NCBI RefSeq assembly: GCF_030655415.1
Contig: NZ_JAURVN010000011.1
Location: 72,024 to 136,023, forward strand
DNA from: Herminiimonas sp.
GTDB taxonomy: Bacteria > Pseudomonadota > Gammaproteobacteria > Burkholderiales > Burkholderiaceae
DNA: 64,000 nt
Direction: 5' to 3'
The notes under the pieces are model-generated. The model worked only from the letters and a program-made list of their open reading frames with translations, was not told where the DNA came from and made no database searches. Both the position numbers and the translations under genes were made by a program. This document shows, piece after piece, positions 1-64,000 of this stretch. Numbering within the stretch: the stretch's first letter is position 1; every line of letters starts with the position of its first letter.

Positions 1-904
1 CCTTGCCGACTTTCTTGTAAAACCCGGCGCCCGCTTTTGCACCCAGTGCGCCGCCACCTATCAGCTTGGTCAAAATTTCCGGCGTCTGATATACAGGGAA
101 GAAAGGATCATCCTGCAAGGTGTTTTGCATCGTCGTGATGACGTGCGCCATCGTGTCCAACCCGACCACATCAGCGGTACGGAAAGTGCCGGATTTGGCA
201 CGACCGAGTTTGCTGCCAGTTAGGTCATCCACGACATCAACTGTCAGTCCGAATTTTTCAGCTTCATGCATCGTTGCCAGCATGCCGAAGATGCCGACGC
301 GATTGGCGATGAAGTTTGGCGTATCGAATGCACGAACTACGCCTTTGCCTAAAGTCGATGTAAGAAAACCTTCGAGCTGATCGAGAATTTCTGGCTTGGT
401 CGCAGCAGTCGGAATCAATTCCACCAGATGCATATAACGCGGCGGATTGAAGAAATGCACGCCGCAGAAACGCGACTTCAAATCAGCATCGAATCCTTCC
501 GACAAAGCCGTGATCGACAAGCCGGAGGTATTCGACGCAAAGATAGTATTCGGACCGATATGCGGTGCCACCTTTTTATACAGATCGTGCTTCCAATCCA
601 TGCGCTCGGCAATCGCCTCGATGATCAGATCGCAATCCTGCAACAATTCAAGATGATCTTCGTAGTTCGCGACTTCGATCAACGCTGCGTAATCGGGATT
701 GGCAAGCGGCGCGGGATTGAGTTTTTTCAGATTCTCGATGGCGCGTAATACGACGCCATTCTTGACCACACTTTTCGTCTCATCCTTGGAGGGCAGATCG
801 AACAAGATGACCGGCACTTTGGCATTCACGCAGTGCGCGGCAATTTGCGCACCCATCACGCCGGCGCCAAGCACCGCTACTTTTTTAACGATGAAATTTG
901 ACAT
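1..904 (-). CDS. 3-hydroxyacyl-CoA dehydrogenase, partial
   Basis: NAD-dependent oxidation of 3-hydroxyacyl-CoA in fatty acid beta-oxidation (FadB/FadN-type), cytosolic. The reading frame begins MSNFIVKKVAVLGAGVMG, with the Rossmann glycine motif GAGVMG at about residues 13-18. The 3HCDH family signature follows (ASNTSGLSI, then CGVHFFNPP), then NFIANRVG leading into the C-terminal domain. About 301 codons are visible and the frame leaves the window open, so the C-terminal part is missing; larger family members add a C-terminal enoyl-CoA hydratase module, which cannot be judged here. It lies 106 nt downstream of an acyl-CoA dehydrogenase on the same strand, which fits a beta-oxidation operon. 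Confidence 0.9.
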   Translation of the reverse strand, partial: MSNFIVKKVAVLGAGVMGAQIAAHCVNAKVPVILFDLPSKDETKSVVKNGVVLRAIENLKKLNPAPLANPDYAALIEVANYEDHLELLQDCDLIIEAIAERMDWKHDLYKKVAPHIGPNTIFASNTSGLSITALSEGFDADLKSRFCGVHFFNPPRYMHLVELIPTAATKPEILDQLEGFLTSTLGKGVVRAFDTPNFIANRVGIFGMLATMHEAEKFGLTVDVVDDLTGSKLGRAKSGTFRTADVVGLDTMAHVITTMQNTLQDDPFFPVYQTPEILTKLIGGGALGAKAGAGFYKKVGK

Positions 905-1010
905 GCTTCAACCTCTCGATAAACTTTTGATGAATGGTGTGCCATCAACGTATTAACTAATACATAGTCAATGGCGCACCGTTTCAATCGCAATAATGTT
1001 GGGTCTAGTT

Positions 1011-2801
1011 TTAAAACAGATCGGCATCCAGTGCCATCAGATTGGCAGAGCCGGAACGCGCCTGACGAATCAGCATCGCGGTTTCCGGCAGCAGACGGCC
1101 GAAGTAGAAACGCGCGGTTCCCAGTTTGGATTTGTAGAAGGTGTCGCCGCCATCCTGTTTCGCCAATGCGATCTTTGCCATTTGCGCAAAGAAGTAGGCG
1201 TAGATCAGATGACCCACCACGCGCAGATATGGCACCGCAGCGGCACCGACTTCATCCGGATTCTGGAAGGCCTTCATGCCGATTTCCATGGTCAGCTTTT
1301 GCACTTTTTCTGCAAGGTCAGCCAGCGGAGTAATAAATTCCGACATCGCTTCATCGGTGCCATTCTCTTCGATGAAGACGCGGATTTTTTCGCCGAACTT
1401 GCGCAACTTGGCGCCGTTATCCATCAGGATTTTGCGGCCCAGCAAATCCAGCGACTGGATCGTGTTGGTGCCTTCATAAATCATGTTGATGCGCGAGTCG
1501 CGTACGTATTGCTCCATGCCCCATTCGGAAATGAAGCCGTGACCGCCGTACACCTGCATCGCTTCCGAAGTCGAGATCCAGCCATTGTCCGTAAGGAAGG
1601 CCTTGATGATCGGTGTCAGTAAAGCGACTTCATCGACCGCTTCCGCGCGTATCGCTTCATCCGGATGATTGAGTTCTTTGTCGATCTGCAGCGCGACATA
1701 CGAACTGAATGCGCGACCACCTTCGGCATAGGCTTTGGCCGTTAACAACATGCGACGAACATCGGGATGCACGATGATAGGGTCAGCCGGTTTGCTCGCT
1801 TCTTTCGGGCCGGTCAGGCTGCGCATTTGCAAACGGTCCTTCGCGTAGATCAAGGCGTTTTGATACGCGACTTCGGTCAAACCCAGCGACTGCATGCCAA
1901 CACCGAGGCGCGCAGCATTCATCATCACGAACATCGCATTCAAACCTTTGTTCGGCTCACCTATCATCCAGCCTATCGCGCCATCGATATTCATCTGGCA
2001 GGTGGCGTTGCCATGAATGCCCATCTTCTCTTCCAGCGCACCGCAGAAAATCGGATTGCGCGCGCCGATACTGCCATCTGCGTTCGGCAAAAATTTCGGT
2101 ACGATGAACAGTGAAATACCTTTAGTGCCTGCAGGCGCATCCGGCAAACGCGCGAGCACCAGATGCAAAATGTTTTGCGCCATGTCGTGCTCACCAGCCG
2201 AGATGAAAATCTTGCTGCCGGTGATTTTGTAGGAGCCATCGCCTTGCGGTTCAGCCTTCGAACGCAGCAAGCCTAGATCGGTCCCGCAATGTGCTTCGGT
2301 CAGACACATGGTGCCTGTCCATTCGCCGGAAACCAGCTTCGGCAGATACAGCGCTTTCTGCTCATCCGTGCCGTGTTCATGCAGGCATTCATACGCGCCA
2401 TGCGATAAACCCGGATACATGGTCCACGCCTGATTCGACGCGTTCAACATTTCGTAAAAAGAGTTTTGCACCACCATCGGCAAACCCTGGCCGCCGTATT
2501 CCGGATCGCAGGTCAGCGATGGCCAGCCAGCCGCAACGTATTGTTCATACGCAGCCTTGAATCCTTTTGGTGGAGTAACTTCATGCGTCGTCGTGTCCAG
2601 CTTGCAGCCTTCGCGATCGCCTGAATGATTGAGTGGGAACAGTACTTCTGAAGTGAACTTGCCGCCTTCTTCCAGTACCTGATTGATGATGTCGGCGTCG
2701 ATATCGACATGCTTAGGTAATTGCTTCAATTCATCTGCAACGTGCAGCAGTTCGTGCAGTACAAATTGCATATCGCGCAGAGGCGCAACGTATTGACCCA
2801 T
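1011..2801 (-). CDS. acyl-CoA dehydrogenase with C-terminal extension (DmdC/FadE-like)
   Basis: FAD-dependent alpha,beta-dehydrogenation of an acyl-CoA. At 596 residues it is longer than the usual ~380-residue enzyme and matches the length of the family with an extra C-terminal domain, which includes DmdC (3-methylmercaptopropionyl-CoA dehydrogenase) and many beta-oxidation enzymes of betaproteobacteria. Visible motifs are CLTEAHCGTDLG in the middle domain, QVYGGHGFISEWGMEQ, and YEGTNTIQSLDLLGRK near residue 440. The C-terminal third is helical and shows no other known motif to me. The start is an ATG. It precedes the 3-hydroxyacyl-CoA dehydrogenase on the same strand. The chain-length specificity cannot be read from sequence. 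Confidence 0.9.
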   Translation of the reverse strand: MGQYVAPLRDMQFVLHELLHVADELKQLPKHVDIDADIINQVLEEGGKFTSEVLFPLNHSGDREGCKLDTTTHEVTPPKGFKAAYEQYVAAGWPSLTCDPEYGGQGLPMVVQNSFYEMLNASNQAWTMYPGLSHGAYECLHEHGTDEQKALYLPKLVSGEWTGTMCLTEAHCGTDLGLLRSKAEPQGDGSYKITGSKIFISAGEHDMAQNILHLVLARLPDAPAGTKGISLFIVPKFLPNADGSIGARNPIFCGALEEKMGIHGNATCQMNIDGAIGWMIGEPNKGLNAMFVMMNAARLGVGMQSLGLTEVAYQNALIYAKDRLQMRSLTGPKEASKPADPIIVHPDVRRMLLTAKAYAEGGRAFSSYVALQIDKELNHPDEAIRAEAVDEVALLTPIIKAFLTDNGWISTSEAMQVYGGHGFISEWGMEQYVRDSRINMIYEGTNTIQSLDLLGRKILMDNGAKLRKFGEKIRVFIEENGTDEAMSEFITPLADLAEKVQKLTMEIGMKAFQNPDEVGAAAVPYLRVVGHLIYAYFFAQMAKIALAKQDGGDTFYKSKLGTARFYFGRLLPETAMLIRQARSGSANLMALDADLF

Positions 2802-2861
2802 GAATGTCTCCTGGCAGCTGTTTTGGTTTGAATGCTATTGAATACTATCACCTGAAATCAA

Positions 2862-3242
2862 TTACTGATTCGTCTTGTCGAGCAAACGTCGATCACGTTT
2901 TGTCGGCCTTCCCTTGAGCGTCAGCCCCGGCTCCTTGAAGAACTTTCTTTTCTCCGCATCCTGCTGTCGCTTGACGATGCTTTGCTCTGTTTCTGTGTAA
3001 AGCTTCTGCGCCATTTCTGCCGAGCCGCGCACATCAGACAAAGCCATCACAGTCACTTCCCATTCGGTCGCGCCGTTATCGATGTGTAAAACCTCACCGA
3101 TCTTGACGTTGCGTGCCGGCTTGATGCGATCGCGATCAAGTTTCACTTTACCGTTATCGACAGCATCGGCTGCCAGCGTTCTGGTTTTAAAAAAGCGCGC
3201 AGCCCACAACCACTTATCGATACGTACGTTTTCTGTTGCCAT
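2862..3242 (-). CDS. hslR: RNA-binding S4 domain protein, Hsp15
   Basis: Small S4-domain RNA-binding protein of the heat-shock protein 15 family, which in E. coli binds stalled 50S subunits carrying peptidyl-tRNA and helps recycle them. The 126 residues contain an N-terminal S4 fold (VRIDKWLWAARFFKTRTLA, then NGKVKLDRDRIKPARNV) followed by a basic, charged tail rich in Lys, Arg and Glu, as expected for Hsp15. It stands 60 nt upstream of the acyl-CoA dehydrogenase start on the same strand, but the two are probably functionally unrelated. Confidence 0.88.
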   Translation of the reverse strand: MATENVRIDKWLWAARFFKTRTLAADAVDNGKVKLDRDRIKPARNVKIGEVLHIDNGATEWEVTVMALSDVRGSAEMAQKLYTETEQSIVKRQQDAEKRKFFKEPGLTLKGRPTKRDRRLLDKTNQ

Positions 3243-3492
3243 ATTTATAAATTATCACTTGATTACGAAACACCATTGTAGCGATGGCAGCAAAAGATCT
3301 CGTTTTTAAGCAATTTATGCGGACGAGGAAGCATAGGTGCAAAACCTGATTGTGAACTTTTGAAAATATGGCCTAAAAGAAATAGCCAAACTCCCTTAAT
3401 TTGTTAAAAAGATGTTATTTTCCTTTCACACAAGAAAGTATAAATAACACAACGAAATATTGCCTTAAGTCAATAAAATCAAGGGACTACGT

Positions 3493-4350
3493 TTGGCAAC
3501 GCCTCCACCCGGTCTTGCGCCACCGCACTTGGTGACCCCGGACTTCTCACTGGACAATATCCCGCCTAGGCCTGCGCTGCTGATGGCATTGCAACGTGAG
3601 ATCCGGAAAGACAATCCGAATACCAAACGATTTGCTGACTTGATACGGCGCGACGTTGCGATGACAGGTACCTTGTTGCAAATCGCCAATTCCGCCTACT
3701 TCAATGCGGGACGGCGCATTACAACGATAGAAGACGCGATCGTCCTGCTCGGACTGAATCAGTGCAATGCAGTCATGTCCGGCCTGATCCTGCGCAAGTC
3801 GCTCAATTTCGGCAACAAGATGATGGCAAGGTTCTGGGACGGTTCGGAAAAGCGTGCGATCGGCATCAGCATGCTGGCGAAAAGATCGCGCATTCTTTCA
3901 TCCGATATTGCCTACAGTTTTGGCTTGTTTTGCGATGCGGGTATTCCGCTTTTGAAAAATGCGTTTCCGACCTATCTGGAAACATTGAAGGAAGCCAACC
4001 TCACCGCTGCCAGCGATTTTCTGCAAGTAGAAAACGACAAACATGGTGTGAATCACGCGGTCGTCGGTGCCTTACTCGCGGAACATTGGTCGCTTGAGCC
4101 CGAGGTCGTTGCAGCGATACGCGTGCATCACTCGCATCAGGTGTTGTTCGACAAAGCGTACTCGCCGGTAGTACGTACCTTGATCGCGCTCAACTACGTC
4201 GTCGAAAAAGCAATTCAGGAATATCGCGGCCAGACCGGCTCGCTGGAATGGGTCGCAGCAGGCTTGCATGCCTCCAAGGCTTTGCGCATCTCGCATAGAG
4301 AAGTCGACAATTTATGCGAAACGCTGATTAGCCGATTCAGGGTTTTCTAA
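3493..4350 (+). CDS. HDOD domain signalling protein
   Basis: A 285-residue protein made almost entirely of an HDOD domain, a degenerate HD hydrolase fold used in bacterial signalling and stress control. Visible landmarks are LLQIANSAYFNAGRRI, TIEDAIVLLGLNQC and the later AHHWSLEP-like segment HWSLEPEVVAAIRVHHS. The start is TTG, chosen because AAGGGA lies 7 nt upstream and no ATG fits. It is isolated: the upstream 250 nt are AT-rich and hold no gene, and it converges on the MFS gene, overlapping it by 14 nt at the 3' ends. No attached GGDEF, EAL or receiver domain is present, so its partner is unknown. Confidence 0.85.
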   Translation: MATPPPGLAPPHLVTPDFSLDNIPPRPALLMALQREIRKDNPNTKRFADLIRRDVAMTGTLLQIANSAYFNAGRRITTIEDAIVLLGLNQCNAVMSGLILRKSLNFGNKMMARFWDGSEKRAIGISMLAKRSRILSSDIAYSFGLFCDAGIPLLKNAFPTYLETLKEANLTAASDFLQVENDKHGVNHAVVGALLAEHWSLEPEVVAAIRVHHSHQVLFDKAYSPVVRTLIALNYVVEKAIQEYRGQTGSLEWVAAGLHASKALRISHREVDNLCETLISRFRVF

Positions 4351-5689
4351 ACGGCAGCGGCGTCACAAACAAACGTGAAAAGCTCGCAATGCTACCGGCA
4401 ACGGCAAAACCAGCGCCCAGCATCAATGCGTACAACTCGCCGTTATTAATCGAAATCGTAAAACAAAACGCCACCAGCGCGCCACCCGATGCCTGTCCGA
4501 TCAAACGAGACGTCGCGATGATGCCGCTGGCGCCACCGCTACGTTCCGGCGGTACGCTGTGCATGATGGCCTTCAGATTCGGCGCCTGAAAAAAACCGAA
4601 GCCTATGCCACACACTGCCATGCGCCAGCAGATCGCAAATGTCGATGGTTCCACCGGCATCAGGATCAATGAAACCAGCCCGCCCGAGAGTACCGCCAAT
4701 CCGATGCCACCCAACAGACCGGGCGAATAATGATCGCTCAGGCGGCCTGCAATCGGCGCCATGACGGCTACCAGCACTGCCCATGGCGTAATCAAAAAAC
4801 CTGTTTCCACGGCTGAACGACCGAGCACAGACTGGAAGTAAAACGGCAGCGAAACGAAGGCCAGACTTTGAGCGGCAAACGTACACACGGCGGTCAGTGA
4901 AGAAAGCGCAAACAGCGGCCGGCGAAATAAATCCACCGGCAACATCGGCGCCTGATGCCCGCCCTGCCGACGCACCAGCAGGACGAAGAACGCAACAGTG
5001 ATCGTCGCTTCGATAATCAGTCTTTTCCACCCTACCAAATGTGCCGCATCGCCTATCGTCAGAATCAGCATGCCGAAGGCACCGACGTTATAGATTACGG
5101 TCAGCACGTCGAACGTGTGTGTGGCCTGCGGGGTCACTGGCAAAGCCTTGCGGGCCAACAGCAAAGCGATCACACCGAGCGGCACATTGATGGCAAACAA
5201 CCATGGCCATGACCAGGCAGACAGAATCAGCGATGCCACACTTGGGCCTGCGGTGAACGCCACTGCCACCACCATGGCGTTGGTGCCGAGGCCACGCCCG
5301 AGAATGCGCGACGGATAGATCGCGCGCAGCATCGCCGTGTTGACGCCCATGATCGCACTCGCACCCACGCCCTGAAACAAACGCGCAATGATCAGCGTGG
5401 GCAAGTTCCACGCGCAAGCGCAGGCTAGCGACGCCAGCGTGAACAAAAATAATCCAAAGATACTGACGCGGCGATAACCGAGTATTTCGCCCAGAGCGGC
5501 AAACGGCAGCAAGGTTGCAACCATCGCCAGTTGGTAGGCATTGACGATCCAAACCGAATCAGCCGCCGTCGCATGCAACTGACTCGCCATTGCCGGCAAG
5601 GCGGTATTGGCGATTGCGGTGTCCAGTGAAGACATCGCCACGCCTATCGAGACAGCAACAAGCGCCCAGCGGCGTTGCTCCAGCGGCAA
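4337..5689 (-). CDS. MFS transporter, DHA2/EmrB-QacA-like drug exporter
   Basis: A polytopic inner-membrane protein of about 450 residues with many hydrophobic segments. It carries major facilitator signatures: LDTAIANTALPAMASQL in TM1, LGYRRVSIFGLFLF after TM2, and GVGASAIMGVNTAMLRAIYP in TM4, as in drug:H+ antiporters of the DHA2 type. The start is uncertain. No ATG fits; TTG at 5689 has AGGACGG a few bases upstream, and the frame stays open about 70 nt further upstream to a TGA. An inverted repeat at 5775-5800 and tandem AATAGTTG units lie upstream and could be regulatory. The substrate is unknown. Confidence 0.85.
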   Translation of the reverse strand: MPLEQRRWALVAVSIGVAMSSLDTAIANTALPAMASQLHATAADSVWIVNAYQLAMVATLLPFAALGEILGYRRVSIFGLFLFTLASLACACAWNLPTLIIARLFQGVGASAIMGVNTAMLRAIYPSRILGRGLGTNAMVVAVAFTAGPSVASLILSAWSWPWLFAINVPLGVIALLLARKALPVTPQATHTFDVLTVIYNVGAFGMLILTIGDAAHLVGWKRLIIEATITVAFFVLLVRRQGGHQAPMLPVDLFRRPLFALSSLTAVCTFAAQSLAFVSLPFYFQSVLGRSAVETGFLITPWAVLVAVMAPIAGRLSDHYSPGLLGGIGLAVLSGGLVSLILMPVEPSTFAICWRMAVCGIGFGFFQAPNLKAIMHSVPPERSGGASGIIATSRLIGQASGGALVAFCFTISINNGELYALMLGAGFAVAGSIASFSRLFVTPLPFRKP

Positions 5690-5774
5690 ACCGTCCTGTT
5701 CACTATCTTCAATATGCTTAACAGGCTGTGGCTTCAGAATTTTCTCCGCACTTGCTAATCAGACGTGGAAATGA

Positions 5775-5800
5775 CATGACGCCAGCTCGCGGGCGTCATG
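5775..5800. repeat. 9-bp inverted repeat upstream of MFS gene
   Basis: CATGACGCC (5775-5783) and GGCGTCATG (5792-5800) pair perfectly around an 8-nt loop. The site is between the clsB-like stop (5949) and the MFS start (5689). Neither side has a strong T-run, so a terminator is possible but an operator for the exporter is also possible. Next to it (5801-5818) AATAGTTG occurs twice in tandem. Confidence 0.45.
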
Positions 5801-5948
5801 AATAGTTGAATAGTTGACTAGTGTAGTGGGAATTTTTACGGCGCGTGATCGAGCATCATTTTCGAGCAGTCATTTGCTGACAAAGCAAGCTATACAAAAC
5901 CATTCATGCAAAAGCTTGATGTCCTTCACTCATGCATACATGATTCCG

Positions 5949-7115
5949 TTATTCAGCCGACTTGCCCCAAGTGATCAAGCGCAGCACATTTTTGTAGATC
6001 AAATAAGCGAAGCGATAAAACGCTTTTTTGTACCAAGGTATTTTGTCGAATTCGGCCAGCTCGACTGGGACACCTTCGGCCACGCCGCGCTCGATATGCG
6101 CGCGCAACTGTTCGGAAAAATCAGTGTCGATCACGACCACATTCGCTTCCTGATTTACAAACAAACTGAAGCCATCGTAATTACTCGAACCAACAGTGGC
6201 CCAACGATCATCGACGACGGCGACCTTGCCATGCAATTGGGTTTTTCTGTACTCGACTATCTTGACGCCGCATTTCAACAGCTTCGGATAAAACGAACGC
6301 GCAATCACATCTTGAAAACGATATTGGCCTACACCGAGTAACAAGGTCACATCAACACCGCGCAAGGCTGCTGAGCACAAGCTTTTACGCAACTTGCGTC
6401 CAGGAGCGAAATACGGATTCGCCAGCAATGCCGACTCGCGCGCGCCACCCAACGCTTTTAAGTAAGCATTTTGTATCGTGCGGCGATTACGTAAATTATC
6501 ACGCACCACCAAACCGGCAACGATAGGTTCGCGCGCATCGGTAGACTTGCGTGAACGCTGCTCTCTGAATGTCGCCCAGCGCGTGCGCAAACTGATGTTG
6601 CCGAGACGCGCCCAGTTGACGGCCATTTCCCAATGAATAGTGGCGACCAGCGGGCCGACGATACGCACGCCAAAATCCCAACGCGGAGCCGGCAACATGA
6701 TGCTCGGATCGTCATCGTCGTGCATATCGTCGACGATATTCACGCCACCAAGAAAAGCGACCGTGCGATCAACCACACAGAGTTTTCTATGCATGCGCGC
6801 GATGCCACGCAAGAACCACGGATTGAAACTGCGATATTCCACACCGCCAGCCTCGAACTCGCTTTGCAATGTGCGCGATGCCAGGTTGCCTGTGCCTATC
6901 CAATCAACGGTGACAGCAACCTTGACGCCGCGTTGCGCTGCGCGGATCAGCGCTGCCTTGATTTCGTTTGCGGATTTATCCGCTGCGAAAATATACGTCT
7001 CTAGATAAATTTCCGTTTGCGCAGCGTCGAACGCCTCCACCATTGCAGGGAAATATTCCGCACCGCAATGCAAGAGCTGGATATCGTTTTGACCGATAAA
7101 GCTGACCGAGCGCAT
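5949..7115 (-). CDS. clsB: phospholipase D-family cardiolipin synthase (ClsB-like)
   Basis: Two HKD motifs of the phospholipase D superfamily are visible, HRKLCVVDRTVAFLGGVN in the first half and HGKVAVVDDRWATVGSSNYD in the second. This is the layout of bacterial cardiolipin synthases, which transfer a phosphatidyl group between two phospholipids at the inner membrane. The protein has 388 residues and lacks the N-terminal membrane hairpins of ClsA, which fits ClsB (YbhO). The ATG at 7115 is preferred over an in-frame TTG at 7133 because AAGGT sits about 9 nt upstream. A YbhP-type gene lies just upstream on the same strand, the same pairing as E. coli ybhP-clsB. Catalysis of a related transphosphatidylation cannot be excluded. 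Confidence 0.87.
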   Translation of the reverse strand: MRSVSFIGQNDIQLLHCGAEYFPAMVEAFDAAQTEIYLETYIFAADKSANEIKAALIRAAQRGVKVAVTVDWIGTGNLASRTLQSEFEAGGVEYRSFNPWFLRGIARMHRKLCVVDRTVAFLGGVNIVDDMHDDDDPSIMLPAPRWDFGVRIVGPLVATIHWEMAVNWARLGNISLRTRWATFREQRSRKSTDAREPIVAGLVVRDNLRNRRTIQNAYLKALGGARESALLANPYFAPGRKLRKSLCSAALRGVDVTLLLGVGQYRFQDVIARSFYPKLLKCGVKIVEYRKTQLHGKVAVVDDRWATVGSSNYDGFSLFVNQEANVVVIDTDFSEQLRAHIERGVAEGVPVELAEFDKIPWYKKAFYRFAYLIYKNVLRLITWGKSAE

Positions 7116-7168
7116 AGGGGATTTACCTTGCAATGAATGATTAAGGATGCGGAATTACCTATGCCGAT

Positions 7169-7230
7169 TTTTTGGGACATGTGCATCTCAAGCACATGCC
7201 CACTTTTTAGTGATGACCGTTCAGGTCATC
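7169..7230. other. two consecutive stem-loops between ybhP and clsB-like genes
   Basis: The first inverted repeat is ACATGTGC / GCACATG around 7177-7199. The second is GATGACC (7212-7218) with GGTCATC (7224-7230). They fill most of the 130-nt gap between the two minus-strand genes. Neither is followed by a T-run in the direction of transcription, so they look like mRNA-processing or stabilising structures rather than an intrinsic terminator. Confidence 0.4.
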
Positions 7231-7245
7231 TTATTTCAGCTTCAA

Positions 7246-8040
7246 TTATTTCAGGACTAAATTCGCCACGATAGGTGCGTGATCGGACAGCTTGGCCCAC
7301 ATCGCGCCATGCAAGACTTCGGCAGATTCCACTTTGAATCCACGCACATAAATTCTGTCCAACTGCAGGAAAGGCATCGCCGCCGGAAAAGTCCGCGCTG
7401 GTTGAATCTTGGTGCCGCGTCCACTCAGTTGGCGCAGGTACGAGCCGAAACCGCGACGCGAAAGATTTTCATCAAACACTTCGGTCACGCCTAACTTGGC
7501 GCGCAACTCTTCGCTTAAATGATTACCCCAATCGTTGAAATCGCCGGCGATGATTAATGGCGCATCAGCAGGCGCAGAATTGGACACCGCTTCGATCAGG
7601 GAATCCGTCTGACGTTTTCTACTGCCCGCAAACAAACCGAGATGAATCACGAAGCAATGCACTTCTGCTTCTGGCGCCTGCACTACACAGTGCAGAATGC
7701 CGCGCGACTCATACTTGTGATCAGAAATATTTTGATTACGCGAGGACAGGATCGGAAAGCAACTCAGCAAGGCGTTGCCGTGATGGCCATGATCATAGAT
7801 CGCGTTCATGCCATACGCGCACTGATGCGAATCGCCGGCAAGAAAATCCTGCTGCGATAATTCCGGCCAATCGGTGGCGTGTTTGAGCGCATGCAAATCG
7901 TGACGTCCCTGCACTTCTTGCAAGAAAAGAACGTCGGATTGCATCGAAGTGATGGCTTGTTTTAAAGCGTGTATCCGCGGACGGGCACCAAACGAAGACA
8001 CGCCCTTGTGAATGTTGTAAGTTGTAATACGTAGTTTCAT
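7246..8040 (-). CDS. endonuclease/exonuclease/phosphatase family protein (YbhP-like)
   Basis: A 264-residue metal-dependent phosphohydrolase of the EEP superfamily (DNase I / sphingomyelinase fold). Family landmarks in order are TYNIHKG at the N-terminus, LFLQEVQ with the metal-binding Glu, IIAGDFNDW with Asp and Asn, and SDHAPIVANL with the catalytic His near the C-terminus. There is no signal peptide, so it is probably cytosolic. It sits upstream of the cardiolipin synthase gene, as ybhP does in E. coli, which hints at a role in phospholipid metabolism. The substrate is not known. Confidence 0.85.
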   Translation of the reverse strand: MKLRITTYNIHKGVSSFGARPRIHALKQAITSMQSDVLFLQEVQGRHDLHALKHATDWPELSQQDFLAGDSHQCAYGMNAIYDHGHHGNALLSCFPILSSRNQNISDHKYESRGILHCVVQAPEAEVHCFVIHLGLFAGSRKRQTDSLIEAVSNSAPADAPLIIAGDFNDWGNHLSEELRAKLGVTEVFDENLSRRGFGSYLRQLSGRGTKIQPARTFPAAMPFLQLDRIYVRGFKVESAEVLHGAMWAKLSDHAPIVANLVLK

Positions 8041-8126
8041 GCAGTCTGTACCTGGCTAATTAAATTGTATCGATGATCGAGTAAATCTGTTCCAGGGTAT
8101 CAATTGCAAGTGTTCTTTATAGAACC

Positions 8127-8633
8127 TTATCCCCTCGCATCAACATACTTGGGCAACATTAAAATTGCCTCGGCATTCGATGCAGAAAAACATTTATCAG
8201 CAGCTTCGCGGTAAGGCAGCCACATGAAGTTCAAATGCTCACGTGGTGCCAACACAACCGGAATGTCGCGTGGCACCAGCAAACCGAATACGTGCTCGGT
8301 ATTGCGGGTCACGTCCGGTCCATAACGATGTTGCCATACAGGATAGATGTCATAGACATTGGAAAGTTGCCAATCCTTTAGATTTTCCAGCGAAACATGG
8401 CCAGACAAGGATGCCAGCTCTTGCTCTGAAGGCAAATTCCGCACGGCAATGCCGGTTTCTTCTGCGACTTCACGCACCGCAGTTTCCAGAAAAAGCTCAT
8501 CCACGCTGTCTTTGGAACCCGTCACCGATTGCCAAAAACCCGGCCTGTCGGCGCGTTCGATCAACAGCACTTCCAGTTTGGCGGTATGGATCACCACCAA
8601 AACCGATTCAGGAATTTTGTAAGGCCGGCTCAT
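8127..8633 (-). CDS. nudB: dihydroneopterin triphosphate diphosphatase (Nudix)
   Basis: Nudix hydrolase that removes pyrophosphate from 7,8-dihydroneopterin triphosphate in folate synthesis. The full Nudix box is visible: GSKDSVDELFLETAVREV followed by AEETGI. The N-terminus (RPYKIPESVLVVIHT) and the overall size of 168 residues fit NudB. The ATG at 8633 is chosen over an in-frame TTG at 8651 because the conserved sequence begins right after it. It lies downstream of aspS on the same strand, an arrangement common in proteobacteria, separated by a strong terminator. Another Nudix substrate is possible. Confidence 0.82.
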   Translation of the reverse strand: MSRPYKIPESVLVVIHTAKLEVLLIERADRPGFWQSVTGSKDSVDELFLETAVREVAEETGIAVRNLPSEQELASLSGHVSLENLKDWQLSNVYDIYPVWQHRYGPDVTRNTEHVFGLLVPRDIPVVLAPREHLNFMWLPYREAADKCFSASNAEAILMLPKYVDARG

Positions 8634-8680
8634 ACCAATTGTGTCTTTCAAAGTACAAACTACTACAGCATCAGAGCGAA

Positions 8681-8708
8681 AAAAAGGCGCGGAATTCCGC
8701 GCCTTTTT
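8681..8708 (-). terminator. intrinsic terminator after aspS
   Basis: The palindrome GGCGCGGAATTCCGCGCC (8686-8703) is flanked by A5 on the left and T5 on the right, so it can work in both directions. It sits 33 nt beyond the aspS stop codon and ends aspS transcription before nudB. Confidence 0.8.
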
Positions 8709-8740
8709 ATTATGCCGTAAAAAGCAATAAGTCTATGGAC

Positions 8741-10549
8741 TTAGCCTTTTACTGCGGGTGGTTCTACATTGCGCAAACGAATATGCAATTCGCGCAATTG
8801 CTTCTCGTCGACTTCCGACGGTGCTTGTGTCAACAGACATTGCGCACGTTGCGTTTTCGGGAAGGCGATCACGTCGCGGATCGATTCTGCACCGGTCATC
8901 ATGGTGACGATACGATCCAGACCGAAGGCCAGACCACCGTGTGGTGGAGCCCCGTATTGCAATGCATCCAGCAAGAAACCGAACTTCAATTGCGCTTCTT
9001 CAGCACCGATTTTCAATGCGCGGAATACTTTGCTTTGTACATCGGCACGATGGATACGGACTGAACCGCCGCCCAGTTCCCAACCGTTCAAGACCATATC
9101 GTAAGCTTTGGACAGGCATTTACCTGGATCGGTTTCCATCAAGTCTTCATGTCCATCTTTAGGCGCGGTGAATGGGTGATGGGTGGCCGACCAGCGTTGG
9201 TTGTCTTCGTCGAATTCGAACATAGGGAAATCAACAACCCACAATGGACGCCATTCGTCGTCGAACAAACCGTTCTTTTTGCCGAAATCACTGTGACCAA
9301 CTTTGACGCGCAAAGCGCCGATCGCATCGTTCACAACTTTCGCTTTATCAGCGCCGAAGAAAATCAGATCGCCATCTTGTGCGCCAGTTGCTTCGATGAT
9401 TTTTGCCAATGCTTCATCGTGAATATTTTTAACGATAGGCGATTGCAGACCTTCACGGCCTTTGGCTTTTTCGTTGATCTTGATGTAAGCCAGACCTTTG
9501 GCGCCGTAGATCGCGACGAACTGCGTGTACGCATCGATCTCGGAACGTGGCATTGCGCCGCCGCCTGGAACACGCAAGCCAACTACACGGCCGCCGTCCA
9601 TATTTGCCGCACCGGAGAATACCTTGAACTCGACGTCTTTCATGATGCTGGTCAAATCTGTGAATTCCAGTTTGACGCGCATATCAGGCTTGTCCGAACC
9701 ATACGTACCCATCGCGGTGGCGTAATCCATTACAGGGAATGGATTTGGCAGATCAACGTTCAGGCAGTTTTTAAATACCAGACGAATCATGCCTTCGAAC
9801 AAATCGCGAATTTCCTGTTCATTCATGAACGAAGTTTCGCAATCTATCTGCGTAAATTCAGGCTGACGATCAGCGCGCAAATCTTCGTCGCGGAAGCATT
9901 TAACGATTTGGTAATAGCGATCGAAGTTGGCAACCATCAGCAATTGTTTGAACAATTGCGGCGATTGCGGCAGCGCGAAGAAGTGACCTGCGTTGACACG
10001 CGATGGCACCAGATAATCGCGCGCGCCTTCTGGCGTTGACTTGGTCAGCATCGGTGTTTCGATATCGATAAAGCCTTGCGCATCGAGGAACTTGCGCACT
10101 TCCATCGTGACCTTGTAACGCAGGCGCAGATTGTTTTGCATTTGCGGACGACGCAGATCCAGTACGCGATGTGTCAGGCGTGTGGTTTCCGACAGGTTGT
10201 CATCATCCAGCTGGAACGGTGGCGTGACGGAAGGATTCAACACTTCCAGTTCATGCGCCAGCACTTCGATCTTGCCGGAAGTCAGATTGCTGTTGGTGGT
10301 GCCGTCAGGACGGTTACGCACGACGCCGGTGATACGCAGACAGAATTCGTTACGTACCGATTCAGCAGCTTTGAATACATCAACGCGATCTGGATCGCAA
10401 ACGATTTGCACCAGGCCTTCACGATCGCGCAGATCGATGAAGATGACGCCGCCATGATCGCGCCGACGATGAACCCAGCCGCACAGGCTGACGGTTTGAT
10501 CGAGCAGCGCTTCAGAAGTAAGGCCGCAGTAGTGAGTTCGCATAGACAT
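8741..10549 (-). CDS. aspS: aspartyl-tRNA synthetase
   Basis: Class II aminoacyl-tRNA synthetase that charges tRNA-Asp (and possibly tRNA-Asn in organisms lacking AsnRS). At about 602 residues it has the bacterial architecture: N-terminal OB-fold anticodon-binding domain ([16 protein letters not shown]), motif 2 region ([18 protein letters not shown]), the inserted GAD domain, and motif 3 ([14 protein letters not shown]). The ATG at 10549 is preferred over the TTG two codons upstream, with GGAA about 7 nt before it. It is preceded by a DUF502 membrane protein gene on the same strand, a common pairing in this group. Confidence 0.96.
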
Positions 10550-10668
10550 ATTCAAATTCCAGTTTCAGGTTCTTTGTTTGCTATCGCCAAAAACGGCGAT
10601 CGCTACTTAATTATTACGTGATTCGATTTAATTTTTGCAGCTACAAATGCTGCAAGTACATAGTTCGA

Positions 10669-11310
10669 TTACACAAGGTCCGATGACGATTTACTCGGAT
10701 CAATAATCTGTGTCTTGTCAAAAAATTCGGGAGTAACCACGCCCATGGAAACAATGTACTTCAATGCTTCATCCACGTTCATGTCGAGTTCTATCGTATC
10801 TGCACGCGGCACCATCAGGAAGAAACCCGAAGTCGGATTCGGCGTTGTCGGCACATACACGCTGACATAATCGCCGACCAAATGATTGCGCACATCGCCG
10901 CCCGGCACACCGGTCATGAATGCGATGGTCCACGAACCTTGACGCGGATATTGCACCAACAGCGCCTTGCGGAATGCATTACCCGATGACGAAAACAAGG
11001 TATCCGACACTTGTTTGACGCTGGAATAAATCGTATTGAATACCGGGATGCGTTTCAACACTGCTTCCCACAACGCGACCACACGATTACCAATGAAGTT
11101 GCGTGTCGCCAGACCCGTCAGGAAAATAATCAACAGCGTCAGAATGGTGCCCAGGCCAGGAATGGCGAAGCCGAACAAGGCTTCCGGCCGCCAGCTCATA
11201 GGCAGCAGCAGCAAGGATTTATCCATGGTGCCGACGATCAGGTTCAACACCCACAAGGTAATCGCGAGAGGAACAAGAATCAGCAAACCGGTAATGAAAT
11301 ATTTACGCAT
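10669..11310 (-). CDS. DUF502 family membrane protein
   Basis: Inner-membrane protein of unknown function in the DUF502 family. The start (MRKYFITGLLILVPLAITLW) is a first membrane segment, and a second strong one lies near residues 55-80 (LGTILTLLIIFLTGLAT). It is followed by the conserved soluble segment RIPVFNTIYSSVKQ and a beta-rich C-terminal domain. The ATG at 11310 is chosen over one 15 codons upstream because the family begins at this MRKYF and GGTAACC precedes it. It lies between an FmdB-type gene and aspS on the same strand, 48 nt from the former, so probably co-transcribed. Confidence 0.85.
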   Translation of the reverse strand: MRKYFITGLLILVPLAITLWVLNLIVGTMDKSLLLLPMSWRPEALFGFAIPGLGTILTLLIIFLTGLATRNFIGNRVVALWEAVLKRIPVFNTIYSSVKQVSDTLFSSSGNAFRKALLVQYPRQGSWTIAFMTGVPGGDVRNHLVGDYVSVYVPTTPNPTSGFFLMVPRADTIELDMNVDEALKYIVSMGVVTPEFFDKTQIIDPSKSSSDLV

Positions 11311-11358
11311 GGTGGTTACCGTTAAAATCGGCCGGATTGTTCCGGCGCGATACATTCG

Positions 11359-11694
11359 TCAAGAATCAGATTTGTTGGTTGAAGAAGCCGCAGGCGTTGC
11401 TGCCGGTGCAGTTGCAGCAGGAGCTGCGGTCGATGTGCTTGCCGCATCGGATTTGGCTGCCGGCGCATCACCGCCAGTCGTCGCCACTGCAGGCGCTGTC
11501 GTGCCGCCCTGACCACCGCGAAAATCGGTGACATACCAACCGGTACCTTTGAGTTGAAAGCCTGCCGCCGTCAATTGTTTCTTGAACGTGGACTTGCCGC
11601 ACTGTGGGCACTCGGTCAGGACTGGATCAGATATTTTTTGCAACGCATCTTTGGCAAAACCACAGGCTTCACAACGGTACGCATAAATTGGCAT
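11359..11694 (-). CDS. FmdB-family zinc ribbon protein
   Basis: A 111-residue protein whose first 60 residues are a zinc ribbon of the FmdB regulatory family: MPIYAYRCEACGF, then LTECPQCGK, giving two CxxC knuckles, then the typical GFQLKGTGWY. The remaining ~40 residues are a low-complexity tail of Ala, Thr, Ser and Pro. It is the first gene of a minus-strand run FmdB, DUF502, aspS. The family was named as a putative regulator of formamidase; its real role is not established, and here it is likely translation- or metal-related by association only. Confidence 0.85.
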   Translation of the reverse strand: MPIYAYRCEACGFAKDALQKISDPVLTECPQCGKSTFKKQLTAAGFQLKGTGWYVTDFRGGQGGTTAPAVATTGGDAPAAKSDAASTSTAAPAATAPAATPAASSTNKSDS

Positions 11695-11848
11695 GACAAA
11701 TTCCCGCGAAAATCTTACAAAACCCTGAATTATAAAGGTTTTCAGACCCGATTTACTGGGGATTTGGGCGACACTACATTCCCAGCAGGCGAAAAAAGCT
11801 AGATTAATTGCAGTGGCAAGTTCGCCGCCAGCTGCATATGGGTTATTC

Positions 11849-11885
11849 CTTGCGAAGATGACATCAAAATTATCCTCTTCGCAAG
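11849..11885. other. strong stem-loop downstream of potF
   Basis: CTTGCGAAGA (11849-11858) pairs perfectly with TCTTCGCAAG (11876-11885) around a 17-nt loop. It lies 13 nt past the potF stop codon. No T-run follows in the minus direction, so it may stabilise the 3' end of the transcript rather than terminate by itself. Confidence 0.45.
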
Positions 11886-11900
11886 AAATGGAGCGCCATT
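11886..11900. repeat. 15-nt repeat copy 1, at the potF stop
   Basis: AAATGGAGCGCCATT is identical to 15886-15900, so the same word occurs at both ends of the pot operon. Here it overlaps the potF stop codon. GCGCCA (11893-11898) can also pair with TGGCGC just inside the potF coding end. Confidence 0.6.
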
Positions 11901-12972
11901 ATTTGGCGCGAATTTCGGTCCAGATACGATTCAAAGCACGACGCTGCTTGCTGTTCAAGTCTTTCAGCATTTCCAGTTTCGCCGCATTGGCAGCATCCGG
12001 GAAGATCGCCGGGTTCTTGGAAATCTCAGGCTTGATGTAAGCCAGCGCAGCGCTGTTTGGATTACCGGTACCTATCATATTGGTCAGCTCGGCCGAATTT
12101 TTACCATCCAGCACCAGATTGATGAACTGATGCGCCAGATCCGCACGCGGCGCATCTTTTGGAATCACCAGACTATCCAGCGACATCGCCGCGCCTTCTT
12201 TAGGCAAAGCATGACGAATGCGGAATTTGCGACCGGCTTTTTGTGCGTCGATATCAGCCTGGAAAATATCGCTTGAATAACCGTGCACCAACCAGATATC
12301 GCCTACCGTCAAACCTTTGATATAGCTTGTACCGTTGAAAGCAGCCCAGTAAGGCTTGGCTTTCAGGATGACATTTTTGGCTTCCGCCCAATGTTTTTCA
12401 TCCGTGTCGTTGACCGAGTAACCGAGGTATTTCAAAGCCGCCGCCATCAACTCGTTGGCTGAATCGAGAACAGTCACCTTGCCTTTGATCTTGGCCAAAA
12501 TCGCCGGATCGAAAATCGCGGCCCAGCTGTCAACCGGCACGCCCAGCTCTTTCATTTTTTGCTCGTTATAACCAAGCAAGGTGATCGTGTACGCGTACGG
12601 CACTGAGTACTGATTGCCTTTGTCGAAATCGGTATTCAGATATTGCGGATTCAGGTTCTTGAAGTTGCTCAACTTGCTCTTGTCGATAGGCTGCAAAGCG
12701 TTTTGCTTGATCAGCGATTGCAAGGCGTTTCCGGTCGGCACGATCAAGTCGTAACCTTTCGCACCAGCAGCCAGCTTGGCCAGCATCTCTTCGTTATCGC
12801 CGTAATAGCTTTGCACCAGCTGGCATTTGCATGCGGCTTCAAAGCGCTGCACGGTTTCTGCCGCAAGATAATTGTTCCAGTTATACAGATGCAGCTTGTT
12901 TTGCGCCTGCGCGGAAGTGGCGGTAGAAACAGCAAGCAACATCAGCGAAGCAAGTGCGAATAATTTTTTCAT
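11899..12972 (-). CDS. potF: putrescine/polyamine ABC transporter substrate-binding protein
   Basis: Periplasmic binding protein of the PotD/PotF family. A signal peptide is clear (Lys-Lys, hydrophobic stretch, then Ala-rich cleavage near SAQAQ at residues 20-24). The mature protein opens with KLHLYNWNNYLAAETVQRFE, the family hallmark. The segment YDLIVPTGNALQSLIKQNAL and the C-terminal RALNRIWTEI also match. The 357 residues fit the family length. It is the last gene of a four-gene minus-strand operon, 21 nt after the permease potI, with a stem-loop and repeat at its 3' end. Whether putrescine or spermidine is bound cannot be decided from sequence. Confidence 0.9.
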   Translation of the reverse strand: MKKLFALASLMLLAVSTATSAQAQNKLHLYNWNNYLAAETVQRFEAACKCQLVQSYYGDNEEMLAKLAAGAKGYDLIVPTGNALQSLIKQNALQPIDKSKLSNFKNLNPQYLNTDFDKGNQYSVPYAYTITLLGYNEQKMKELGVPVDSWAAIFDPAILAKIKGKVTVLDSANELMAAALKYLGYSVNDTDEKHWAEAKNVILKAKPYWAAFNGTSYIKGLTVGDIWLVHGYSSDIFQADIDAQKAGRKFRIRHALPKEGAAMSLDSLVIPKDAPRADLAHQFINLVLDGKNSAELTNMIGTGNPNSAALAYIKPEISKNPAIFPDAANAAKLEMLKDLNSKQRRALNRIWTEIRAK

Positions 12973-12993
12973 GGCGAGTCCAGAGAAAAAGAA

Positions 12994-13779
12994 TCAGGAA
13001 CGAAATGCGTTAGGTGACAGTTTTGAAGCGACAACAATCAGAAGCAAAGTCAATGCCATCAACAGCGTAGAAACAGCGTTCACTTCCGGCGTAACCGCAA
13101 TCTTGATCATCGAATAAATCTGCAATGGCAAGGTCGAAGTATTCGCCCCAGCGGTAAAGAAGGTGATCACGAAATCATCGATCGACAGCGTGAACGCCAT
13201 CAGCGCCCCCGCCGCCACGCCCGGCATGATCAGCGGTAAAGTCACGCGCTTGAATGCCTGCCACGGCGTCGCACCGCAATCGCGCGCTGCCTCGGTCAGG
13301 CTTTCATCCATCCCGCTCAAACGCGAACGTACCACAATCGCGACGAAGCCCATGCTGAAAGCGATATGCGCCAGCGTCACCGACAACATGCCCAAAGTCA
13401 GATTCAGCATCACGAAGAAAATCAGTAGCGACACGCCAACCAGAATTTCCGGAATCGCGATCGGCGTCAGCACCAGTATCTGCAATGCGCGGATTTTATA
13501 GCGATGCAACGCAAAGCCGGCCATGGTTCCCAGCACCGTGGATACCGCGCTCGACACCAGCGCAATGATCAGCGAATTACCCGCTGCGCGCAGCATCTCT
13601 TCATTGGCGAACAGCTTGCGATACCAGTCCAGCGTAAAGCCCACCCACTCCGCATTCAGACGCGAATCGTTGAATGAATACACAACCACGATCACCAGCG
13701 GCAAATACAAAAATACATAGACCAGCACTGCTGTCAGGATCAGCAATGTCGATTGGCGCTTCACTATTTTCTTAGCCAT
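12994..13779 (-). CDS. potI: putrescine/polyamine ABC transporter permease, PotI-like
   Basis: Inner-membrane permease with about six membrane segments. The binding-protein-dependent transport motif that contacts the ATPase is present: EAARDCGATPWQAFKRVTLP, near residue 165-185. N-terminal FLYLPLVIVVVYSFNDSR is typical of PotC/PotI. The 261 residues match the second permease of the system. Its start overlaps the end of potH by 8 nt, pointing to translational coupling, and potF follows 21 nt downstream. Confidence 0.92.
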   Translation of the reverse strand: MAKKIVKRQSTLLILTAVLVYVFLYLPLVIVVVYSFNDSRLNAEWVGFTLDWYRKLFANEEMLRAAGNSLIIALVSSAVSTVLGTMAGFALHRYKIRALQILVLTPIAIPEILVGVSLLIFFVMLNLTLGMLSVTLAHIAFSMGFVAIVVRSRLSGMDESLTEAARDCGATPWQAFKRVTLPLIMPGVAAGALMAFTLSIDDFVITFFTAGANTSTLPLQIYSMIKIAVTPEVNAVSTLLMALTLLLIVVASKLSPNAFRS

Positions 13780-14695
13780 TCGCCCTCCTGCGCGGTCTTG
13801 CCAGCAAGGCCGCTAAACCGGCCGCCGCCAATGCAGCGACCGTCAACATGATGGAAAGCACACTGCCGAAAGGCCAGTCGCGCGAATCGAGGAATTGCTG
13901 CTTGATGACGTTGCCGATCATGATGCCGCCAGTACCGCCCAGCAAATCCGATACTGCAAAAATTCCCAGCGCCGGAATGAAGACTAAAGCCGCGCCTGCA
14001 TACACACCTGGCAGAGACAACGGAAACGTCACGCGCCAAAAACGTTGCCATGCATTCGCGCCCAAATCCTGCGCCGCATCGAGCAAGGCCGGATCGTGCT
14101 TTTCCAGATTGGCATACAGCGGCAACACCATGAACGGCAGATGCACATACACAAGGCCGACGATCACCGCAAAAGCGCTGTAGAGCAAAGTCACAGGTTC
14201 AAAACCGAACGCGCCGAGCACCGCATTCACCCCACGCGTCAACGCCGATTGCGGACCAAGAATAATGATCCACGCATAAATACGAATCAGGAAATTGCTC
14301 CAGAACGGCAGGATCACCAACAGCACCAGCAAGCTGCGCCACTTCTGCGGGCTGCGCGCAATCAGCAACGCCAGCGGATATGCCATCAACAAGCAAATCA
14401 GCGTCGTAATCACCGCGAACAAAAATGATTTCAGAAAAATCGCGGTGTAAACGAAATCGGAAAAAAATGGCGTGAAGCTTTCCAGCGTCAAATCAAGCGC
14501 GCCGCTCTCGTCAAACAAAGGCGCGAGTCCGCCGTAATCACCTGGATAACGAAATGCCGCAAACGCCATGATCAGTGTCGGCACTGCGAAGAAGAAAATC
14601 AGATACAGCAGCGGCGGACCACTGATCAACCAGCGCGCCAAGGATTGCTTGCCGCTGCTGGAGTTGCTCACTGATTTTGCACCTGCTTTAGACAT
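13772..14695 (-). CDS. potH: putrescine/polyamine ABC transporter permease, PotH-like
   Basis: First permease of the polyamine transporter, with an N-terminal segment LISGPPLLYLIFFFAVPTLI and the ATPase-contact loop DAAQDLGANAWQRFWRVTFP. The start is taken at 14695 (MSKAGAKSVS): an open frame runs further upstream, but that part is the potG coding region in another frame. This start overlaps the potG stop by 8 nt, and potH in turn overlaps potI by 8 nt. The resulting product is 307 residues, normal for PotH/PotB. Confidence 0.92.
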   Translation of the reverse strand: MSKAGAKSVSNSSSGKQSLARWLISGPPLLYLIFFFAVPTLIMAFAAFRYPGDYGGLAPLFDESGALDLTLESFTPFFSDFVYTAIFLKSFLFAVITTLICLLMAYPLALLIARSPQKWRSLLVLLVILPFWSNFLIRIYAWIIILGPQSALTRGVNAVLGAFGFEPVTLLYSAFAVIVGLVYVHLPFMVLPLYANLEKHDPALLDAAQDLGANAWQRFWRVTFPLSLPGVYAGAALVFIPALGIFAVSDLLGGTGGIMIGNVIKQQFLDSRDWPFGSVLSIMLTVAALAAAGLAALLARPRRRANG

Positions 14696-15788
14696 GAACA
14701 GTTTCAGCCAGGAAGTGACCTGCATCGACGCGCCACGCGACGTCAACGGTGTCGCCGACTTCAAAGAAACGCGGTCTGCCAATTGCGGAATTAGCCAGCA
14801 TGGTTTCAATACGCACACCGCCTTCGGTCTCGACGATATACACGGTGACGCCGCCCATGTAGAGCAATTCTTTGACGTAGCCGTCGAAGTGATTTTCATC
14901 CGGCACACCGCGCACGATCTCGGCACTGACCTGAATTTTTTCCGGACGCAAAGCAATCGTGCCTTTGCTGCCAACCTGTACACCAGCAACCGTCAATGCT
15001 TTCACCGCGCCCATACCAGGCACATCCAGCAACATCATATTGCCGTCGATGTGCGTCACGGTGCCGTCGAACAAATTGCAGGTGCCGATAAAGTCCGCGA
15101 CGAAACGACTACGTGGATAACTGTAAATACGCGTAGGTTCATCCAGTTGCTCGACCTGCCCTTTATTCATCACGGCGATGCGATGCGACAGCGCCAGCGC
15201 TTCAGCCTGGTCATGCGTCACGTAGACAAAAGTAATGCCGACTTCCTTCTGCAAATTGATCAACTCGATCTGCATCTGTTCGCGCAATTGCGCATCGAGT
15301 GCCGACAGCGGCTCATCCAAAAGTAGCAATTTAGGGCGCGTTACCAGTGCACGCGCAATCGATACACGTTGTCGCTGACCGCCGGACAATTCATGTGGAT
15401 AGCGCGCAGCGAAACCTGTGAGGCGCACGTCTTCCAGGGCTTCATCGACTTTTTGTTTGATTTCGGATTTCGGCGTATTCGCCATTTCCAGCGGAAACGC
15501 GATATTGCCTGCCACCGTCATGTGCGGGAACAAGGCGTAATTCTGAAACACAGTGCGCACCGCGCGCTGCTCCGGCGGCACGCCGGTCAGGTCTACGCCA
15601 TCCAGCAGGATTTGACCTTCGTCTGGCTCGTCGAAGCCGGCGATCATGCGCAGCAGCGTCGTCTTGCCACAGCCCGACGGACCGAGCAGAGTAAAGAACT
15701 CGCCAGCCTCAATCGAAAGACTGATGTTGTCGACTACAGTGTTATCGCCAAAACGGCGAGTGAGATTGCGAATTTCGAGGAGCGCCAT
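14688..15788 (-). CDS. potG: putrescine/polyamine ABC transporter ATP-binding protein
   Basis: ATPase subunit energising polyamine import. Walker A GPSGCGKT is at residues 36-43, the signature LSGGQ at 134-138, and Walker B LLLLDEP before LSALD at about 154-165. A C-terminal TOBE domain follows (IALRPEKIQVSAE and beyond), giving 366 residues. The start MALLEIRNLTRRFG at 15788 is the conserved one; an in-frame ATG 69 nt upstream lies in the leader. It is the first gene of potG-potH-potI-potF, an order in which the binding protein comes last, unlike E. coli potFGHI. A promoter copy shared with the gene upstream lies about 53 nt before the start. Confidence 0.94.
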   Translation of the reverse strand: MALLEIRNLTRRFGDNTVVDNISLSIEAGEFFTLLGPSGCGKTTLLRMIAGFDEPDEGQILLDGVDLTGVPPEQRAVRTVFQNYALFPHMTVAGNIAFPLEMANTPKSEIKQKVDEALEDVRLTGFAARYPHELSGGQRQRVSIARALVTRPKLLLLDEPLSALDAQLREQMQIELINLQKEVGITFVYVTHDQAEALALSHRIAVMNKGQVEQLDEPTRIYSYPRSRFVADFIGTCNLFDGTVTHIDGNMMLLDVPGMGAVKALTVAGVQVGSKGTIALRPEKIQVSAEIVRGVPDENHFDGYVKELLYMGGVTVYIVETEGGVRIETMLANSAIGRPRFFEVGDTVDVAWRVDAGHFLAETVHV

Positions 15789-15839
15789 CTTGTCCTGGGC
15801 CGGGCTGCAAGGGTTACGGGGAATGAAAAAAACCGGGGC

Positions 15840-15885
15840 AATTGTAGCAAATAGCAACGCTGATTTCTAAAAAAATGGCGCTCCA
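15840..15885 (-). promoter_or_regulatory. potG promoter, copy of a duplicated promoter region
   Basis: Read on the minus strand the block contains TGCTACAAT, an extended -10 (TACAAT complementary to 15841-15846), 53 nt before the potG ATG. The block is an imperfect direct repeat of 16332-16375, with shared TAGCAAATAGC and CTGAT.TCTAAAAA on the plus strand. No good -35 is seen. Confidence 0.45.
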
Positions 15886-15904
15886 AAATGGAGCGCCATT
15901 TTCA
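15871..15904 (-). terminator. intrinsic terminator of the orphan gene
   Basis: On the minus strand GGCGCTCC, a short loop and GGAGCGCC are followed by ATTTTTTT. The hairpin begins 3 nt after the stop of the 15907-16278 gene and directly abuts the potG promoter. Its left part contains the 15-nt word repeated at the potF stop. Confidence 0.75.
15886..15900. repeat. 15-nt repeat copy 2, upstream of potG
   Basis: AAATGGAGCGCCATT is identical to 11886-11900. Here it forms one arm of the terminator between the orphan gene and potG. Confidence 0.6.
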
Positions 15905-15906
15905 TG

Positions 15907-16278
15907 CTATTCGTACTTGGAAAACTGGATTCCCAACTTGCGCTCCATGCTCTCGCCAAGACGAGGGCCCAGACCGGGCAAAAGCGAACGTAATATCCGA
16001 GGGAATTCGTGCAAACCCGCCCTCATTTCAGTCACCAATTTCTGGCAGCCAGGCTCATCTATCTCATTCGCCAGCGCCTCCCTGCAGCGCACGACAGAAC
16101 CCACAACACCATCGGCCAGATTATCCAGCCCTTCGTCGTAGGTTTCTCTTAAGAGCGCGATCAAGTGATCGTAAGTAACCAACAACTCTCTCAGCTCGTA
16201 AGCGGCGCTTGCAGAAGCTGGTTTCGCTGCACGTTTGAAGGGCAATACGTTATTGCTGTCGGTGTTATTCATAGACAT
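15907..16278 (-). CDS. hypothetical protein, 123 residues
   Basis: I do not recognise this protein. It starts with a polar N-terminus (MSMNNTDSNNVLPFKR) and a short Ala/Ser linker, then an apparently helical, soluble region with no membrane segment or signal peptide. Notable segments are YELRELLVTYDHLIALLRET and the C-terminal PGLGPRLGESMERKLGI. It is supported as a real gene by an extended -10 promoter 55 nt upstream, a strong terminator right after its stop, and normal codon use. Its promoter is a near copy of the potG promoter, suggesting shared control with polyamine import; that link is inference. Confidence 0.7.
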   Translation of the reverse strand: MSMNNTDSNNVLPFKRAAKPASASAAYELRELLVTYDHLIALLRETYDEGLDNLADGVVGSVVRCREALANEIDEPGCQKLVTEMRAGLHEFPRILRSLLPGLGPRLGESMERKLGIQFSKYE

Positions 16279-16331
16279 CGCTGCTTTGTCTTGGCGCTAC
16301 TTAAACTACCCGGGAATCAAATTACTAAAGA

Positions 16332-16375
16332 AATTCTAGCAAATAGCGGGCCTGATATCTAAAAATGACACTCTT
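16332..16375 (-). promoter_or_regulatory. promoter of the orphan gene, second copy of the duplication
   Basis: On the minus strand TGCTAGAAT is an extended -10 (TAGAAT complementary to 16333-16338), 55 nt before the ATG at 16278. It aligns with 15840-15885 over about 38 positions with roughly eight differences by eye. Confidence 0.45.
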
Positions 16376-16446
16376 GAATCGACAAAATTTTCTATTCAAT
16401 ATCCTTCAACCTTCTTAATTGCTGGACTGACAAACCTTACCCCAAG

Positions 16447-17076
16447 CTAGCGCGCTGCATATTGTGATCTAGCGCTTGCAAGGCGATTGCCAACCTCGAG
16501 CAAAACCCAAGCAGCCAGAAGAAATGTGACGGTGATACCCAAGGAATACATCGCGACCCCGCCGTAGCCGCCAACGTTCGCTGGATTGAGAAATGGATAG
16601 GGATACCAGCCAATCATTGCTCCACGCACGACGACATATACGAGATAAATGGCAGGAAAAACGCACGCAAAAAGGAGGGTCTTTGTATGCAGCTTAACGG
16701 CTGGGGGATGGACTAACCAGTCCAGTACAATCGCCACGGGCATGACGTAGTGCAGGACGAAATTAACCCAGGGAAGCAAGGCGCCAAGATCAACGTTGCG
16801 AAGCAGCACGGCGAAAACAAGACCAACTACGGCCATGTTGACGACTGATATGTACCTGGTCAAGTCCATAGCGCCTCTGTCCCGCTTGAATACGCAGAGC
16901 AGCAAGACTGAGGCGGCGATAAGGTTGGAGAGATTGGTGAAGTAGCTGAAGAAATTCAGCACACTGTAGGACGCGGCGACGTGCAATATCAGTTGTTGAA
17001 CTATGGCAGTGAGGGCCGCTACCGCTAGACCTGCGCGTATGGTTTTAAGAACGCTTGGTCTGAAGTTGCGAATCAT
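16447..17076 (-). CDS. Pr6Pr family (FAR-17a/AIG1-like) membrane protein
   Basis: A 209-residue polytopic membrane protein with about six hydrophobic segments. The conserved family features are NFFSYFTNLSNL near residues 37-48, LLPWVNFVLHYVMPVAIVLDW with a membrane-embedded His and Asp, and YPYPFLNPANVGGYGGVAMY near residue 155-175. These match the Pr6Pr/FAR-17a-like group of bacterial membrane proteins, related to androgen-induced FAR-17a hydrolases of eukaryotes. It begins 10 nt after the ubiB stop on the same strand, so it may be co-transcribed. No function is established. Confidence 0.8.
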   Translation of the reverse strand: MIRNFRPSVLKTIRAGLAVAALTAIVQQLILHVAASYSVLNFFSYFTNLSNLIAASVLLLCVFKRDRGAMDLTRYISVVNMAVVGLVFAVLLRNVDLGALLPWVNFVLHYVMPVAIVLDWLVHPPAVKLHTKTLLFACVFPAIYLVYVVVRGAMIGWYPYPFLNPANVGGYGGVAMYSLGITVTFLLAAWVLLEVGNRLASARSQYAAR

Positions 17077-17086
17077 ACTTCCCTAC

Positions 17087-18649
17087 TTAACCGCCAAAAG
17101 TAAAAAACACCAACGTCAACAAACCGCCACCGACCAACCCACCACCAAAGTAAATCGCAATTCCCAGCAGCAGATTCGTACGCTTCTGCTCTTCCAGCAA
17201 GCGCCGCATCAACTCGGTATTGTCATTGCGTGGCTCCGACGCTTGCGTCAACGCTTGATGTGCGAGGCGTGGCAATTGCGGTAGCAATTTGCTGTAGCGC
17301 GGTGCTTCTGCTTTCAGATTCTCGAGGAAGCCGCGCCAGCCGACTTGTTCGTTCATCCAATTTTCCAAATACGGTTTTGCAGTCTTCCATAGATCCAGTT
17401 CTGGATCGAGCTGACGTCCCAAGCCCTCTACATTCAACAAGGTCTTTTGCAGCAGTACTAATTGGGGTTGTACTTCTACATTGAAGCGGCGCGAGGTTTG
17501 AAATAGACGCAGCAAAACCTGGCCGAATGAAATTTCACTCAGTGGTCTGTCGAAGATCGGTTCGCAGCATGCGCGTACTGCCGATTCCAGTTCATCGACA
17601 CGGGTTTCTTTCGGTGCCCAGCCAGATTCGATATGCGCTTCGGCGACGCGTTTGTAATCGCGGCGGAAGAAGGCGAGGAAGTTTTGCGACAAATAATCTT
17701 TGTCGAAATCATTCAGCGTTCCAACGATCCCGAAGTCGAGTGCAATGTAGCGACCGAAAGTATCTGCGGCGATCGATACCTGAATATTCCCAGGATGCAT
17801 ATCGGCATGGAAGAAACCATCGCGGAAAACCTGCGTGAAGAAAATTTCCACACCATCGCGCGAGAGTTTTTTCAGGTCGATGCCGGCGGCGATCAATCGA
17901 TCGGTTTGCGAAATCGGAATACCGATCATGCGCTCCATCACGATGACGGACGTCGAGCAATAGTCCCAATACATTTCCGGCACGACCAACAAATTGGATT
18001 TGGCAAAATTGCGGCGCAACTGGCTGCCGTTCGCAGCTTCGCGCATCAAGTCCAGCTCATCGTGCAGATATTTATCAAACTCGGCGACGACTTCTTTCGG
18101 CTTCAGCCGTTTGCCATCGGCCCATAGTTTTTCTACCATGCTGGCCACGATGTGCATCAGCGCGACGTCATCATCTATGGATTTCTTGATGCCGGGACGC
18201 AGCACTTTGACGGCGACGTCTTTACCGTTTTTCAGGCGTGCGAAATGGACTTGTGCAATTGAAGCGGAAGCGACTGGTTCGATTTCAAACTCTGCAAACA
18301 ATACATCTGGATGCGCACCTAATGATTTGATGATTTGTGCAATCGCCAGCTCGGATGAAAACGGCGGCACGCGATCTTGCAGGCGCGCCAGTTCATCAGC
18401 GATATCCATAGGCATCAAATCGCGACGCGTCGACAAGACTTGGCCGAATTTAACAAAGATAGGACCGAGATCTTCCAGCGCACGTCGCAAACGCACGCCG
18501 CGTGGCTCGGACAGATCACGCCAGAATAAAAGTTGATTCAGTAATTTTGTCGTGCGTGGAATCGACAAGCCGGACATCGCAATGTCATCCAGGCCGTAGC
18601 GGATAGCGACGCGCAGTATTTTAAAAACACGGAGGAATTTCAATATCAT
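17087..18649 (-). CDS. ubiB: UbiB, atypical kinase-like ubiquinone biosynthesis protein
   Basis: ABC1/ADCK/UbiB-family ATPase required for aerobic ubiquinone synthesis at the inner membrane. The family motif KFGQ is present ([18 protein letters not shown]), as is the Ala-rich nucleotide loop [14 protein letters not shown], and a kinase-like catalytic region with HADMHPGNI and [10 protein letters not shown]. The C-terminus holds the membrane anchor [20 protein letters not shown]. At 520 residues it has the usual length. Its start overlaps the ubiJ stop as ATGA, so translation is probably coupled. Confidence 0.95.
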
Positions 18650-19236
18650 TTATTGCTGCCCTTCAGCTTTTCTATACGCTTGGCCAGGCGCGCAACGTCA
18701 TCGCGCAATCTGGTCACATCGGCGGTAAATTCGGTTACTGCTTGCGGACGAATCAACATCGGCTTTTCTTCCAGAAAATATTCGGCCACGTTTTCGCTAA
18801 CAGATAGCTGCAGCGATTTGGCTGTATCAAATGCAGAACGCGCACCGCCAACGATACGATTCGCCGCAATATCGCCGACAAACTTGCTCAGGTCGTCTTC
18901 TGCTTCCCAACGCAAACCATTACTCAATTGCGAAATCGTATTCGCAAAATCGGCATCGCCTTCTATCTTCACATACGAGAATGCGCGCTCACGATTTTGC
19001 ATGATGACCGGCAGGTCGGATAAGGCGACGCGGATAGTAACTGTCGCCAGCTCACCGGCTGTGGCTGACTCCAGCATCCCGTCGGCAGTGACCTTTAAAC
19101 GCGCCGTCAGAACGCCACCGTCGAGCACCGCGACCTTGCCTGCATGCGGAATCAGTTTGGCGCGTGCCCACCCTTCCTGCGCAAGCAGGTGATTGATGGC
19201 AGCAGGGAAAATGTTTGCGGGAGAAAAAGAAGTCAT
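18646..19236 (-). CDS. ubiJ: UbiJ, SCP2-domain ubiquinone accessory factor
   Basis: Lipid-binding accessory protein with an N-terminal SCP2 domain that gathers the Ubi enzymes and hydrophobic intermediates in a soluble complex. The 196-residue product begins [20 protein letters not shown]; an alternative upstream ATG adds 14 residues without family similarity. The C-terminal part is predicted coiled coil ([20 protein letters not shown]), as in UbiJ. The gene lies between the Tim44-like gene and ubiB, and overlaps ubiB by 4 nt. Confidence 0.88.
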
Positions 19237-19270
19237 AGAAAAAATGGTGATGCGAAAAATGGTGACGCAA

Positions 19271-19309
19271 AAAAACAAAGCCGCCAGTGACTATTCACGG
19301 GCGGCTTCA
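19271..19309 (-). terminator. terminator between the Tim44-like gene and ubiJ
   Basis: AAGCCGCC (19278-19285) pairs with GGCGGCTT, with an inner GTGA/TCAC stem. On the minus strand the hairpin is followed by TGTTTTTTT. It ends the ubiE-Tim44 transcript at least in part, 57 nt past the stop at 19366. Confidence 0.7.
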
Positions 19310-19365
19310 AGTTTAGCAGTTTGCCGTAAGGCGGGCTAACTATCTACATAAGAGCAAATTTCTGA

Positions 19366-20325
19366 TTACAGTTGTTGAATACCAGCCAGTACCCAACCGC
19401 CGTTGCCATTGACTGGCTTCGACAAATTCCACGCTTCGCTGAATGGTTCTGTCGGCGCGCCGGCACCTTCATTGATCAGGCCGGTGAACTTGATGCTGGC
19501 AATGTAATCGTCACCTACGGTTTCAACACCGTAGAACACGCCTTCCAGCGAAATCACGTCGGTATGATTTTCCGATGCGCCGCGTTCCAGCAATTGCGCT
19601 TTCAATTCGCCAAACATTTCTGGTGTGGTGAACTCACGGATGTCGTTGACATCAGCTTTGTCCCACGCCGCTTGCAAGCGGATGAAATACGTTTTTGCGT
19701 TGCGGATAAACGATTGCACGTCGAAATCTGGCGGCAAATCTGCATCATTAACCGCTTCATGCGGTGTACCAAACGCCGAACCGGATGCCAAAGGTGCTGC
19801 TGATTGCAGAGCCGAAGGTTGACCGTAGGATTGGTCGAGACGCGAACCGATTTCAGGTGTGCTGCTTTTTTCCGAGAAGTTATTCGGGAAAGAAGGTTGC
19901 AGACCGGATTGGTTACCAGCTTGATTGCCAGCGCTTCTGTTTTTGATCATGCGATAGATGAACATCGCTGCGAATGCGAACAAGGCGATCATTAACATGG
20001 TGCTGATCATGCTGGCCATTGCGCCACCCAAACCGAAGTGCGACAACAATGCGCCCAAGCCAAGACCCAGCAATGCGCCACCGAGGATGTTACGCATCAT
20101 GCTTGGTTTTGCCGCGGCTGCAGCACCGGTCGCGCGAGCCGCGGCTGGTGCAGCTGCAGGTTTCGCAGTGTTGGTTGGCGAAGATTGTGCTGGTGCTGCG
20201 CGCTGGAAGCTTTGGGATTGTTTACCCATCGAACCGCCGCCGCCCATACGTTTAGCTTGCACTTCGGTCGCGATGAAAGTCATCGAGCTGACCAAAACTG
20301 CCGCTACCAATAATAATTTCTTCAT
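19366..20325 (-). CDS. Tim44-like domain membrane protein
   Basis: A 319-residue protein with a cleaved or anchoring N-terminal hydrophobic segment, a Gln/Ala/Pro-rich low-complexity stretch with GGGGSMGKQSQSF, two closely spaced membrane segments (NILGGALLGLGLGALLSHFG and ASMISTMLMIALFAFAAMFI) and a C-terminal Tim44-like domain (QSFIRNAKTYFIRLQAAWDK, REFTTPEMFGELKAQL). In mitochondria this fold tethers the import motor to the membrane; in bacteria its role is unknown. It starts 8 nt after ubiE, so a role near ubiquinone synthesis is plausible but unproven. Confidence 0.85.
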   Translation of the reverse strand: MKKLLLVAAVLVSSMTFIATEVQAKRMGGGGSMGKQSQSFQRAAPAQSSPTNTAKPAAAPAAARATGAAAAAKPSMMRNILGGALLGLGLGALLSHFGLGGAMASMISTMLMIALFAFAAMFIYRMIKNRSAGNQAGNQSGLQPSFPNNFSEKSSTPEIGSRLDQSYGQPSALQSAAPLASGSAFGTPHEAVNDADLPPDFDVQSFIRNAKTYFIRLQAAWDKADVNDIREFTTPEMFGELKAQLLERGASENHTDVISLEGVFYGVETVGDDYIASIKFTGLINEGAGAPTEPFSEAWNLSKPVNGNGGWVLAGIQQL

Positions 20326-20333
20326 GCCGTCTC

Positions 20334-21068
20334 CTAAAGTTTTATTCCGGTGTGCAATGCAGCTACACCGGCCGTCAAATTGAAATACTCAACTCTTTCG
20401 AGTCCTGCATCCTGCATCATTTTTTTCAGTGTTTCTTGATCGGGGTGCATGCGTATCGATTCGGCCAGATAGCGATAACTATCGGCGTCACCTGCAATGC
20501 GTTGACCCAACCACGGCAACACTGAAAACGAATAAACGTCATATGGTTTTTTCAAAGGTTCCCAGACCTTAGAAAACTCCAGCACCAGCAACTTGCCGCC
20601 GGGTTTCAAAACACGCCGCATTTCTGCCAGCGCTGCATCTTTATGCGTCATGTTGCGCAGGCCAAAAGCCACGCTCACACGATCAAAATAGTTATTGGGA
20701 AATGGCAATTTCTCCGCATCACACAAGGATGTTGGGGTGATCAAGCCATTATTCAACAGCCGGTCGCGCCCGACGCGCAACATCGACTCATTAATATCCG
20801 TCAACCAGACTTCACCAGTTGGACCGGCTTTTTTGGCGAATGCCTTGGCCAAATCACCAGTGCCGCCTGCAATATCCAACACCTTGAAGCCAGGACGTAT
20901 GCCAGCCTGCGCAATCGTGAACGTCTTCCACAAGCGGTGCAGCCCGGCTGACATGACATCGTTCATCACGTCGTACTTTGCTGCCACTGAATGAAACACT
21001 TCAGCGACCTTGTGAACCTTCTCTTCTTCAGCGACGGTTTGATAACCGAAATGTGTTGAATTTGTCAT
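20334..21068 (-). CDS. ubiE: UbiE, C-methyltransferase of ubiquinone/menaquinone synthesis
   Basis: SAM-dependent C-methyltransferase acting on 2-methoxy-6-polyprenyl-1,4-benzoquinol (and demethylmenaquinol where present). SAM-binding motif I is [13 protein letters not shown] near residue 67-79. The family signatures [13 protein letters not shown] and [20 protein letters not shown] are present, followed by [14 protein letters not shown]. The 244 residues fit UbiE. It leads the minus-strand group ubiE, Tim44-like, ubiJ, ubiB. Confidence 0.96.
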
Positions 21069-21161
21069 GTCTGGCAGCTCAATTAACTAGATTATACATG
21101 CGTTAAGAAAATGTGAAATATGCGTGAAATTTATTTTTTGGCCGGGCAAAAAGTTGTCAAA

Positions 21162-21599
21162 TCAGTGACTGCCGCAACCGCTGCCGCTAACTACGGCCGC
21201 GCTCATCGCCACATCGCGACCAGTTTCGCGCGTGAAGCCAGCGGCTTCCAGGCGGCGCAAATAATCTTCCCACAAAGCATCTTTATCAGTGCCCAAGTGA
21301 TGCAAATATTCCCACGAAAAAATGCCTGTGTCGTGACCATCAGAGAACACAGGTTTGATCGCGTAATTGCCGACTGGTTCGACTGCAGTGATTTCTACAT
21401 TGCGTTGGCCGGTTTGCAGGGTTTCTTGCCCTGGGCCGTGGCCGCGCACTTCTGCAGATGGCGACCAGACGCGCAGCAATTCAAACGGCAATGAAAAACT
21501 TTTACCATCGTCAAATTCGATTTCCAGTACGCGCGATTGCTTGCGTACGGTCAAACCGGTTGGCTGTGGCGTTGGGAGTGTTTGTTTGGAACCAGTCAT
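21162..21599 (-). CDS. DUF971 (GBBH-like) domain protein
   Basis: A 145-residue soluble protein made of a DUF971 / gamma-butyrobetaine-hydroxylase N-terminal-like domain. Matching features are VLEIEFDDGKSFSLPFELLR, VWSPSAEVRGHG, and the strongly conserved GNYAIKPVFSDGHDTGIFSWEYLH segment (given here in part). The C-terminus ends in a Gly/Ser/Cys/His tail. It lies directly upstream of ubiE on the same strand, 93 nt away. Members are sometimes linked to Fe-S cluster handling; no role is proven. Confidence 0.87.
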   Translation of the reverse strand: MTGSKQTLPTPQPTGLTVRKQSRVLEIEFDDGKSFSLPFELLRVWSPSAEVRGHGPGQETLQTGQRNVEITAVEPVGNYAIKPVFSDGHDTGIFSWEYLHHLGTDKDALWEDYLRRLEAAGFTRETGRDVAMSAAVVSGSGCGSH

Positions 21600-21675
21600 G
21601 ATCGTCTCTCGTTCTAATTGTGCAAAGCAAACTAGGTTTGCATCTGCAATGGATATCTGTCACTGAAATTGGTGG

Positions 21676-22107
21676 TCAGCCTACGCAAGATGCGTGGCGT
21701 GTTACGGCCTCGCGCAAAGCCGGCAACAATGCACGCCGTTGCGACAACACATCATCGGCAGTTTCTCTTACCGCTGCTGCCCAGATCGGATTTGGGAAAT
21801 GTGCATCATCGGTAAAACGTGGAATCAGAAGCCAGTGCAGATGCGGCACCATATTGCCGAGGCAAGCCAGATTGATTTTTTCCGGCTGCATAATTTCGCG
21901 CAGCGCAGCTTCAACCTGACACACTGCGCGCATCAAGGTCGAACGATCTTCGATGGCCAGATCGGTCATTTCCTTGACGTGTGCATTCCAGATTACGCGA
22001 CAGAAGCCCGAATAATTTGCATCTGCGATCAACACGACCCGTAACTGCTCATTGCGGAAAAGAATTTCTCCACCGGATTCTTCGCACAACTCGCAAGCTG
22101 CCGTCAT
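21676..22107 (-). CDS. HIT family protein with altered histidine triad
   Basis: A 143-residue protein of the histidine triad superfamily of nucleotide hydrolases and transferases. It begins with a Cys-rich strand (CELCEESGGEILFRNEQLRV), and the motif region is NMVPHLHWLLIPRF at about residues 85-98. The canonical motif is His-x-His-x-His; here the first two His are present, the second being the nucleophile position, but the third is Leu. The codon is CTT, one base from CAT. It starts 2 nt after the large oxidoreductase gene ends, so they are co-transcribed. Activity may be reduced or changed. Confidence 0.85.
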   Translation of the reverse strand: MTAACELCEESGGEILFRNEQLRVVLIADANYSGFCRVIWNAHVKEMTDLAIEDRSTLMRAVCQVEAALREIMQPEKINLACLGNMVPHLHWLLIPRFTDDAHFPNPIWAAAVRETADDVLSQRRALLPALREAVTRHASCVG

Positions 22108-22109
22108 GC

Positions 22110-25100
22110 CTATACCAACACTCGCTCGATGCCGCCATTGTTGGCGCGTGCGACATAGTCAGGCAACCAGTTTGGCCCGAGCAAATGCTTGGCCATCTCG
22201 ACCACAATGTAATCGGCAGTGGTTTCGGAATCATCGTTGTAACGCGACAAACCTTGCAAGCATGATGGGCAGGAAGTCAAAATCTTGACCTCGCCGGTAA
22301 AGCCATCGGCGCGCAATTTATCTGCGCCCTTGACCATCTCTTCTTCCTTGCGGAAGCGCACTTGGGTCGAGATATCAGGACGCGTAACAGCCAGCGTGCC
22401 GGATTCGCCGCAGCATCGATCGTTCTTTTCAATCTTTTGCGCATCGACAGTCGTGATCAGTGCATTCACCGTTTTCAACGGATCCTGCAACTTCATCGGT
22501 GTATGACAAGGGTCGTGATACATGTAGCGCACGCCGCCCACGCCTTCCAGCTTGACGCCTTTTTCCATCAGGTATTCGTGAATATCGATGATGCGGCAAC
22601 CTGGGAAAATCTTCTCGAATTCATAGCCCTGCAACTGATCGTAGCAAGTGCCGCAAGAGACGATAACGGTTTTGATATCCAGATAATTCAGCGTGTTCGC
22701 CATGCGATGGAACAGCACACGATTGTCGGTGATGATCTTTTCAGCCTTGTCGAAATCGCCGGAACCACGTTGCGGATAACCGCAGCACAGATAACCCGGC
22801 GGCAAGACAGTTTGCACGCCGACGTTCCACAACATCGCCTGCGTTGCGAGACCGACTTGCGAGAACAGACGCTCGGAACCGCAGCCCGGGAAGTAGAACA
22901 CCGCTTCGGTATCCATCGTCGTAGCTCTTGGATCGCGAATAATCGGCACGACGGTATCGTCTTCAATATCCAGCAAGGCGCGCGCGGTCTTCTTCGGCAA
23001 ATTACCAGGCATCTTCTTGTTGATGAAGTGGATCACCTGTTCTTTGATCGGTGGCTTGCCGACCGTCGAACGCGGAGCTGCAGTTTGTTTCTTCGCAAAT
23101 TTCTTGAAGAAGTCGTGGCCGAAACGTTGCGCCTTATAACCCCAATCAATCATGACTTTACGCGTCGCATTGATCGTCGCAGGATCGCTCGCATTCAAGA
23201 AGAACATCGAGGCCGCAGTACCCGGATTAAACGACTTCTTGTCCATCTTGCGCAGCAAATTGCGCATGTTCATAGACACATCGCCAAAGTCGATATCAAC
23301 CGGGCAAGGCGTCAAACATTTATGGCAAACCGTGCAGTGATCGGCGACGTCTTCGAACTCTTCCCAATGCTTGATCGAGATGCCGCGTCGCGTTTGCTCT
23401 TCATACAAGAAGGCTTCGACCAGCAAAGAGGTCGCAAGAATTTTGTTACGCGGCGAGTACAACAGATTCGCGCGCGGTACGTGTGTAGCGCACACAGGTT
23501 TGCATTTACCGCAACGCAAGCAATCCTTGACGCTATTGGCAATCGCACCGATATCGCTTTGTTGCATGATCAGCGATTCGTGGCCCATCAGCCCGAAAGA
23601 TGGCGTGTAAGCGTTACGCAAATCTGCGCTCAACTCAGGCGCATCCATCAACTTGCCCTTGTTGAAGTGGCCATTCGGATCGATACGCTTTTTGTACGAG
23701 CGGAAATCGGCCAATTCTTCAGTGGTCAAAAATTCAAGCTTGGTAATGCCGATGCCATGTTCACCAGAAATCACACCATCCAGTGAACGTGCCAGTTTCA
23801 TGATGCGCGCAACCGCCGCGTGCGCATCCTGCAGCATTTGATAGTGATCGGAATTAACCGGAATATTCGTGTGCACATTGCCATCGCCCGCATGCATGTG
23901 CAGCGCGACGAATACGCGGCCGCGCAAGATGCGCTTGTGGATCGCATTAGCTTCTTCGAGGATCAGACGGAATGCAGCACCGCTAAAAATCTGACGCAAA
24001 GGCACGCGCGCTTCCGCTTTCCACGAGATACGCACGGTGCGATCTTGCACTACGTCGAACACAGTCGCATCAGGCTGCACTTGCAAACGCTCGTTGAATA
24101 CGGGCTCAAGTCTTTCCATGCCCAACGCCAGCAATTCATCTTTGGCAGCCAGCAAAGGCCGATCAAGATTTGCCAGCACATAGGTCCAACGCGCTTGCGT
24201 CGCCGCGATCAATTCTTCAGCTTGATTGACGCGATCTTCCAGCAATTCAGCCGCAGGAATATCGTCGCCTTCAGCATCGTCGCTTTTACCTAAAGGTAGA
24301 TTGCCTTTGGCGAAAAATGCATGCAGCTCATCAAGGAATTGCAATTTATTCTTGATCGACAGCTCAACGTTAATACGTTCGATACCGTCGGAATATTCAC
24401 CCATGCGATCAAGCGGGATCACCACGTCTTCATTGATCTTGAACGCGTTGGTATGCTTGGAAATCGCTGCAGTGCGGGCGCGATCCAGCCAGAATTTCTT
24501 GCGTGCTTCCGGACTAACGGCGATAAAACCTTCGCCTACGCGCGTGTTCGCGATACGCACCACTTCGGATGCGGCTTGCGCGACGGCGTTTTCATCATCG
24601 CCGACGATATCGCCGAACAAAGCCATCTTCGGCAAGATGCCGCGCTTGGATTTGGTTGCGTAACCAACTGCGCGCAAATAGCGTTCGTCCAGATGCTCAA
24701 GGCCGGCCAGAATTGCACCGCCTTTTTTGGTTTCAGCATCGAGGAAATCCTTGATCTCAACAATCGATGGAATCGCATCGCGCGAATGGCCGAAAAATTC
24801 CAGACAAACCGTACGCGTATGTTTCGGCATCTTGTGCAAAATCCAGCGCGCCGACGTGATCAAACCATCGCAACCTTCTTTTTGCACGCCAGGCAAACCG
24901 GACAGGAATTTATCGGTAACGTCCTTGCCCAAACCTTCTTTGCGGAAAGTACGGCCGACGATGTCCAGCGTTTCTGTTTTGAAGGGCTGATTGACTTTGC
25001 CCTTCTCGCTAGGATGCGTCCATTCCAGTTTGAACTTGGCCATTGGCGCATCATGAATCTTGCCGAGGTTGTGTTCAAGACGCGTGACTTCCAGCCAATC

Positions 25101-26108
25101 GCCGTTCGGGTCAACCATCTTCCAGCTCGCCAGATTGTCGAGCGCAGTGCCCCACAAAACGGCTTTCTTGCCGCCGGCGTTCATCGCGATATTGCCGCCT
25201 ATGCATGACGCTTCGGCAGAAGTTGGATCGACCGCGAATACGAAGCCGGCTTTTTCAGCTGCATCGGAAACACGTTTGGTCACTACACCAGCGCCGGAAT
25301 AAATTGTCGCGTATTCGCGGTCGACGCCAGGCAGCATCGTCATTTCGACGGCGCCCAAGCCTTCCAGTTTTTCGGTATTGATGACAGCCGACATCGGCGT
25401 CAGCGGAATTGCGCCACCGGTGTAACCAGTACCGCCGCCGCGTGGAATGATGGTCAAGCCAAGTTCGATACAGCCTTTGACGAGGCCGGCCATTTCATCT
25501 TCGCCATCTGGCGTCAACACGACGAATGGATATTCAACACGCCAGTCGGTCGCGTCCGTCACATGTGACACACGGGACAAACCGTCAAACTTGATATTGT
25601 CTTTTGCCGTGTAGCGACCCAAGACTTTGTTGGTACGCTTGCGCAAATCGTAGGTATTACGGAATTCTTCAGCAAAATCAGCGACCGCTTTGCAGGCAGC
25701 TTGCACCAAAGCTTCAACCGCGACAGCACGTCGTTCGGCTTTCACATCGCCGGTATTCGCCAGATCATTCTTGCGGCGTTTGTCGACTTCACCCAAGCGA
25801 TGATTCAGCGCATCGATCAAGGCCTGACGACGCTTGGGATTGTCCAGCATGTCGTCTTGCAGATACGGATTGCGCTGCATGACCCAAATATCGCCCAAGA
25901 CTTCATACAGCATGCGTGCCGAACGGCCGGTCTGACGCTCGCCGCGCAATTCATCCAGCAAAGCCCATGCATCTTCGCCCAATAGGCGAATCACAATCTC
26001 GCGATCGGAAAACGACGTGTAGTTATAGGGAATTTCGCGCAAACGCGTAGGCACAGCGCCGCCGGGAGCATCGGCAAGTAAAGTCTGAATTTGTACTGGA
26101 GCGTTCAT
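22110..26108 (-). CDS. large fused FAD-linked oxidase / Fe-S (CCG) oxidoreductase, DUF3683-type
   Basis: A single 1332-residue chain joining the GlcD-like and GlcF-like halves of a 2-hydroxyacid (D-lactate/glycolate-type) dehydrogenase. Order: an N-terminal DUF3683-like region (about 1-130), an FAD-binding type 4 domain with [13 protein letters not shown] near residue 222, the FAD oxidase C-terminal domain with [15 protein letters not shown], two 4Fe-4S motifs ([11 protein letters not shown] near 858 and [12 protein letters not shown] near 924), then two CCG domains (FPGCGSERL near 1073 and HDPCHTPMK near 1199). It likely oxidises a hydroxyacid and passes electrons to the quinone pool at the membrane. 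The exact substrate is unknown. It heads an operon with the HIT gene. Confidence 0.88.
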
Positions 26109-26289
26109 TGATGGGCGTTCATTAGTGGTTCATTCACGCTAAATACGCATTTTAGCTGATTGCAGTGCAACACGTTTGAACTACCGATAGGGAAAACAGC
26201 GGTGAAAATGGCAAAACCGGTGGGATTTTATTTCCTCGGATAGAGAGAAATCAGCTATCGGTAAGACATCGCATCAAATCAACGAGCAA

Positions 26290-26778
26290 TCAAAACAACT
26301 TGATCAGATATTGCCAAAACCCGTCGGGCACATACAACAGCAACCAGGTCATAGTCACATAACGCAGGAACTTGCCAATCGCCATATAAGCGACGCAAGG
26401 CCAGAACGGCAGCTTCAGCCAACCACCCAACAGGCAAATCGGATCACCTATCACCGGCAACCAGGCCAGCAACATGGTTTTTGCACCGAAGCGATGGAGC
26501 CAGCCGAACCAGCGCGTTTGCTGTTCTTTCGCAAAAACTGTTTTTGCGCCAGCGCCCATCCAGTAATTAATCACGCCGCCCAGGGTATTGCCGACGGTTG
26601 CTACCAAGATCACCGGCCAGAACAAAGCCGCATTGGCCTTGATGACGGCAAATACCGCCGGCTCGGAGCCCAGCGGCAGCAAGGTCGCCGAAACCGTACT
26701 GATGATAAATACCGCAAACAGCCCGATCTCGGGCACAGCCAGAAAGGCCAGTAACCACTGCACACTGGCTTCAATCAT
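26290..26778 (-). CDS. YqaA family (DedA-like) membrane protein
   Basis: A 162-residue inner-membrane protein with about four hydrophobic segments. Conserved features are GLFAVFIISTVSATLLPLGSE at the N-terminus, NTLGGVINYWMGAG, and LAWLPVIGDPICLLGGWL near residues 105-122, which match the YqaA branch of the SNARE-associated/DedA superfamily. These proteins are thought to act in membrane lipid or proton homeostasis. The gene is isolated, divergent from ilvA and about 180 nt from the large oxidoreductase. Confidence 0.85.
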   Translation of the reverse strand: MIEASVQWLLAFLAVPEIGLFAVFIISTVSATLLPLGSEPAVFAVIKANAALFWPVILVATVGNTLGGVINYWMGAGAKTVFAKEQQTRWFGWLHRFGAKTMLLAWLPVIGDPICLLGGWLKLPFWPCVAYMAIGKFLRYVTMTWLLLYVPDGFWQYLIKLF

Positions 26779-26951
26779 GTGTTCGCTTCAGTAAATATTT
26801 CAAATCGGATATCCCGGCCCAATAATCGGTTTTTAACAAGAAAGCTGCAGGAATGCGGCATCGCAAAAAGTCGTCCATTATAATGATCGGCTGCACAAGG
26901 TCGTTTCAACTTATTTCCAACTGAATGGCCGTGCCAATCACATTGATCGCT

Positions 26952-28484
26952 ATGACAACCGACTACCTGAAGAAAATCCTCACCGCGCGCGTTTATGACG
27001 TTGCCGTGGAATCACCACTTGAATTGGCGCCCACGCTGTCGCAGCGTTTCGGCAACCAGATTTATTTCAAGCGCGAAGATATTCAAAGCGTATTCAGCTT
27101 CAAGTTGCGCGGTGCGTACAACAAGATGGCAAATTTGCCGCCGGCACAATTGAAGCGCGGCGTGATTTGCGCATCCGCCGGCAATCACGCGCAAGGCGTT
27201 GCCTTATCCGCGACCAAACTCGGTTGCCGCGCAGTGATCGTGATGCCGACCACCACGCCGCCAGTAAAGATCGACGCGGTCAAAGCACGCGGCGGCGAGA
27301 ATGTGGAAGTCGTCTTGTTCGGCGAGTCGTACACCGATGCGTACAACCACGCGCTGACCCTGGAGAAAAAACGCAAGCTGACCTTCGTACATCCGTTCGA
27401 CGATCCTGATGTGATCGCCGGCCAAGGCACAATCGCGATGGAAATTTTGCGCCAGCATCCCGGCCCTATCCACGCCATTTTTGTCGCCATCGGCGGCGGT
27501 GGTTTGATCTCGGGCATAGGTGCGTATGTCAAAGCCGTGCGTCCGGATATCAAAATCATCGGCGTGCAAACGACCGACTCTGACGCGATGGCGCGCAGCC
27601 TGAAAGCAGGACGCCGCGTGTCTTTGCCGGACGTCGGCCTGTTTTCTGACGGCACTGCAGTCAAGCTGGTTGGCGAAGAAACCTTCCGCATCGCCAAGCT
27701 GGTAGTCGATGACATCATCCTGGTCGATACCGATGCGGTCTGTGCTGCGATCAAGGATGTATTCCAGGACACGCGTAGCATTCTGGAACCTGCAGGCGCA
27801 CTGGCAATTGCCGGCGCCAAGGCGTATATCGAACGCGCCAAACAAGATAAACAAGCGCTGAAAAATGAAACGCTGATCACGGTCGCATGTGGCGCCAACA
27901 TGAACTTCGATCGCTTGCGCTTTGTCGCTGAACGCGCTGAAGTCGGTGAATCGCGCGAAGCCATTTTTGCTGTGACGATTCCAGAAGAACGTGGCAGCTT
28001 CAAGCGATTCTGCGAATTGATCGGTCCGCGCAATGTAACTGAGTTCAACTACCGGATCAGCGATGCGAAGCAGGCGCACATTTTCGTCGGCATGCAAATC
28101 GCCGATCGCGATGAGCCAGGCAAGATCACCAAGCATTTCGAAAAACAAGGCTTCAAGGCGCTGGATCTAACGCATGACGAACTGGCCAAAGGTCACATTC
28201 GTCATCTGGTCGGCGGCAAGAGCGAACTCGCACATGATGAGTTGCTGTACCGCTTTGAATTTCCGGAACGTCCGGGTGCGTTGATGCGCTTCCTAGATAG
28301 CGTTGCGCCTAACTGGAATATCAGTTTGTTCCACTATCGCAATCAAGGCGGCGATGTCGGTCGCATTCTCGTCGGCTTGCAAGTACCGAAAAAAGAAATG
28401 AAAGCCTTCCGTACTTCGCTGGCAGGACTCGGCTACCGCTATTGGGATGAAAACGATAATCCCGCGTATAAATTATTTCTATAA
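26952..28484 (+). CDS. ilvA: threonine ammonia-lyase, biosynthetic
   Basis: PLP enzyme that converts L-threonine to 2-oxobutanoate, the first step of isoleucine synthesis. The PLP lysine segment is IQSVFSFKLRGAYNKM near residue 45-60, and the glycine loop is VAIGGGGLISGIGAY. Two C-terminal ACT-like regulatory domains follow (residues about 330-510: EERGSFKRFCELIGPRNVTE and RPGALMRFLDSVAPNWNIS), the layout of the allosteric, isoleucine-inhibited form. The ATG at 26952 is preferred; an ATG at 26925 would add nine residues, and neither has a clear ribosome site. queF follows 11 nt later. Confidence 0.94.
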   Translation: MTTDYLKKILTARVYDVAVESPLELAPTLSQRFGNQIYFKREDIQSVFSFKLRGAYNKMANLPPAQLKRGVICASAGNHAQGVALSATKLGCRAVIVMPTTTPPVKIDAVKARGGENVEVVLFGESYTDAYNHALTLEKKRKLTFVHPFDDPDVIAGQGTIAMEILRQHPGPIHAIFVAIGGGGLISGIGAYVKAVRPDIKIIGVQTTDSDAMARSLKAGRRVSLPDVGLFSDGTAVKLVGEETFRIAKLVVDDIILVDTDAVCAAIKDVFQDTRSILEPAGALAIAGAKAYIERAKQDKQALKNETLITVACGANMNFDRLRFVAERAEVGESREAIFAVTIPEERGSFKRFCELIGPRNVTEFNYRISDAKQAHIFVGMQIADRDEPGKITKHFEKQGFKALDLTHDELAKGHIRHLVGGKSELAHDELLYRFEFPERPGALMRFLDSVAPNWNISLFHYRNQGGDVGRILVGLQVPKKEMKAFRTSLAGLGYRYWDENDNPAYKLFL

Positions 28485-28495
28485 GGGGCTAAGTG

Positions 28496-29335
28496 ATGGC
28501 CAACCCTTCCGGAGCAGATGCTTCACCACTAGGCAAATCGTCTGCCTATAAAACGCAATACGACCCGTCTTTACTGTTCGCCATTCCACGTCAGTACAAG
28601 CGTGATGAAATCGGCTTGAGTACCGGCACCTTGCCGTTTTTCGGTGTCGATATCTGGAACGCGTATGAAATTTCATGGTTGAACATGCGCGGCAAACCGC
28701 AAGTGGCGATGGCGAAAATCATTGTGCCAGCCGACTCGCCAAATATCGTCGAGTCGAAATCCTTCAAGCTGTATTTGAATTCGCTGAACCAAACCAAGCT
28801 GGGCGGCACTGAAGCCTTGCTTGAATTGCTGCGTGAGGATTTGGCCGCCAACTTTGGCGCACCAGTACAAATTTCGCTGACGATGCCTGAGAATTTTTCC
28901 AAAATACCTATGGGCGAACTCGATGGCATGTTGCTGGATAGACTGGATATCGAGGTAACCGAATATTCGCCAGATGCATCCTTGCTGTCGGCAGCAAAAG
29001 ACGAGCCTGCAGTTGAGGAAACCCTGGTCTCGCATTTATTGAAATCGAATTGTCTGGTCACCGGCCAACCGGATTGGGCCAGTGTGCAGATCAAGTATGT
29101 AGGCGGCGCGATTGATCAAGAAGGCTTGCTGCAATATCTGATCGGCTTCCGCGAACACAATGAATTTCATGAGCAATGTGTAGAGCGCATCTTCATGGAC
29201 ATCATGCGTCAATGCAAACCACAGAGGCTGGCGGTGTATGCGCGCTATACCCGACGCGGTGGTTTGGACATTAATCCGTGGCGCAGCAATTTCAGTTCTG
29301 GGCAACCATCCAACGCACGTAACGCACGTCAATAA
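28496..29335 (+). CDS. queF: NADPH-dependent 7-cyano-7-deazaguanine reductase
   Basis: Reduces preQ0 to preQ1 in queuosine synthesis for tRNA modification. The 279-residue length is that of the bimodular QueF type. The C-terminal catalytic module holds [20 protein letters not shown] with the active-site Cys, and [14 protein letters not shown] with the substrate-binding residues. The N-terminal module contains the QueF helix segment [14 protein letters not shown]. The ATG at 28496 has AAGGGGC about 8 nt upstream; a GTG one codon earlier is possible. It is in an operon with ilvA and is the last gene before the pigment locus. Confidence 0.94.
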
Positions 29336-29466
29336 ATAAGTCGGCAATTGACCACAGGATGCTGCAACTTTCCAGCGTTCTGTGCGCTCTATAACAGTCA
29401 ATCCTGCAATAACGTTGTTTTATAGATGGCCGCACTATTTTCCGAAAAATTGGATAGTGCTGCATA

Positions 29467-29472
29467 TATAAT
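29467..29472 (+). promoter_or_regulatory. candidate -10 of the plus-strand pigment operon
   Basis: A perfect TATAAT lies 38 nt before the acyl carrier protein ATG in the 174-nt gap after queF. No convincing -35 is found 16-18 nt upstream, so an activator or a different promoter may be involved. Confidence 0.3.
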
Positions 29473-29509
29473 CAGCGCCGACCAAGAACACATTAGAGAC
29501 TTTCCCATC

Positions 29510-29800
29510 ATGTCAAATCCAACCAGCAATACCGCAACATCCGACGACGCTTTCACCCAAGAAGTGGCTAAATTGATTGTGCATGCGCTCAATCTTGATG
29601 TCGATCCGACCACGATCAGCCCGGATGATTCACTTTACGGCAGCGGCCTTGGCCTTGATTCAATTGACATCCTGGAAGTGGCATTAGTCGTGTCAAAAAA
29701 CTACGGCATTCAATTGCGCGCCGATCACGAAGATAACGAAAAAATCTTCAGCTCACTGCGCTCGCTGTCCGACTATATTGCTGCCAATAAAACGCAATAA
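29510..29800 (+). CDS. acyl carrier protein of the aryl polyene locus
   Basis: A 96-residue acyl carrier protein. The phosphopantetheine attachment site is GLGLDSIDILE with Ser51. Acidic helices before and after it are typical (PDDSLYGSG and ADHEDNEKIFSSL). It probably carries the aryl starter and growing polyene, corresponding to the ApeE/ApeF proteins of aryl polyene systems. It is the first gene of the plus-strand operon; the start (MSNPTSNTAT) is chosen because the upstream open frame is not ACP-like. It is the only acyl carrier gene seen in the locus, where two are usual. Confidence 0.88.
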   Translation: MSNPTSNTATSDDAFTQEVAKLIVHALNLDVDPTTISPDDSLYGSGLGLDSIDILEVALVVSKNYGIQLRADHEDNEKIFSSLRSLSDYIAANKTQ

Positions 29801-29805
29801 CTTGC

Positions 29806-31242
29806 ATGCCGCGCATTACTTGCGCTGACATCAAAGGATGCGTGCCGTTGACTTCAACTATTCCTCTTCTCAGTCATACCTCCCCTGACCGGATCGTCGC
29901 ATGGCGCGACGGCATTTCGGTCACGGCAGCGCAATTCCTGAGCGACGTCGAAAAACTGGCCACGCTTTTGCCAGCCAGTCGTCACGTCCTCAACGACTGC
30001 CATGACCGCTATCATTTTCTTGTCGCATTTTCGGCAATCCTAGTTTCAGGCAAGGTAAACCTGCTGCCCTCGACCCGCACGGCAGAAACCATACGCCAGC
30101 TGCTGAGCTTTGCCCCTGATGCCGTGTGTCTGACCGATCAAGCGCATTGCGCAATCGACTTGCCGCGGACGGCCTATCCGACATCCTCTTTTTTCGGCCT
30201 GGTCGGTAGCAGCGGCATTCATACCTTCCAGATTCCGCAGATCGAGAACGACCGTCTGGTGGCCTACGTATTTACGTCGGGCTCGACCGGATTACCGATA
30301 GCGCATAGGAAAACCTGGGCAACGCTGGTGCGCAATGTGCAGATGGAAGCCGTTCAACTTGGCCTGCAGCCCGACGTTAACTATAGTGTGGTCGGAACAG
30401 TGCCGGCGCAGCACATGTATGGTTTCGAGTCGACCGTATTGATGCCATTAGTGAACGGTTTTTCGCTGACCAGCGCACTCTCGTTTTACCCGGCCGATAT
30501 CTGCAGTTCGCTAGAACAAGTTCCCGAGCCGCGCGTGCTGGTGACGACGCCGGTGCATCTACGTTCGCTGATCGGCTCTGAATTACCGCTGCCAAAAATA
30601 GAAGTTATGGTGTCGGCCACAGCGCCGCTGTCGCCACAACTGGCTCTGCAGGCAGAGCAAGCCTTCCACGCTCCCTTGCAGGAAATTTACGGCAGTACCG
30701 AGACCGGACAGATTGCGAGCAGACAACCGTCGCACTCTCCAGAATGGATGCTGTTTCCAAGCTTGAAAATGACGCGTTGTCCACATCAGGATGCAAGCGA
30801 CGAGCGTATGTGGATTTCCGGCGGCCACGTGGAAACACCGATGCCTATGAACGACGCCATCGAAATGACTGGTGATGGAACATTCCTGCTGCATGGCCGT
30901 ATCACCGACCTGATCAACATCGCCGGTAAACGCAGTTCGCTTGCATATTTGAATCATCACTTGAATGCGATTCCGGGCGTAGTTGATGGCGCGTTCTTCA
31001 TGCCACCAGAAAAAAGCACAGGCGAAGTGACTCGACTCAAGGCTTTTGTCGTCGCCCCCACACTAGCGGTCAGCGATCTGATCGACGCCTTGCGCCAAAA
31101 GATCGATCCTGCCTTTTTGCCAAGGCCTTTGTACAAGGTCGACAGCCTGCCCCGTAACGCAACCGGCAAATTGCCGCAGGCGTCACTTGCTGAATTACTG
31201 CATACGCTGGCGGCTGCGCCATGTGATACCTCGCACAGTTGA
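29806..31242 (+). CDS. AMP-dependent aryl-ACP ligase (ApeH-like)
   Basis: Adenylating enzyme expected to activate a hydroxybenzoate starter and load it on the ACP. The A3 P-loop-like motif is FTSGSTGLPIAHRKTW near residue 153-168. Later motifs include EIYGSTETGQIASRQP and the catalytic Lys in PRNATGKLPQ near the C-terminus. The 478 residues fit a stand-alone ligase. It lies 5 nt after the ACP gene and 11 nt before the first dehydratase. By position and family it corresponds to ApeH of aryl polyene loci. A fatty-acyl substrate is possible but less likely given the chorismatase nearby. Confidence 0.85.
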   Translation: MPRITCADIKGCVPLTSTIPLLSHTSPDRIVAWRDGISVTAAQFLSDVEKLATLLPASRHVLNDCHDRYHFLVAFSAILVSGKVNLLPSTRTAETIRQLLSFAPDAVCLTDQAHCAIDLPRTAYPTSSFFGLVGSSGIHTFQIPQIENDRLVAYVFTSGSTGLPIAHRKTWATLVRNVQMEAVQLGLQPDVNYSVVGTVPAQHMYGFESTVLMPLVNGFSLTSALSFYPADICSSLEQVPEPRVLVTTPVHLRSLIGSELPLPKIEVMVSATAPLSPQLALQAEQAFHAPLQEIYGSTETGQIASRQPSHSPEWMLFPSLKMTRCPHQDASDERMWISGGHVETPMPMNDAIEMTGDGTFLLHGRITDLINIAGKRSSLAYLNHHLNAIPGVVDGAFFMPPEKSTGEVTRLKAFVVAPTLAVSDLIDALRQKIDPAFLPRPLYKVDSLPRNATGKLPQASLAELLHTLAAAPCDTSHS

Positions 31243-31253
31243 AGACACAATCC

Positions 31254-31544
31254 ATGACCACATTGTCGTTTCATATTCCTGCCGATCATCCGGCGTTTGC
31301 CGGGCATTTCCCCGGCATGCCGATTACCCCCGGCGTGGTTCTTCTCGACGAGGCTCTGCATGCCATAGCGGCAGACCGGCAGATGGACATGCAAAAATAC
31401 AAAATCAGCAGCGTCAAATTTCTCAGTCCGGTACTGCCGGATACACAACTGAGTCTGCATTACGACATCAATGCCAATGGCGGCATTCAATTCGATATCA
31501 AACAAGGTGAGCGCGTGGCGGTCACGGGAGTCTTCAATGCGTAA
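31254..31544 (+). CDS. hotdog-fold 3-hydroxyacyl-ACP dehydratase (ApeI-like)
   Basis: A 96-residue FabZ/FabA-type hotdog protein that removes water from the 3-hydroxyacyl-ACP during polyene elongation. The motif AGHFPGMPITPGVVLLDEAL holds the catalytic His. It lacks the usual second half residues of a self-sufficient FabZ, in keeping with aryl polyene systems where this small subunit (ApeI) pairs with a second dehydratase (ApeP); the second is encoded at 35314-35802. The ATG at 31254 follows the ligase stop by 11 nt, and its end overlaps the next gene by 8 nt. Confidence 0.83.
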   Translation: MTTLSFHIPADHPAFAGHFPGMPITPGVVLLDEALHAIAADRQMDMQKYKISSVKFLSPVLPDTQLSLHYDINANGGIQFDIKQGERVAVTGVFNA

Positions 31545-32118
31545 ATCAACTGGCCTGCATGGCCTGATCGTTGCACTTCTGCTGTCGTGCACATGCCTGG
31601 CCCATGCGGCCGACATCACGATGGAACAATTGATGACTGGCCTGGCGCAAGCCAAACCCGCCAAGGTTAATTTCACTGAGAAAAAGTACATCGCCACATT
31701 AGATCGTCCGATTGAATCATCCGGCGAAATGCTCTTTACCCCGCCTGACAAATTGGAGAAACGTACCTTCAAGCCAAAGCCGGAAGTGATGACACTGAAT
31801 CGAGACTCGGTAGTACTGGAGCGCGGCAAAAACAAGTACGCGATGCAGCTCGGCGATTCACCGGAACTGGCAGCATTGATCGAAAGTATACGGGCGACGC
31901 TGGCCGGCGACCGCCGTACATTGGAACTGAACTTCGTTGTGGCGTTGCAGGGCACGCGTGAAAACTGGACCATGATGCTGACTCCGAGCAATCTGGATGC
32001 ACGTCAAAAGGTCAAACGGATTCGTCTGGCCGGCAACAACTTTGAAGTTCGCGAAATTGAAGTGCTGCAAGGCGATGGCGACCGCTCCGTGACTACCATC
32101 GAAAAAATCAAGCCATGA
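31537..32118 (+). CDS. LolA-like outer membrane lipoprotein carrier protein
   Basis: A periplasmic carrier of about 193 residues. The N-terminus is a signal peptide (MRKSTGLHGLIVALLLSCTC with cleavage near AHA-AD). The mature part matches the LolA/LolB beta-barrel fold used by aryl polyene loci: VNFTEKKYIATLDRPIESSG, GEMLFTPPDKLEKRTFKPKP and the C-terminal VKRIRLAGNNFEVREIEV. It probably shuttles the lipid-linked polyene across the periplasm. The start at 31537 is chosen because of the signal peptide; it overlaps the dehydratase by 8 nt and its stop overlaps the exporter ATG as ATGA. Confidence 0.82.
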   Translation: MRKSTGLHGLIVALLLSCTCLAHAADITMEQLMTGLAQAKPAKVNFTEKKYIATLDRPIESSGEMLFTPPDKLEKRTFKPKPEVMTLNRDSVVLERGKNKYAMQLGDSPELAALIESIRATLAGDRRTLELNFVVALQGTRENWTMMLTPSNLDARQKVKRIRLAGNNFEVREIEVLQGDGDRSVTTIEKIKP

Positions 32119-34589
32119 CGCAAACTGTGCAAGAGCTGCCAACGCCAAAACGCGCGTGGTCGGCAATCGGAATCTGGCTGGTGCTGGTATTGATCGGCAT
32201 CTTCGTTCTGTTCCGCTCAACATTTACCGCTGACCTTTCCGCCTTCCTGCCTAGTAATCCGACGCAGGAACAGCAACTGATGGTCGAGCAACTGCGCGAC
32301 GGCATGGTGTCACGCCTCATTTTGGTCGGCATCGAAGGTACCGATGCGCAAGGACAAGCTGCATTGTCGAAGTCGCTTGCGACGCGGATGCGCAGCAATG
32401 ATGAATTCATTTCAGTCAACAATGGCGAGCCGGTCAATCAAGACAAAGATCGCACCTATCTCTTCAACAACCGGTATTTATTGAGTCCTGCGGTTACACC
32501 AGAACGCTTTACCACCGAAGGTTTGCACGAAGCGCTGAGCGAGACGGTAGATCTGCTGGCCTCGCCCGCCGGACTGATAGTCAAAGACATCTTGCCGCAG
32601 GATCCGACCGGTGAACTGACGGCACTGATCGGACAGTTCAATGGCGGCCAGCAACCGCGAAAAATGCAAGGCGTATGGGTTGCAAAAGACGGCAATCGTG
32701 CTCTGCTGCTGGCGCAAACCCGCGCGCTCGGCTCCGATACCGATGGCCAGGAAGCCGCCATCAATCACATCAAAGAAAAATTCGAAGCAGCAAAAACAGA
32801 ACTCGCAGCAACACTGCCACAGGTGGCCAGCGCCAAACTGGTCATGACCGGCCCCGGCGTCTTTGGCGTCAATGCACGCAATACGATCACAACAGAAGCC
32901 GCAATGTTTTCCATCATCAGCGCGACGCTGATCATGGCCTTGCTGTTCATTGTCTATCGTTCAGGCGCAGCGGTTTTGCTTGGACTGGCACCTGTGCTCA
33001 GCGGCGTGCTGGCTGGCACAGTAGCGGTTAGTCTCGGCTTTGGCATGGTGCATGGATTGACGATGGGTTTCGGCACCACGCTGATAGGCGAGGCCATTGA
33101 TTATTCGATCTATCTGTTCATACAGTCTGGCAGCGCAAAGAACAGCGCAGACTGGGCGAAGAAATCATGGCCGACAATTCGGCTCGGTGTATTGACCTCG
33201 ATGGCCGGCTTCGGCTGCTTGTTGTTCTCAGGTTTTCCAGGACTGGCACAGCTCGGCCTGTACACCATCGCGGGTTTGACTTCCGCAGCCTTCGTCACCC
33301 GCTTCGTATTGCCGTCGCTGCTGCCGCGCAATTTCGTCGTGCGTGATCTGACACATATTGGCCTCGTCGTGCAAAAAGTACTGCATCAGTTGCAAAAGCT
33401 GCGCAAAGGATTTTTCATTATTGCGCTGGCCGCATGTGCCGTGCTTTGGGTCAATCGCGATCACCTGTGGGAGCCGGAGCTTGGCGCTTTGAGCCCTATC
33501 AGCAAAGTTGATATCGACCTTGATGAAAATCTGCGCAAGGATGTAGGCGCGCCAGACGTAAGCTACCTGATAGTCGTGAAGGGAAAAACGCTGGAAGAAG
33601 TCTTGCAGTCCACCGAAAAAGTCTCTACGCAACTCGATACCATGGTCAATGCCGGCACGCTGGCTGCATTTGAATCGCCTAGCCGCTACCTGCCGAGTCT
33701 GGCAACGCAGCAAGCTCGTCTGAATGCATTGCCGCCGACCGACGTTCTGCAGCAACGTCTGAATCAAGCAGTCGCTGGCCTGCCATTCCAGGCTACGTTG
33801 CTGGCACCGTTTGTCGCCTCCATTGATGAGCTGACGAAAGTCGCCAAACAACCGGACGAATTGAAGGCGCGACTGCTGACACGCAAGGATCTGGCCGGCA
33901 CCTCGATGGCACTGGCAACCGATTCGCTGCTGATCGAGAAGGACGGCGTTGTCAGTGGTCTGCTGCCACTGACGGCAGGTGGCGATCAGCCTCTTGATAT
34001 GGCACTGATCCAGACTGCGTTACAGAAATCGGGGGTGGAGCAAGCCTACTTCATTGATCTCAAAACCGAAACCGGCAAACTGTATAGCGGCTACATGCAG
34101 GAAGCCGTCATGCTGGCCTTGTGCGGATTGGTAGCAATGACGGTACTGCTTGGTTTCAATCTGCGCTCGCTTGCCGGACTGGCGCGCGTCATGGTGCCAC
34201 TGATCACTGCAGTGCTGACCGTTGCTGCGATTTTGTCGCTGACCGGCCAACGCATGACCATCCTGCATCTGGTCGGACTGTTGCTGATCGTCGCCGTGGG
34301 TTCCAATTACGCGCTGTTCTTTGCGCAGCCGGCAACGGTACTGGTAAAGGATCCTGTAACGGGTGTTGAAACCTCGGTGGCGCAAATCAAACCGACGACA
34401 CTGGCGTCACTGATCTTTGCCAATATCACCACCGTCATCGGCTTTGGTGTGCTCGGATTTTCATCCGTGCCGGTACTCAATGCGATTGGTATTACCGTCG
34501 GTATCGGCGTGATACTTGCGCTCGTCTTTTCCGCCACTTTTTCCAATAGCACGTATATCGCTGCTTCCACTGATTCGAAAGCGCCATGA
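32115..34589 (+). CDS. MMPL/RND-family exporter
   Basis: An 824-residue inner-membrane transporter of the RND/MMPL superfamily with two repeated halves of about six membrane segments. TM1 is AIGIWLVLVLIGIFVLFRST, and large periplasmic loops follow TM1 and TM7. The first-half TM bundle includes GFGTTLIGEAIDYSIYLFIQ with the family Gly-Asp-Tyr relay, and the second includes LVGLLLIVAVGSNYALFFAQ. In aryl polyene and xanthomonadin loci this protein is thought to move the pigment or its lipid form outwards, working with the LolA-like carrier encoded just before. Its ends overlap both neighbours by 4 nt. Confidence 0.87.
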   Translation: MTQTVQELPTPKRAWSAIGIWLVLVLIGIFVLFRSTFTADLSAFLPSNPTQEQQLMVEQLRDGMVSRLILVGIEGTDAQGQAALSKSLATRMRSNDEFISVNNGEPVNQDKDRTYLFNNRYLLSPAVTPERFTTEGLHEALSETVDLLASPAGLIVKDILPQDPTGELTALIGQFNGGQQPRKMQGVWVAKDGNRALLLAQTRALGSDTDGQEAAINHIKEKFEAAKTELAATLPQVASAKLVMTGPGVFGVNARNTITTEAAMFSIISATLIMALLFIVYRSGAAVLLGLAPVLSGVLAGTVAVSLGFGMVHGLTMGFGTTLIGEAIDYSIYLFIQSGSAKNSADWAKKSWPTIRLGVLTSMAGFGCLLFSGFPGLAQLGLYTIAGLTSAAFVTRFVLPSLLPRNFVVRDLTHIGLVVQKVLHQLQKLRKGFFIIALAACAVLWVNRDHLWEPELGALSPISKVDIDLDENLRKDVGAPDVSYLIVVKGKTLEEVLQSTEKVSTQLDTMVNAGTLAAFESPSRYLPSLATQQARLNALPPTDVLQQRLNQAVAGLPFQATLLAPFVASIDELTKVAKQPDELKARLLTRKDLAGTSMALATDSLLIEKDGVVSGLLPLTAGGDQPLDMALIQTALQKSGVEQAYFIDLKTETGKLYSGYMQEAVMLALCGLVAMTVLLGFNLRSLAGLARVMVPLITAVLTVAAILSLTGQRMTILHLVGLLLIVAVGSNYALFFAQPATVLVKDPVTGVETSVAQIKPTTLASLIFANITTVIGFGVLGFSSVPVLNAIGITVGIGVILALVFSATFSNSTYIAASTDSKAP

Positions 34590-35317
34590 GCAACGACGCG
34601 ATGAACCATCTTTTTACTGCAGCCTGCAGTCCTTACCGCCAAGCCGGTCGCTTCGCGTGGCATTTTGCACATGGCAAACTGAGTCGCGATCCGGTATTCA
34701 AGGGCATGCTCCAGCTGGGACTATTACCAAGCGGCCATCCTATCAAGGTGCTGGATATTGGTTGTGGACAAGGACTGCTGTCGTCATGGCTGCTGTCAGC
34801 CGAGGCGCAACATGCAAAAGGCGACTGGCCAATCGGCTGGCCCGCGCCACCAGTGATCACGCATGTGCATGGCATCGAATTAATGCCGCGGGATGTGGAG
34901 CGTGCCGAACGCGCATTACAGTCTGTGGCAGACCGCGCCACATTTGAAGTCGGCAATATGTGTACCGCCACTTTCGCGCCATCGGATGCGGTTGTCATCC
35001 TTGATGTGCTGCATTACGTGGACTTCCCGGCGCAAGATGACGTGCTGAAAAAAGTACATGCGTGCCTGTCACCAGACGGCGTGCTGTTACTGCGCGTCGG
35101 CGATGCTGCCGGTGGTTTGCCATTCAAGATCAGCAACTGGGTCGACAATGTCGTGACCTCGATACGCGGCCATAAAACACTGCCGACTTTTTGCCGGACC
35201 ATCGCTGACTGGCAACGTGATATCACGGCCATCGGCTTTGCCGTTCAAGCAATTCCGATGAACGTGGGAACGCCTTTCGCCAATATCCTGCTGGTCTGCA
35301 AAAAAGGCGCCGCGTGA
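34586..35317 (+). CDS. class I SAM-dependent methyltransferase of the pigment locus
   Basis: A 243-residue methyltransferase with SAM motif I VLDIGCGQGLLSSWLL near residue 54-69 and motif II/III region DAVVILDVLHYVDFP near 131-145. In aryl polyene loci a methyltransferase of this type methylates the aryl head group or its ring hydroxyl; that role is inferred from position here. Its ATG overlaps the exporter stop (ATGA), and its stop overlaps the GTG of the next gene (GTGA), so the operon is tightly coupled. Confidence 0.83.
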   Translation: MSNDAMNHLFTAACSPYRQAGRFAWHFAHGKLSRDPVFKGMLQLGLLPSGHPIKVLDIGCGQGLLSSWLLSAEAQHAKGDWPIGWPAPPVITHVHGIELMPRDVERAERALQSVADRATFEVGNMCTATFAPSDAVVILDVLHYVDFPAQDDVLKKVHACLSPDGVLLLRVGDAAGGLPFKISNWVDNVVTSIRGHKTLPTFCRTIADWQRDITAIGFAVQAIPMNVGTPFANILLVCKKGAA

Positions 35318-35802
35318 ACATAGATCGCAACTGGATCCTTGCGCATATCCCGCATCAGGGCAGCATGTGCCTGCTGGATCATGTCGAATCATGGGACAGT
35401 GAACGCATGAGCGCGATTGCGCACAGCCATTTACAGATGGACAATCCCTTGCGCGCACATGACCGACTCGGTGCAGCCAACGGTATTGAATACGCTGCTC
35501 AGGCAATGGCCGTACACAGCGCATTGCTGGCAACGTCGCAGCCCGACATGCAAGACATGGCGCGTCCGACTGCAGGATTTCTTGCCAGCGTGCGTAGTAC
35601 GGTATTACATGTAGCTAGGCTGGATGACATCGCCGAGGCGTTGCAGATTGAAGTGACCTGCACGCATAGCGAGCCAAATCTCATTTTGTATCAGTTTGCA
35701 GTGCGCGGCCTCGACACTCAGCAGCCTTTGCTGGACGGTCGCGCCACCATCATCATCGACGCATCGCTGGTCACCAACAACACAGGAGCAAACCCATCAT
35801 GA
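35314..35802 (+). CDS. second hotdog-fold dehydratase (ApeP-like)
   Basis: A 162-residue hotdog-fold protein matching the 3-hydroxyacyl-ACP dehydratase partner of aryl polyene systems. Conserved features are LAHIPHQGSMCLLDHV near residues 9-24 with the catalytic-type His and IEYAAQAMAVHSAL near residue 51-64. The GTG start is fixed by the GTGA overlap with the upstream methyltransferase and by homology starting right there. It overlaps the ketoreductase start as ATGA. It probably forms a heteromer with the small ApeI-like subunit. Confidence 0.83.
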   Translation: MNIDRNWILAHIPHQGSMCLLDHVESWDSERMSAIAHSHLQMDNPLRAHDRLGAANGIEYAAQAMAVHSALLATSQPDMQDMARPTAGFLASVRSTVLHVARLDDIAEALQIEVTCTHSEPNLILYQFAVRGLDTQQPLLDGRATIIIDASLVTNNTGANPS

Positions 35803-36518
35803 AACGCGCACTGGTAACGGGTGGCAGCGGCGGCATCGGCGCTGCAATCTGCAAGCGCTTGGCCGCAGACGAATTGCATGTGATCGTGCATGCCAATCGC
35901 GGACGCGACAAGGCCGAGCTGATTTGCAAAGAAATTATTGCTGCAGGCGGCAGTGCGGAAGTGGCGGTATTCGATATCACAGATGCTGACGCGACCAAAA
36001 TTGCGTTGGAAGCATTGTTGGAATCAGGTCCTATCCAGGTACTGGTGAACAATGCCGGCATCCATTCCGACGCGGTCTTTCCGGGCATGACAAGTACTCA
36101 GTGGCATGATGTGATTGATGTATCGCTGCATGGTTTTTTCAATGTGACGCAACCGCTGACGATGCCGATGATACGTACCCGCTGGGGCCGCATCATTAAT
36201 GTCTCGTCGATTGCTGCGGTGACCGGCAATCGCGGCCAGGTTAATTATTCGGCGGCCAAGGGTGCGCTGCATTCCGCAACAAAATCACTGGCACTCGAAC
36301 TGGCCAGTCGCGGCATCACAGTCAATGCGGTGGCACCGGGCATCATCGCCACAGGCATGATAGAAGAAGCGTTTGACGACAAGGCGATCCAGACCATCGT
36401 GCCGATGAAACGCGCGGGAAAACCGGAAGAAGTCGCAGACCTGATCGGCTTCCTGGCGTCACCCAACTCCGCTTATATTTCCGGCCAGATCATCTCGATC
36501 AACGGCGGCATGATCTAG
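35799..36518 (+). CDS. 3-ketoacyl-ACP reductase (ApeQ-like, FabG family)
   Basis: Short-chain dehydrogenase of 239 residues reducing the 3-keto intermediates of polyene elongation with NADPH. The cofactor motif is TGGSGGIGAAI near residues 7-17; the NNAG motif is VLVNNAGIHSDA, and the catalytic Ser and Tyr-x-x-x-Lys are in NVSSIAAVTG and YSAAKGAL. C-terminal ISGQIISINGGMI is the FabG end. It is the last gene of the plus-strand operon, overlapping the dehydratase by 4 nt, and is followed by a strong bidirectional terminator. Confidence 0.9.
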   Translation: MKRALVTGGSGGIGAAICKRLAADELHVIVHANRGRDKAELICKEIIAAGGSAEVAVFDITDADATKIALEALLESGPIQVLVNNAGIHSDAVFPGMTSTQWHDVIDVSLHGFFNVTQPLTMPMIRTRWGRIINVSSIAAVTGNRGQVNYSAAKGALHSATKSLALELASRGITVNAVAPGIIATGMIEEAFDDKAIQTIVPMKRAGKPEEVADLIGFLASPNSAYISGQIISINGGMI

Positions 36519-36538
36519 CTTCTTATTAAGTACAAATG

Positions 36539-36567
36539 AAAAGGGCCGCTGATGCGGCCCTTTTTTT
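36539..36567 (+). terminator. bidirectional terminator after the ketoreductase
   Basis: GGGCCGC (36543-36549), loop TGAT, GCGGCCC (36554-36560), then T7. A4 lies on the other side, so it can also end the convergent flavoenzyme gene, whose stop codon overlaps the T-run. Confidence 0.88.
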
Positions 36568-37894
36568 ATATGACAGGATCGACCGCATCCTGAATATTGA
36601 TCTTGCGGCGACGCCATGCATTAAGCGTGCGCATCGGATTAAATATGGACGAGATGTAGTAAATACCCTTGAAGACATACAAGGACGGCCAGATTGCCTT
36701 GTTGTGAAAAATATCGCCCGCCAGCACTGACATGACTGCCGCTTTCGCCTGCAGAAAATTGCGCGGCTCGACAAACAGCGCGCGCATTGCGGGATTGGTC
36801 ACACGATAAATGAACCAGCAGAAAATCGAAGGACCACGGCGCATATGACGATCAAATTTGGCCAGCGCACGCGGCGCATTGGCCGGATCGCGCAAGAAGG
36901 TAGTGACTGCTTCAGTACCTACAAAGGCGCTTTGCATCGCCAGGAAAACACCGGATGAAAACACCGGATCGACAAAGGCAAACGCGTCGCCAAGCAACAT
37001 GCAGCGATTGTCGTAGCTCTTGCTGCTGGTGTACGAATAATTTCCCGTCGCTTCAACGGGACCCACGCGCACCGCATCCTTCATGCGCATCGCCAGCTTA
37101 GGCGCGAGCGCAATCGTATCCATCAGAAATTGCTCGACACTGACCTTGCGCGAAGCAAGATAGGCGGGCCAGCATACGGCGCCAACACTGGTTGTGCCAT
37201 CCGCCAACGGAATGAACCAGAACCATCCGTGCTCGAACCAGAACAGGCTGATATCGCCTTCACGTTTGCCTTCCAGCCGTTCGACATTAGTAAAGTGGCT
37301 GTAAATCGCCGAACTGTTGTGCTTCTTGTTCTTCTGTTTGCTTTTCAGTTTGTTTGCCAGAAAAGTGTCGCGGCCTGACGCATCTATCACGTAATCGGCT
37401 ACATATTCCTGCATGCTGCCGTCGTCACACTGCGCCTTGATGCTGACATTGTCCTTGTGGAATTCGACATCCCGCACGCGGCAGCCCTCAACGACATCCG
37501 CACCCTTGGCTTTGGCATTTTTTATCAGAATGTGATCGAAGTCGGCGCGTCGTACCTGATAGGCATACGGCATGGATTTGTCCCATGCTTCGGCGAATTC
37601 GATATTGGTGCGGACGTCGTGTTCGAGCGCATTGAATTCCACGCCCCACTTCGGCATGCCGATTGCAGCGACCTGCTCGCTCAAACCCATTTTTTCCAGC
37701 AGCGGCATGTTTGCCGGCAACAGCGATTCACCGATATGAAAACGTGGATGTACCGCTTTTTCCAGCAGGCTGACCTTGAAACCTTTTTCAACCAGCAATG
37801 CAGCGGCGGTAGAACCAGCTGGCCCGCCGCCGATGATGACGATGTCGGTCTTGATACGCGCGGCGTTGCTGGTCAAGGTATCAGTGCTGGTCAT
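36566..37894 (-). CDS. flavin-dependent halogenase-like FAD oxidoreductase 1
   Basis: FAD enzyme of about 442 residues in the tryptophan-halogenase-like branch. The dinucleotide motif IIGGGPAGSTAA is at 20-31, with GGGPAG at 22-27. The halogenase hallmark W-x-W-x-I-P is present as WFWFIP at 224-229, and a Lys in KWGVEF (residue 82) aligns by position and context with the active-site Lys of these enzymes. FAD is also bound by GDAFAFVDPVFSSG. It may brominate, chlorinate or hydroxylate the aryl group or polyene; relatives without halogenase activity exist. ATG at 37894 has GGATGG 9 nt upstream. It is 65 nt after a lipoprotein hydrolase gene, in the middle of the pigment locus. Confidence 0.83.
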   Translation of the reverse strand: MTSTDTLTSNAARIKTDIVIIGGGPAGSTAAALLVEKGFKVSLLEKAVHPRFHIGESLLPANMPLLEKMGLSEQVAAIGMPKWGVEFNALEHDVRTNIEFAEAWDKSMPYAYQVRRADFDHILIKNAKAKGADVVEGCRVRDVEFHKDNVSIKAQCDDGSMQEYVADYVIDASGRDTFLANKLKSKQKNKKHNSSAIYSHFTNVERLEGKREGDISLFWFEHGWFWFIPLADGTTSVGAVCWPAYLASRKVSVEQFLMDTIALAPKLAMRMKDAVRVGPVEATGNYSYTSSKSYDNRCMLLGDAFAFVDPVFSSGVFLAMQSAFVGTEAVTTFLRDPANAPRALAKFDRHMRRGPSIFCWFIYRVTNPAMRALFVEPRNFLQAKAAVMSVLAGDIFHNKAIWPSLYVFKGIYYISSIFNPMRTLNAWRRRKINIQDAVDPVI

Positions 37895-37959
37895 AAAATA
37901 TCCATCCAAAGCGGGTTAGTGAAACAAATAACTATTTTATAAATAGCAGAATTGCTGGG

Positions 37960-38715
37960 TTACTCACATCTAGGTAACACGGAGCGATCAAGAAATGAGG
38001 CCCACAGTCTTTGCCAAGGCTGCCATTCATGACCACCATCCGTGGTCGTGACTCTTTCCGCCGGCAACACCTTCGCGATAATCTGGTTACTACCTGCAAA
38101 ACGATCTTCGGTACCGTATCCAATGTACAGCGGCGGTCTATCAGGTTTGCCTGCATAGACTGGATCGCTATAGCCTTTGATCCAAGACCATAGCAGGCGA
38201 TCGTAATCGGCAGCAGGGATGTCACCGACCTTCCAATCGGCGAGACCAGTCTTGGCGATTTCCGCAATCAGGCTGCGATTTCCCAAAAACGGCGCCATCA
38301 GAAACATGCCGTCTATGTCAGCACCATGTTCTTTCGCATACAGCAGCGAACCGTAGCCACCAAGAGAAATACCGGTCATCCATATCTGCCGATAACCTTT
38401 TTTACGCGCTGGGGCAACGATGTCGTCGTGCAAACGCTGCACCACCAATCCCTCCGGATAGTAGCCCATATGTGTATCGGCAATCACTAGGTCGGCGGCA
38501 ATCTGCCGTTCACGTAATGCCCGTACGAATCCTTGCTTCACAAAATCAGCAGGCGTGTCGTATGCACCGGGCAATAAAACTATTAATACCTCGGCTGGCG
38601 CTTTACAAGACGCGGCATCCTCAATAACATCCAGCTTGCTTTTAACGATCCCTGTAGACATGCACGCAGTAAGAAGTAGAGATGAGAGACAAGCTGCTAA
38701 GCTGACATTTTTCAT
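37960..38715 (-). CDS. lipoprotein alpha/beta hydrolase
   Basis: A 251-residue alpha/beta hydrolase with a lipoprotein signal: MKNVSLAACLSSLLLTAC with lipobox LTAC, the Cys being residue 18. The nucleophile elbow is GISLGGYGSLLYA near residue 115-127. An Asp is available in the later GYGTEDRFAGSN, and a His in GGHEWQPWQ, completing a triad. It would sit in the periplasmic face of a membrane. It is upstream of flavoenzyme 1 on the same strand and divergent from the chorismatase gene, so it may trim or attach an ester during pigment assembly; that is inference. Confidence 0.8.
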   Translation of the reverse strand: MKNVSLAACLSSLLLTACMSTGIVKSKLDVIEDAASCKAPAEVLIVLLPGAYDTPADFVKQGFVRALRERQIAADLVIADTHMGYYPEGLVVQRLHDDIVAPARKKGYRQIWMTGISLGGYGSLLYAKEHGADIDGMFLMAPFLGNRSLIAEIAKTGLADWKVGDIPAADYDRLLWSWIKGYSDPVYAGKPDRPPLYIGYGTEDRFAGSNQIIAKVLPAERVTTTDGGHEWQPWQRLWASFLDRSVLPRCE

Positions 38716-38833
38716 TGGTTTTTATTATACAAGGCAACAATAATCGCAAGGTCGTGTCTAACCAAAATTGCCGACCGCATAAACATCTTTGCAACATACT
38801 TTTATCCGCAACCAACCGTGAGACATCATTTGC

Positions 38834-39829
38834 ATGCTTAAGGTCTCCTACTGCAACACATCCGCACAATTGCCGCACGATCTTTCCGGCGTATTGGGCA
38901 CGCTTTGCTTTGTCCCTGACATTCCTGAAGCCTTGATTGCTTCAGGCACCGCCATGCAAATCATGATGCCGGTACTGGATGGACAGACCCATCTATTTGA
39001 AATGTTTCATGCCGACAATGCGCTCACCACACAAGTCGAAGGCGATATTTGCTATCGCTTCAATGAACATCTTTTGTTCGGTGTCGTTACGCTCGACGAA
39101 GCCCGCTTTGCCAGCTCTGCTGAAAGTTCGCCACTGCAGGCTGCCAGCCGGTCTGCCTACGAACAAATCTTCGCCCTGCTGGACTCGCATGATTTTCCGT
39201 TTGTACTGCGCTTCTGGAATTACATGGCGGACATCAATAGCGTGAGTCATGAGCTGGAACGTTATCGCCAATTCAATCTGGGACGCCAGCAGGCATTTTC
39301 CGCCAAGGAAAAAGAACGCGCAGGCAACGTTCCGGCAGCTTGCGCGCTGGGTGCCAGCAAGGGACCGCTGACGATTGCTTTCCTGGCTGGACGTACGCCT
39401 TCACTGCCAATCGAGAATCCGCGACAAGTCAGTGCCTACGATTACCCTGTGCAATACGGGCCGCGCAGCCCACTATTTTCGCGCGCAAGTGTGGCACCGC
39501 TGGGAGATGCGAGTCTGTTTTTCCTGTCAGGCACGGCGAGTATCGTCGGCCATGAGACTTTGCATCCAAATGATGTCGCCGCTCAAACAGAAGAATCCCT
39601 CACCAACGTGGAAGCCGTACTGGATGAGGCATGCCGAAAAACCGGCAAGCAGTTTGAACTGGCTAGCCTCGATTACATCGTCTACATCCGCCATCCTACG
39701 GATCTGCCCGCAATCAAAAATATTATGGAGCGCCGCATTGGCCCGAATTTAAAAGCGGCGTACGTGCAGGCTGATATTTGTCGATCAGATCTGTTGGTAG
39801 AAATTGAAGGATCGGCAGAGCTGAGCTAA
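38834..39829 (+). CDS. chorismatase (XanB2/Hyg5/FkbO-like)
   Basis: Cleaves chorismate to hydroxybenzoate and pyruvate, supplying the aryl starter. Features of the chorismatase family are RFWNYMADIN (126-135), YPVQYGPRSPLFSRA (204-218) and SGTASIVGHETLHP (232-245), within a 331-residue protein that ends in a YjgF/RidA-like fold. XanB2 of Xanthomonas makes 3- and 4-hydroxybenzoate for xanthomonadin and ubiquinone; Hyg5 makes 3-hydroxybenzoate. The product ratio cannot be told from sequence. It is a single gene between divergent and convergent minus-strand genes. Confidence 0.85.
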   Translation: MLKVSYCNTSAQLPHDLSGVLGTLCFVPDIPEALIASGTAMQIMMPVLDGQTHLFEMFHADNALTTQVEGDICYRFNEHLLFGVVTLDEARFASSAESSPLQAASRSAYEQIFALLDSHDFPFVLRFWNYMADINSVSHELERYRQFNLGRQQAFSAKEKERAGNVPAACALGASKGPLTIAFLAGRTPSLPIENPRQVSAYDYPVQYGPRSPLFSRASVAPLGDASLFFLSGTASIVGHETLHPNDVAAQTEESLTNVEAVLDEACRKTGKQFELASLDYIVYIRHPTDLPAIKNIMERRIGPNLKAAYVQADICRSDLLVEIEGSAELS

Positions 39830-39853
39830 ACCTTCCTTCTTGCTTCAGATGTA

Positions 39854-39890
39854 AAAAAAGCCGGTGAACATAAAATTCACCGGCTTTTTT
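39854..39890. terminator. bidirectional terminator after the chorismatase
   Basis: AAAAAAGCCGGTGAA and TTCACCGGCTTTTTT form a long stem around a 7-8 nt loop, with the T-run at 39885-39890. It lies between the chorismatase stop and the convergent BamE-like lipoprotein gene. Confidence 0.88.
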
Positions 39891-39914
39891 GCGCTTTTAA
39901 AACGCACATTTCAA

Positions 39915-40538
39915 TTATTGAAAGCCGCGTTCAGTTTTGTCGTATTCAATTACGGTCAGGCCGCTGCCATCATTCACGCCTATCGCATACGCACCCGCGC
40001 CACCGGAGAAAGTCAGGCGACCCACGCCCTTGTAATAAAAGATCGTTTCATAGCGGCCCGATCCAAAATAGAAAGGGATCCAGGCTTTGCCTGTGATGTG
40101 TGAATTGGTATCGGTCGGGGTACCGGCAATACTGATGACTTCGTTCAAGCCCATGCCGATCTTGAGACCACTGAATTTGCCTTTGACAGGCGTGCCGATA
40201 ATCTGGCCGGACCAGTCGTTGATACCTTTGACTTCTTGCGGTTTGCCGTTTGAAGCAGTGGCTGGTGCTGGAGTTGGTGCCGATGCAGCTTCCTGCTGTG
40301 CTTTTTTCTCGGCTGCTGCAGCTTGCTGCGCTGCCTTGCGATCTTCCGCATCTTTTTTGGCTTGTGCCTTTGGACCAAGTTTTTTCTGTGGCGCAGCCGG
40401 CTTGGCTGGCGCCGCTACAACTGGCGCTGGGGCGGGAGTCGCCTTGACTTCGGGTGCTGGCGCGGCTTCCTTCTTCTGCATGGTTTCACAACCGGCAAGC
40501 AACACTATGACGGCCGCAACCGTGATCAGTTTTTTCAT
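39915..40538 (-). CDS. lipoprotein with low-complexity linker and BamE/SmpA-like C-terminus
   Basis: The start MKKLITVAAVIVLLAGCETM has a clear lipobox (LAGC, Cys17) and GGGGAGA upstream, so ATG 40538 is chosen over the earlier GTG-type frame. Residues about 20-115 are an Ala/Lys/Pro/Gln-rich linker. The final ~95 residues contain LKIGMGLNEVISIAGTPTD, resembling the BamE/SmpA motif (Gly-Met, then Val, then Gly-x-Pro) and probably fold as such a domain. It starts 65 nt after the chain-length factor on the same strand, so may be the last gene of the pigment operon. Function unknown. Confidence 0.75.
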   Translation of the reverse strand: MKKLITVAAVIVLLAGCETMQKKEAAPAPEVKATPAPAPVVAAPAKPAAPQKKLGPKAQAKKDAEDRKAAQQAAAAEKKAQQEAASAPTPAPATASNGKPQEVKGINDWSGQIIGTPVKGKFSGLKIGMGLNEVISIAGTPTDTNSHITGKAWIPFYFGSGRYETIFYYKGVGRLTFSGGAGAYAIGVNDGSGLTVIEYDKTERGFQ

Positions 40539-40603
40539 TATTCTCTCCCCTTCAATCATTTAAAAATTGGCATGTGGTCGGCATGAATACGCTGCCAGCA
40601 TGC

Positions 40604-41410
40604 TCAAGCTGCGACAAATTTTACGCGAAGCGACTGTTGATTGACATATTCCAGATAAATATCCGCAGCCGCGGCCTGCTCCGGAAGTTGCGCCAAGACC
40701 TGCATCAACGGTAACCCGCGCGCAGCGGGAATGCCGACACGAACGTTTTCCAGCTCGCTGCTTTCCATCGTGGTCGAAGGTGTTTTTTCCAGACTGACAT
40801 CGATGGCGGTGATGCTGCCTTGTGTCACATCAGGCGTCAGCAAAATGCTGATGGCGAACTGGTCAGCGACAGGGCGCACACCATGAATAGGTTCCGGATA
40901 AGGCGTATCGTAGACCACCAGCAAAACCGGCCGCTTTTCGACAGAGCACTGCACTGCGGCTTCCAGCAAACCAACGGCAAAGCCCGCGTCATAGGCACAC
41001 AGGCTGGTTGATGGCAGCATCGCGCCGCTCGCAATCCCCCAATAACCCGACGGTGCGTTATGCACGGAATTATGAAAACGTGTCGGCGAAATCATGCGAT
41101 CGCTGCTGGCAAGTGCTTCGCAGATGAGATGACAGTTTTCACCGTCGCCACCAGACGAGCAAAATACTGTCGTCATGCTGCTCGGATCGATGCCGGCGGC
41201 AGCCAACGCTTCGAGTCCGCTGGCCAGCGCGATCTTGACGCCGATACCGACGCGACGGCGTTCGGCACTAGGCAATACATTCAATACAGGATTGACAGTG
41301 CGCGCAGGCTGATAGGCAACTTCCTTGCGCAAAATGCTGCGCCATTCCGGCCAGTTGTTGGCACCAGGACCGATTGCACCTATCGCTTCGATATAGACCT
41401 TGACGCTCAT
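40604..41410 (-). CDS. chain-length factor, partial ketosynthase (ApeC-like)
   Basis: A 268-residue protein related to the N-terminal part of beta-ketoacyl synthases, matching the chain-length-factor partner (ApeC) of aryl polyene systems. It covers segments like NSVHNAPSGYWGIASGAML and TSLCAYDAGFAVGLLEA, then stops where the two catalytic histidine regions of a full ketosynthase should be. A Cys at 138 occurs where the ketosynthase Cys would align, which is unusual for a non-catalytic partner. It overlaps the ketosynthase gene by 4 nt, so the two subunits are probably made in equal amounts. Confidence 0.84.
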   Translation of the reverse strand: MSVKVYIEAIGAIGPGANNWPEWRSILRKEVAYQPARTVNPVLNVLPSAERRRVGIGVKIALASGLEALAAAGIDPSSMTTVFCSSGGDGENCHLICEALASSDRMISPTRFHNSVHNAPSGYWGIASGAMLPSTSLCAYDAGFAVGLLEAAVQCSVEKRPVLLVVYDTPYPEPIHGVRPVADQFAISILLTPDVTQGSITAIDVSLEKTPSTTMESSELENVRVGIPAARGLPLMQVLAQLPEQAAAADIYLEYVNQQSLRVKFVAA

Positions 41411-42597
41411 GACACGATTCCCAACACCAGGCTGCAGTTGGAACCGCCAAAGCCGAATGAATTATTGACTGCGTAATGAATGGAGCCGGCTCGATTGGCC
41501 AGCACGTAATCGACATCCAGCGCGCTATCCACCTTGGTAGTGTTGATCCCTGCTGGCGTCACGCCGTGCTGCATCGCCATCACGCAAATGATGGCCTCGA
41601 CGCCGCCCGCTGCACCCAGCGTATGGCCGGTTGCGCCCTTGGTAGAGCTGCACGCGGTGCTATTGCCGAATACAGCGTGAACCGCTTTACCCTCTGCCGC
41701 ATCATTACTTGGTGTAGCAGTGCCATGCAGATTGATATAGCCAATCTGATCCGGCTGAATCCCGGCCGCAGCAAGCGCCGCCTTCATGGCCATTTGTGCG
41801 CCCATGCCTTCCGGATGCGGCGATGACATGTGATGCGCATCGCTGGATTCGCCGACGCCGTGCAACAGGATCGTACCGGCAGCCGACAACGATGTTGGCT
41901 TGCTCAGCAAAACGAAGGCCGCGCCCTCAGCAATCGATATGCCATTGCGTCCTTCGCCATACGGTTGCGCTGGCGTCGGTGCCAGCAATTGCAGGGAATT
42001 GAAACCGTAAAGCGTCGTCAGACACAAGCTGTCCACACCACCCACGACCGCGGCATCGATCAATCCGGCTTCTATCATGCGAGCAGCATTGCCGAATACC
42101 TTGGCACTGGAAGAACATGCCGATGAAACCGTCAACGCCGGACCGGTCAGGCCAAGAAAGGCACTGACATAGGCTGCGACAGAATAAGTATTATGTGTTT
42201 CGGCGTAATGAAAATCGGCTGGCAGCGCGCCATCCTGCTGACGCTGTCGATATGCCAGCTCCGTCTGCAAGATGCCAGAGGTACTGGTGCCGAGAAAAAG
42301 ACCAACCCGATCCGAACCGTACTGTGCGATGGCATCGTTGACAGCATCGACAAAACCATCCTGCTGCAAGGCTAGATGGGCAAGGCGGTTATTACGGCAA
42401 TCGAATCTCGACAAGTTTTTCGGCAGGAGCACATCGTCCACGCCATCCACTTCGCCGATGAAAGTGGGCAAGTCGACTGTCTCGAAATCGCAAGGCTTTA
42501 ATCCTCCCTGCTGAGTCGATAATTTCTTCCAGTTAGCCTCCAGGCCCAAACCCAGGCAGGTGCTTAATGTGTATTTTTTTAGTTCAAGGGTTTGCAT
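41407..42597 (-). CDS. beta-ketoacyl-ACP synthase (ApeO-like)
   Basis: A 396-residue ketosynthase with the complete catalytic triad: Cys161 in TVSSACSSSA, His291 in NLHGTATPSND, and His325 in KGATGHTLGAAG. NNSFGFGGSN near the C-terminus is also typical. It should carry out the repeated condensations of polyene growth together with the chain-length factor encoded next to it. It is the only full ketosynthase in the locus. The start is an ATG. It lies 64 nt after the polysaccharide deacetylase stop on the same strand. Confidence 0.9.
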   Translation of the reverse strand: MQTLELKKYTLSTCLGLGLEANWKKLSTQQGGLKPCDFETVDLPTFIGEVDGVDDVLLPKNLSRFDCRNNRLAHLALQQDGFVDAVNDAIAQYGSDRVGLFLGTSTSGILQTELAYRQRQQDGALPADFHYAETHNTYSVAAYVSAFLGLTGPALTVSSACSSSAKVFGNAARMIEAGLIDAAVVGGVDSLCLTTLYGFNSLQLLAPTPAQPYGEGRNGISIAEGAAFVLLSKPTSLSAAGTILLHGVGESSDAHHMSSPHPEGMGAQMAMKAALAAAGIQPDQIGYINLHGTATPSNDAAEGKAVHAVFGNSTACSSTKGATGHTLGAAGGVEAIICVMAMQHGVTPAGINTTKVDSALDVDYVLANRAGSIHYAVNNSFGFGGSNCSLVLGIVS

Positions 42598-42661
42598 GGG
42601 ATCTTATCGATTGCATGTAATTACTCAATAATTCAACGAACTCAAATTTCGGCAGCGCGAT

Positions 42662-43492
42662 TCAACCGCGCATACCTTCTTCCAGCCTAACGAACTGCAG
42701 ATTCTGTTTCGTGTATGCCGCGACCAGTTGCGGCAGCACATCCAGAATCACAGGACGGCCATCACTACCTGGTGCCGCATTGCCATCATGGAGCAGCAAA
42801 ATATCCCCGGGACCGGCATTTTTCAGCAAACGCTGCGCCACTTTCTGCGCATCACCTACCCGCGTATCGAATCCACGACGGGTCCAGCTGACTAGTCGAA
42901 GGTCGAGCTGGTGTAACACTGGATCAAGAAAAGGATTTCGTAAACCGGCAGGTGCGCGGAAAAATAGCGGCTTTCTTCCTGTTACCTCTTCAATGACCTG
43001 TTGAGCGGCAGCAAGTTCCTTTTTGATGCCATTCAATCCGAGGATGGAAAAATAATGCCGGTGCACCATGCTGTGATTTTCGATGTGATGACCTTCCGCG
43101 ATCATTCTGCGCGCCAGTTCTGGATGATTTTTGACCTTGGTGGCAATGCAGAAGAACGTGGCCTTTATGCCATGCTCTTTCAATACATCCAGCACCTGCG
43201 GCGTGATCTCTGGATCAGGGCCATCGTCGATGGTCAGTGCAATCTCGCGGCGCCCACCGGGCAGGCGCAGGGTATTCGGTCCCAGCAAAGTACTCTTGGG
43301 CCATAGTCCGGCTGCCGTTAACACAACGTGATTAGCAATCAGCGCTGCAATACAAACGAAAACCGTTTCTGGCCACAACAATGTCGACGCAGCTGCGCCT
43401 ACATGAATGGCAGCGGATGCCTTGATAAAACTGCTGGGCTGCCACTTTGCAGGCCTGATCATGGTTGCATCGTTCACGTTATCTCTATTCAA
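42662..43492 (-). CDS. polysaccharide deacetylase (NodB-type) of the pigment operon
   Basis: A NodB-domain carbohydrate esterase family 4 enzyme of about 276 residues. Motif 1 is LTIDDGPDPEITP, motif 2 is HIENHSMVHRHYF with His-x-x-x-His metal ligands, and RAPAGLRNP and DILLLHDG supply later motifs. An N-terminal hydrophobic segment (residues about 25-60) suggests membrane attachment. The start is uncertain: TTG at 43492 overlaps the upstream stop as TTGA, and an ATG lies at 43462. A deacetylase is an additional tailoring gene whose substrate here is unknown; deacylation of a sugar on the glycosylated polyene is possible. Confidence 0.83.
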   Translation of the reverse strand: MNRDNVNDATMIRPAKWQPSSFIKASAAIHVGAAASTLLWPETVFVCIAALIANHVVLTAAGLWPKSTLLGPNTLRLPGGRREIALTIDDGPDPEITPQVLDVLKEHGIKATFFCIATKVKNHPELARRMIAEGHHIENHSMVHRHYFSILGLNGIKKELAAAQQVIEEVTGRKPLFFRAPAGLRNPFLDPVLHQLDLRLVSWTRRGFDTRVGDAQKVAQRLLKNAGPGDILLLHDGNAAPGSDGRPVILDVLPQLVAAYTKQNLQFVRLEEGMRG

Positions 43493-45135
43493 TAGGCTGC
43501 GTTGGAGAACAGCATAGGCGCCTTGCCGCCATATGGCGCCTGCAACATGTCATCGAGTACGCGCTTCAATTCCACGCCCTCTGCCGACGTGGCAAGGCCA
43601 TGATGCTCGCCGCATGCGCGTGCAAGCATTGCATCCGCCAGTTGCTGCAACAAGAGGAAATTATCTGCCATGCGCTGCGCGAAACCGGCGTCATCCAGCT
43701 GATCCTTCAAGCCGCGATTCAATTCGGAAAACCAGTCGATCTCGGTCTGGTCCAGCAGCTGTGACGGATTGCGCTTCTGGCTGACCTTGCCCCATGCACG
43801 GAAAAAATTCTGCATGGCGATATTGATTTTTTGAACTTGCATCAGCGGCTTGTGCAGACGTCCCATGGTCGACACGTCGACTAGACGATTCTGGATAAAC
43901 AACGGGCACATGATGCCCCAGTAATAAGCGTAATCCCACGACACCTTGTGCGGCAATACTTCAGGATCACCAAACAGCGCGTATTGATCTACATAGACCG
44001 ACAGCGTGGTCTCATACATCGAAAAGAAAATTTGCTGATAAAAATCGGCATACATCGCCACCGGCGCCTTGTTGCGGTCATGCGCAATCAGTTCGGTGAT
44101 GTAAGTATTACCTATCGCGATGAAGTCGCTACCGGGCGAATAGAACGGATCAAGGAACAGGCCTGCTTCGCCAGTCAATGCCCAGCGGTTATCGCCCGAG
44201 AAGACCTGCTTGCAACCATATGAAAAGCGTTTGAAGAAGGCGAAATCCTGCAGCTTGTCGCGCTCACCTTCCAGATGATCGAACAGGCGCGGCTGATGAA
44301 TCTTCAGCCAGTCCATCGCCTTTTCGAAGGTATTCATGTTTTCAACTGGATGCATGGTGGCATCTGCCACGATGCCGACCGAATGCGAGCCGGATGCCAG
44401 TGGAATCAACCATACCCAGTAGCCTTCACCGACCAGGTGGTTGGTGGACAGCCAGCGATTCGGCGGATTGCAGGATTCCAACCAGTCCTTGTCTTCAGAC
44501 CAATCGTGAATGTCGATGCGGCTGCCGATACGGAACCAGACCGCGCCCGCGTTATGGCCATTTTCTTGGGCCAGATCGAGTTTGCGTTTGATAAGTCCGG
44601 CGCGACCCGATGCATCAATCAACCAGCGCGCACTCGCATGCACCGTCTGTTTGTCGGATTCGTAATTGACCTGATGCAAGGCATCGCCTTCTCCGATCGA
44701 AAACTGGCGAATCACGGCGTCGTCGACAAACTGTACGCCTGCATCCAAAGCCAGATTCGCCAACTTGTTTTCAAAAATGCCGCGATCAATCTGATACGTA
44801 AACGTCGGCAGGATTTTGCTGCCGCCGAGTTCTGTGACCTTGTCGAAATCGCGACGTCCTTCGGAAAAGAAAAAACGGAAGCCGAATTTTTTCAGCTGCT
44901 CGGTTTGCATGTGCTCCTTGAGGCCGAGCACAGTATCAAAATAATGGGCGCCAATTTCGACCGATGATTCACCGACCTTGTGCGCTGCCAGTGGCACAGG
45001 ATGGGAACGACGCTCGATGACGAGAATCGACAGATCGCTAAAGCGCTTCTTGAGTTGCAAGGACAGCGTCAGACCAGCCAATCCCCCACCCATGATGACG
45101 ACATCATACTGCCGGGAATTGGTGATATCAGTCAT
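43489..45135 (-). CDS. flavin-dependent halogenase-like FAD oxidoreductase 2
   Basis: A 548-residue FAD enzyme of the halogenase-like superfamily. The FAD motif MGGGLAGLTL starts near residue 15, the hallmark W-x-W-x-I-P is present as WVWLIP at 240-245, and Lys83 in LKKFGFRF aligns with the active-site Lys by context. The C-terminal part (about 340-548) is longer than in enzyme 1. The ATG at 45135 has AAGGA 8 nt upstream and overlaps the acyltransferase stop as ATGA. It lies within the minus-strand operon. Halogenation or ring hydroxylation of the polyene head are the best guesses. Confidence 0.83.
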   Translation of the reverse strand: MTDITNSRQYDVVIMGGGLAGLTLSLQLKKRFSDLSILVIERRSHPVPLAAHKVGESSVEIGAHYFDTVLGLKEHMQTEQLKKFGFRFFFSEGRRDFDKVTELGGSKILPTFTYQIDRGIFENKLANLALDAGVQFVDDAVIRQFSIGEGDALHQVNYESDKQTVHASARWLIDASGRAGLIKRKLDLAQENGHNAGAVWFRIGSRIDIHDWSEDKDWLESCNPPNRWLSTNHLVGEGYWVWLIPLASGSHSVGIVADATMHPVENMNTFEKAMDWLKIHQPRLFDHLEGERDKLQDFAFFKRFSYGCKQVFSGDNRWALTGEAGLFLDPFYSPGSDFIAIGNTYITELIAHDRNKAPVAMYADFYQQIFFSMYETTLSVYVDQYALFGDPEVLPHKVSWDYAYYWGIMCPLFIQNRLVDVSTMGRLHKPLMQVQKINIAMQNFFRAWGKVSQKRNPSQLLDQTEIDWFSELNRGLKDQLDDAGFAQRMADNFLLLQQLADAMLARACGEHHGLATSAEGVELKRVLDDMLQAPYGGKAPMLFSNAAY

Positions 45136-46043
45136 CGTGCATTTCCTTGCCAAAAATCGTAAAAATTGAACCAGTTATACGGTGCGAGGCGGGCAAAATG
45201 TTCCAGCCGACCTACATACGCAATGATCGCGGCATCAATTGCCTGCTGCGAATTGCGACGCTCACCGTTTTCGTCATCGCTGAAATCGGCAATTTTCTCA
45301 ATATTGATTTCATATCGATTACCGCCGCGATACATACCGACCATCAGGAACACCGGCCTGCGCATCATGGCGGCCATCCGGAACGGCCCCACTGCAAAAT
45401 ATGCGGTTTCACCCAAGAAGGTAATCGGGAAGTTACGTTCATGACCAAGCGTACGATCGGCCAGAATGCCGATGATGCCGCCTTCTGCCAACCTGTCCTT
45501 GACCGTCAACATGGCACTTAAGTTTCCCAAAGGGACAATTTCCTGCTGTGCTTGCGGATTAATCGCAGCCATTAGCGCACCGATCTTGCGCGCATTTTCT
45601 TCATACATCAGCAATACAAGTTTGAGCTCTTCCCGCTTGCGGGACACCAACCTGACCGCCTCAAAACTACCCATGTGAGCGCCCATGACAAAAACTCCTC
45701 CTGCACGCTCTGCATCGGTCTGGTCTTCGTAATCATCGCGCAACACTTGGATGTCGAATAAATCAGCGCGATTGAGTAGAAAATAAACACGATCCAGCAG
45801 AACACCCGCGAAAACAAGGAAGTGTTTGAATATTTCGTGCCAGCGCGGCTTGCGGCCAAGCACACGCGATAGATACGCTGCCGACGCCTTGCGCGAATCG
45901 GCGACCACAATAAAAAAATACAGTGAAATCGGATACAGCAACAGGCGCGTCGCACGTCTGCCAAACAAGGTTGCCATCTTCACCATGAAGCGCAGCAGCC
46001 CGATGGAGCCGCGCTCCTTCTTTTCAGTCCAGTCCTGCGACAT
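45132..46043 (-). CDS. LpxL/HtrB-type lysophospholipid acyltransferase
   Basis: A ~303-residue membrane acyltransferase of the lipid A lauroyl/myristoyl type. The motif HMGSFE near residue 120 (His-x4-Glu) is the catalytic feature, followed by the conserved GIIGILADRTLG and VFLMVGMYR. An N-terminal hydrophobic segment anchors it. It may acylate the polyene or a glycolipid carrier in the inner membrane. An upstream ATG at 46070 is possible; 46043 is preferred because AGGG lies upstream. It is upstream of flavoenzyme 2 and downstream of the ApeG-like gene, by 72 nt. Confidence 0.82.
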   Translation of the reverse strand: MSQDWTEKKERGSIGLLRFMVKMATLFGRRATRLLLYPISLYFFIVVADSRKASAAYLSRVLGRKPRWHEIFKHFLVFAGVLLDRVYFLLNRADLFDIQVLRDDYEDQTDAERAGGVFVMGAHMGSFEAVRLVSRKREELKLVLLMYEENARKIGALMAAINPQAQQEIVPLGNLSAMLTVKDRLAEGGIIGILADRTLGHERNFPITFLGETAYFAVGPFRMAAMMRRPVFLMVGMYRGGNRYEINIEKIADFSDDENGERRNSQQAIDAAIIAYVGRLEHFARLAPYNWFNFYDFWQGNAR

Positions 46044-46115
46044 AAAATTTGTTTTCCCTTGTAGTGACATTTTTACTGATATTTTCAAGCGCCGGATTAT
46101 ATAGACGAGAAGGTT

Positions 46116-46784
46116 TCAGACCTTGTTTTTGCTATTGAAATAAGCGGACACGCTTTCCTTGATCGTCGCATGCTTGAAATCGGGATTGACCCGTTTCCTG
46201 CAGAAATATTCTCCGACAAACATCAGGATAACCAGCGGCCAGTTCAGAATATTGGCAAATACCGACCATGTTTCGATCGACGCCACATAAAAAATCAGCA
46301 ACGAAACCAGCAACTGCATGGCGAAGAAAATGGCCCATGCAGCAGTTACGGTACGCGTATAGCGCACCACATCATCCGGCATGTCTGGATGTATCGTACG
46401 AGCCAGAGTAGTAATGATTGGTGTACGTCCCACAAGCAACGTCTGCGCAAAAAACCAGCACAGCATCGTATTGCAGGCGATATGCTGAATCAGATAAATC
46501 CAGTCCAGCCGTACCAGCAGCGTCGACCATAATGCGATCGTGATGCACGTCAGCACCACACCTACCGTCAGTCCTGCCACCAGCCTCACCATGGCATTGC
46601 TGATGACTTGCTTCAGCGCCGCAGCCGTGCCCCAAGCGGCGATACCAATAATCGGCACCACCAGCATGAAGACAGCAATCTGCCGCCAGATGCTTTGTGC
46701 GTCCTGCACCATCAGGGCGACGTGACTCAGCGATACATAGACGATGATTGCGGCAACGAATAACAGTGTTTTTACAAACGGCAT
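46116..46784 (-). CDS. polytopic membrane protein of the aryl polyene locus (COG4648-like)
   Basis: A 222-residue inner-membrane protein with about six hydrophobic segments (FVKTLLFVAAIIVYVSLSHV, then FMLVVPIIGIAAWGTAAAL, and later ones). A soluble tail has YFCRKRVNPDF and DHATIKES-like charged residues. The family is found in aryl polyene loci (ApeG-type) and has no known function. It lies between the GT2 gene (85 nt) and the acyltransferase (72 nt) on the same strand. Confidence 0.75.
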   Translation of the reverse strand: MPFVKTLLFVAAIIVYVSLSHVALMVQDAQSIWRQIAVFMLVVPIIGIAAWGTAAALKQVISNAMVRLVAGLTVGVVLTCITIALWSTLLVRLDWIYLIQHIACNTMLCWFFAQTLLVGRTPIITTLARTIHPDMPDDVVRYTRTVTAAWAIFFAMQLLVSLLIFYVASIETWSVFANILNWPLVILMFVGEYFCRKRVNPDFKHATIKESVSAYFNSKNKV

Positions 46785-46869
46785 GGCTACTTCGCTTTAC
46801 AAAATCATCGTTGTTGGTGAGCAGCAAAAACCTGCGTGAAAAACTGTTTGATGGCAGTTCGGCACGGGA

Positions 46870-47628
46870 TCATCGCGCAGTCAGTTTGCGCGCAAGCAGA
46901 ATCGGCAGCCGAACAAGAAAACCAAAAAATAGCCGTGTATGCATCCATGTCAGCAGCTTGTTGTCGCGCCAGTAGTTGAAGTGGGAGACGCCACCTTCAT
47001 CAGCATTAAGGTACTTGACCTTGGCCGGCACATTGATGGGCTTGACGCCATACCAGCATAGGCGCACCACTGCTTCCGGATCGAAATCAAAACGTCGCAT
47101 CCAGTGATGCGAACGCATGATGTCCACCAACGGTCCGATCGGGTAGACGCGAAAGCCAAACAACGAATCGCCTATGCCAGCCCAGCAGGTTTCCAGATTG
47201 GCCCACCAGTTCGAAATCTTGCGTCCCTTAACCCGCAAGCTGGGTGCGCTGGCATCGAATACCGGTACGCCGAGCACCATCGCTGCAGGACTCGCGATCG
47301 ATTTTTCCATGAAGAGCGGAATCATTGTCGCGTCATGCTGGCCATCCGAATCCATCGTCAGAATATGCGTGTAACCCTGCTGTGCGGCCAGCTCCATCCC
47401 GCGCAAAACTGCCGCGCCTTTGCCGCCATTCTTCGGCAACAACACGACATGCAAACCGTCATCCTGCTCTGCCATACGCTGCAATTCAGCGGCAGATCCG
47501 TCGGTACTACCATCGACGACGACCCACACCGGATTCCACTGCTGCCTGGCCGACTGCACGGTTGCATAAACGGTACTGCCCGGGTTGTAGCTCGGGATCA
47601 GCACCAGATGCGTTGAAGAAACTTGCAT
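46870..47628 (-). CDS. family 2 glycosyltransferase of the pigment operon
   Basis: A 252-residue GT-A fold glycosyltransferase. The nucleotide-sugar site is seen in VLIPSYNPGSTVYATVQSA, VVDGSTDGSAAEL and the metal-binding LTMDSDGQHDATM, about residues 90-102. It is a single domain with one weak hydrophobic stretch near the end. In aryl polyene loci GT2 and PlsC-type proteins occur together, where they are proposed to join the polyene to a glycolipid carrier. It starts 21 nt after the acyltransferase gene. Confidence 0.85.
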   Translation of the reverse strand: MQVSSTHLVLIPSYNPGSTVYATVQSARQQWNPVWVVVDGSTDGSAAELQRMAEQDDGLHVVLLPKNGGKGAAVLRGMELAAQQGYTHILTMDSDGQHDATMIPLFMEKSIASPAAMVLGVPVFDASAPSLRVKGRKISNWWANLETCWAGIGDSLFGFRVYPIGPLVDIMRSHHWMRRFDFDPEAVVRLCWYGVKPINVPAKVKYLNADEGGVSHFNYWRDNKLLTWMHTRLFFGFLVRLPILLARKLTAR

Positions 47629-47649
47629 GAAGAAAAATCCTGAAAATGA

Positions 47650-48453
47650 TTAATGTTGCGCTTCAATCGATGCGCAGCAATTGGGTTCGGTGCTTGCAGG
47701 TTGTCGCGCGGTAGACAACTCTTGCTCAAAATATTCCTGCATCTCGGCGATCAGGTTTTTGACGTTCGATGTCGGGGAAAAACGTCGCCCGACGCGCACG
47801 CGAAAATGGACAGGAAATTCCGGCACCCGATAAATGGGCCAGCCCTTGCCTAAAAATCCGGAATCGGATTCGATCAATATTGTCTGAACATCGGAGCCGG
47901 TTCGCTTGGCGATCACCGCAACTGTTCCCTGGAATTCATTGACCGTTGCATTACGTGTACGCGTCCCTTCCGGAAACAGTAGCAACTGGCTGCCGATACT
48001 CAGTTCTTGTCCTGCGATATTCACGATATCGCGTATCGATTTATTCGGAATGTAACCGGCCATTTTTGCGCCATGCCCAAATAACACGTTCTTCAGAACC
48101 TGCTCTTTCATGATGCACACCACATTGGACAGACGTGACGTAATCAACAAAGCGTCCAGCAGCGAGGGATGATTACAGGCGAGGATGATGCCGCGGTCGT
48201 TCAGCAAGGCATCAATTTCGGAAAGATCCAGATGAAGGATATTCAATGACTGCAAGACACTGAAATACATGCGAAACGTATGTGTAATCGCATTGCGTGC
48301 ATTCTGCTTGCGCTGATCAGACGGCAAGACCAGTGAATACAGAAGCAGTCCGATCGAACCGGCAATCATGACGGCGCCCAGCAGCAACAGTCCAAACAGA
48401 AGGATCAGGAAATTATGCGCATTCTGAAGTCGTTTTTTTAACAGGTGCATCAT
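47650..48453 (-). CDS. PlsC-type 1-acylglycerol-3-phosphate-like acyltransferase
   Basis: A 267-residue acyltransferase with the His-x4-Asp motif NHPSLLD at 94-100 and the glycerol-phosphate motif FPEGTRTRN near 160-168. A strong N-terminal membrane segment (FLILLFGLLLLGAVMIAGSI) anchors it. It is the first gene of the minus-strand operon and its family is regular in aryl polyene loci, where it is proposed to acylate the carrier or the final product. The ATG codon is followed by a second Met. Confidence 0.85.
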   Translation of the reverse strand: MMHLLKKRLQNAHNFLILLFGLLLLGAVMIAGSIGLLLYSLVLPSDQRKQNARNAITHTFRMYFSVLQSLNILHLDLSEIDALLNDRGIILACNHPSLLDALLITSRLSNVVCIMKEQVLKNVLFGHGAKMAGYIPNKSIRDIVNIAGQELSIGSQLLLFPEGTRTRNATVNEFQGTVAVIAKRTGSDVQTILIESDSGFLGKGWPIYRVPEFPVHFRVRVGRRFSPTSNVKNLIAEMQEYFEQELSTARQPASTEPNCCASIEAQH

Positions 48454-48934
48454 GTCGTGAAATTCAAAAACACTATCGGGTCTTGCTCTCGTAAAGATGC
48501 GCTAATTTCCGCGCATCGCTTTAAATCTCTTGCATCACCCTATCCGTGCAGAAGCATACCGACAGCTTGCAGATGTTAGATTGATCGAGTGAAAATTATA
48601 GCGTGAATGATCGCGATTACCTTCGCATTTCAGAGCTGCGGACGACTGTGTGTTGTGATATCCACGCTTTTGTAAAATCTGCATGGTTATGGGATTGACA
48701 AGCGAAATTGAAATAGCAATATCATGTACGAGCGCATCGCTCGATGAACTGCGTTTCATCACTTCAGCGGCGACCTTAGGAAGCAATCTGGAGACAAAAG
48801 CAAGCGCCGTGAAACAGAATGGGGCTATTGCACAACAATCCAGCGCGACACCGGCTTGCGTTCCGCCAATCTGGCCCTATCGCAAAAAAATAGGCCTATA
48901 ATTCTTGCCAGAGCCCTTTCTTGTGCATCGTGTA
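48454..48934. other. 481-nt intergenic region between the pigment operon and ptsN
   Basis: No gene is supported here. On the plus strand it holds TTGACA (48695-48700) with AATATC 17 nt later, and a TATAAT (48897-48902) 33 nt before the ptsN ATG, overlapping the inverted repeat GGCC.CTAT / ATAGGCC. On the minus strand it must contain the promoter of the pigment operon, but I could not place it convincingly. Short open frames at 48535-48786 (minus) and 48683-48901 (plus) resemble no protein I know. Confidence 0.6.
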
Positions 48935-49408
48935 ATGAACCATTTAAGCCAGATTCTCCCTCCCAGCAATGTCGTGCTCGACTTAGATGTCTCCAGCAAA
49001 AAACGTACATTTGAGCAGGTCGGTTTGATTTTTGAAAATAATTGCGGCATCGCCCGTTCGGTCGTCTCCGAGAACCTGTTCGCGCGCGAACGTCTGGGCT
49101 CGACCGGCCTCGGTCACGGCGTTGCGGTTCCACACGGCCGTATCAAGGGATTGAAAGCGCCACTGGCAGCATTTGTTCGCCTGGCCCAACCTATCCCTTT
49201 TGAGTCACCAGACGGACAGCCGGTCAACCTGCTGATTTTTCTGCTGATCCCCGACAACGTCACGCAACAGCATCTGGAAATCCTGTCAGAACTGGCAGAA
49301 ATGTTTTCCGATGAAGCTTTCCGCACCTTGCTGTCGACGACCGAAGATGCGGCTGCTGTGCATGCACGTTTGATCACTTGGCAACCTAGCCTGCAAAGTT
49401 CAAACTAA
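48935..49408 (+). CDS. ptsN: nitrogen regulatory PTS protein EIIA-Ntr
   Basis: EIIA component of the nitrogen-related phosphotransferase system; it receives phosphate from NPr and regulates potassium and nitrogen metabolism. The phosphorylatable His is in GLGHGVAVPHGRIKG (the HG of VPHGR near residue 73). The ATG at 48935 (MNHLSQILPPSNVVLDLDV) begins where the family begins; an in-frame TTG at 48905 would add ten residues. hprK and rapZ follow, the usual order. Upstream, where rpoN and hpf normally lie in betaproteobacteria, the pigment locus is found instead. Confidence 0.9.
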   Translation: MNHLSQILPPSNVVLDLDVSSKKRTFEQVGLIFENNCGIARSVVSENLFARERLGSTGLGHGVAVPHGRIKGLKAPLAAFVRLAQPIPFESPDGQPVNLLIFLLIPDNVTQQHLEILSELAEMFSDEAFRTLLSTTEDAAAVHARLITWQPSLQSSN

Positions 49409-49486
49409 GCTGTCGCCCGGTTCGTACGGCGCGCATCTGTTTTCGTCTCTGGTTTCCGCCACTTAGTCCAAGTACTTACGCACACC

Positions 49487-50425
49487 ATGCCATTACCGAC
49501 CCCGCTCACTATCCAGCAACTCTACGACGACAACCGTGAATCGCTGCAGTTGGGTTGGTTCGCCGGATTTCCCGGTGGCGAGCGATTGATTTCCGGCGAT
49601 GCGACTTCTGCCGCCGATCAGGTCGGACATTTAAATCTGATTCATCCTGGCCGTATCCAGATTTTCGGTCATCAGGAAATCGAATACTACAAACGTCTTT
49701 CTGCAGCCTCGCGCGCCTATCAAGGTGCAGAACTGGTTGCGGGAGAACCGCCAGCATTCATCATTGCGCAAGGTCTGGACACACCGGAAGACATCATGGC
49801 GATCTGTGATGAGAAAAATATTCCGCTGTTCTCGACACCGCTGCCCGCTGCGCAAGTCATCGATTACCTGCGCGTTTATCTTTCCAAAAAACTGGCGCAA
49901 CGCATCACAATGCACGGCGTGTTCATGGATGTGCTCGGCGTCGGCGTATTGATCACAGGCGAATCGGGTTTGGGTAAAAGCGAACTCGGCCTCGAATTAA
50001 TTTCGCGCAATCATGGTCTGGTAGCAGATGACGCAGTGGAATTTGCCCGCATTGCACCGCACATGATTGAAGGTCGTTGCCCGCCGTTGCTGCAAAATTT
50101 ACTGGAAGTACGCGGCCTCGGTTTGCTCGATATCCGCACCATCTTTGGCGAAACTGCAGTCCGTCGCAAAATGCGACTCAAGCTGATCGTGCATCTGGTG
50201 CGCCGTACTACGCTGGAAGAAAATTACGAACGCTTGCCGCTCGCGCAAAGTGAAGAAATTCTCGGCCTGCCGATACGCAAAGTAGTGATTCCCGTTGAAG
50301 CCGGTCGAAATTTGGCGGTTTTGCTAGAAGCGGCGGTACGCAATACGATCTTGCAGTTACGTGGCATCGACACGCTAAAAGACTTCATGCTGCGCCAGCA
50401 AAAAGCGATGGAAAGCGACGACTAA
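49487..50425 (+). CDS. hprK: HPr kinase/phosphorylase
   Basis: Bifunctional kinase and phosphorylase of the HPr serine. Walker A is GESGLGKS at residues 158-165, and the family signature around residues 200-215 is [17 protein letters not shown]. The 312 residues fit HprK of proteobacteria that lack sugar PTS. It lies 78 nt after ptsN and before rapZ. Confidence 0.93.
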
Positions 50426-50570
50426 CGGTCGGCTTAAAAACCACTGTAGTCCGCGTCACCCATGTTTTTCTCTGCGACTCATCATCAACAGCTATAGTCA
50501 ATTTTCTAAATTCCACAAAGCTCTTGCCGCTGTCGTGTAGCTCATCGCCGCTTGCGGTATGATTGACGCC

Positions 50571-51434
50571 ATGCGGATTATTCTCATCACAGGCATCTCC
50601 GGCTCCGGCAAATCTGTCGGGCTCAAAGTTCTCGAAGACGCGGGTTATTTTTGCGTCGACAACCTGCCTCCAAATTTATTACGCGCGCTGGTTGCCACCT
50701 GCATACAAGAACATACCGACACGCTGGCCGTCGCAGTGGATGCGCGCAGCGCAAGTTCTCTGCTCAGTCTGCCTACAGATATCATCTGGCTGCGCGAGCA
50801 AGGTCACGAGGTAAAAGTTCTGTTCCTGACTGCAAAAACTGATTCGCTGATCGCTCGGTTTTCTGAAACACGCCGCAGTCATCCACTTTCACATCGCGTC
50901 TTTAGCCCGCAAAATACCGCTGGCCCCAGCACCTTGACCGAATGCATACGCGAAGAACGCGAAATGCTGGCCGACATCGAAGAAATTGGTCACGTCATCG
51001 ACACCTCAGGCATGAGCGCCAACAAATTACGGGCATGGATCAAGGGCTTGGTAGCCAGTGAACATTCGCCGCTGACTTTGCTGTTCGAATCATTTGCTTT
51101 TAAATTTGGTGTGCCGCTCGATGCCGATCTGGTATTCGATGTGCGCGTATTACCGAATCCACATTACGACGCCACTTTACGTCCGCTGACTGGCCGCGAC
51201 GCGCCAGTGCAAGCTTTTCTGCAGGCGCAAACCGATGCTACTGAATTAATCGCTGATATTCGCGGCTTTGTCGAAAAATGGCTGCCGGCCTTCAAGCAAG
51301 ATAACCGCAGCTATCTGACGGTCGCGATTGGTTGCACCGGAGGTCAACATAGGTCGGTTTATATCGTTGAGCAACTCGCGCAATATTTCCGTCCGGCTGA
51401 ACACGTATTGGTGCGTCATCGCGAACTCGATTGA
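50571..51434 (+). CDS. rapZ: RNase adapter protein RapZ
   Basis: P-loop protein that presents small RNAs to RNase E in enterobacteria; nucleotide-binding relatives are also found in firmicutes. Walker A GISGSGKS is at residues 8-15, and the C-terminal domain with [15 protein letters not shown] and [16 protein letters not shown] is conserved. The ATG at 50571 (MRIILITG) begins the family; an ATG at 50559 would add four residues. It is the last gene of the ptsN-hprK-rapZ group. Confidence 0.93.
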
Positions 51435-51506
51435 TGCAATGAAAAATCTGCGTTGTATTTACTTGTACAAGTAAATACGCAAACTCTACCTTGCTCCATT
51501 TTCATC

Positions 51507-52130
51507 ATGCCTGAAAACGAAAACTGGCTTCCGCTGTTCCCCCTCAACACCGTCCTTTTCCCTGACGGCATACTGCCTCTCAAAATTTTTGAAACGCGCT
51601 ACATAGACATGGTGCGCGATTGCATGAAAAAGGATGCGCCATTTGGCGTTGTCTTGATCAAATCGGGGCAAGAAATTGGCACGGCTGCAGAACCGGAAAA
51701 CGTCGGTTGTCTGGCGGTCATTACCAACTGGGACGCGCCACAACTCGGTGTGCTGCTGTTGCGTACGCAAGGTGGCTCACGTTTTCGTATCCTAGAAATC
51801 CGTACGCACAAAGATCAACATCTGGAAGCACGCGTTGAAATATTGGACAACATCGCCAGTGGAATAAAGAAGGAACATGCGGCCTGCGCCAACACGCTGG
51901 AACTCGTGATCCACGATATCAACAACACGGGACGCGCTGAACATGGAGCGGATTTTGAAAATCCATTTGCAAAAAAATTGCAGTTGAATGATGCTGGCTG
52001 GGTCGCTAATCGGTGGAGTGAAATATTGCCGATACCGTTAAAGGCGAAGCAAAAATTACTGGAATTGGATGATCCGCAAATTCGTTTGACGATTGTGTAT
52101 CAGTATCTGCAACAGCATCAGATTATCTAA
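51507..52130 (+). CDS. Lon N-terminal (LON substrate-binding) domain protein
   Basis: A 207-residue protein with only the LON substrate-binding domain, no ATPase or protease part. Landmarks are WLPLFPLNTVLFPDGILPL, IFETRYIDMVRDCMKK and the C-terminal LLELDDPQIRLTIVYQYL. It is common next to mutY/rapZ in this group and its function is not known. The ATG at 51507 is used because the upstream open frame is not conserved-looking. It converges on mutY; the 3' ends are 8 nt apart. Confidence 0.87.
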   Translation: MPENENWLPLFPLNTVLFPDGILPLKIFETRYIDMVRDCMKKDAPFGVVLIKSGQEIGTAAEPENVGCLAVITNWDAPQLGVLLLRTQGGSRFRILEIRTHKDQHLEARVEILDNIASGIKKEHAACANTLELVIHDINNTGRAEHGADFENPFAKKLQLNDAGWVANRWSEILPIPLKAKQKLLELDDPQIRLTIVYQYLQQHQII

Positions 52131-52138
52131 AGTCTTAC

Positions 52139-53329
52139 TCAAGCTAGATTAGATAACAGATCCGGCTCGCCTATCAGCGCAAGCAACAATTTCTTGATAG
52201 GTGCAGGCAAAGGCGCAACCGCCATTCTGCTTAATGGATACCAGTTCTGAGTAGTTTGTCCGGCGCTTTGCAAACGACGTGACAAATTAATTCGATATGG
52301 CGTGATATGCAATTTGAAGTGCGTGAAGGTATGCGAAAACTCTGTCAGTTTTTCCACTGAAGCAGGCACGCCAAATACTGCGGTTGCACGAGTCACTGCG
52401 ATATCAAAATCTGCATTACCTGGTTCTAGCGCCGCATCCATTTCCGGCAAGGACAACAAACCGCCCCAAATGCCTTTGTCCGGACGCTGCTCCAGCAAGA
52501 TCTGATCATCATCAATAATCAACAACATCGCTATCGATTTTTCCGGCACAGTTTTTTTCGGTTTGCGTATCGGTAGTTCGTTGGTTCTACCGGTCGCATA
52601 TGCAACGCAGCGCTGCGCCAGCGGGCAGCGATTGCACGATGGTCGATTACGCGTACACAAAGTCGCGCCCAAATCCATCAAACCTTGCGTGTACGCTTCC
52701 ACACCAGTTGCAGGAAGCAAGGCAACTGCGCGCAACCACATTTCATTCTCTACAGCTTTTTCACCGGGATAGCGTTCGACGCCAAACACCCGCGCAAATA
52801 CGCGCTTGACGTTACCGTCCAGAATTGCCGCACGCGTGCCGTAGGAAAATGCTGCGATCGCCGCCGCAGTCGAGCGGCCAATGCCGGGCAACTCCTCAAG
52901 CACGGCAGGATCGCTGGGAAATATGCCGCCGTGTTGCGCGACAATCGCCTGCGCACATTTATGCAGATTGCGCGCGCGTGAGTAATAGCCGAGCCCGCTC
53001 CAATGCGCCATCACTTCTTCGGACGGCGCTGTAGCCAGCGATTCTACGGTCGGGAAAGTTTGCAGGAAGCGTTGGTAGTAAGGGATCACAGCCGCAACCT
53101 GCGTCTGCTGCAACATGATCTCGGACAACCAGACACGATAAGCATCGCGCGTATTTTGCCAAGGCAAGGCATGACGTCCGTGCTGCTTTTGCCAATCAAT
53201 CACATCTTTTGAAAAAGATGGATCGGTTAAATTCGCTGCAAGTACATCCTTTGCAGCATCCTTTTTTACATTTGCTTTTTGATCTGAAGAACCTGCAACA
53301 GCTTGCTGCTCATTGACTACACGTTTCAT
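52139..53329 (-). CDS. mutY: A/G-specific adenine DNA glycosylase
   Basis: Removes adenine mispaired with 8-oxoguanine. The helix-hairpin-helix GPD region is ELPGIGRSTAAAIAAFSYG then LDGNVKRVFARVFG; the Glu of HWSGLGYYSRARNLHK precedes it. The Fe-S cluster Cys are in CTRNRPSCNRCPLAQRC. A C-terminal Nudix-like MutT domain follows (IAMLLIIDDDQILLEQR). The N-terminus is about 40 residues longer than usual, with a Lys/Ala-rich lead. Its ATG follows the dynamin gene stop directly (TAGATG). Confidence 0.94.
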   Translation of the reverse strand: MKRVVNEQQAVAGSSDQKANVKKDAAKDVLAANLTDPSFSKDVIDWQKQHGRHALPWQNTRDAYRVWLSEIMLQQTQVAAVIPYYQRFLQTFPTVESLATAPSEEVMAHWSGLGYYSRARNLHKCAQAIVAQHGGIFPSDPAVLEELPGIGRSTAAAIAAFSYGTRAAILDGNVKRVFARVFGVERYPGEKAVENEMWLRAVALLPATGVEAYTQGLMDLGATLCTRNRPSCNRCPLAQRCVAYATGRTNELPIRKPKKTVPEKSIAMLLIIDDDQILLEQRPDKGIWGGLLSLPEMDAALEPGNADFDIAVTRATAVFGVPASVEKLTEFSHTFTHFKLHITPYRINLSRRLQSAGQTTQNWYPLSRMAVAPLPAPIKKLLLALIGEPDLLSNLA

Positions 53330-55270
53330 CTAGGCCGCTACTTTATACAAACCCAACTGCGCCAGAATCGCAGTTTTCAATTCATTTTCCAAACGCTTCA
53401 ATTCGGTTTTCTGCGCTTCGAGCTCGGCTTGCATTTGTTCAAATGCCTGTACTTTTTCTTCCAGGCTGTCGGTTGCCAGATGGATTTTTTCTATCGATTT
53501 TCGACGACGTTTCAGTTGCAGTTTATGCTCGCCGATTTGCGCTTCCAGCGGCGCCATCACTACTTTCAACCAAGCTTCGACATCGCGGTTGGCTTGCAGA
53601 AAACTTTGTTTGACGCGTGATGCGATAGAGTCGAAAAACTTTTGCATCAACACGACTTGCGGCGTGGTCAGGATGGTCGCTGCACCGAATTGCTTGTGGT
53701 ACAGCTTTTCGATCATGTCGATTTCTTTCATGTATTTTTCGAGAGAAAACGGCATAGGCGTGGACAACGCCAAACCATGCTCGGTCGAAAACTTACGATA
53801 CATGACAGACATCATCTCGCCGATTTCATCGGTTTTCTGCGCAGAACGATTCAGATTAGTCAGTGCTTGATGGAAGAATTCTTTTACTGCCGTACGCAAA
53901 CCTGCAGAGAATCTGCTGTTTTCCATTGCGTCGCGTGTCTGGCGAATATTTTCTTTCAAAACGCCCATGCCAAGATGGGTAAATACTTCATTCGACAAAC
54001 GCGTAAACACTGAACGCGTTGCCTGCAATTTAAACAGGCTGCCGTCAAATTCCGTCTTTTCCATGTCGATGCGCTTCATCATATGGTCGAGAATATTTTG
54101 ATTTTTGCCACGCAAGCTTTTCAGTTCGAGCAACTGCTCGACCACATTGCGCGAGCGCGACGATAGCAAGGCTTGTTTGGAAGCGGCCAGCTCTTTGACT
54201 TCAGTAATCAACTGTTCGCGAATAATGTCCTGCTTGGCTGGCAGCAGCTCGTTGGACAAGGCACTTTCCAATGTTGGCAAACGACTCTTCGCCAATAAGG
54301 GCGCATCCAGATTGATTTTTCCGACCAGCCCTTTTTGCGCTGACACAGGGAATATCTGGCGCTCCGCGATGCCCAGCGTTTGCGCCACATTACTGACCTG
54401 CTTATTGATTTGTTCTTCAACCTCGGCCGGCGAACGCAACTCATCCCACATGCTGTCGATTTTATTCAACACAACCAAGCGACCTGCGCCTGTGCCGCCT
54501 ATGTGATTGCGCCAGATTTCGATATCGCTTTTGGTCACGCCAGTATCTGCAGCGAGAATAAACAGCACCGCATGCGCGTTTGGAATCAGATTCAGAGTCA
54601 GCTCAGGTTCAGTACCGATCGCATTCAAACCAGGCGTATCGATGATGACCAAACCCTGCTGCAACAATGGATGCGGAAAATTGACGATCGCATGCCGCCA
54701 TTGCGATATTTCGACCATGCCGTTTTCGTCCACGCCCATCGCCATGTCGAGATCTGTTTCGTCATACAAACCATATTGCGCCGCTTCTTCAGCCGGCACG
54801 CGTTTGGTCAGACTGACTTGTTTGAATGCTTCCAGCATGCCGTCGCCGGATGAGGTATCCAGCGGCAGCACAGTCCAGACTTGACTCTGTGATTTGAAAT
54901 CACTGGTCGATTGCGCCTCGGCGCGCGTCTCGATAGGCAGCAGACGTATCGATGGCGGAAAGGTTTCGTCGTACAGCAATTCGGTCGGGCACATGGTGGT
55001 GCGGCCAGCCGACGTCGGCAAAATACGCTGGCCGTAATCGGCAAAGAAGATGGCATTGATCAGCTCTGATTTGCCGCGCGAAAATTCAGCGACAAAGGCA
55101 ATCGATAATTTGTCTTCATTCAGGCGCGCCAGCATATTCATGAAGCGCTGATCGCTGGCTCCATCTGATAAATCAGTGACATTCACGCAATCGCGATAAC
55201 GCAGCAGCGAATTCTTGACGTCATCGCGCCAGCTGCTGTATTGCTGAAATTTTTGCACCAGATTACTCAC
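53330..55270 (-). CDS. dynamin-family GTPase
   Basis: A ~646-residue large GTPase of the bacterial dynamin-like group. G1 is EFSRGKSELINAIF, G2 uses TSAGRTTMCPTELL, G3 is DTPGLNAIG and G4 is NKID, all in the first half. The long C-terminal half is helical and coiled coil (residues about 570-640 have KRRRKSIEKIHLATDSLEEK). The GTG at 55270 has GAGG six bases upstream and is preferred over TTG at 55300. It is sandwiched between mutM and mutY on the same strand, with its stop touching the mutY ATG. A membrane-remodelling or chromosome-linked role is possible. Confidence 0.85.
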   Translation of the reverse strand: MSNLVQKFQQYSSWRDDVKNSLLRYRDCVNVTDLSDGASDQRFMNMLARLNEDKLSIAFVAEFSRGKSELINAIFFADYGQRILPTSAGRTTMCPTELLYDETFPPSIRLLPIETRAEAQSTSDFKSQSQVWTVLPLDTSSGDGMLEAFKQVSLTKRVPAEEAAQYGLYDETDLDMAMGVDENGMVEISQWRHAIVNFPHPLLQQGLVIIDTPGLNAIGTEPELTLNLIPNAHAVLFILAADTGVTKSDIEIWRNHIGGTGAGRLVVLNKIDSMWDELRSPAEVEEQINKQVSNVAQTLGIAERQIFPVSAQKGLVGKINLDAPLLAKSRLPTLESALSNELLPAKQDIIREQLITEVKELAASKQALLSSRSRNVVEQLLELKSLRGKNQNILDHMMKRIDMEKTEFDGSLFKLQATRSVFTRLSNEVFTHLGMGVLKENIRQTRDAMENSRFSAGLRTAVKEFFHQALTNLNRSAQKTDEIGEMMSVMYRKFSTEHGLALSTPMPFSLEKYMKEIDMIEKLYHKQFGAATILTTPQVVLMQKFFDSIASRVKQSFLQANRDVEAWLKVVMAPLEAQIGEHKLQLKRRRKSIEKIHLATDSLEEKVQAFEQMQAELEAQKTELKRLENELKTAILAQLGLYKVAA

Positions 55271-55349
55271 ATGGACCTCGTTTTTGGTGTTGTTATGCAA
55301 AGCACATCGTTGGAGCCTGCCTGCTACAAAGCGACACTAGCATCTGTCT

Positions 55350-56171
55350 TCACTTTTGACAATTTGGACAGTAGAAGGTCGAGCGCTGGCCTTGCACGAT
55401 TTGTTTAATCGGCGCATTGCAAATACGGCAAGGTTGGCCGGCACGCGCATAGGTGAAATAGTTTTGCTGGAAGTAACCAGATTGGCCGTTGACGCCTATG
55501 AAATCCTTCAGCGTACTACCGCCCTGCTCGATAGCGGCCGCCAGAATTTCGCGTATCGCCTGCGCCAAACGTTCGTAGCGTTGCAGGCCAATTCGATGCG
55601 CGGGCGTCTTCGGATTGATACGCGCCTGGAACAAACTTTCCGATGCATAAATATTTCCGACGCCGACCACAATGTCTCCCGCCAGCAACACTTGCTTGAT
55701 CGCTGACGTACGGCCGCGCGTTTGCTTATACAGCCAAGCTGCGCTGAACAAGTCTTCCAGCGGCTCGACGCCCAAAGCGCGCAGCAATAGATGATTTTCT
55801 ACTGCGCCCTCTTCCTTCGCATGCCACAACACTGCGCCAAAGCGGCGAGGATCGGTCAGGCGCAACACTTGATTACCGACAGCCATGTCGAAGTGATCAT
55901 GCTTTTGTGACGGCACACCGGCCGGCAGTATCCGAATATGTCCGGACATGCCGAGATGAATGATCAAAGTGCCATGATCAAAATGAATCAATAGATATTT
56001 GCCGCGCCGTCCGGTAGTTCGCACCGTTTGACCAGCCAATATTTTTGACAAGTCCGCCGGGAACGGCCAGCGCAAACCTTCGCGTCGCAATTCGACGCCT
56101 GTAACCAGTTGGCCTTCCAGATGCGGCGCGACTCCACGACGGGTTACTTCAACTTCAGGTAATTCAGGCAT
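55350..56171 (-). CDS. mutM: formamidopyrimidine-DNA glycosylase
   Basis: Removes 8-oxoguanine and other oxidised purines and nicks the DNA. The catalytic N-terminus is [12 protein letters not shown] (Pro2 nucleophile), and a C-terminal zinc finger has CRICN, then CPNCQK, with four Cys. The H2TH region holds [16 protein letters not shown]. At 273 residues it has the usual size. It leads the minus-strand group mutM, dynamin, mutY and is divergent from the TPR gene. Confidence 0.94.
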
Positions 56172-56268
56172 GACGAAAAAACTTCCTTGGTAGCTCGATG
56201 GCGTCTATAGCGGCTCGTTGCAGCGCACATTCGGCAACGGTTAAGCGTAGAATAAAAACCTGCTCGAT

Positions 56269-58092
56269 TTGCTTGGACTTCAATTGAAAAATGCTCTCGT
56301 TATTGTAACGCTGTCCGTCCTGTTATCTGCCGGTACAAACCTGCAAGCTCAGCCATTAGCGCCCTTCAAAGCATTGCAGCCTTTGCAACTAGCTGCCAAA
56401 GAAGGTCAGAAATCTGCCGCCACAATCAATCAGCCTGCCGGCAAGAAAGCGGTCGGCGACGCGCAAGAAGATCCTTTACCGACATTAGATATGTCCGAGG
56501 ATTTGCTCTTCAAGCTGTTGCGCGCGGAATTGGCTTACCAACGCGGCGACTGGCAATTGGCTTATGTGACGATGCTGGTGGCAGCACAAGAAACCCGTGA
56601 TCCGCGTCTTGCACGTCGCGCCGCGGAAATTGCTCTCAACGTGAAACAAACTGGCGAAGCACTATCAGCCGTCAGACTGTGGCGCGAACTGGCACCGCAC
56701 TCGGATGAAGCCAATCAGTTTTATCTCGGCCTGGTTGTATTGGGCGAAAATCTGACTGAAGCCAAACCGATTTTTGTAGAACGCCTGCAAGAAGTTACAC
56801 CGCAAGCGCGCGGTTTGTTGATTCTGCAAATTCAACGCTTACTGGGACGCACGAAGGACAAGGACGCAGCATTTACCTTGCAGGAAGAATTGACCGCGCC
56901 TTATCAAGGCTTGGTAGAAACCCACATCGCACTGGCGCAAGCAGCGTTCGCAAAAGGCGATCTGCCACGTGCGCGCCTTGAGGCAGGTAAAGCGCTCGCC
57001 ATCAAACCCGATCTGGAAATCGCAGTCTTGATGCAAGCCCAATCCGCGGCTGGCCGCGAGGAAGCATTGCAGACACTGTCCGGTTTTCTAAAAAATTATC
57101 CGAAATCGCGCGACGTTCGCACCGCTTACGCAAAAATCCTGATCGACGACAAGCAATATGATGAAGCGCGTAATCAGTTCGAGATTTTGCTCAAGGACCA
57201 ACCCAAGGATTTGACCATCATGTACGCGATGGGGATTCTGGGCGCGCAAATGAACGATAGAGATACTGCTGAAAAATATCTGGGCGCATATTTGAAGGAA
57301 CTGGAAGCGAATCCTGACGATGAGCGCGATCCGGTACAAGCCTTGTTGATCCTTTCGCAAATCGCCGAAGATCGTAAAGACTTCCCTGCCGCACTTAAAT
57401 GGCTGGCGCAAGTTGAACCTGGCCCGGCTTACTTCGAAGCGCAAGTAAGAAGCGCGCAAATCATGGCCAACACTGGCGACTTGAGTGGCGCACGTAATTT
57501 GCTCAGTCACTTGAAACCGGAAGGTCAACGTGAACAGATTCAAATCATGGTGGCCGATGCGCAATTATTGCGCGATGCCAATCGTGTTCCGGAAGGCCTT
57601 GCTGTTTTGGCCAAAGGTTTAGAGCGTTTTCCTGACGATACCGGCTTGTTGTACGACTATGCAATGCTGGCAGAAAAAGCCAATCGCTTCGACTTGATGG
57701 AAAACGCTTTACGCAAAATCATCAAACTCGCACCTAACAATCAACATGCGTATAACGCGCTCGGCTATTCATTCGCCGAACGCAATATCCATTTACAGGA
57801 AGCCTATACGCTGATCGACAAGGCTTCCAAACTGGCACCGGAAGATCCGTTCATCATGGATAGCATGGGCTGGATTTATTTCCGTCTGGGCAAATTGATG
57901 GAAGCTGAAGACTTTCTGCGTCGCGCCTACGCGATTCGTCCCGATGTAGAAATCGGCGTGCATCTCGGTGAAGTGCTGTGGATCAAAGGCGAGAAAGATG
58001 CAGCCCAACAATTGCTGCGCGATGCTAACCAAAAAGATCCGCAAAACGATTTATTGAAAAGCACTTTGGCGCGTCTGAAGATTAAGCTTTGA
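56269..58092 (+). CDS. TPR-repeat periplasmic or secreted protein
   Basis: A ~607-residue protein with a signal peptide (LKNALVIVTLSVLLSAGTNL then AQAQ) and many tetratricopeptide-like helix pairs over residues about 75-600. Examples are LLRAELAYQRGDWQLAYVTM, IKLAPNNQHAYNALGYSFAE and MDSMGWIYFRLGKLMEAEDF. The starts are poor: TTG at 56269 or TTG at 56284, the latter having a short GGA upstream. It precedes lolB as in related genomes. Its role may be outer-membrane or cell-envelope assembly; that is inferred from location. Confidence 0.8.
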   Translation: MLGLQLKNALVIVTLSVLLSAGTNLQAQPLAPFKALQPLQLAAKEGQKSAATINQPAGKKAVGDAQEDPLPTLDMSEDLLFKLLRAELAYQRGDWQLAYVTMLVAAQETRDPRLARRAAEIALNVKQTGEALSAVRLWRELAPHSDEANQFYLGLVVLGENLTEAKPIFVERLQEVTPQARGLLILQIQRLLGRTKDKDAAFTLQEELTAPYQGLVETHIALAQAAFAKGDLPRARLEAGKALAIKPDLEIAVLMQAQSAAGREEALQTLSGFLKNYPKSRDVRTAYAKILIDDKQYDEARNQFEILLKDQPKDLTIMYAMGILGAQMNDRDTAEKYLGAYLKELEANPDDERDPVQALLILSQIAEDRKDFPAALKWLAQVEPGPAYFEAQVRSAQIMANTGDLSGARNLLSHLKPEGQREQIQIMVADAQLLRDANRVPEGLAVLAKGLERFPDDTGLLYDYAMLAEKANRFDLMENALRKIIKLAPNNQHAYNALGYSFAERNIHLQEAYTLIDKASKLAPEDPFIMDSMGWIYFRLGKLMEAEDFLRRAYAIRPDVEIGVHLGEVLWIKGEKDAAQQLLRDANQKDPQNDLLKSTLARLKIKL

Positions 58093-58145
58093 TTCAAGGC
58101 TGAATTGAAGCCTTAATTACTAACTGTATCCAGCCTTACATCCAT

Positions 58146-58190
58146 TCGGGATTTGACAAATGTCTTGGTCAAATCCCGATTTTCATTTTT
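58146..58190 (+). terminator. terminator after the TPR gene
   Basis: TCGGGATTTGAC (58146-58157) and GTCAAATCCCGA (58168-58179) pair over 12 bases around a 10-nt loop, then TTTTCATTTTT. Confidence 0.85.
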
Positions 58191-58322
58191 GGCATGTCAC
58201 GTCGCACATGCACTCGTTTACAATCGATTGCTTGGTGCAGGCGCAGACAGTCGCCGCACATCCATTGATTAAATTGCTGCGAACATTTCACACCTGCGAT
58301 ACCTATTTATTTATCTGACGCT

Positions 58323-58961
58323 ATGCCTCAACAAAATACAAAGAAGTTCATCCGCAAAATTGCCGGTTCCATCGCATTCTGTTCACTGTTATTGAGTGGT
58401 TGCGCGACGGTCACACCAATCGACAACATAGAACCGAGCACGAGCCAACGCACTTATAAAGAGACATTGGATCTGGATGGCCGTTTATCTGTGCTGTATC
58501 AAAAAAATGAAAAAGATGAAGCGATACACGCCAGCTTTACTTGGAAGCAAAGCAAGGACAGCAGCACCATCACCATCCTGTCGCCGCTGGGACAAATCCT
58601 CGCGACCATAGACGTCAAACCCGGCGTTGCCACCTTGACGCAATCGGGCCAGGCGCCACGCAGCGCGGCGGATGTGGATACGCTTGCGGAGCAGGCACTC
58701 GGCTGGCCTTTGCCGGTTTCCGGCTTGCGGAATTGGCTGCAAGGATTCGCGACCGATGCAAGTAACAAAGCCTTTATCGCGACTACGACGAATACGAAAG
58801 TCGTGACACGTGACGGCTGGAACATTCAGTACATGAGCTGGGAAGACGATAATCAAACACCAGCGCAAAGTCGCCCGAAACGTATAGACCTGACGCGCCA
58901 AACTGAACAGGCTGGCAAAGTCATGATCCGCATCGTGCTCGACAAATGGCAGGCACAATAA
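58323..58961 (+). CDS. lolB: outer membrane lipoprotein LolB
   Basis: Accepts lipoproteins from LolA and inserts them in the outer membrane. The lipobox is SLLLSGC near residues 22-28. The mature part has the LolB fold signatures GRLSVLYQKNEKDEAIHASF, TWKQSKDSSTITILSPLGQI and RIDLTRQ. At 212 residues it fits. It is followed 45 nt later by ispE, the usual neighbour. Confidence 0.9.
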   Translation: MPQQNTKKFIRKIAGSIAFCSLLLSGCATVTPIDNIEPSTSQRTYKETLDLDGRLSVLYQKNEKDEAIHASFTWKQSKDSSTITILSPLGQILATIDVKPGVATLTQSGQAPRSAADVDTLAEQALGWPLPVSGLRNWLQGFATDASNKAFIATTTNTKVVTRDGWNIQYMSWEDDNQTPAQSRPKRIDLTRQTEQAGKVMIRIVLDKWQAQ

Positions 58962-59006
58962 GCGCGTTTTCTATTAGCTAAGGCCGCTCAACATCCGCAC
59001 AAGAAT

Positions 59007-59870
59007 ATGGATCGCACACTCAATAACTGCCCGGCACCGGCCAAGCTGAATCTTTTTTTGCACGTCACCGGTCGACGGGCAGATGGCTATCATTTGCTGC
59101 AAAGCGTATTTCAGTTGATCGACAAAGGCGATGTGCTGCACTTCGCCGTACGTGACGATGATCTTATTCATCGCAGCACGGAATTGGCAGGCGTTCCAGC
59201 CGAAAGCGATCTCGTCGTGCGCGCTGCACGTCTGTTGCAAGCTGAAGCAAAAAAACAAGGCAAGCGCGTAGGCGCAGAGATCGCCGTTGAAAAAAATCTT
59301 CCCATGGGCGGCGGTCTGGGTGGCGGCTCATCCGATGCGGCCACTGCGTTGTTGGCATTGAATCATTTGTGGCAAACCGGCCTGACGCGCACCGAATTAA
59401 TGGCGCTCGGTCTGCAATTAGGTGCGGATGTACCGTTTTTTCTATTCGGTCAAAATGCATTTGCCGAGGGAATCGGTGAGGCTTTGGTCGCGGTAAAAAC
59501 GCCGGAAAACTGGTTTATTGTTATCGAACCTGGTGTATCGGTTCCAACACAACAGATATTTTCCTCAGCGGAATTGACAAGGGATACGAAACCCGTCAAA
59601 ATATCGGACTTTTCCGGAGCTCAAGAAAGCTTCGGTAAAAACGACCTGCAAGTCGTGGCTGCAAACTTGTTCCCACCGATTGCCGATGCCATCAAATGGC
59701 TGAAACAATTCGGAGATGCGAGAATGACAGGTTCCGGCGCTTGTGTGTTTTGCCCGTTTGAGGAAGAACATCAAGCTGATGCAGTACTGGCAACAGTACC
59801 GCCGCAATGGAAAGCCTGGAAAGCCAAAGCGATCACGCATCATCCGCTCGCTTATTTAGCGCAAGGGTAA
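59007..59870 (+). CDS. ispE: 4-diphosphocytidyl-2-C-methyl-D-erythritol kinase
   Basis: GHMP kinase of the MEP isoprenoid pathway. The ATP-binding motif is [14 protein letters not shown] near residue 94-107, and the N-terminus is [34 protein letters not shown] near residue 233-246 is the third GHMP motif. The 287 residues are normal. It lies between lolB and tRNA-Gln. Confidence 0.94.
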
Positions 59871-59956
59871 TGCAGGAATCGTAAAGTCAGAATTCGTAGT
59901 TCGCACTATCCGCCGCTAACTTAGCGAAGATTATGCGAAAGACACAAAGGTTGCGT

Positions 59957-60033
59957 AGGGGAATCGCCAAGTTGGTTAAGGCACTGGATTTTGATTCCAG
60001 CATTCGAAGGTTCGAATCCTTCTTCCCCTGCCA
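59957..60033 (+). tRNA. tRNA-Gln (anticodon TTG)
   Basis: The acceptor stem AGGGGAA pairs with TTCCCCT, the anticodon stem is CTGGA/TCCAG, and the 7-nt loop TTTTGAT contains anticodon TTG at 59991-59993, reading CAA/CAG glutamine. The T-arm has GGTTCGAATCC. Discriminator G is at 60030 and CCA is encoded at 60031-60033. It is upstream of prs, a usual arrangement. Confidence 0.96.
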
Positions 60034-60143
60034 TTCATATCTATAGCAAGAAAAAACAATAGCCGCCAACGCAAGACGTCACCGTCAGGCTTTGGCGGCT
60101 TTCCAGCTTTTTACTGTCATTCAACTTTGTAGCGGGAATTTCC

Positions 60144-61097
60144 ATGGCACTCGAAAACCTGATGGTTTTTACCGGCAACGCAAATCCGGATCTGGCTTTG
60201 GGAGTTGCCAAGCATCTTGGCCTTCCGCTTGGTAAAGCTGTAGTCTCCAAATTCTCCGACGGCGAAATTGTTGTTGAGATTAACGAAAACGTCCGCGGTA
60301 AAGACGTTTTCGTATTGCAATCGACTTGCGCACCAACCAACGACAACCTGATGGAAATCATGTTGATGGTCGATGCACTGAAACGCGCATCGGCTGGCCG
60401 CATCACCGCAGCGATTCCTTACTACGGTTATGCGCGTCAAGATCGCCGCCCACGTTCAGCGCGTGTTGCGATTTCGGCAAAAGTCGTCGCTAACATGTTG
60501 CAAGAATCCGGTGTCGAACGCGTCTTGATCATGGATCTGCATGCAGATCAAATTCAAGGCTTCTTCGATATTCCGGTCGACAATATTTACGCATCGCCGA
60601 TTTTGTTGAGCGATCTGGTCGCAAAAAATTATGACGATCTGCTGGTTGTTTCGCCTGACGTCGGCGGCGTGGTTCGCGCCCGTGCATTGGCAAAACGCCT
60701 GAACTGTGATTTGGCCATCATCGACAAACGTCGCCCTAAAGCGAACGTGTCGGAAGTAATGAACATCATCGGTGAAGTCGAAGGCCGTAACTGCGTGATC
60801 ATGGATGACATGGTCGATACCGCTGGCACGCTGACAAAAGCAGCCGAAGTATTGAAAGAACGCGGCGCGAAAAAAGTGATTGCCTACTGTACGCATCCGG
60901 TTTTGTCTGGCCCTGCGATCGAACGCATCACCGATTCGCCACTGGATGAACTGGTCGTTACCGACACGATTCCGCTGAGCGCTGCTGCACGTGCATGCCC
61001 TAAGATCCGTGTACTGACTTGCGCGCCTTTGCTGGCTGAAACATTCAAGCGCATCAGTACTGGCGATTCGGTTATGTCCCTGTTCGCCGACGCATAA
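60144..61097 (+). CDS. prs: ribose-phosphate pyrophosphokinase
   Basis: Makes PRPP from ribose-5-phosphate and [23 protein letters not shown] begins the protein, [17 protein letters not shown] near residue 130-146 is the family signature, and the PRPP loop [16 protein letters not shown] is near residue 215-230. The length of 317 residues is normal. It is followed by a 200-nt gap and rplY. Confidence 0.96.
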
Positions 61098-61231
61098 GAA
61101 GAACGTTGAACCCTGTGCTTAGGCGCAGGCAAGGATGCCGACGAATTGCTGTTTCGCCGATATCCAAAACCCGGTGTAGTTGATTTACGTAACTGAGTTA
61201 CTTAGTTGAGTAATCTACTACTCCACTTTTC

Positions 61232-61281
61232 AAATCCCCTGGTCGCGGGGGATTTAACCGCAGGATGATTTTTCATTCTGC
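61232..61281 (+). promoter_or_regulatory. two stem-loops in the rplY leader
   Basis: AAATCCCC (61232-61239) pairs with GGGGATTT (61248-61255). Directly after it GCAGGATGA (61260-61268) pairs with TCATTCTGC (61273-61281) with one G-T pair around TTTT. The second stem ends about 5 nt before the ribosome binding site GGAG (about 61287-61290). Either an end of the prs transcript or a translational control element of L25. Confidence 0.45.
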
Positions 61282-61297
61282 ATATTTGGAGTTCATC

Positions 61298-61921
61298 ATG
61301 AAAGTAGTCGCATTCGCACGTAATGACCTGGGGACCGGAGCGAGCCGCCGCCAGCGCATTGCAGGCCTCACACCTGGTATCGTTTATGGTGGCACAGCTG
61401 CACCGGTCAATATCTCGCTCGACCACAACGCGCTGTACCATGCTTTGAAAAAAGAAGCGTTCCATTCGTCGATCCTCGACCTCGAAGTCGATGGCAAAGT
61501 TGAAAAAGTTTTGTTGCGCGACTTCCAAGTCCACGCATACAAACAACTCGTTTTGCACGCTGATTTCCAACGCGTCGATGCTAAACAAAAGATTCACGTT
61601 AAAGTGCCTTTGCATTTCATCAATGCAGATGTATCGCCAGCAGTCAAACTGTCGGCCGGCATCATCAGCCACGTCACAACTGAATTGGACATCACCTGCT
61701 TGCCAGCTGATTTGCCAGAATTCGTTGAAGTTGATTTGGCAGCACTGGAAGTTGGTCACTCGATCCACTTGGCTGACATCAAATTGCCAAAAGGCGTTGT
61801 TGCAGTGATCCACGGTGGTGAAGACAACCCAACGATCGCTACTGCTGCAGTTCCAGCTGGTAAAGTTGAAGAAGCGGCACCTGCTGCTGACGCTGCTGCA
61901 GCTCCTGCTGACAAGAAGTAA
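61298..61921 (+). CDS. rplY: 50S ribosomal protein L25/general stress protein Ctc
   Basis: Long L25 (TL5/CTC type) that binds 5S rRNA. The N-terminus [20 protein letters not shown] is the 5S-binding domain and residues about 95-190 form the C-terminal CTC domain ([30 protein letters not shown]). An Ala/Pro-rich tail ends it. The ATG at 61298 has GGAG 7 nt upstream. The two-hairpin leader lies before it and a terminator after it. Confidence 0.93.
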
Positions 61922-61950
61922 TCTTATGATTGCCGGCTTGCCGGCGATTG

Positions 61951-61979
61951 AAAAACCCGCCTTCGTGGCGGGTTTTTTT
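61951..61979 (+). terminator. terminator after rplY
   Basis: AAAACCCGCC then TTCGT then GGCGGG followed by T7. The stem CCCGCC/GGCGGG with a T-run is a strong intrinsic terminator. Confidence 0.85.
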
Positions 61980-62044
61980 ATGATGCAGACGGACACAAGA
62001 CGTCTTCATCCCCGATAATCAGGTTTTCCAATTTTCACAACGCC

Positions 62045-62635
62045 ATGCCTATTCGCCTTATCGTCGGTCTCGGCAATCCCGGCCAGGAATACGAACAAAC
62101 CCGCCACAACGCCGGCTTTTGGTTAGTCGATGAACTTGCGCGCAGTACGCCGCGCTGCAATTTATCGCGCGAATCAAAATACAATGCGCTCGCCGCAAAA
62201 ACGGCTATCGCGGGACAAGAAGTCTGGCTGCTGGAACCGCAAACCTTCATGAATCGCTCCGGTCTATCGGTCGGTGCACTGGCGCGCTTTTATAAAATCC
62301 TGCCGGAGGAAATTCTGGTGGCGCACGATGAACTCGATATTCCACCCGGCGTCGCCAAGCTTAAAAAAGGCGGTTCATCCGGCGGCCACAATGGCTTGAA
62401 AGACATTACCGCAGCGCTCGGCACGCAAGACTACTGGCGCCTGCGCATAGGCATAGGTCATCCGCGCACCTTGAACTTGAATCAGCCGGTAGTTGATTTC
62501 GTTTTGCACAGACCACGCAAGGAAGAACAACCCTTGATCGATGAAGCAATTGCGAAAAGCTTGTCGATCATTCCGCTGCTATGCGAAGGCAATTTCAATG
62601 CGGCCGCAATGAAATTGCACACTGTCGAAAAATAA
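62045..62635 (+). CDS. pth: peptidyl-tRNA hydrolase
   Basis: Cleaves peptidyl-tRNA released from ribosomes. The family signature [18 protein letters not shown] is at residues 9-26 with the catalytic His; [20 protein letters not shown] (residues about 95-114) and GGHNGLKDI follow. At 196 residues it is normal. It is between rplY and ychF, the usual order. Confidence 0.95.
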
Positions 62636-62802
62636 TCAGCATTCGAAAACTACGTAAATTGTGAGCGAGATGAATCGCAATATTCATCTCAAAATCCTGC
62701 TCAATGTGCATAGCCTTCAACTAGTCATCCGCCAAACACGGCATACCCCGCTCGCTACGGTAAAATAGCGGGTTAATTCATCTCTCAGCAAAGCACAACA
62801 TC

Positions 62803-63894
62803 ATGAGTCTCAAATGCGGCATCGTCGGCCTGCCTAACGTCGGCAAATCTACCCTCTTCAATGCGCTCACCAAAGCCGGCATCCCAGCTGAGAACTATCC
62901 GTTCTGCACGATCGAGCCTAACGTCGGCATGGTCGAAGTACCTGATCCACGTTTGCAAGCGCTGGCAGAAATCGTCAAACCTGAACGCATCCTGCCAGCG
63001 ACCGTCGAATTCGTCGATATCGCCGGCTTGGTTGCAGGTGCATCCAAAGGTGAAGGCCTGGGCAATCAGTTCCTCGCGCACATTCGCGAAACCGACGCGA
63101 TCGTCAACGTCGTGCGCTGCTTTGAAGACGACAACGTGATTCACGTCGCCGGCAAGATCAATCCGCTAGACGATATCGAAGTCATCCAGACCGAACTCGC
63201 ACTGGCCGACATGGGCACAGTAGAAAAAGCGATCCATCGCGAAAACAAAAAAGCTCGTTCCGGCGACAAGGATGCAAGCAAGCTGGTCGAAATCCTGGAA
63301 CGCATCATGCCGCACCTGAACGAAGCCAAGCCAGTGCGCGCCATGGGCCTCGATAAAGAAGAGATGGAACTGATCAAGCCGCTGTGCCTGATCACTGCCA
63401 AACCTGCAATGTACGTCGGTAACGTATCGGATTCCGGTTTCACCAATAATCCTTTGCTGGATCAATTGACCGCGTATGCCAAATCGCAAAACGCACCTGT
63501 CGTTGCGATCTGCGCTGCGATCGAATCAGAAATCGCCGAGCTGGAAGATGCAGACAAAAAAGAATTCCTGGCTGACATGGGCATGGAAGAACCAGGCCTC
63601 GATCGTTTGATCCGCGCTGGTTTTTCATTGCTCGGTTTGCAAAGCTATTTCACCGCTGGCGTAAAAGAAGTACGCGCATGGACTATCCATGTCGGCGATA
63701 CCGGCCCGCAAGCAGCAGGCGTGATTCATACCGATTTCGAACGCGGCTACATCCGCGCACAAACGATTGCGTATGAAGATTTCATCAAGTTCAAAGGCGA
63801 GCAAGGCGCGAAAGAAGCAGGCAAGATGCGCGCTGAAGGTAAGGAATATGTCGTCAAGGATGGTGACGTGTTGAATTTCCTGTTTAACGTTTAA
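62803..63894 (+). CDS. ychF: ribosome-binding ATPase YchF
   Basis: Obg-like P-loop NTPase with preference for ATP. Walker A is [17 protein letters not shown] near residue 6-22, [18 protein letters not shown] is G3, and a C-terminal TGS domain contains [16 protein letters not shown]. The 363 residues are normal. It follows pth by 167 nt. Nothing is seen in the 106 nt after it to the window edge. Confidence 0.95.
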
Positions 63895-64000
63895 TTAGCG
63901 CTATAAAACTGCTATTAAATCCCGCTTAAAGCCAGATTTGATAGCATTATCAAACACCCGGTCTTATCCGGCATTGCCGCTGGTTTCGATGCATCGAAAC

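Follow-up and report, generated by a model that had tools for sequence, protein, structure and literature searches.

Does the stretch from 29.4 to 48.5 kb of the window (the whole 64,000 nucleotides of DNA analyzed here) encode a complete pigment pathway, and is the tailoring of that pathway as unusual as had been proposed? The first-pass annotation had described a complete aryl-polyene or xanthomonadin-like locus, and the genes that it named are present at the positions given. Family searches and synteny identify the 20 linked genes of this region as an aryl-polyene pigment locus. We consider it very probable that this is a complete xanthomonadin-type locus of an Oxalobacteraceae (Herminiimonas-like) bacterium, and that the product is a xanthomonadin-type pigment with a 3-hydroxybenzoate (3-HBA) starter. 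Its genes are the following:

29510-29800, plus: acyl carrier protein, ACP (reading frame open from 29426; PF00550, 1.5e-6; NCBIfam NF006617 over cut-off)
29806-31242, plus: aryl AMP-ligase (PF00501, 3.6e-20; 41% identity with the corresponding ligase in three Lysobacter-family loci)
31239-31544, plus: 3-hydroxyacyl-ACP dehydratase 1, ApeI/FabZ type (PF07977; PF22818, ApeI-like; first ATG at 31254)
31537-32118, plus: LolA-like periplasmic carrier (PF19574, 7.9e-24)
32115-34589, plus: MMPL/RND exporter (PF03176, 1.2e-12; 24% identity with the exporter of the E. coli ape cluster)
34586-35317, plus: SAM methyltransferase (PF13649, 2.9e-11)
35314-35802, plus: dehydratase 2, ApeP-like (named by position and homology; 38-41% identity with the proteins encoded at the corresponding position of three Lysobacter-family loci)
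35799-36518, plus: FabG-type ketoreductase (NF004200 over cut-off)
36566-37909, minus: hal1, flavin-dependent-halogenase-like, at the XanB1 place (PF04820, 4.8e-36; Met at 37894)
37960-38715, minus: lipobox alpha/beta hydrolase (Pfam matches below cut-off)
38834-39829, plus: chorismatase, Hyg5/XanB2 kind (PF21168, 6.7e-36)
39915-40559, minus: lipoprotein, OsmE/BamE-like (weak assignment)
40604-41410, minus: half-length chain-length-factor-like protein, CLF (PF13723, 3.9e-29)
41407-42597, minus: ketosynthase, KS (NF006618 over cut-off)
42662-43492, minus: NodB-type polysaccharide deacetylase (PF01522, 8.8e-33; Met at 43462)
43489-45153, minus: hal2, flavin-dependent-halogenase-like, in the position that gene H has in Xanthomonas (Met at 45135)
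45132-46088, minus: LpxL-type acyltransferase, corresponding to the second part of the ORF at the ApeJ place (PF03279, 2.6e-7; Met at 46070)
46116-46784, minus: ApeG-like membrane protein (29% identity with the ORF in the ApeG position of E. coli, E 5.5e-12)
46870-47628, minus: GT2 glycosyltransferase, corresponding to the first part of the ORF at the ApeJ place (PF00535, 3.7e-20; 39% to the E. coli ORF)
47650-48453, minus: PlsC-type acyltransferase, ApeD-like (PF01553, 8.9e-14; 31% identity with the ORF in the ApeD position of E. coli)

The ape letters given to E. coli ORFs (e.g. ApeJ, ApeG, ApeD) are those that we take to apply by position. The core list of the first-pass annotation was borne out: the ACP, the ligase, two dehydratase-type proteins, the ketoreductase, the ketosynthase, the half-length CLF-like protein, the LolA-like carrier, the MMPL exporter, the GT2 enzyme and two acyltransferases (LpxL-like and PlsC-like) are all present. 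Dehydratase 2 matched nothing in Pfam or NCBIfam, and its name comes only from its position and from what it matches at the corresponding place of other loci. Also present are the tailoring genes that had been listed, namely an FkbO/Hyg5-type chorismatase, two proteins matching Pfam Trp_halogenase, a NodB-type deacetylase and a lipobox hydrolase, the last with Ser117 and His229 kept in 12/12 orthologs. Regarding the proposed BamE-like lipoprotein, the lipoprotein is there and the BamE likeness is weak: the OsmE match covers only residues 7-32 and falls below the NCBIfam cut-off, and 2 of the 120 relatives listed are named BamE by a source. The methyltransferase and the ApeG-like protein had been overlooked. 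Overlaps of 4-8 nt, which had been ascribed to the plus operon as a whole, hold at most junctions (6 of 7 with dehydratase 1 read from the TTG at 31239 and LolA from its signal-peptide Met at 31537, or 5 of 7 with the first ATG of dehydratase 1, 31254, taken as its start) and fail between ACP and ligase, which are separated by 5 nt.

One could argue that these genes are unrelated paralogues brought together by chance, since several of the families are individually common. We found the locus at the same chromosomal place in Herminiimonas and Oxalicibacterium relatives, between queF and ptsN, with gene order conserved for all 20 genes in three of them (L099, L100 and L003) and for 19 of 20 in a fourth (L101). 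Besides, each of three Lysobacter-family loci (G1284, G1317 and G1157) gave matches at E 0.01 to 16 of the 20 window proteins, among them the chorismatase, hal1 and hal2, the weakest match being that of the ApeG-like protein in G1317 (E 0.005). In these distant genomes the 16 genes lie within about 20 kb, and their order agrees with the legend of the published Xanthomonas cluster, including H, XanB1 and XanB2 (PMC3838355). Because the same genes keep the same order between queF and ptsN in relatives, and 16 of 20 recur in three distant genomes, chance clustering is contradicted and we regard it as extremely improbable.

To what extent, then, is the tailoring unusual? Among the genes that had been called additions to the standard set, the deacetylase, the chorismatase and both halogenase-like genes did not bear this out: all of them occur in published xanthomonadin or arcuflavin gene lists (PMC3838355, PMC3949708), and all but the deacetylase also occur in Lysobacter-family genomes. 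For two genes the description stands, the lipoprotein hydrolase and the lipoprotein likened to OsmE/BamE being the only ones outside the lists compared. Given these precedents in publications and genomes, we reject unusual tailoring for most of the genes named; the locus is otherwise an ordinary protective pigment locus of a kind already known. According to its figure legend, through which it was compared, the Xanthomonas xan/pig cluster shares the chorismatase, H and XanB1, the ACP, ligase, dehydratase, acyltransferases, exporter and membrane protein (PMC3838355). H and XanB1 were matched by sequence through the three Lysobacter-family loci, which share in addition the KS, CLF, GT2, ketoreductase, LolA and MMPL genes but differ in gene order and give no match at E 0.01 for the methyltransferase, deacetylase, lipoprotein hydrolase or OsmE-like lipoprotein of the window. 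The arc clusters of Azoarcus sp. BH72, as tabulated, share the chorismatase, a halogenase-annotated gene, a methyltransferase (arcM), a PS-deacetylase (arcN), LolA, the exporter, a glycosyl transferase, acyltransferases, a KS and an N-terminal-KS protein, but they occupy two separate loci and are combined with dar genes, with one halogenase in the table and a halogen-free product (PMC3949708). The described yellow pigment locus of Lysobacter enzymogenes OH11 shares the KS with its half-length CLF partner, the 3-HBA starter, LolA, the ketoreductase and the ACP, and differs in being reported without a halogenase gene and with a mass spectrum lacking a bromine pattern (PMC3691225). Finally, the E. 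coli CFT073 ape cluster matches 12 of the 20 window proteins and has no counterpart of the window chorismatase, halogenases, deacetylase, methyltransferase, dehydratase 2, hydrolase or OsmE-like protein; features described for it are a 4-HBA starter from UbiC, two ACPs, three KS-type genes and a thioesterase (PMC8253772). The locus does not fit the E. coli type of ape locus (two ACPs, a third KS, ApeR, and the thioesterase ApeK): it has one ACP and one full KS, and no thioesterase family match was obtained among its 20 proteins. Among the matches listed in the literature for xanthomonadin, bromine, gene cluster and halogenase, no title was on this locus; for Herminiimonas together with aryl polyenes, one paper was listed (PMC9245906).

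Catalytic residues were inspected in alignments. The 396-aa ketosynthase retains Cys161 (43/43), His291 (43/43) and His325 (42/42) and adjoins a 268-aa Ketoacyl-synt_2 protein, which is the KS/half-length CLF pairing; the CLF motif chosen for alignment, not shown to be the published essential glutamine (Q166 of Lysobacter ORF16), was not conserved. His23 of dehydratase 1 is kept in 8/8 orthologs, and Asp89, Asp90, His140 and His144 of the deacetylase in 28/28. In the chorismatase, Cys316 and Glu323 are kept in 80/80 relatives and align with those of 5ag3, while FkbO (4bps) has Ala at the Cys position. These residues would fit an enzyme supplying the 3-HBA starter, with Hyg5-type and XanB2-type not separable by sequence here; counting against this explanation, the protein is only 36% identical to the one at the XanB2 place of the Lysobacter-family loci.

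The first-pass annotation had also called the pigment possibly halogenated. Both candidates retain the expected motifs: in hal1, GxGxxG and Lys are present in 49/49 covered sequences and WxWxIP in 50/50, and all three are invariant in 31 aligned sequences of hal2, its own included. These are the motifs named for halogenases in the published account (PMC5945002). hal1 is 49-50% identical to the gene at the XanB1 place in the three Lysobacter-family loci, and hal2 56-57% to the gene at the H place. We surveyed the best 80 of 583 chorismatase loci, each of about 21 kb at most and often shorter, so that gene counts are lower bounds; at least 51 of the 80 hold a hal1 ortholog. hal2 was matched in 43 of these 80, with a median identity of 24%, and all but L001, L003 and L005 (70-88%) are taken as cross-matches to hal1-type genes. 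hal2 is found in 178/385 genomes of the Lysobacter-like family. In a set of 65 genomes, 24 gave hal2 matches at E 1e-10, seven of them at E 1e-100; among these seven, the distance from hal2 to the chorismatase is at most about 25 kb in four (G1047, G1032, G1033 and G937), and hal2 is on another contig in three (G1042, G721 and G939). hal2 was not found in H. fonticola by a search covering that genome in which 5/50 genomes were positive, nor was the methyltransferase, in a search without a positive control; the hal1 search had its own positive control, 8/9 being positive.

Halogenation is plausible, yet unproven and not implied: the arcuflavin table has a halogenase-like gene next to the chorismatase, and arcuflavin itself (C41H52O4) contains no halogen (PMC3949708). 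It is a real possibility, if short of an even chance, that the pigment belongs to the same class without halogen, an arcuflavin- or Lysobacter-like polyene, with hal1 and hal2 acting as oxygenases or lying idle under the natural halide supply. Against this stand the halogenase motifs retained by both proteins and the orthology of hal2 to the KS/CLF/GT2-side gene of Xanthomonas-like loci, the Xanthomonas pigments being described as carrying 0-2 Br. The hal2 type accompanies loci like those of brominated-pigment makers, and a cluster with only a chorismatase-side halogenase-like gene in its table gives a halogen-free pigment; hal2, on the KS/CLF side, is the better halogenase candidate of the two. 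More tentatively, and on balance unlikely, the xan set (H and XanB1) may be joined here with the arc set (methyltransferase and deacetylase) to give a halogenated methoxyaryl polyene that is tailored twice over and carried on a sugar anchor lacking its acetyl group; hal2 would then be the true aryl or polyene halogenase of the pigment class, and the widespread XanB1/hal1 type, on the chorismatase side, would carry out a different, non-halogenating step.

Glycosylation, likewise proposed before, fared less well: a GT2 gene is present, but it and the LpxL-type acyltransferase match one and the same E. coli ORF (ApeJ by position), for which attachment to a membrane anchor has been proposed (PMC8253772). 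Arcuflavin pairs a related gene set with dar genes elsewhere in the genome, and the polyene acid could likewise be esterified to a dialkylresorcinol (arcuflavin/flexirubin type) instead of a sugar or glycerolipid. We consider this improbable, as no resorcinol-forming synthase appeared among the subset of window ORFs scanned.

For the xanthomonadin-type reading, the sequence shows which genes are present, their order and orthology and, where checked, that catalytic residues are intact; all reactions and product features are inferred. The chorismatase would form 3-HBA, which the AMP-ligase would load onto the ACP; the KS and half-length CLF would extend it with malonyl units, and the ketoreductase and two dehydratases would yield the conjugated chain. 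The methyltransferase, proposed as a ring O-methyltransferase, would probably render the pigment O-methylated, and hal2, perhaps also hal1, would halogenate ring or chain. GT2, LpxL and PlsC would attach the polyene acid to an anchor, either a lipid or a sugar-lipid, that the deacetylase may trim, and the ApeG-like protein, MMPL and LolA would carry the pigment to the outer membrane, where it may protect against light and oxidation. With this locus, the xanthomonadin gene set with two halogenase genes is seen in a lineage of Oxalobacteraceae, and it yields a testable assignment, namely which of hal1 and hal2 halogenates.

A mobile origin received no support from viral, plasmid, neighbor-gene or GC data. 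None of the 24 stretches of viral contigs matching chorismatase patterns encodes a relative, and plasmid matches reach at most 36% identity for the chorismatase (18 records) and 44% for hal2 (2 records). The flanking genes are ordinary chromosomal genes, and GC in 2-kb bins is 0.49-0.56 across the window and 0.50-0.56 across the locus. Repeats comprised no direct family and one imperfect inverted pair. Promoter-like sites numbered 13 versus 16.6 in shuffles, and terminator-like sites 29 versus 22.1 (sd 5.2), counts that we did not use as evidence.

Family searches of the window ORFs placed 20 genes between queF and ptsN, in the following layout:

29510-29800, plus strand: ACP, first gene of the plus operon
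after the ACP and ending at 36518, plus strand: ligase, dehydratase DH1, LolA, MMPL, methyltransferase, dehydratase DH2 and ketoreductase (KR), in this order
36566-38715, minus strand: halogenase-like hal1, lipobox hydrolase
38834-39829, plus strand: chorismatase
39915-48453, minus strand: OsmE/BamE-like lipoprotein, chain-length-factor-like protein (CLF), ketosynthase (KS), deacetylase, halogenase-like hal2, LpxL-type acyltransferase, ApeG-like protein, glycosyltransferase GT2, PlsC

The set bears out the complete xanthomonadin-type aryl-polyene locus proposed in the first-pass annotation, a kind already known, although that inventory had overlooked the methyltransferase and the ApeG-like protein. 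The overlaps of 4-8 nt described for the plus operon are found at six of its seven junctions if DH1 starts at a TTG, and at five if its first ATG is used. The family searches gave no LolB-family match among the pigment locus's own proteins, though a LolA-like carrier is present; the window has a LolB gene outside the locus, some 10 kb away at 58323-58958. The scan of further ORFs in the window showed ordinary chromosomal genes.

Among the named matches listed near the top, the nearest chorismatases and hal2 proteins belong to Herminiimonas, Oxalicibacterium and other Oxalobacteraceae. All 20 genes are kept, in the same order, in the loci of UBA4003 (L099), genome G453 (L100) and Oxalicibacterium faecigallinarum (L003), and only the OsmE-like gene is missing in O. 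flavum (L101, same genome as L005). The flanking genes ilvA-queF and ptsN-hprK are shared by these relatives wherever the compared stretches extend far enough. The locus of Herminiimonas fonticola (L002) retains the core, chorismatase, hydrolase and deacetylase, with hal1, hal2, the methyltransferase, PlsC and the OsmE-like gene not seen in it; a genome search did not find hal1 or hal2 elsewhere in this genome either. It is thus a natural case of tailoring-gene loss with the core retained, and a useful comparison. Among the literature matches listed for Herminiimonas aryl polyenes and xanthomonadin halogenation, none concerned this lineage's locus.

A scan of genome contigs confirmed at least 583 relatives of the chorismatase, the best 80 of which formed our locus comparison set. 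Of these 80 loci, 51 contain hal1 orthologs (50-91%), while matches to the deacetylase occur in 30, to the methyltransferase in 15, to the hydrolase in 12 and to the OsmE-like protein in 3. When 369 genomes were drawn at class level, 66 of them, centre counted, had the chorismatase at E 1e-30; among the 65 left when the centre is excluded, hal1 was present in 26 at E 1e-100 and in 33 at E 1e-10, and hal2 in 7 at E 1e-100. Likewise, hal2 was found in 5 of 50 genomes taken from the 80 loci. Around an Oxalicibacterium genome (G001) its orthologs are scarce (E 1e-60, centre counted), with 3/300 genomes at order level and 9/392 at family level. By contrast, in the family of genome G847, 178 of 385 genomes carry hal2 at E 1e-20; both hal1 and hal2 are missing from G847. 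We call this family Lysobacter-like because the gene order of the G847 locus (L157) agrees with seven pigment ORFs of Lysobacter enzymogenes described in an excerpt of PMC3691225 (ORF5 chorismatase, 6 ACP, 10 LolA, 13 KR, 15 GT, 16 CLF, 17 KS).

Three genomes of this family (G1284, G1317 and G1157) share the order KS-CLF-GT2-hal2 ... KR-DH2-MMPL-LolA-LpxL-DH1-PlsC-membrane protein-ACP-hal1-chorismatase-ligase. The published legend to the Xanthomonas cluster (PMC3838355), put in locus-tag order, gives H (halogenase), biosynthesis protein, secreted protein, acyltransferase, dehydratase, acyltransferase, membrane protein, ACP, XanB1 (reductase/halogenase), XanB2 and AMP-ligase, with the exporter tag out of series and KS/CLF unlabelled. 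Since the two orders agree, hal2 would take the place of H (56-57% to the gene there in the three genomes) and hal1 that of XanB1 (49-50%). In G1284, the ORF tested 3' of the ligase gene encodes cytochrome bd oxidase subunit II rather than the legend's dipeptidyl peptidase, so this genome need not be a Xanthomonas. The three loci gave no match at E 0.01 for the window methyltransferase, deacetylase, hydrolase or OsmE-like lipoprotein.

In the E. coli CFT073 ape cluster, 12 of the 20 window proteins were matched. GT2 and the LpxL-type enzyme both match one ORF, at the place of ApeJ, a glycosyltransferase/acyltransferase according to an excerpt of PMC8253772. Therefore GT2 by itself is no sign of pigment glycosylation.

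Regarding the suggested halogenation, we consider it a fair prediction, somewhat better than even, with hal2 as the most likely enzyme. That hal2 halogenates the pigment is favored by its position: it lies on the KS/CLF/GT2 side in loci organised like the Xanthomonas cluster, and Xanthomonas pigments bear 0-2 Br, whereas L. enzymogenes is described as having no halogenase gene and a pigment without a bromine pattern (PMC3691225). Weighing against a straightforward yes to halogenation, the excerpted arc table of Azoarcus BH72, which also has methyltransferase and deacetylase kinds like the window, lists one halogenase, adjoining the chorismatase, and yet arcuflavin is C41H52O4 (PMC3949708). Judging from its position, this gene, arcA, would be of the hal1 type. 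In another Azoarcus (L080), hal1 at 55% adjoins the chorismatase, and hal2 was not found in the genome at E 1e-40. The two types are separable, as genome G1033 has hal2 near the chorismatase and hal1 only as a cross-hit. Two further genomes with aryl-polyene loci, G150 (L086/L087) and G308 (L104, L114), have both types, adjacent in the former and on different contigs in the latter. Genome searches found no chorismatase in either, so another starter or another source of 3-HBA would be needed there.

Relatives of hal2 (39-44%) also occur on plasmids of Janthinobacterium lividum (NZ_CP139977.1) and Gloeothece verrucosa (NC_014533.1), the cyanobacterial record having matches at four places. Elsewhere in the window, 22113-26108 encodes a 1332-aa protein with FAD-linked oxidase, cysteine-rich (CCG), DUF3683 and DUF3400 domains, and 53333-55300 a dynamin-family protein flanked by MutY-like (HhH-GPD/NUDIX) and Fpg-like DNA-repair genes.
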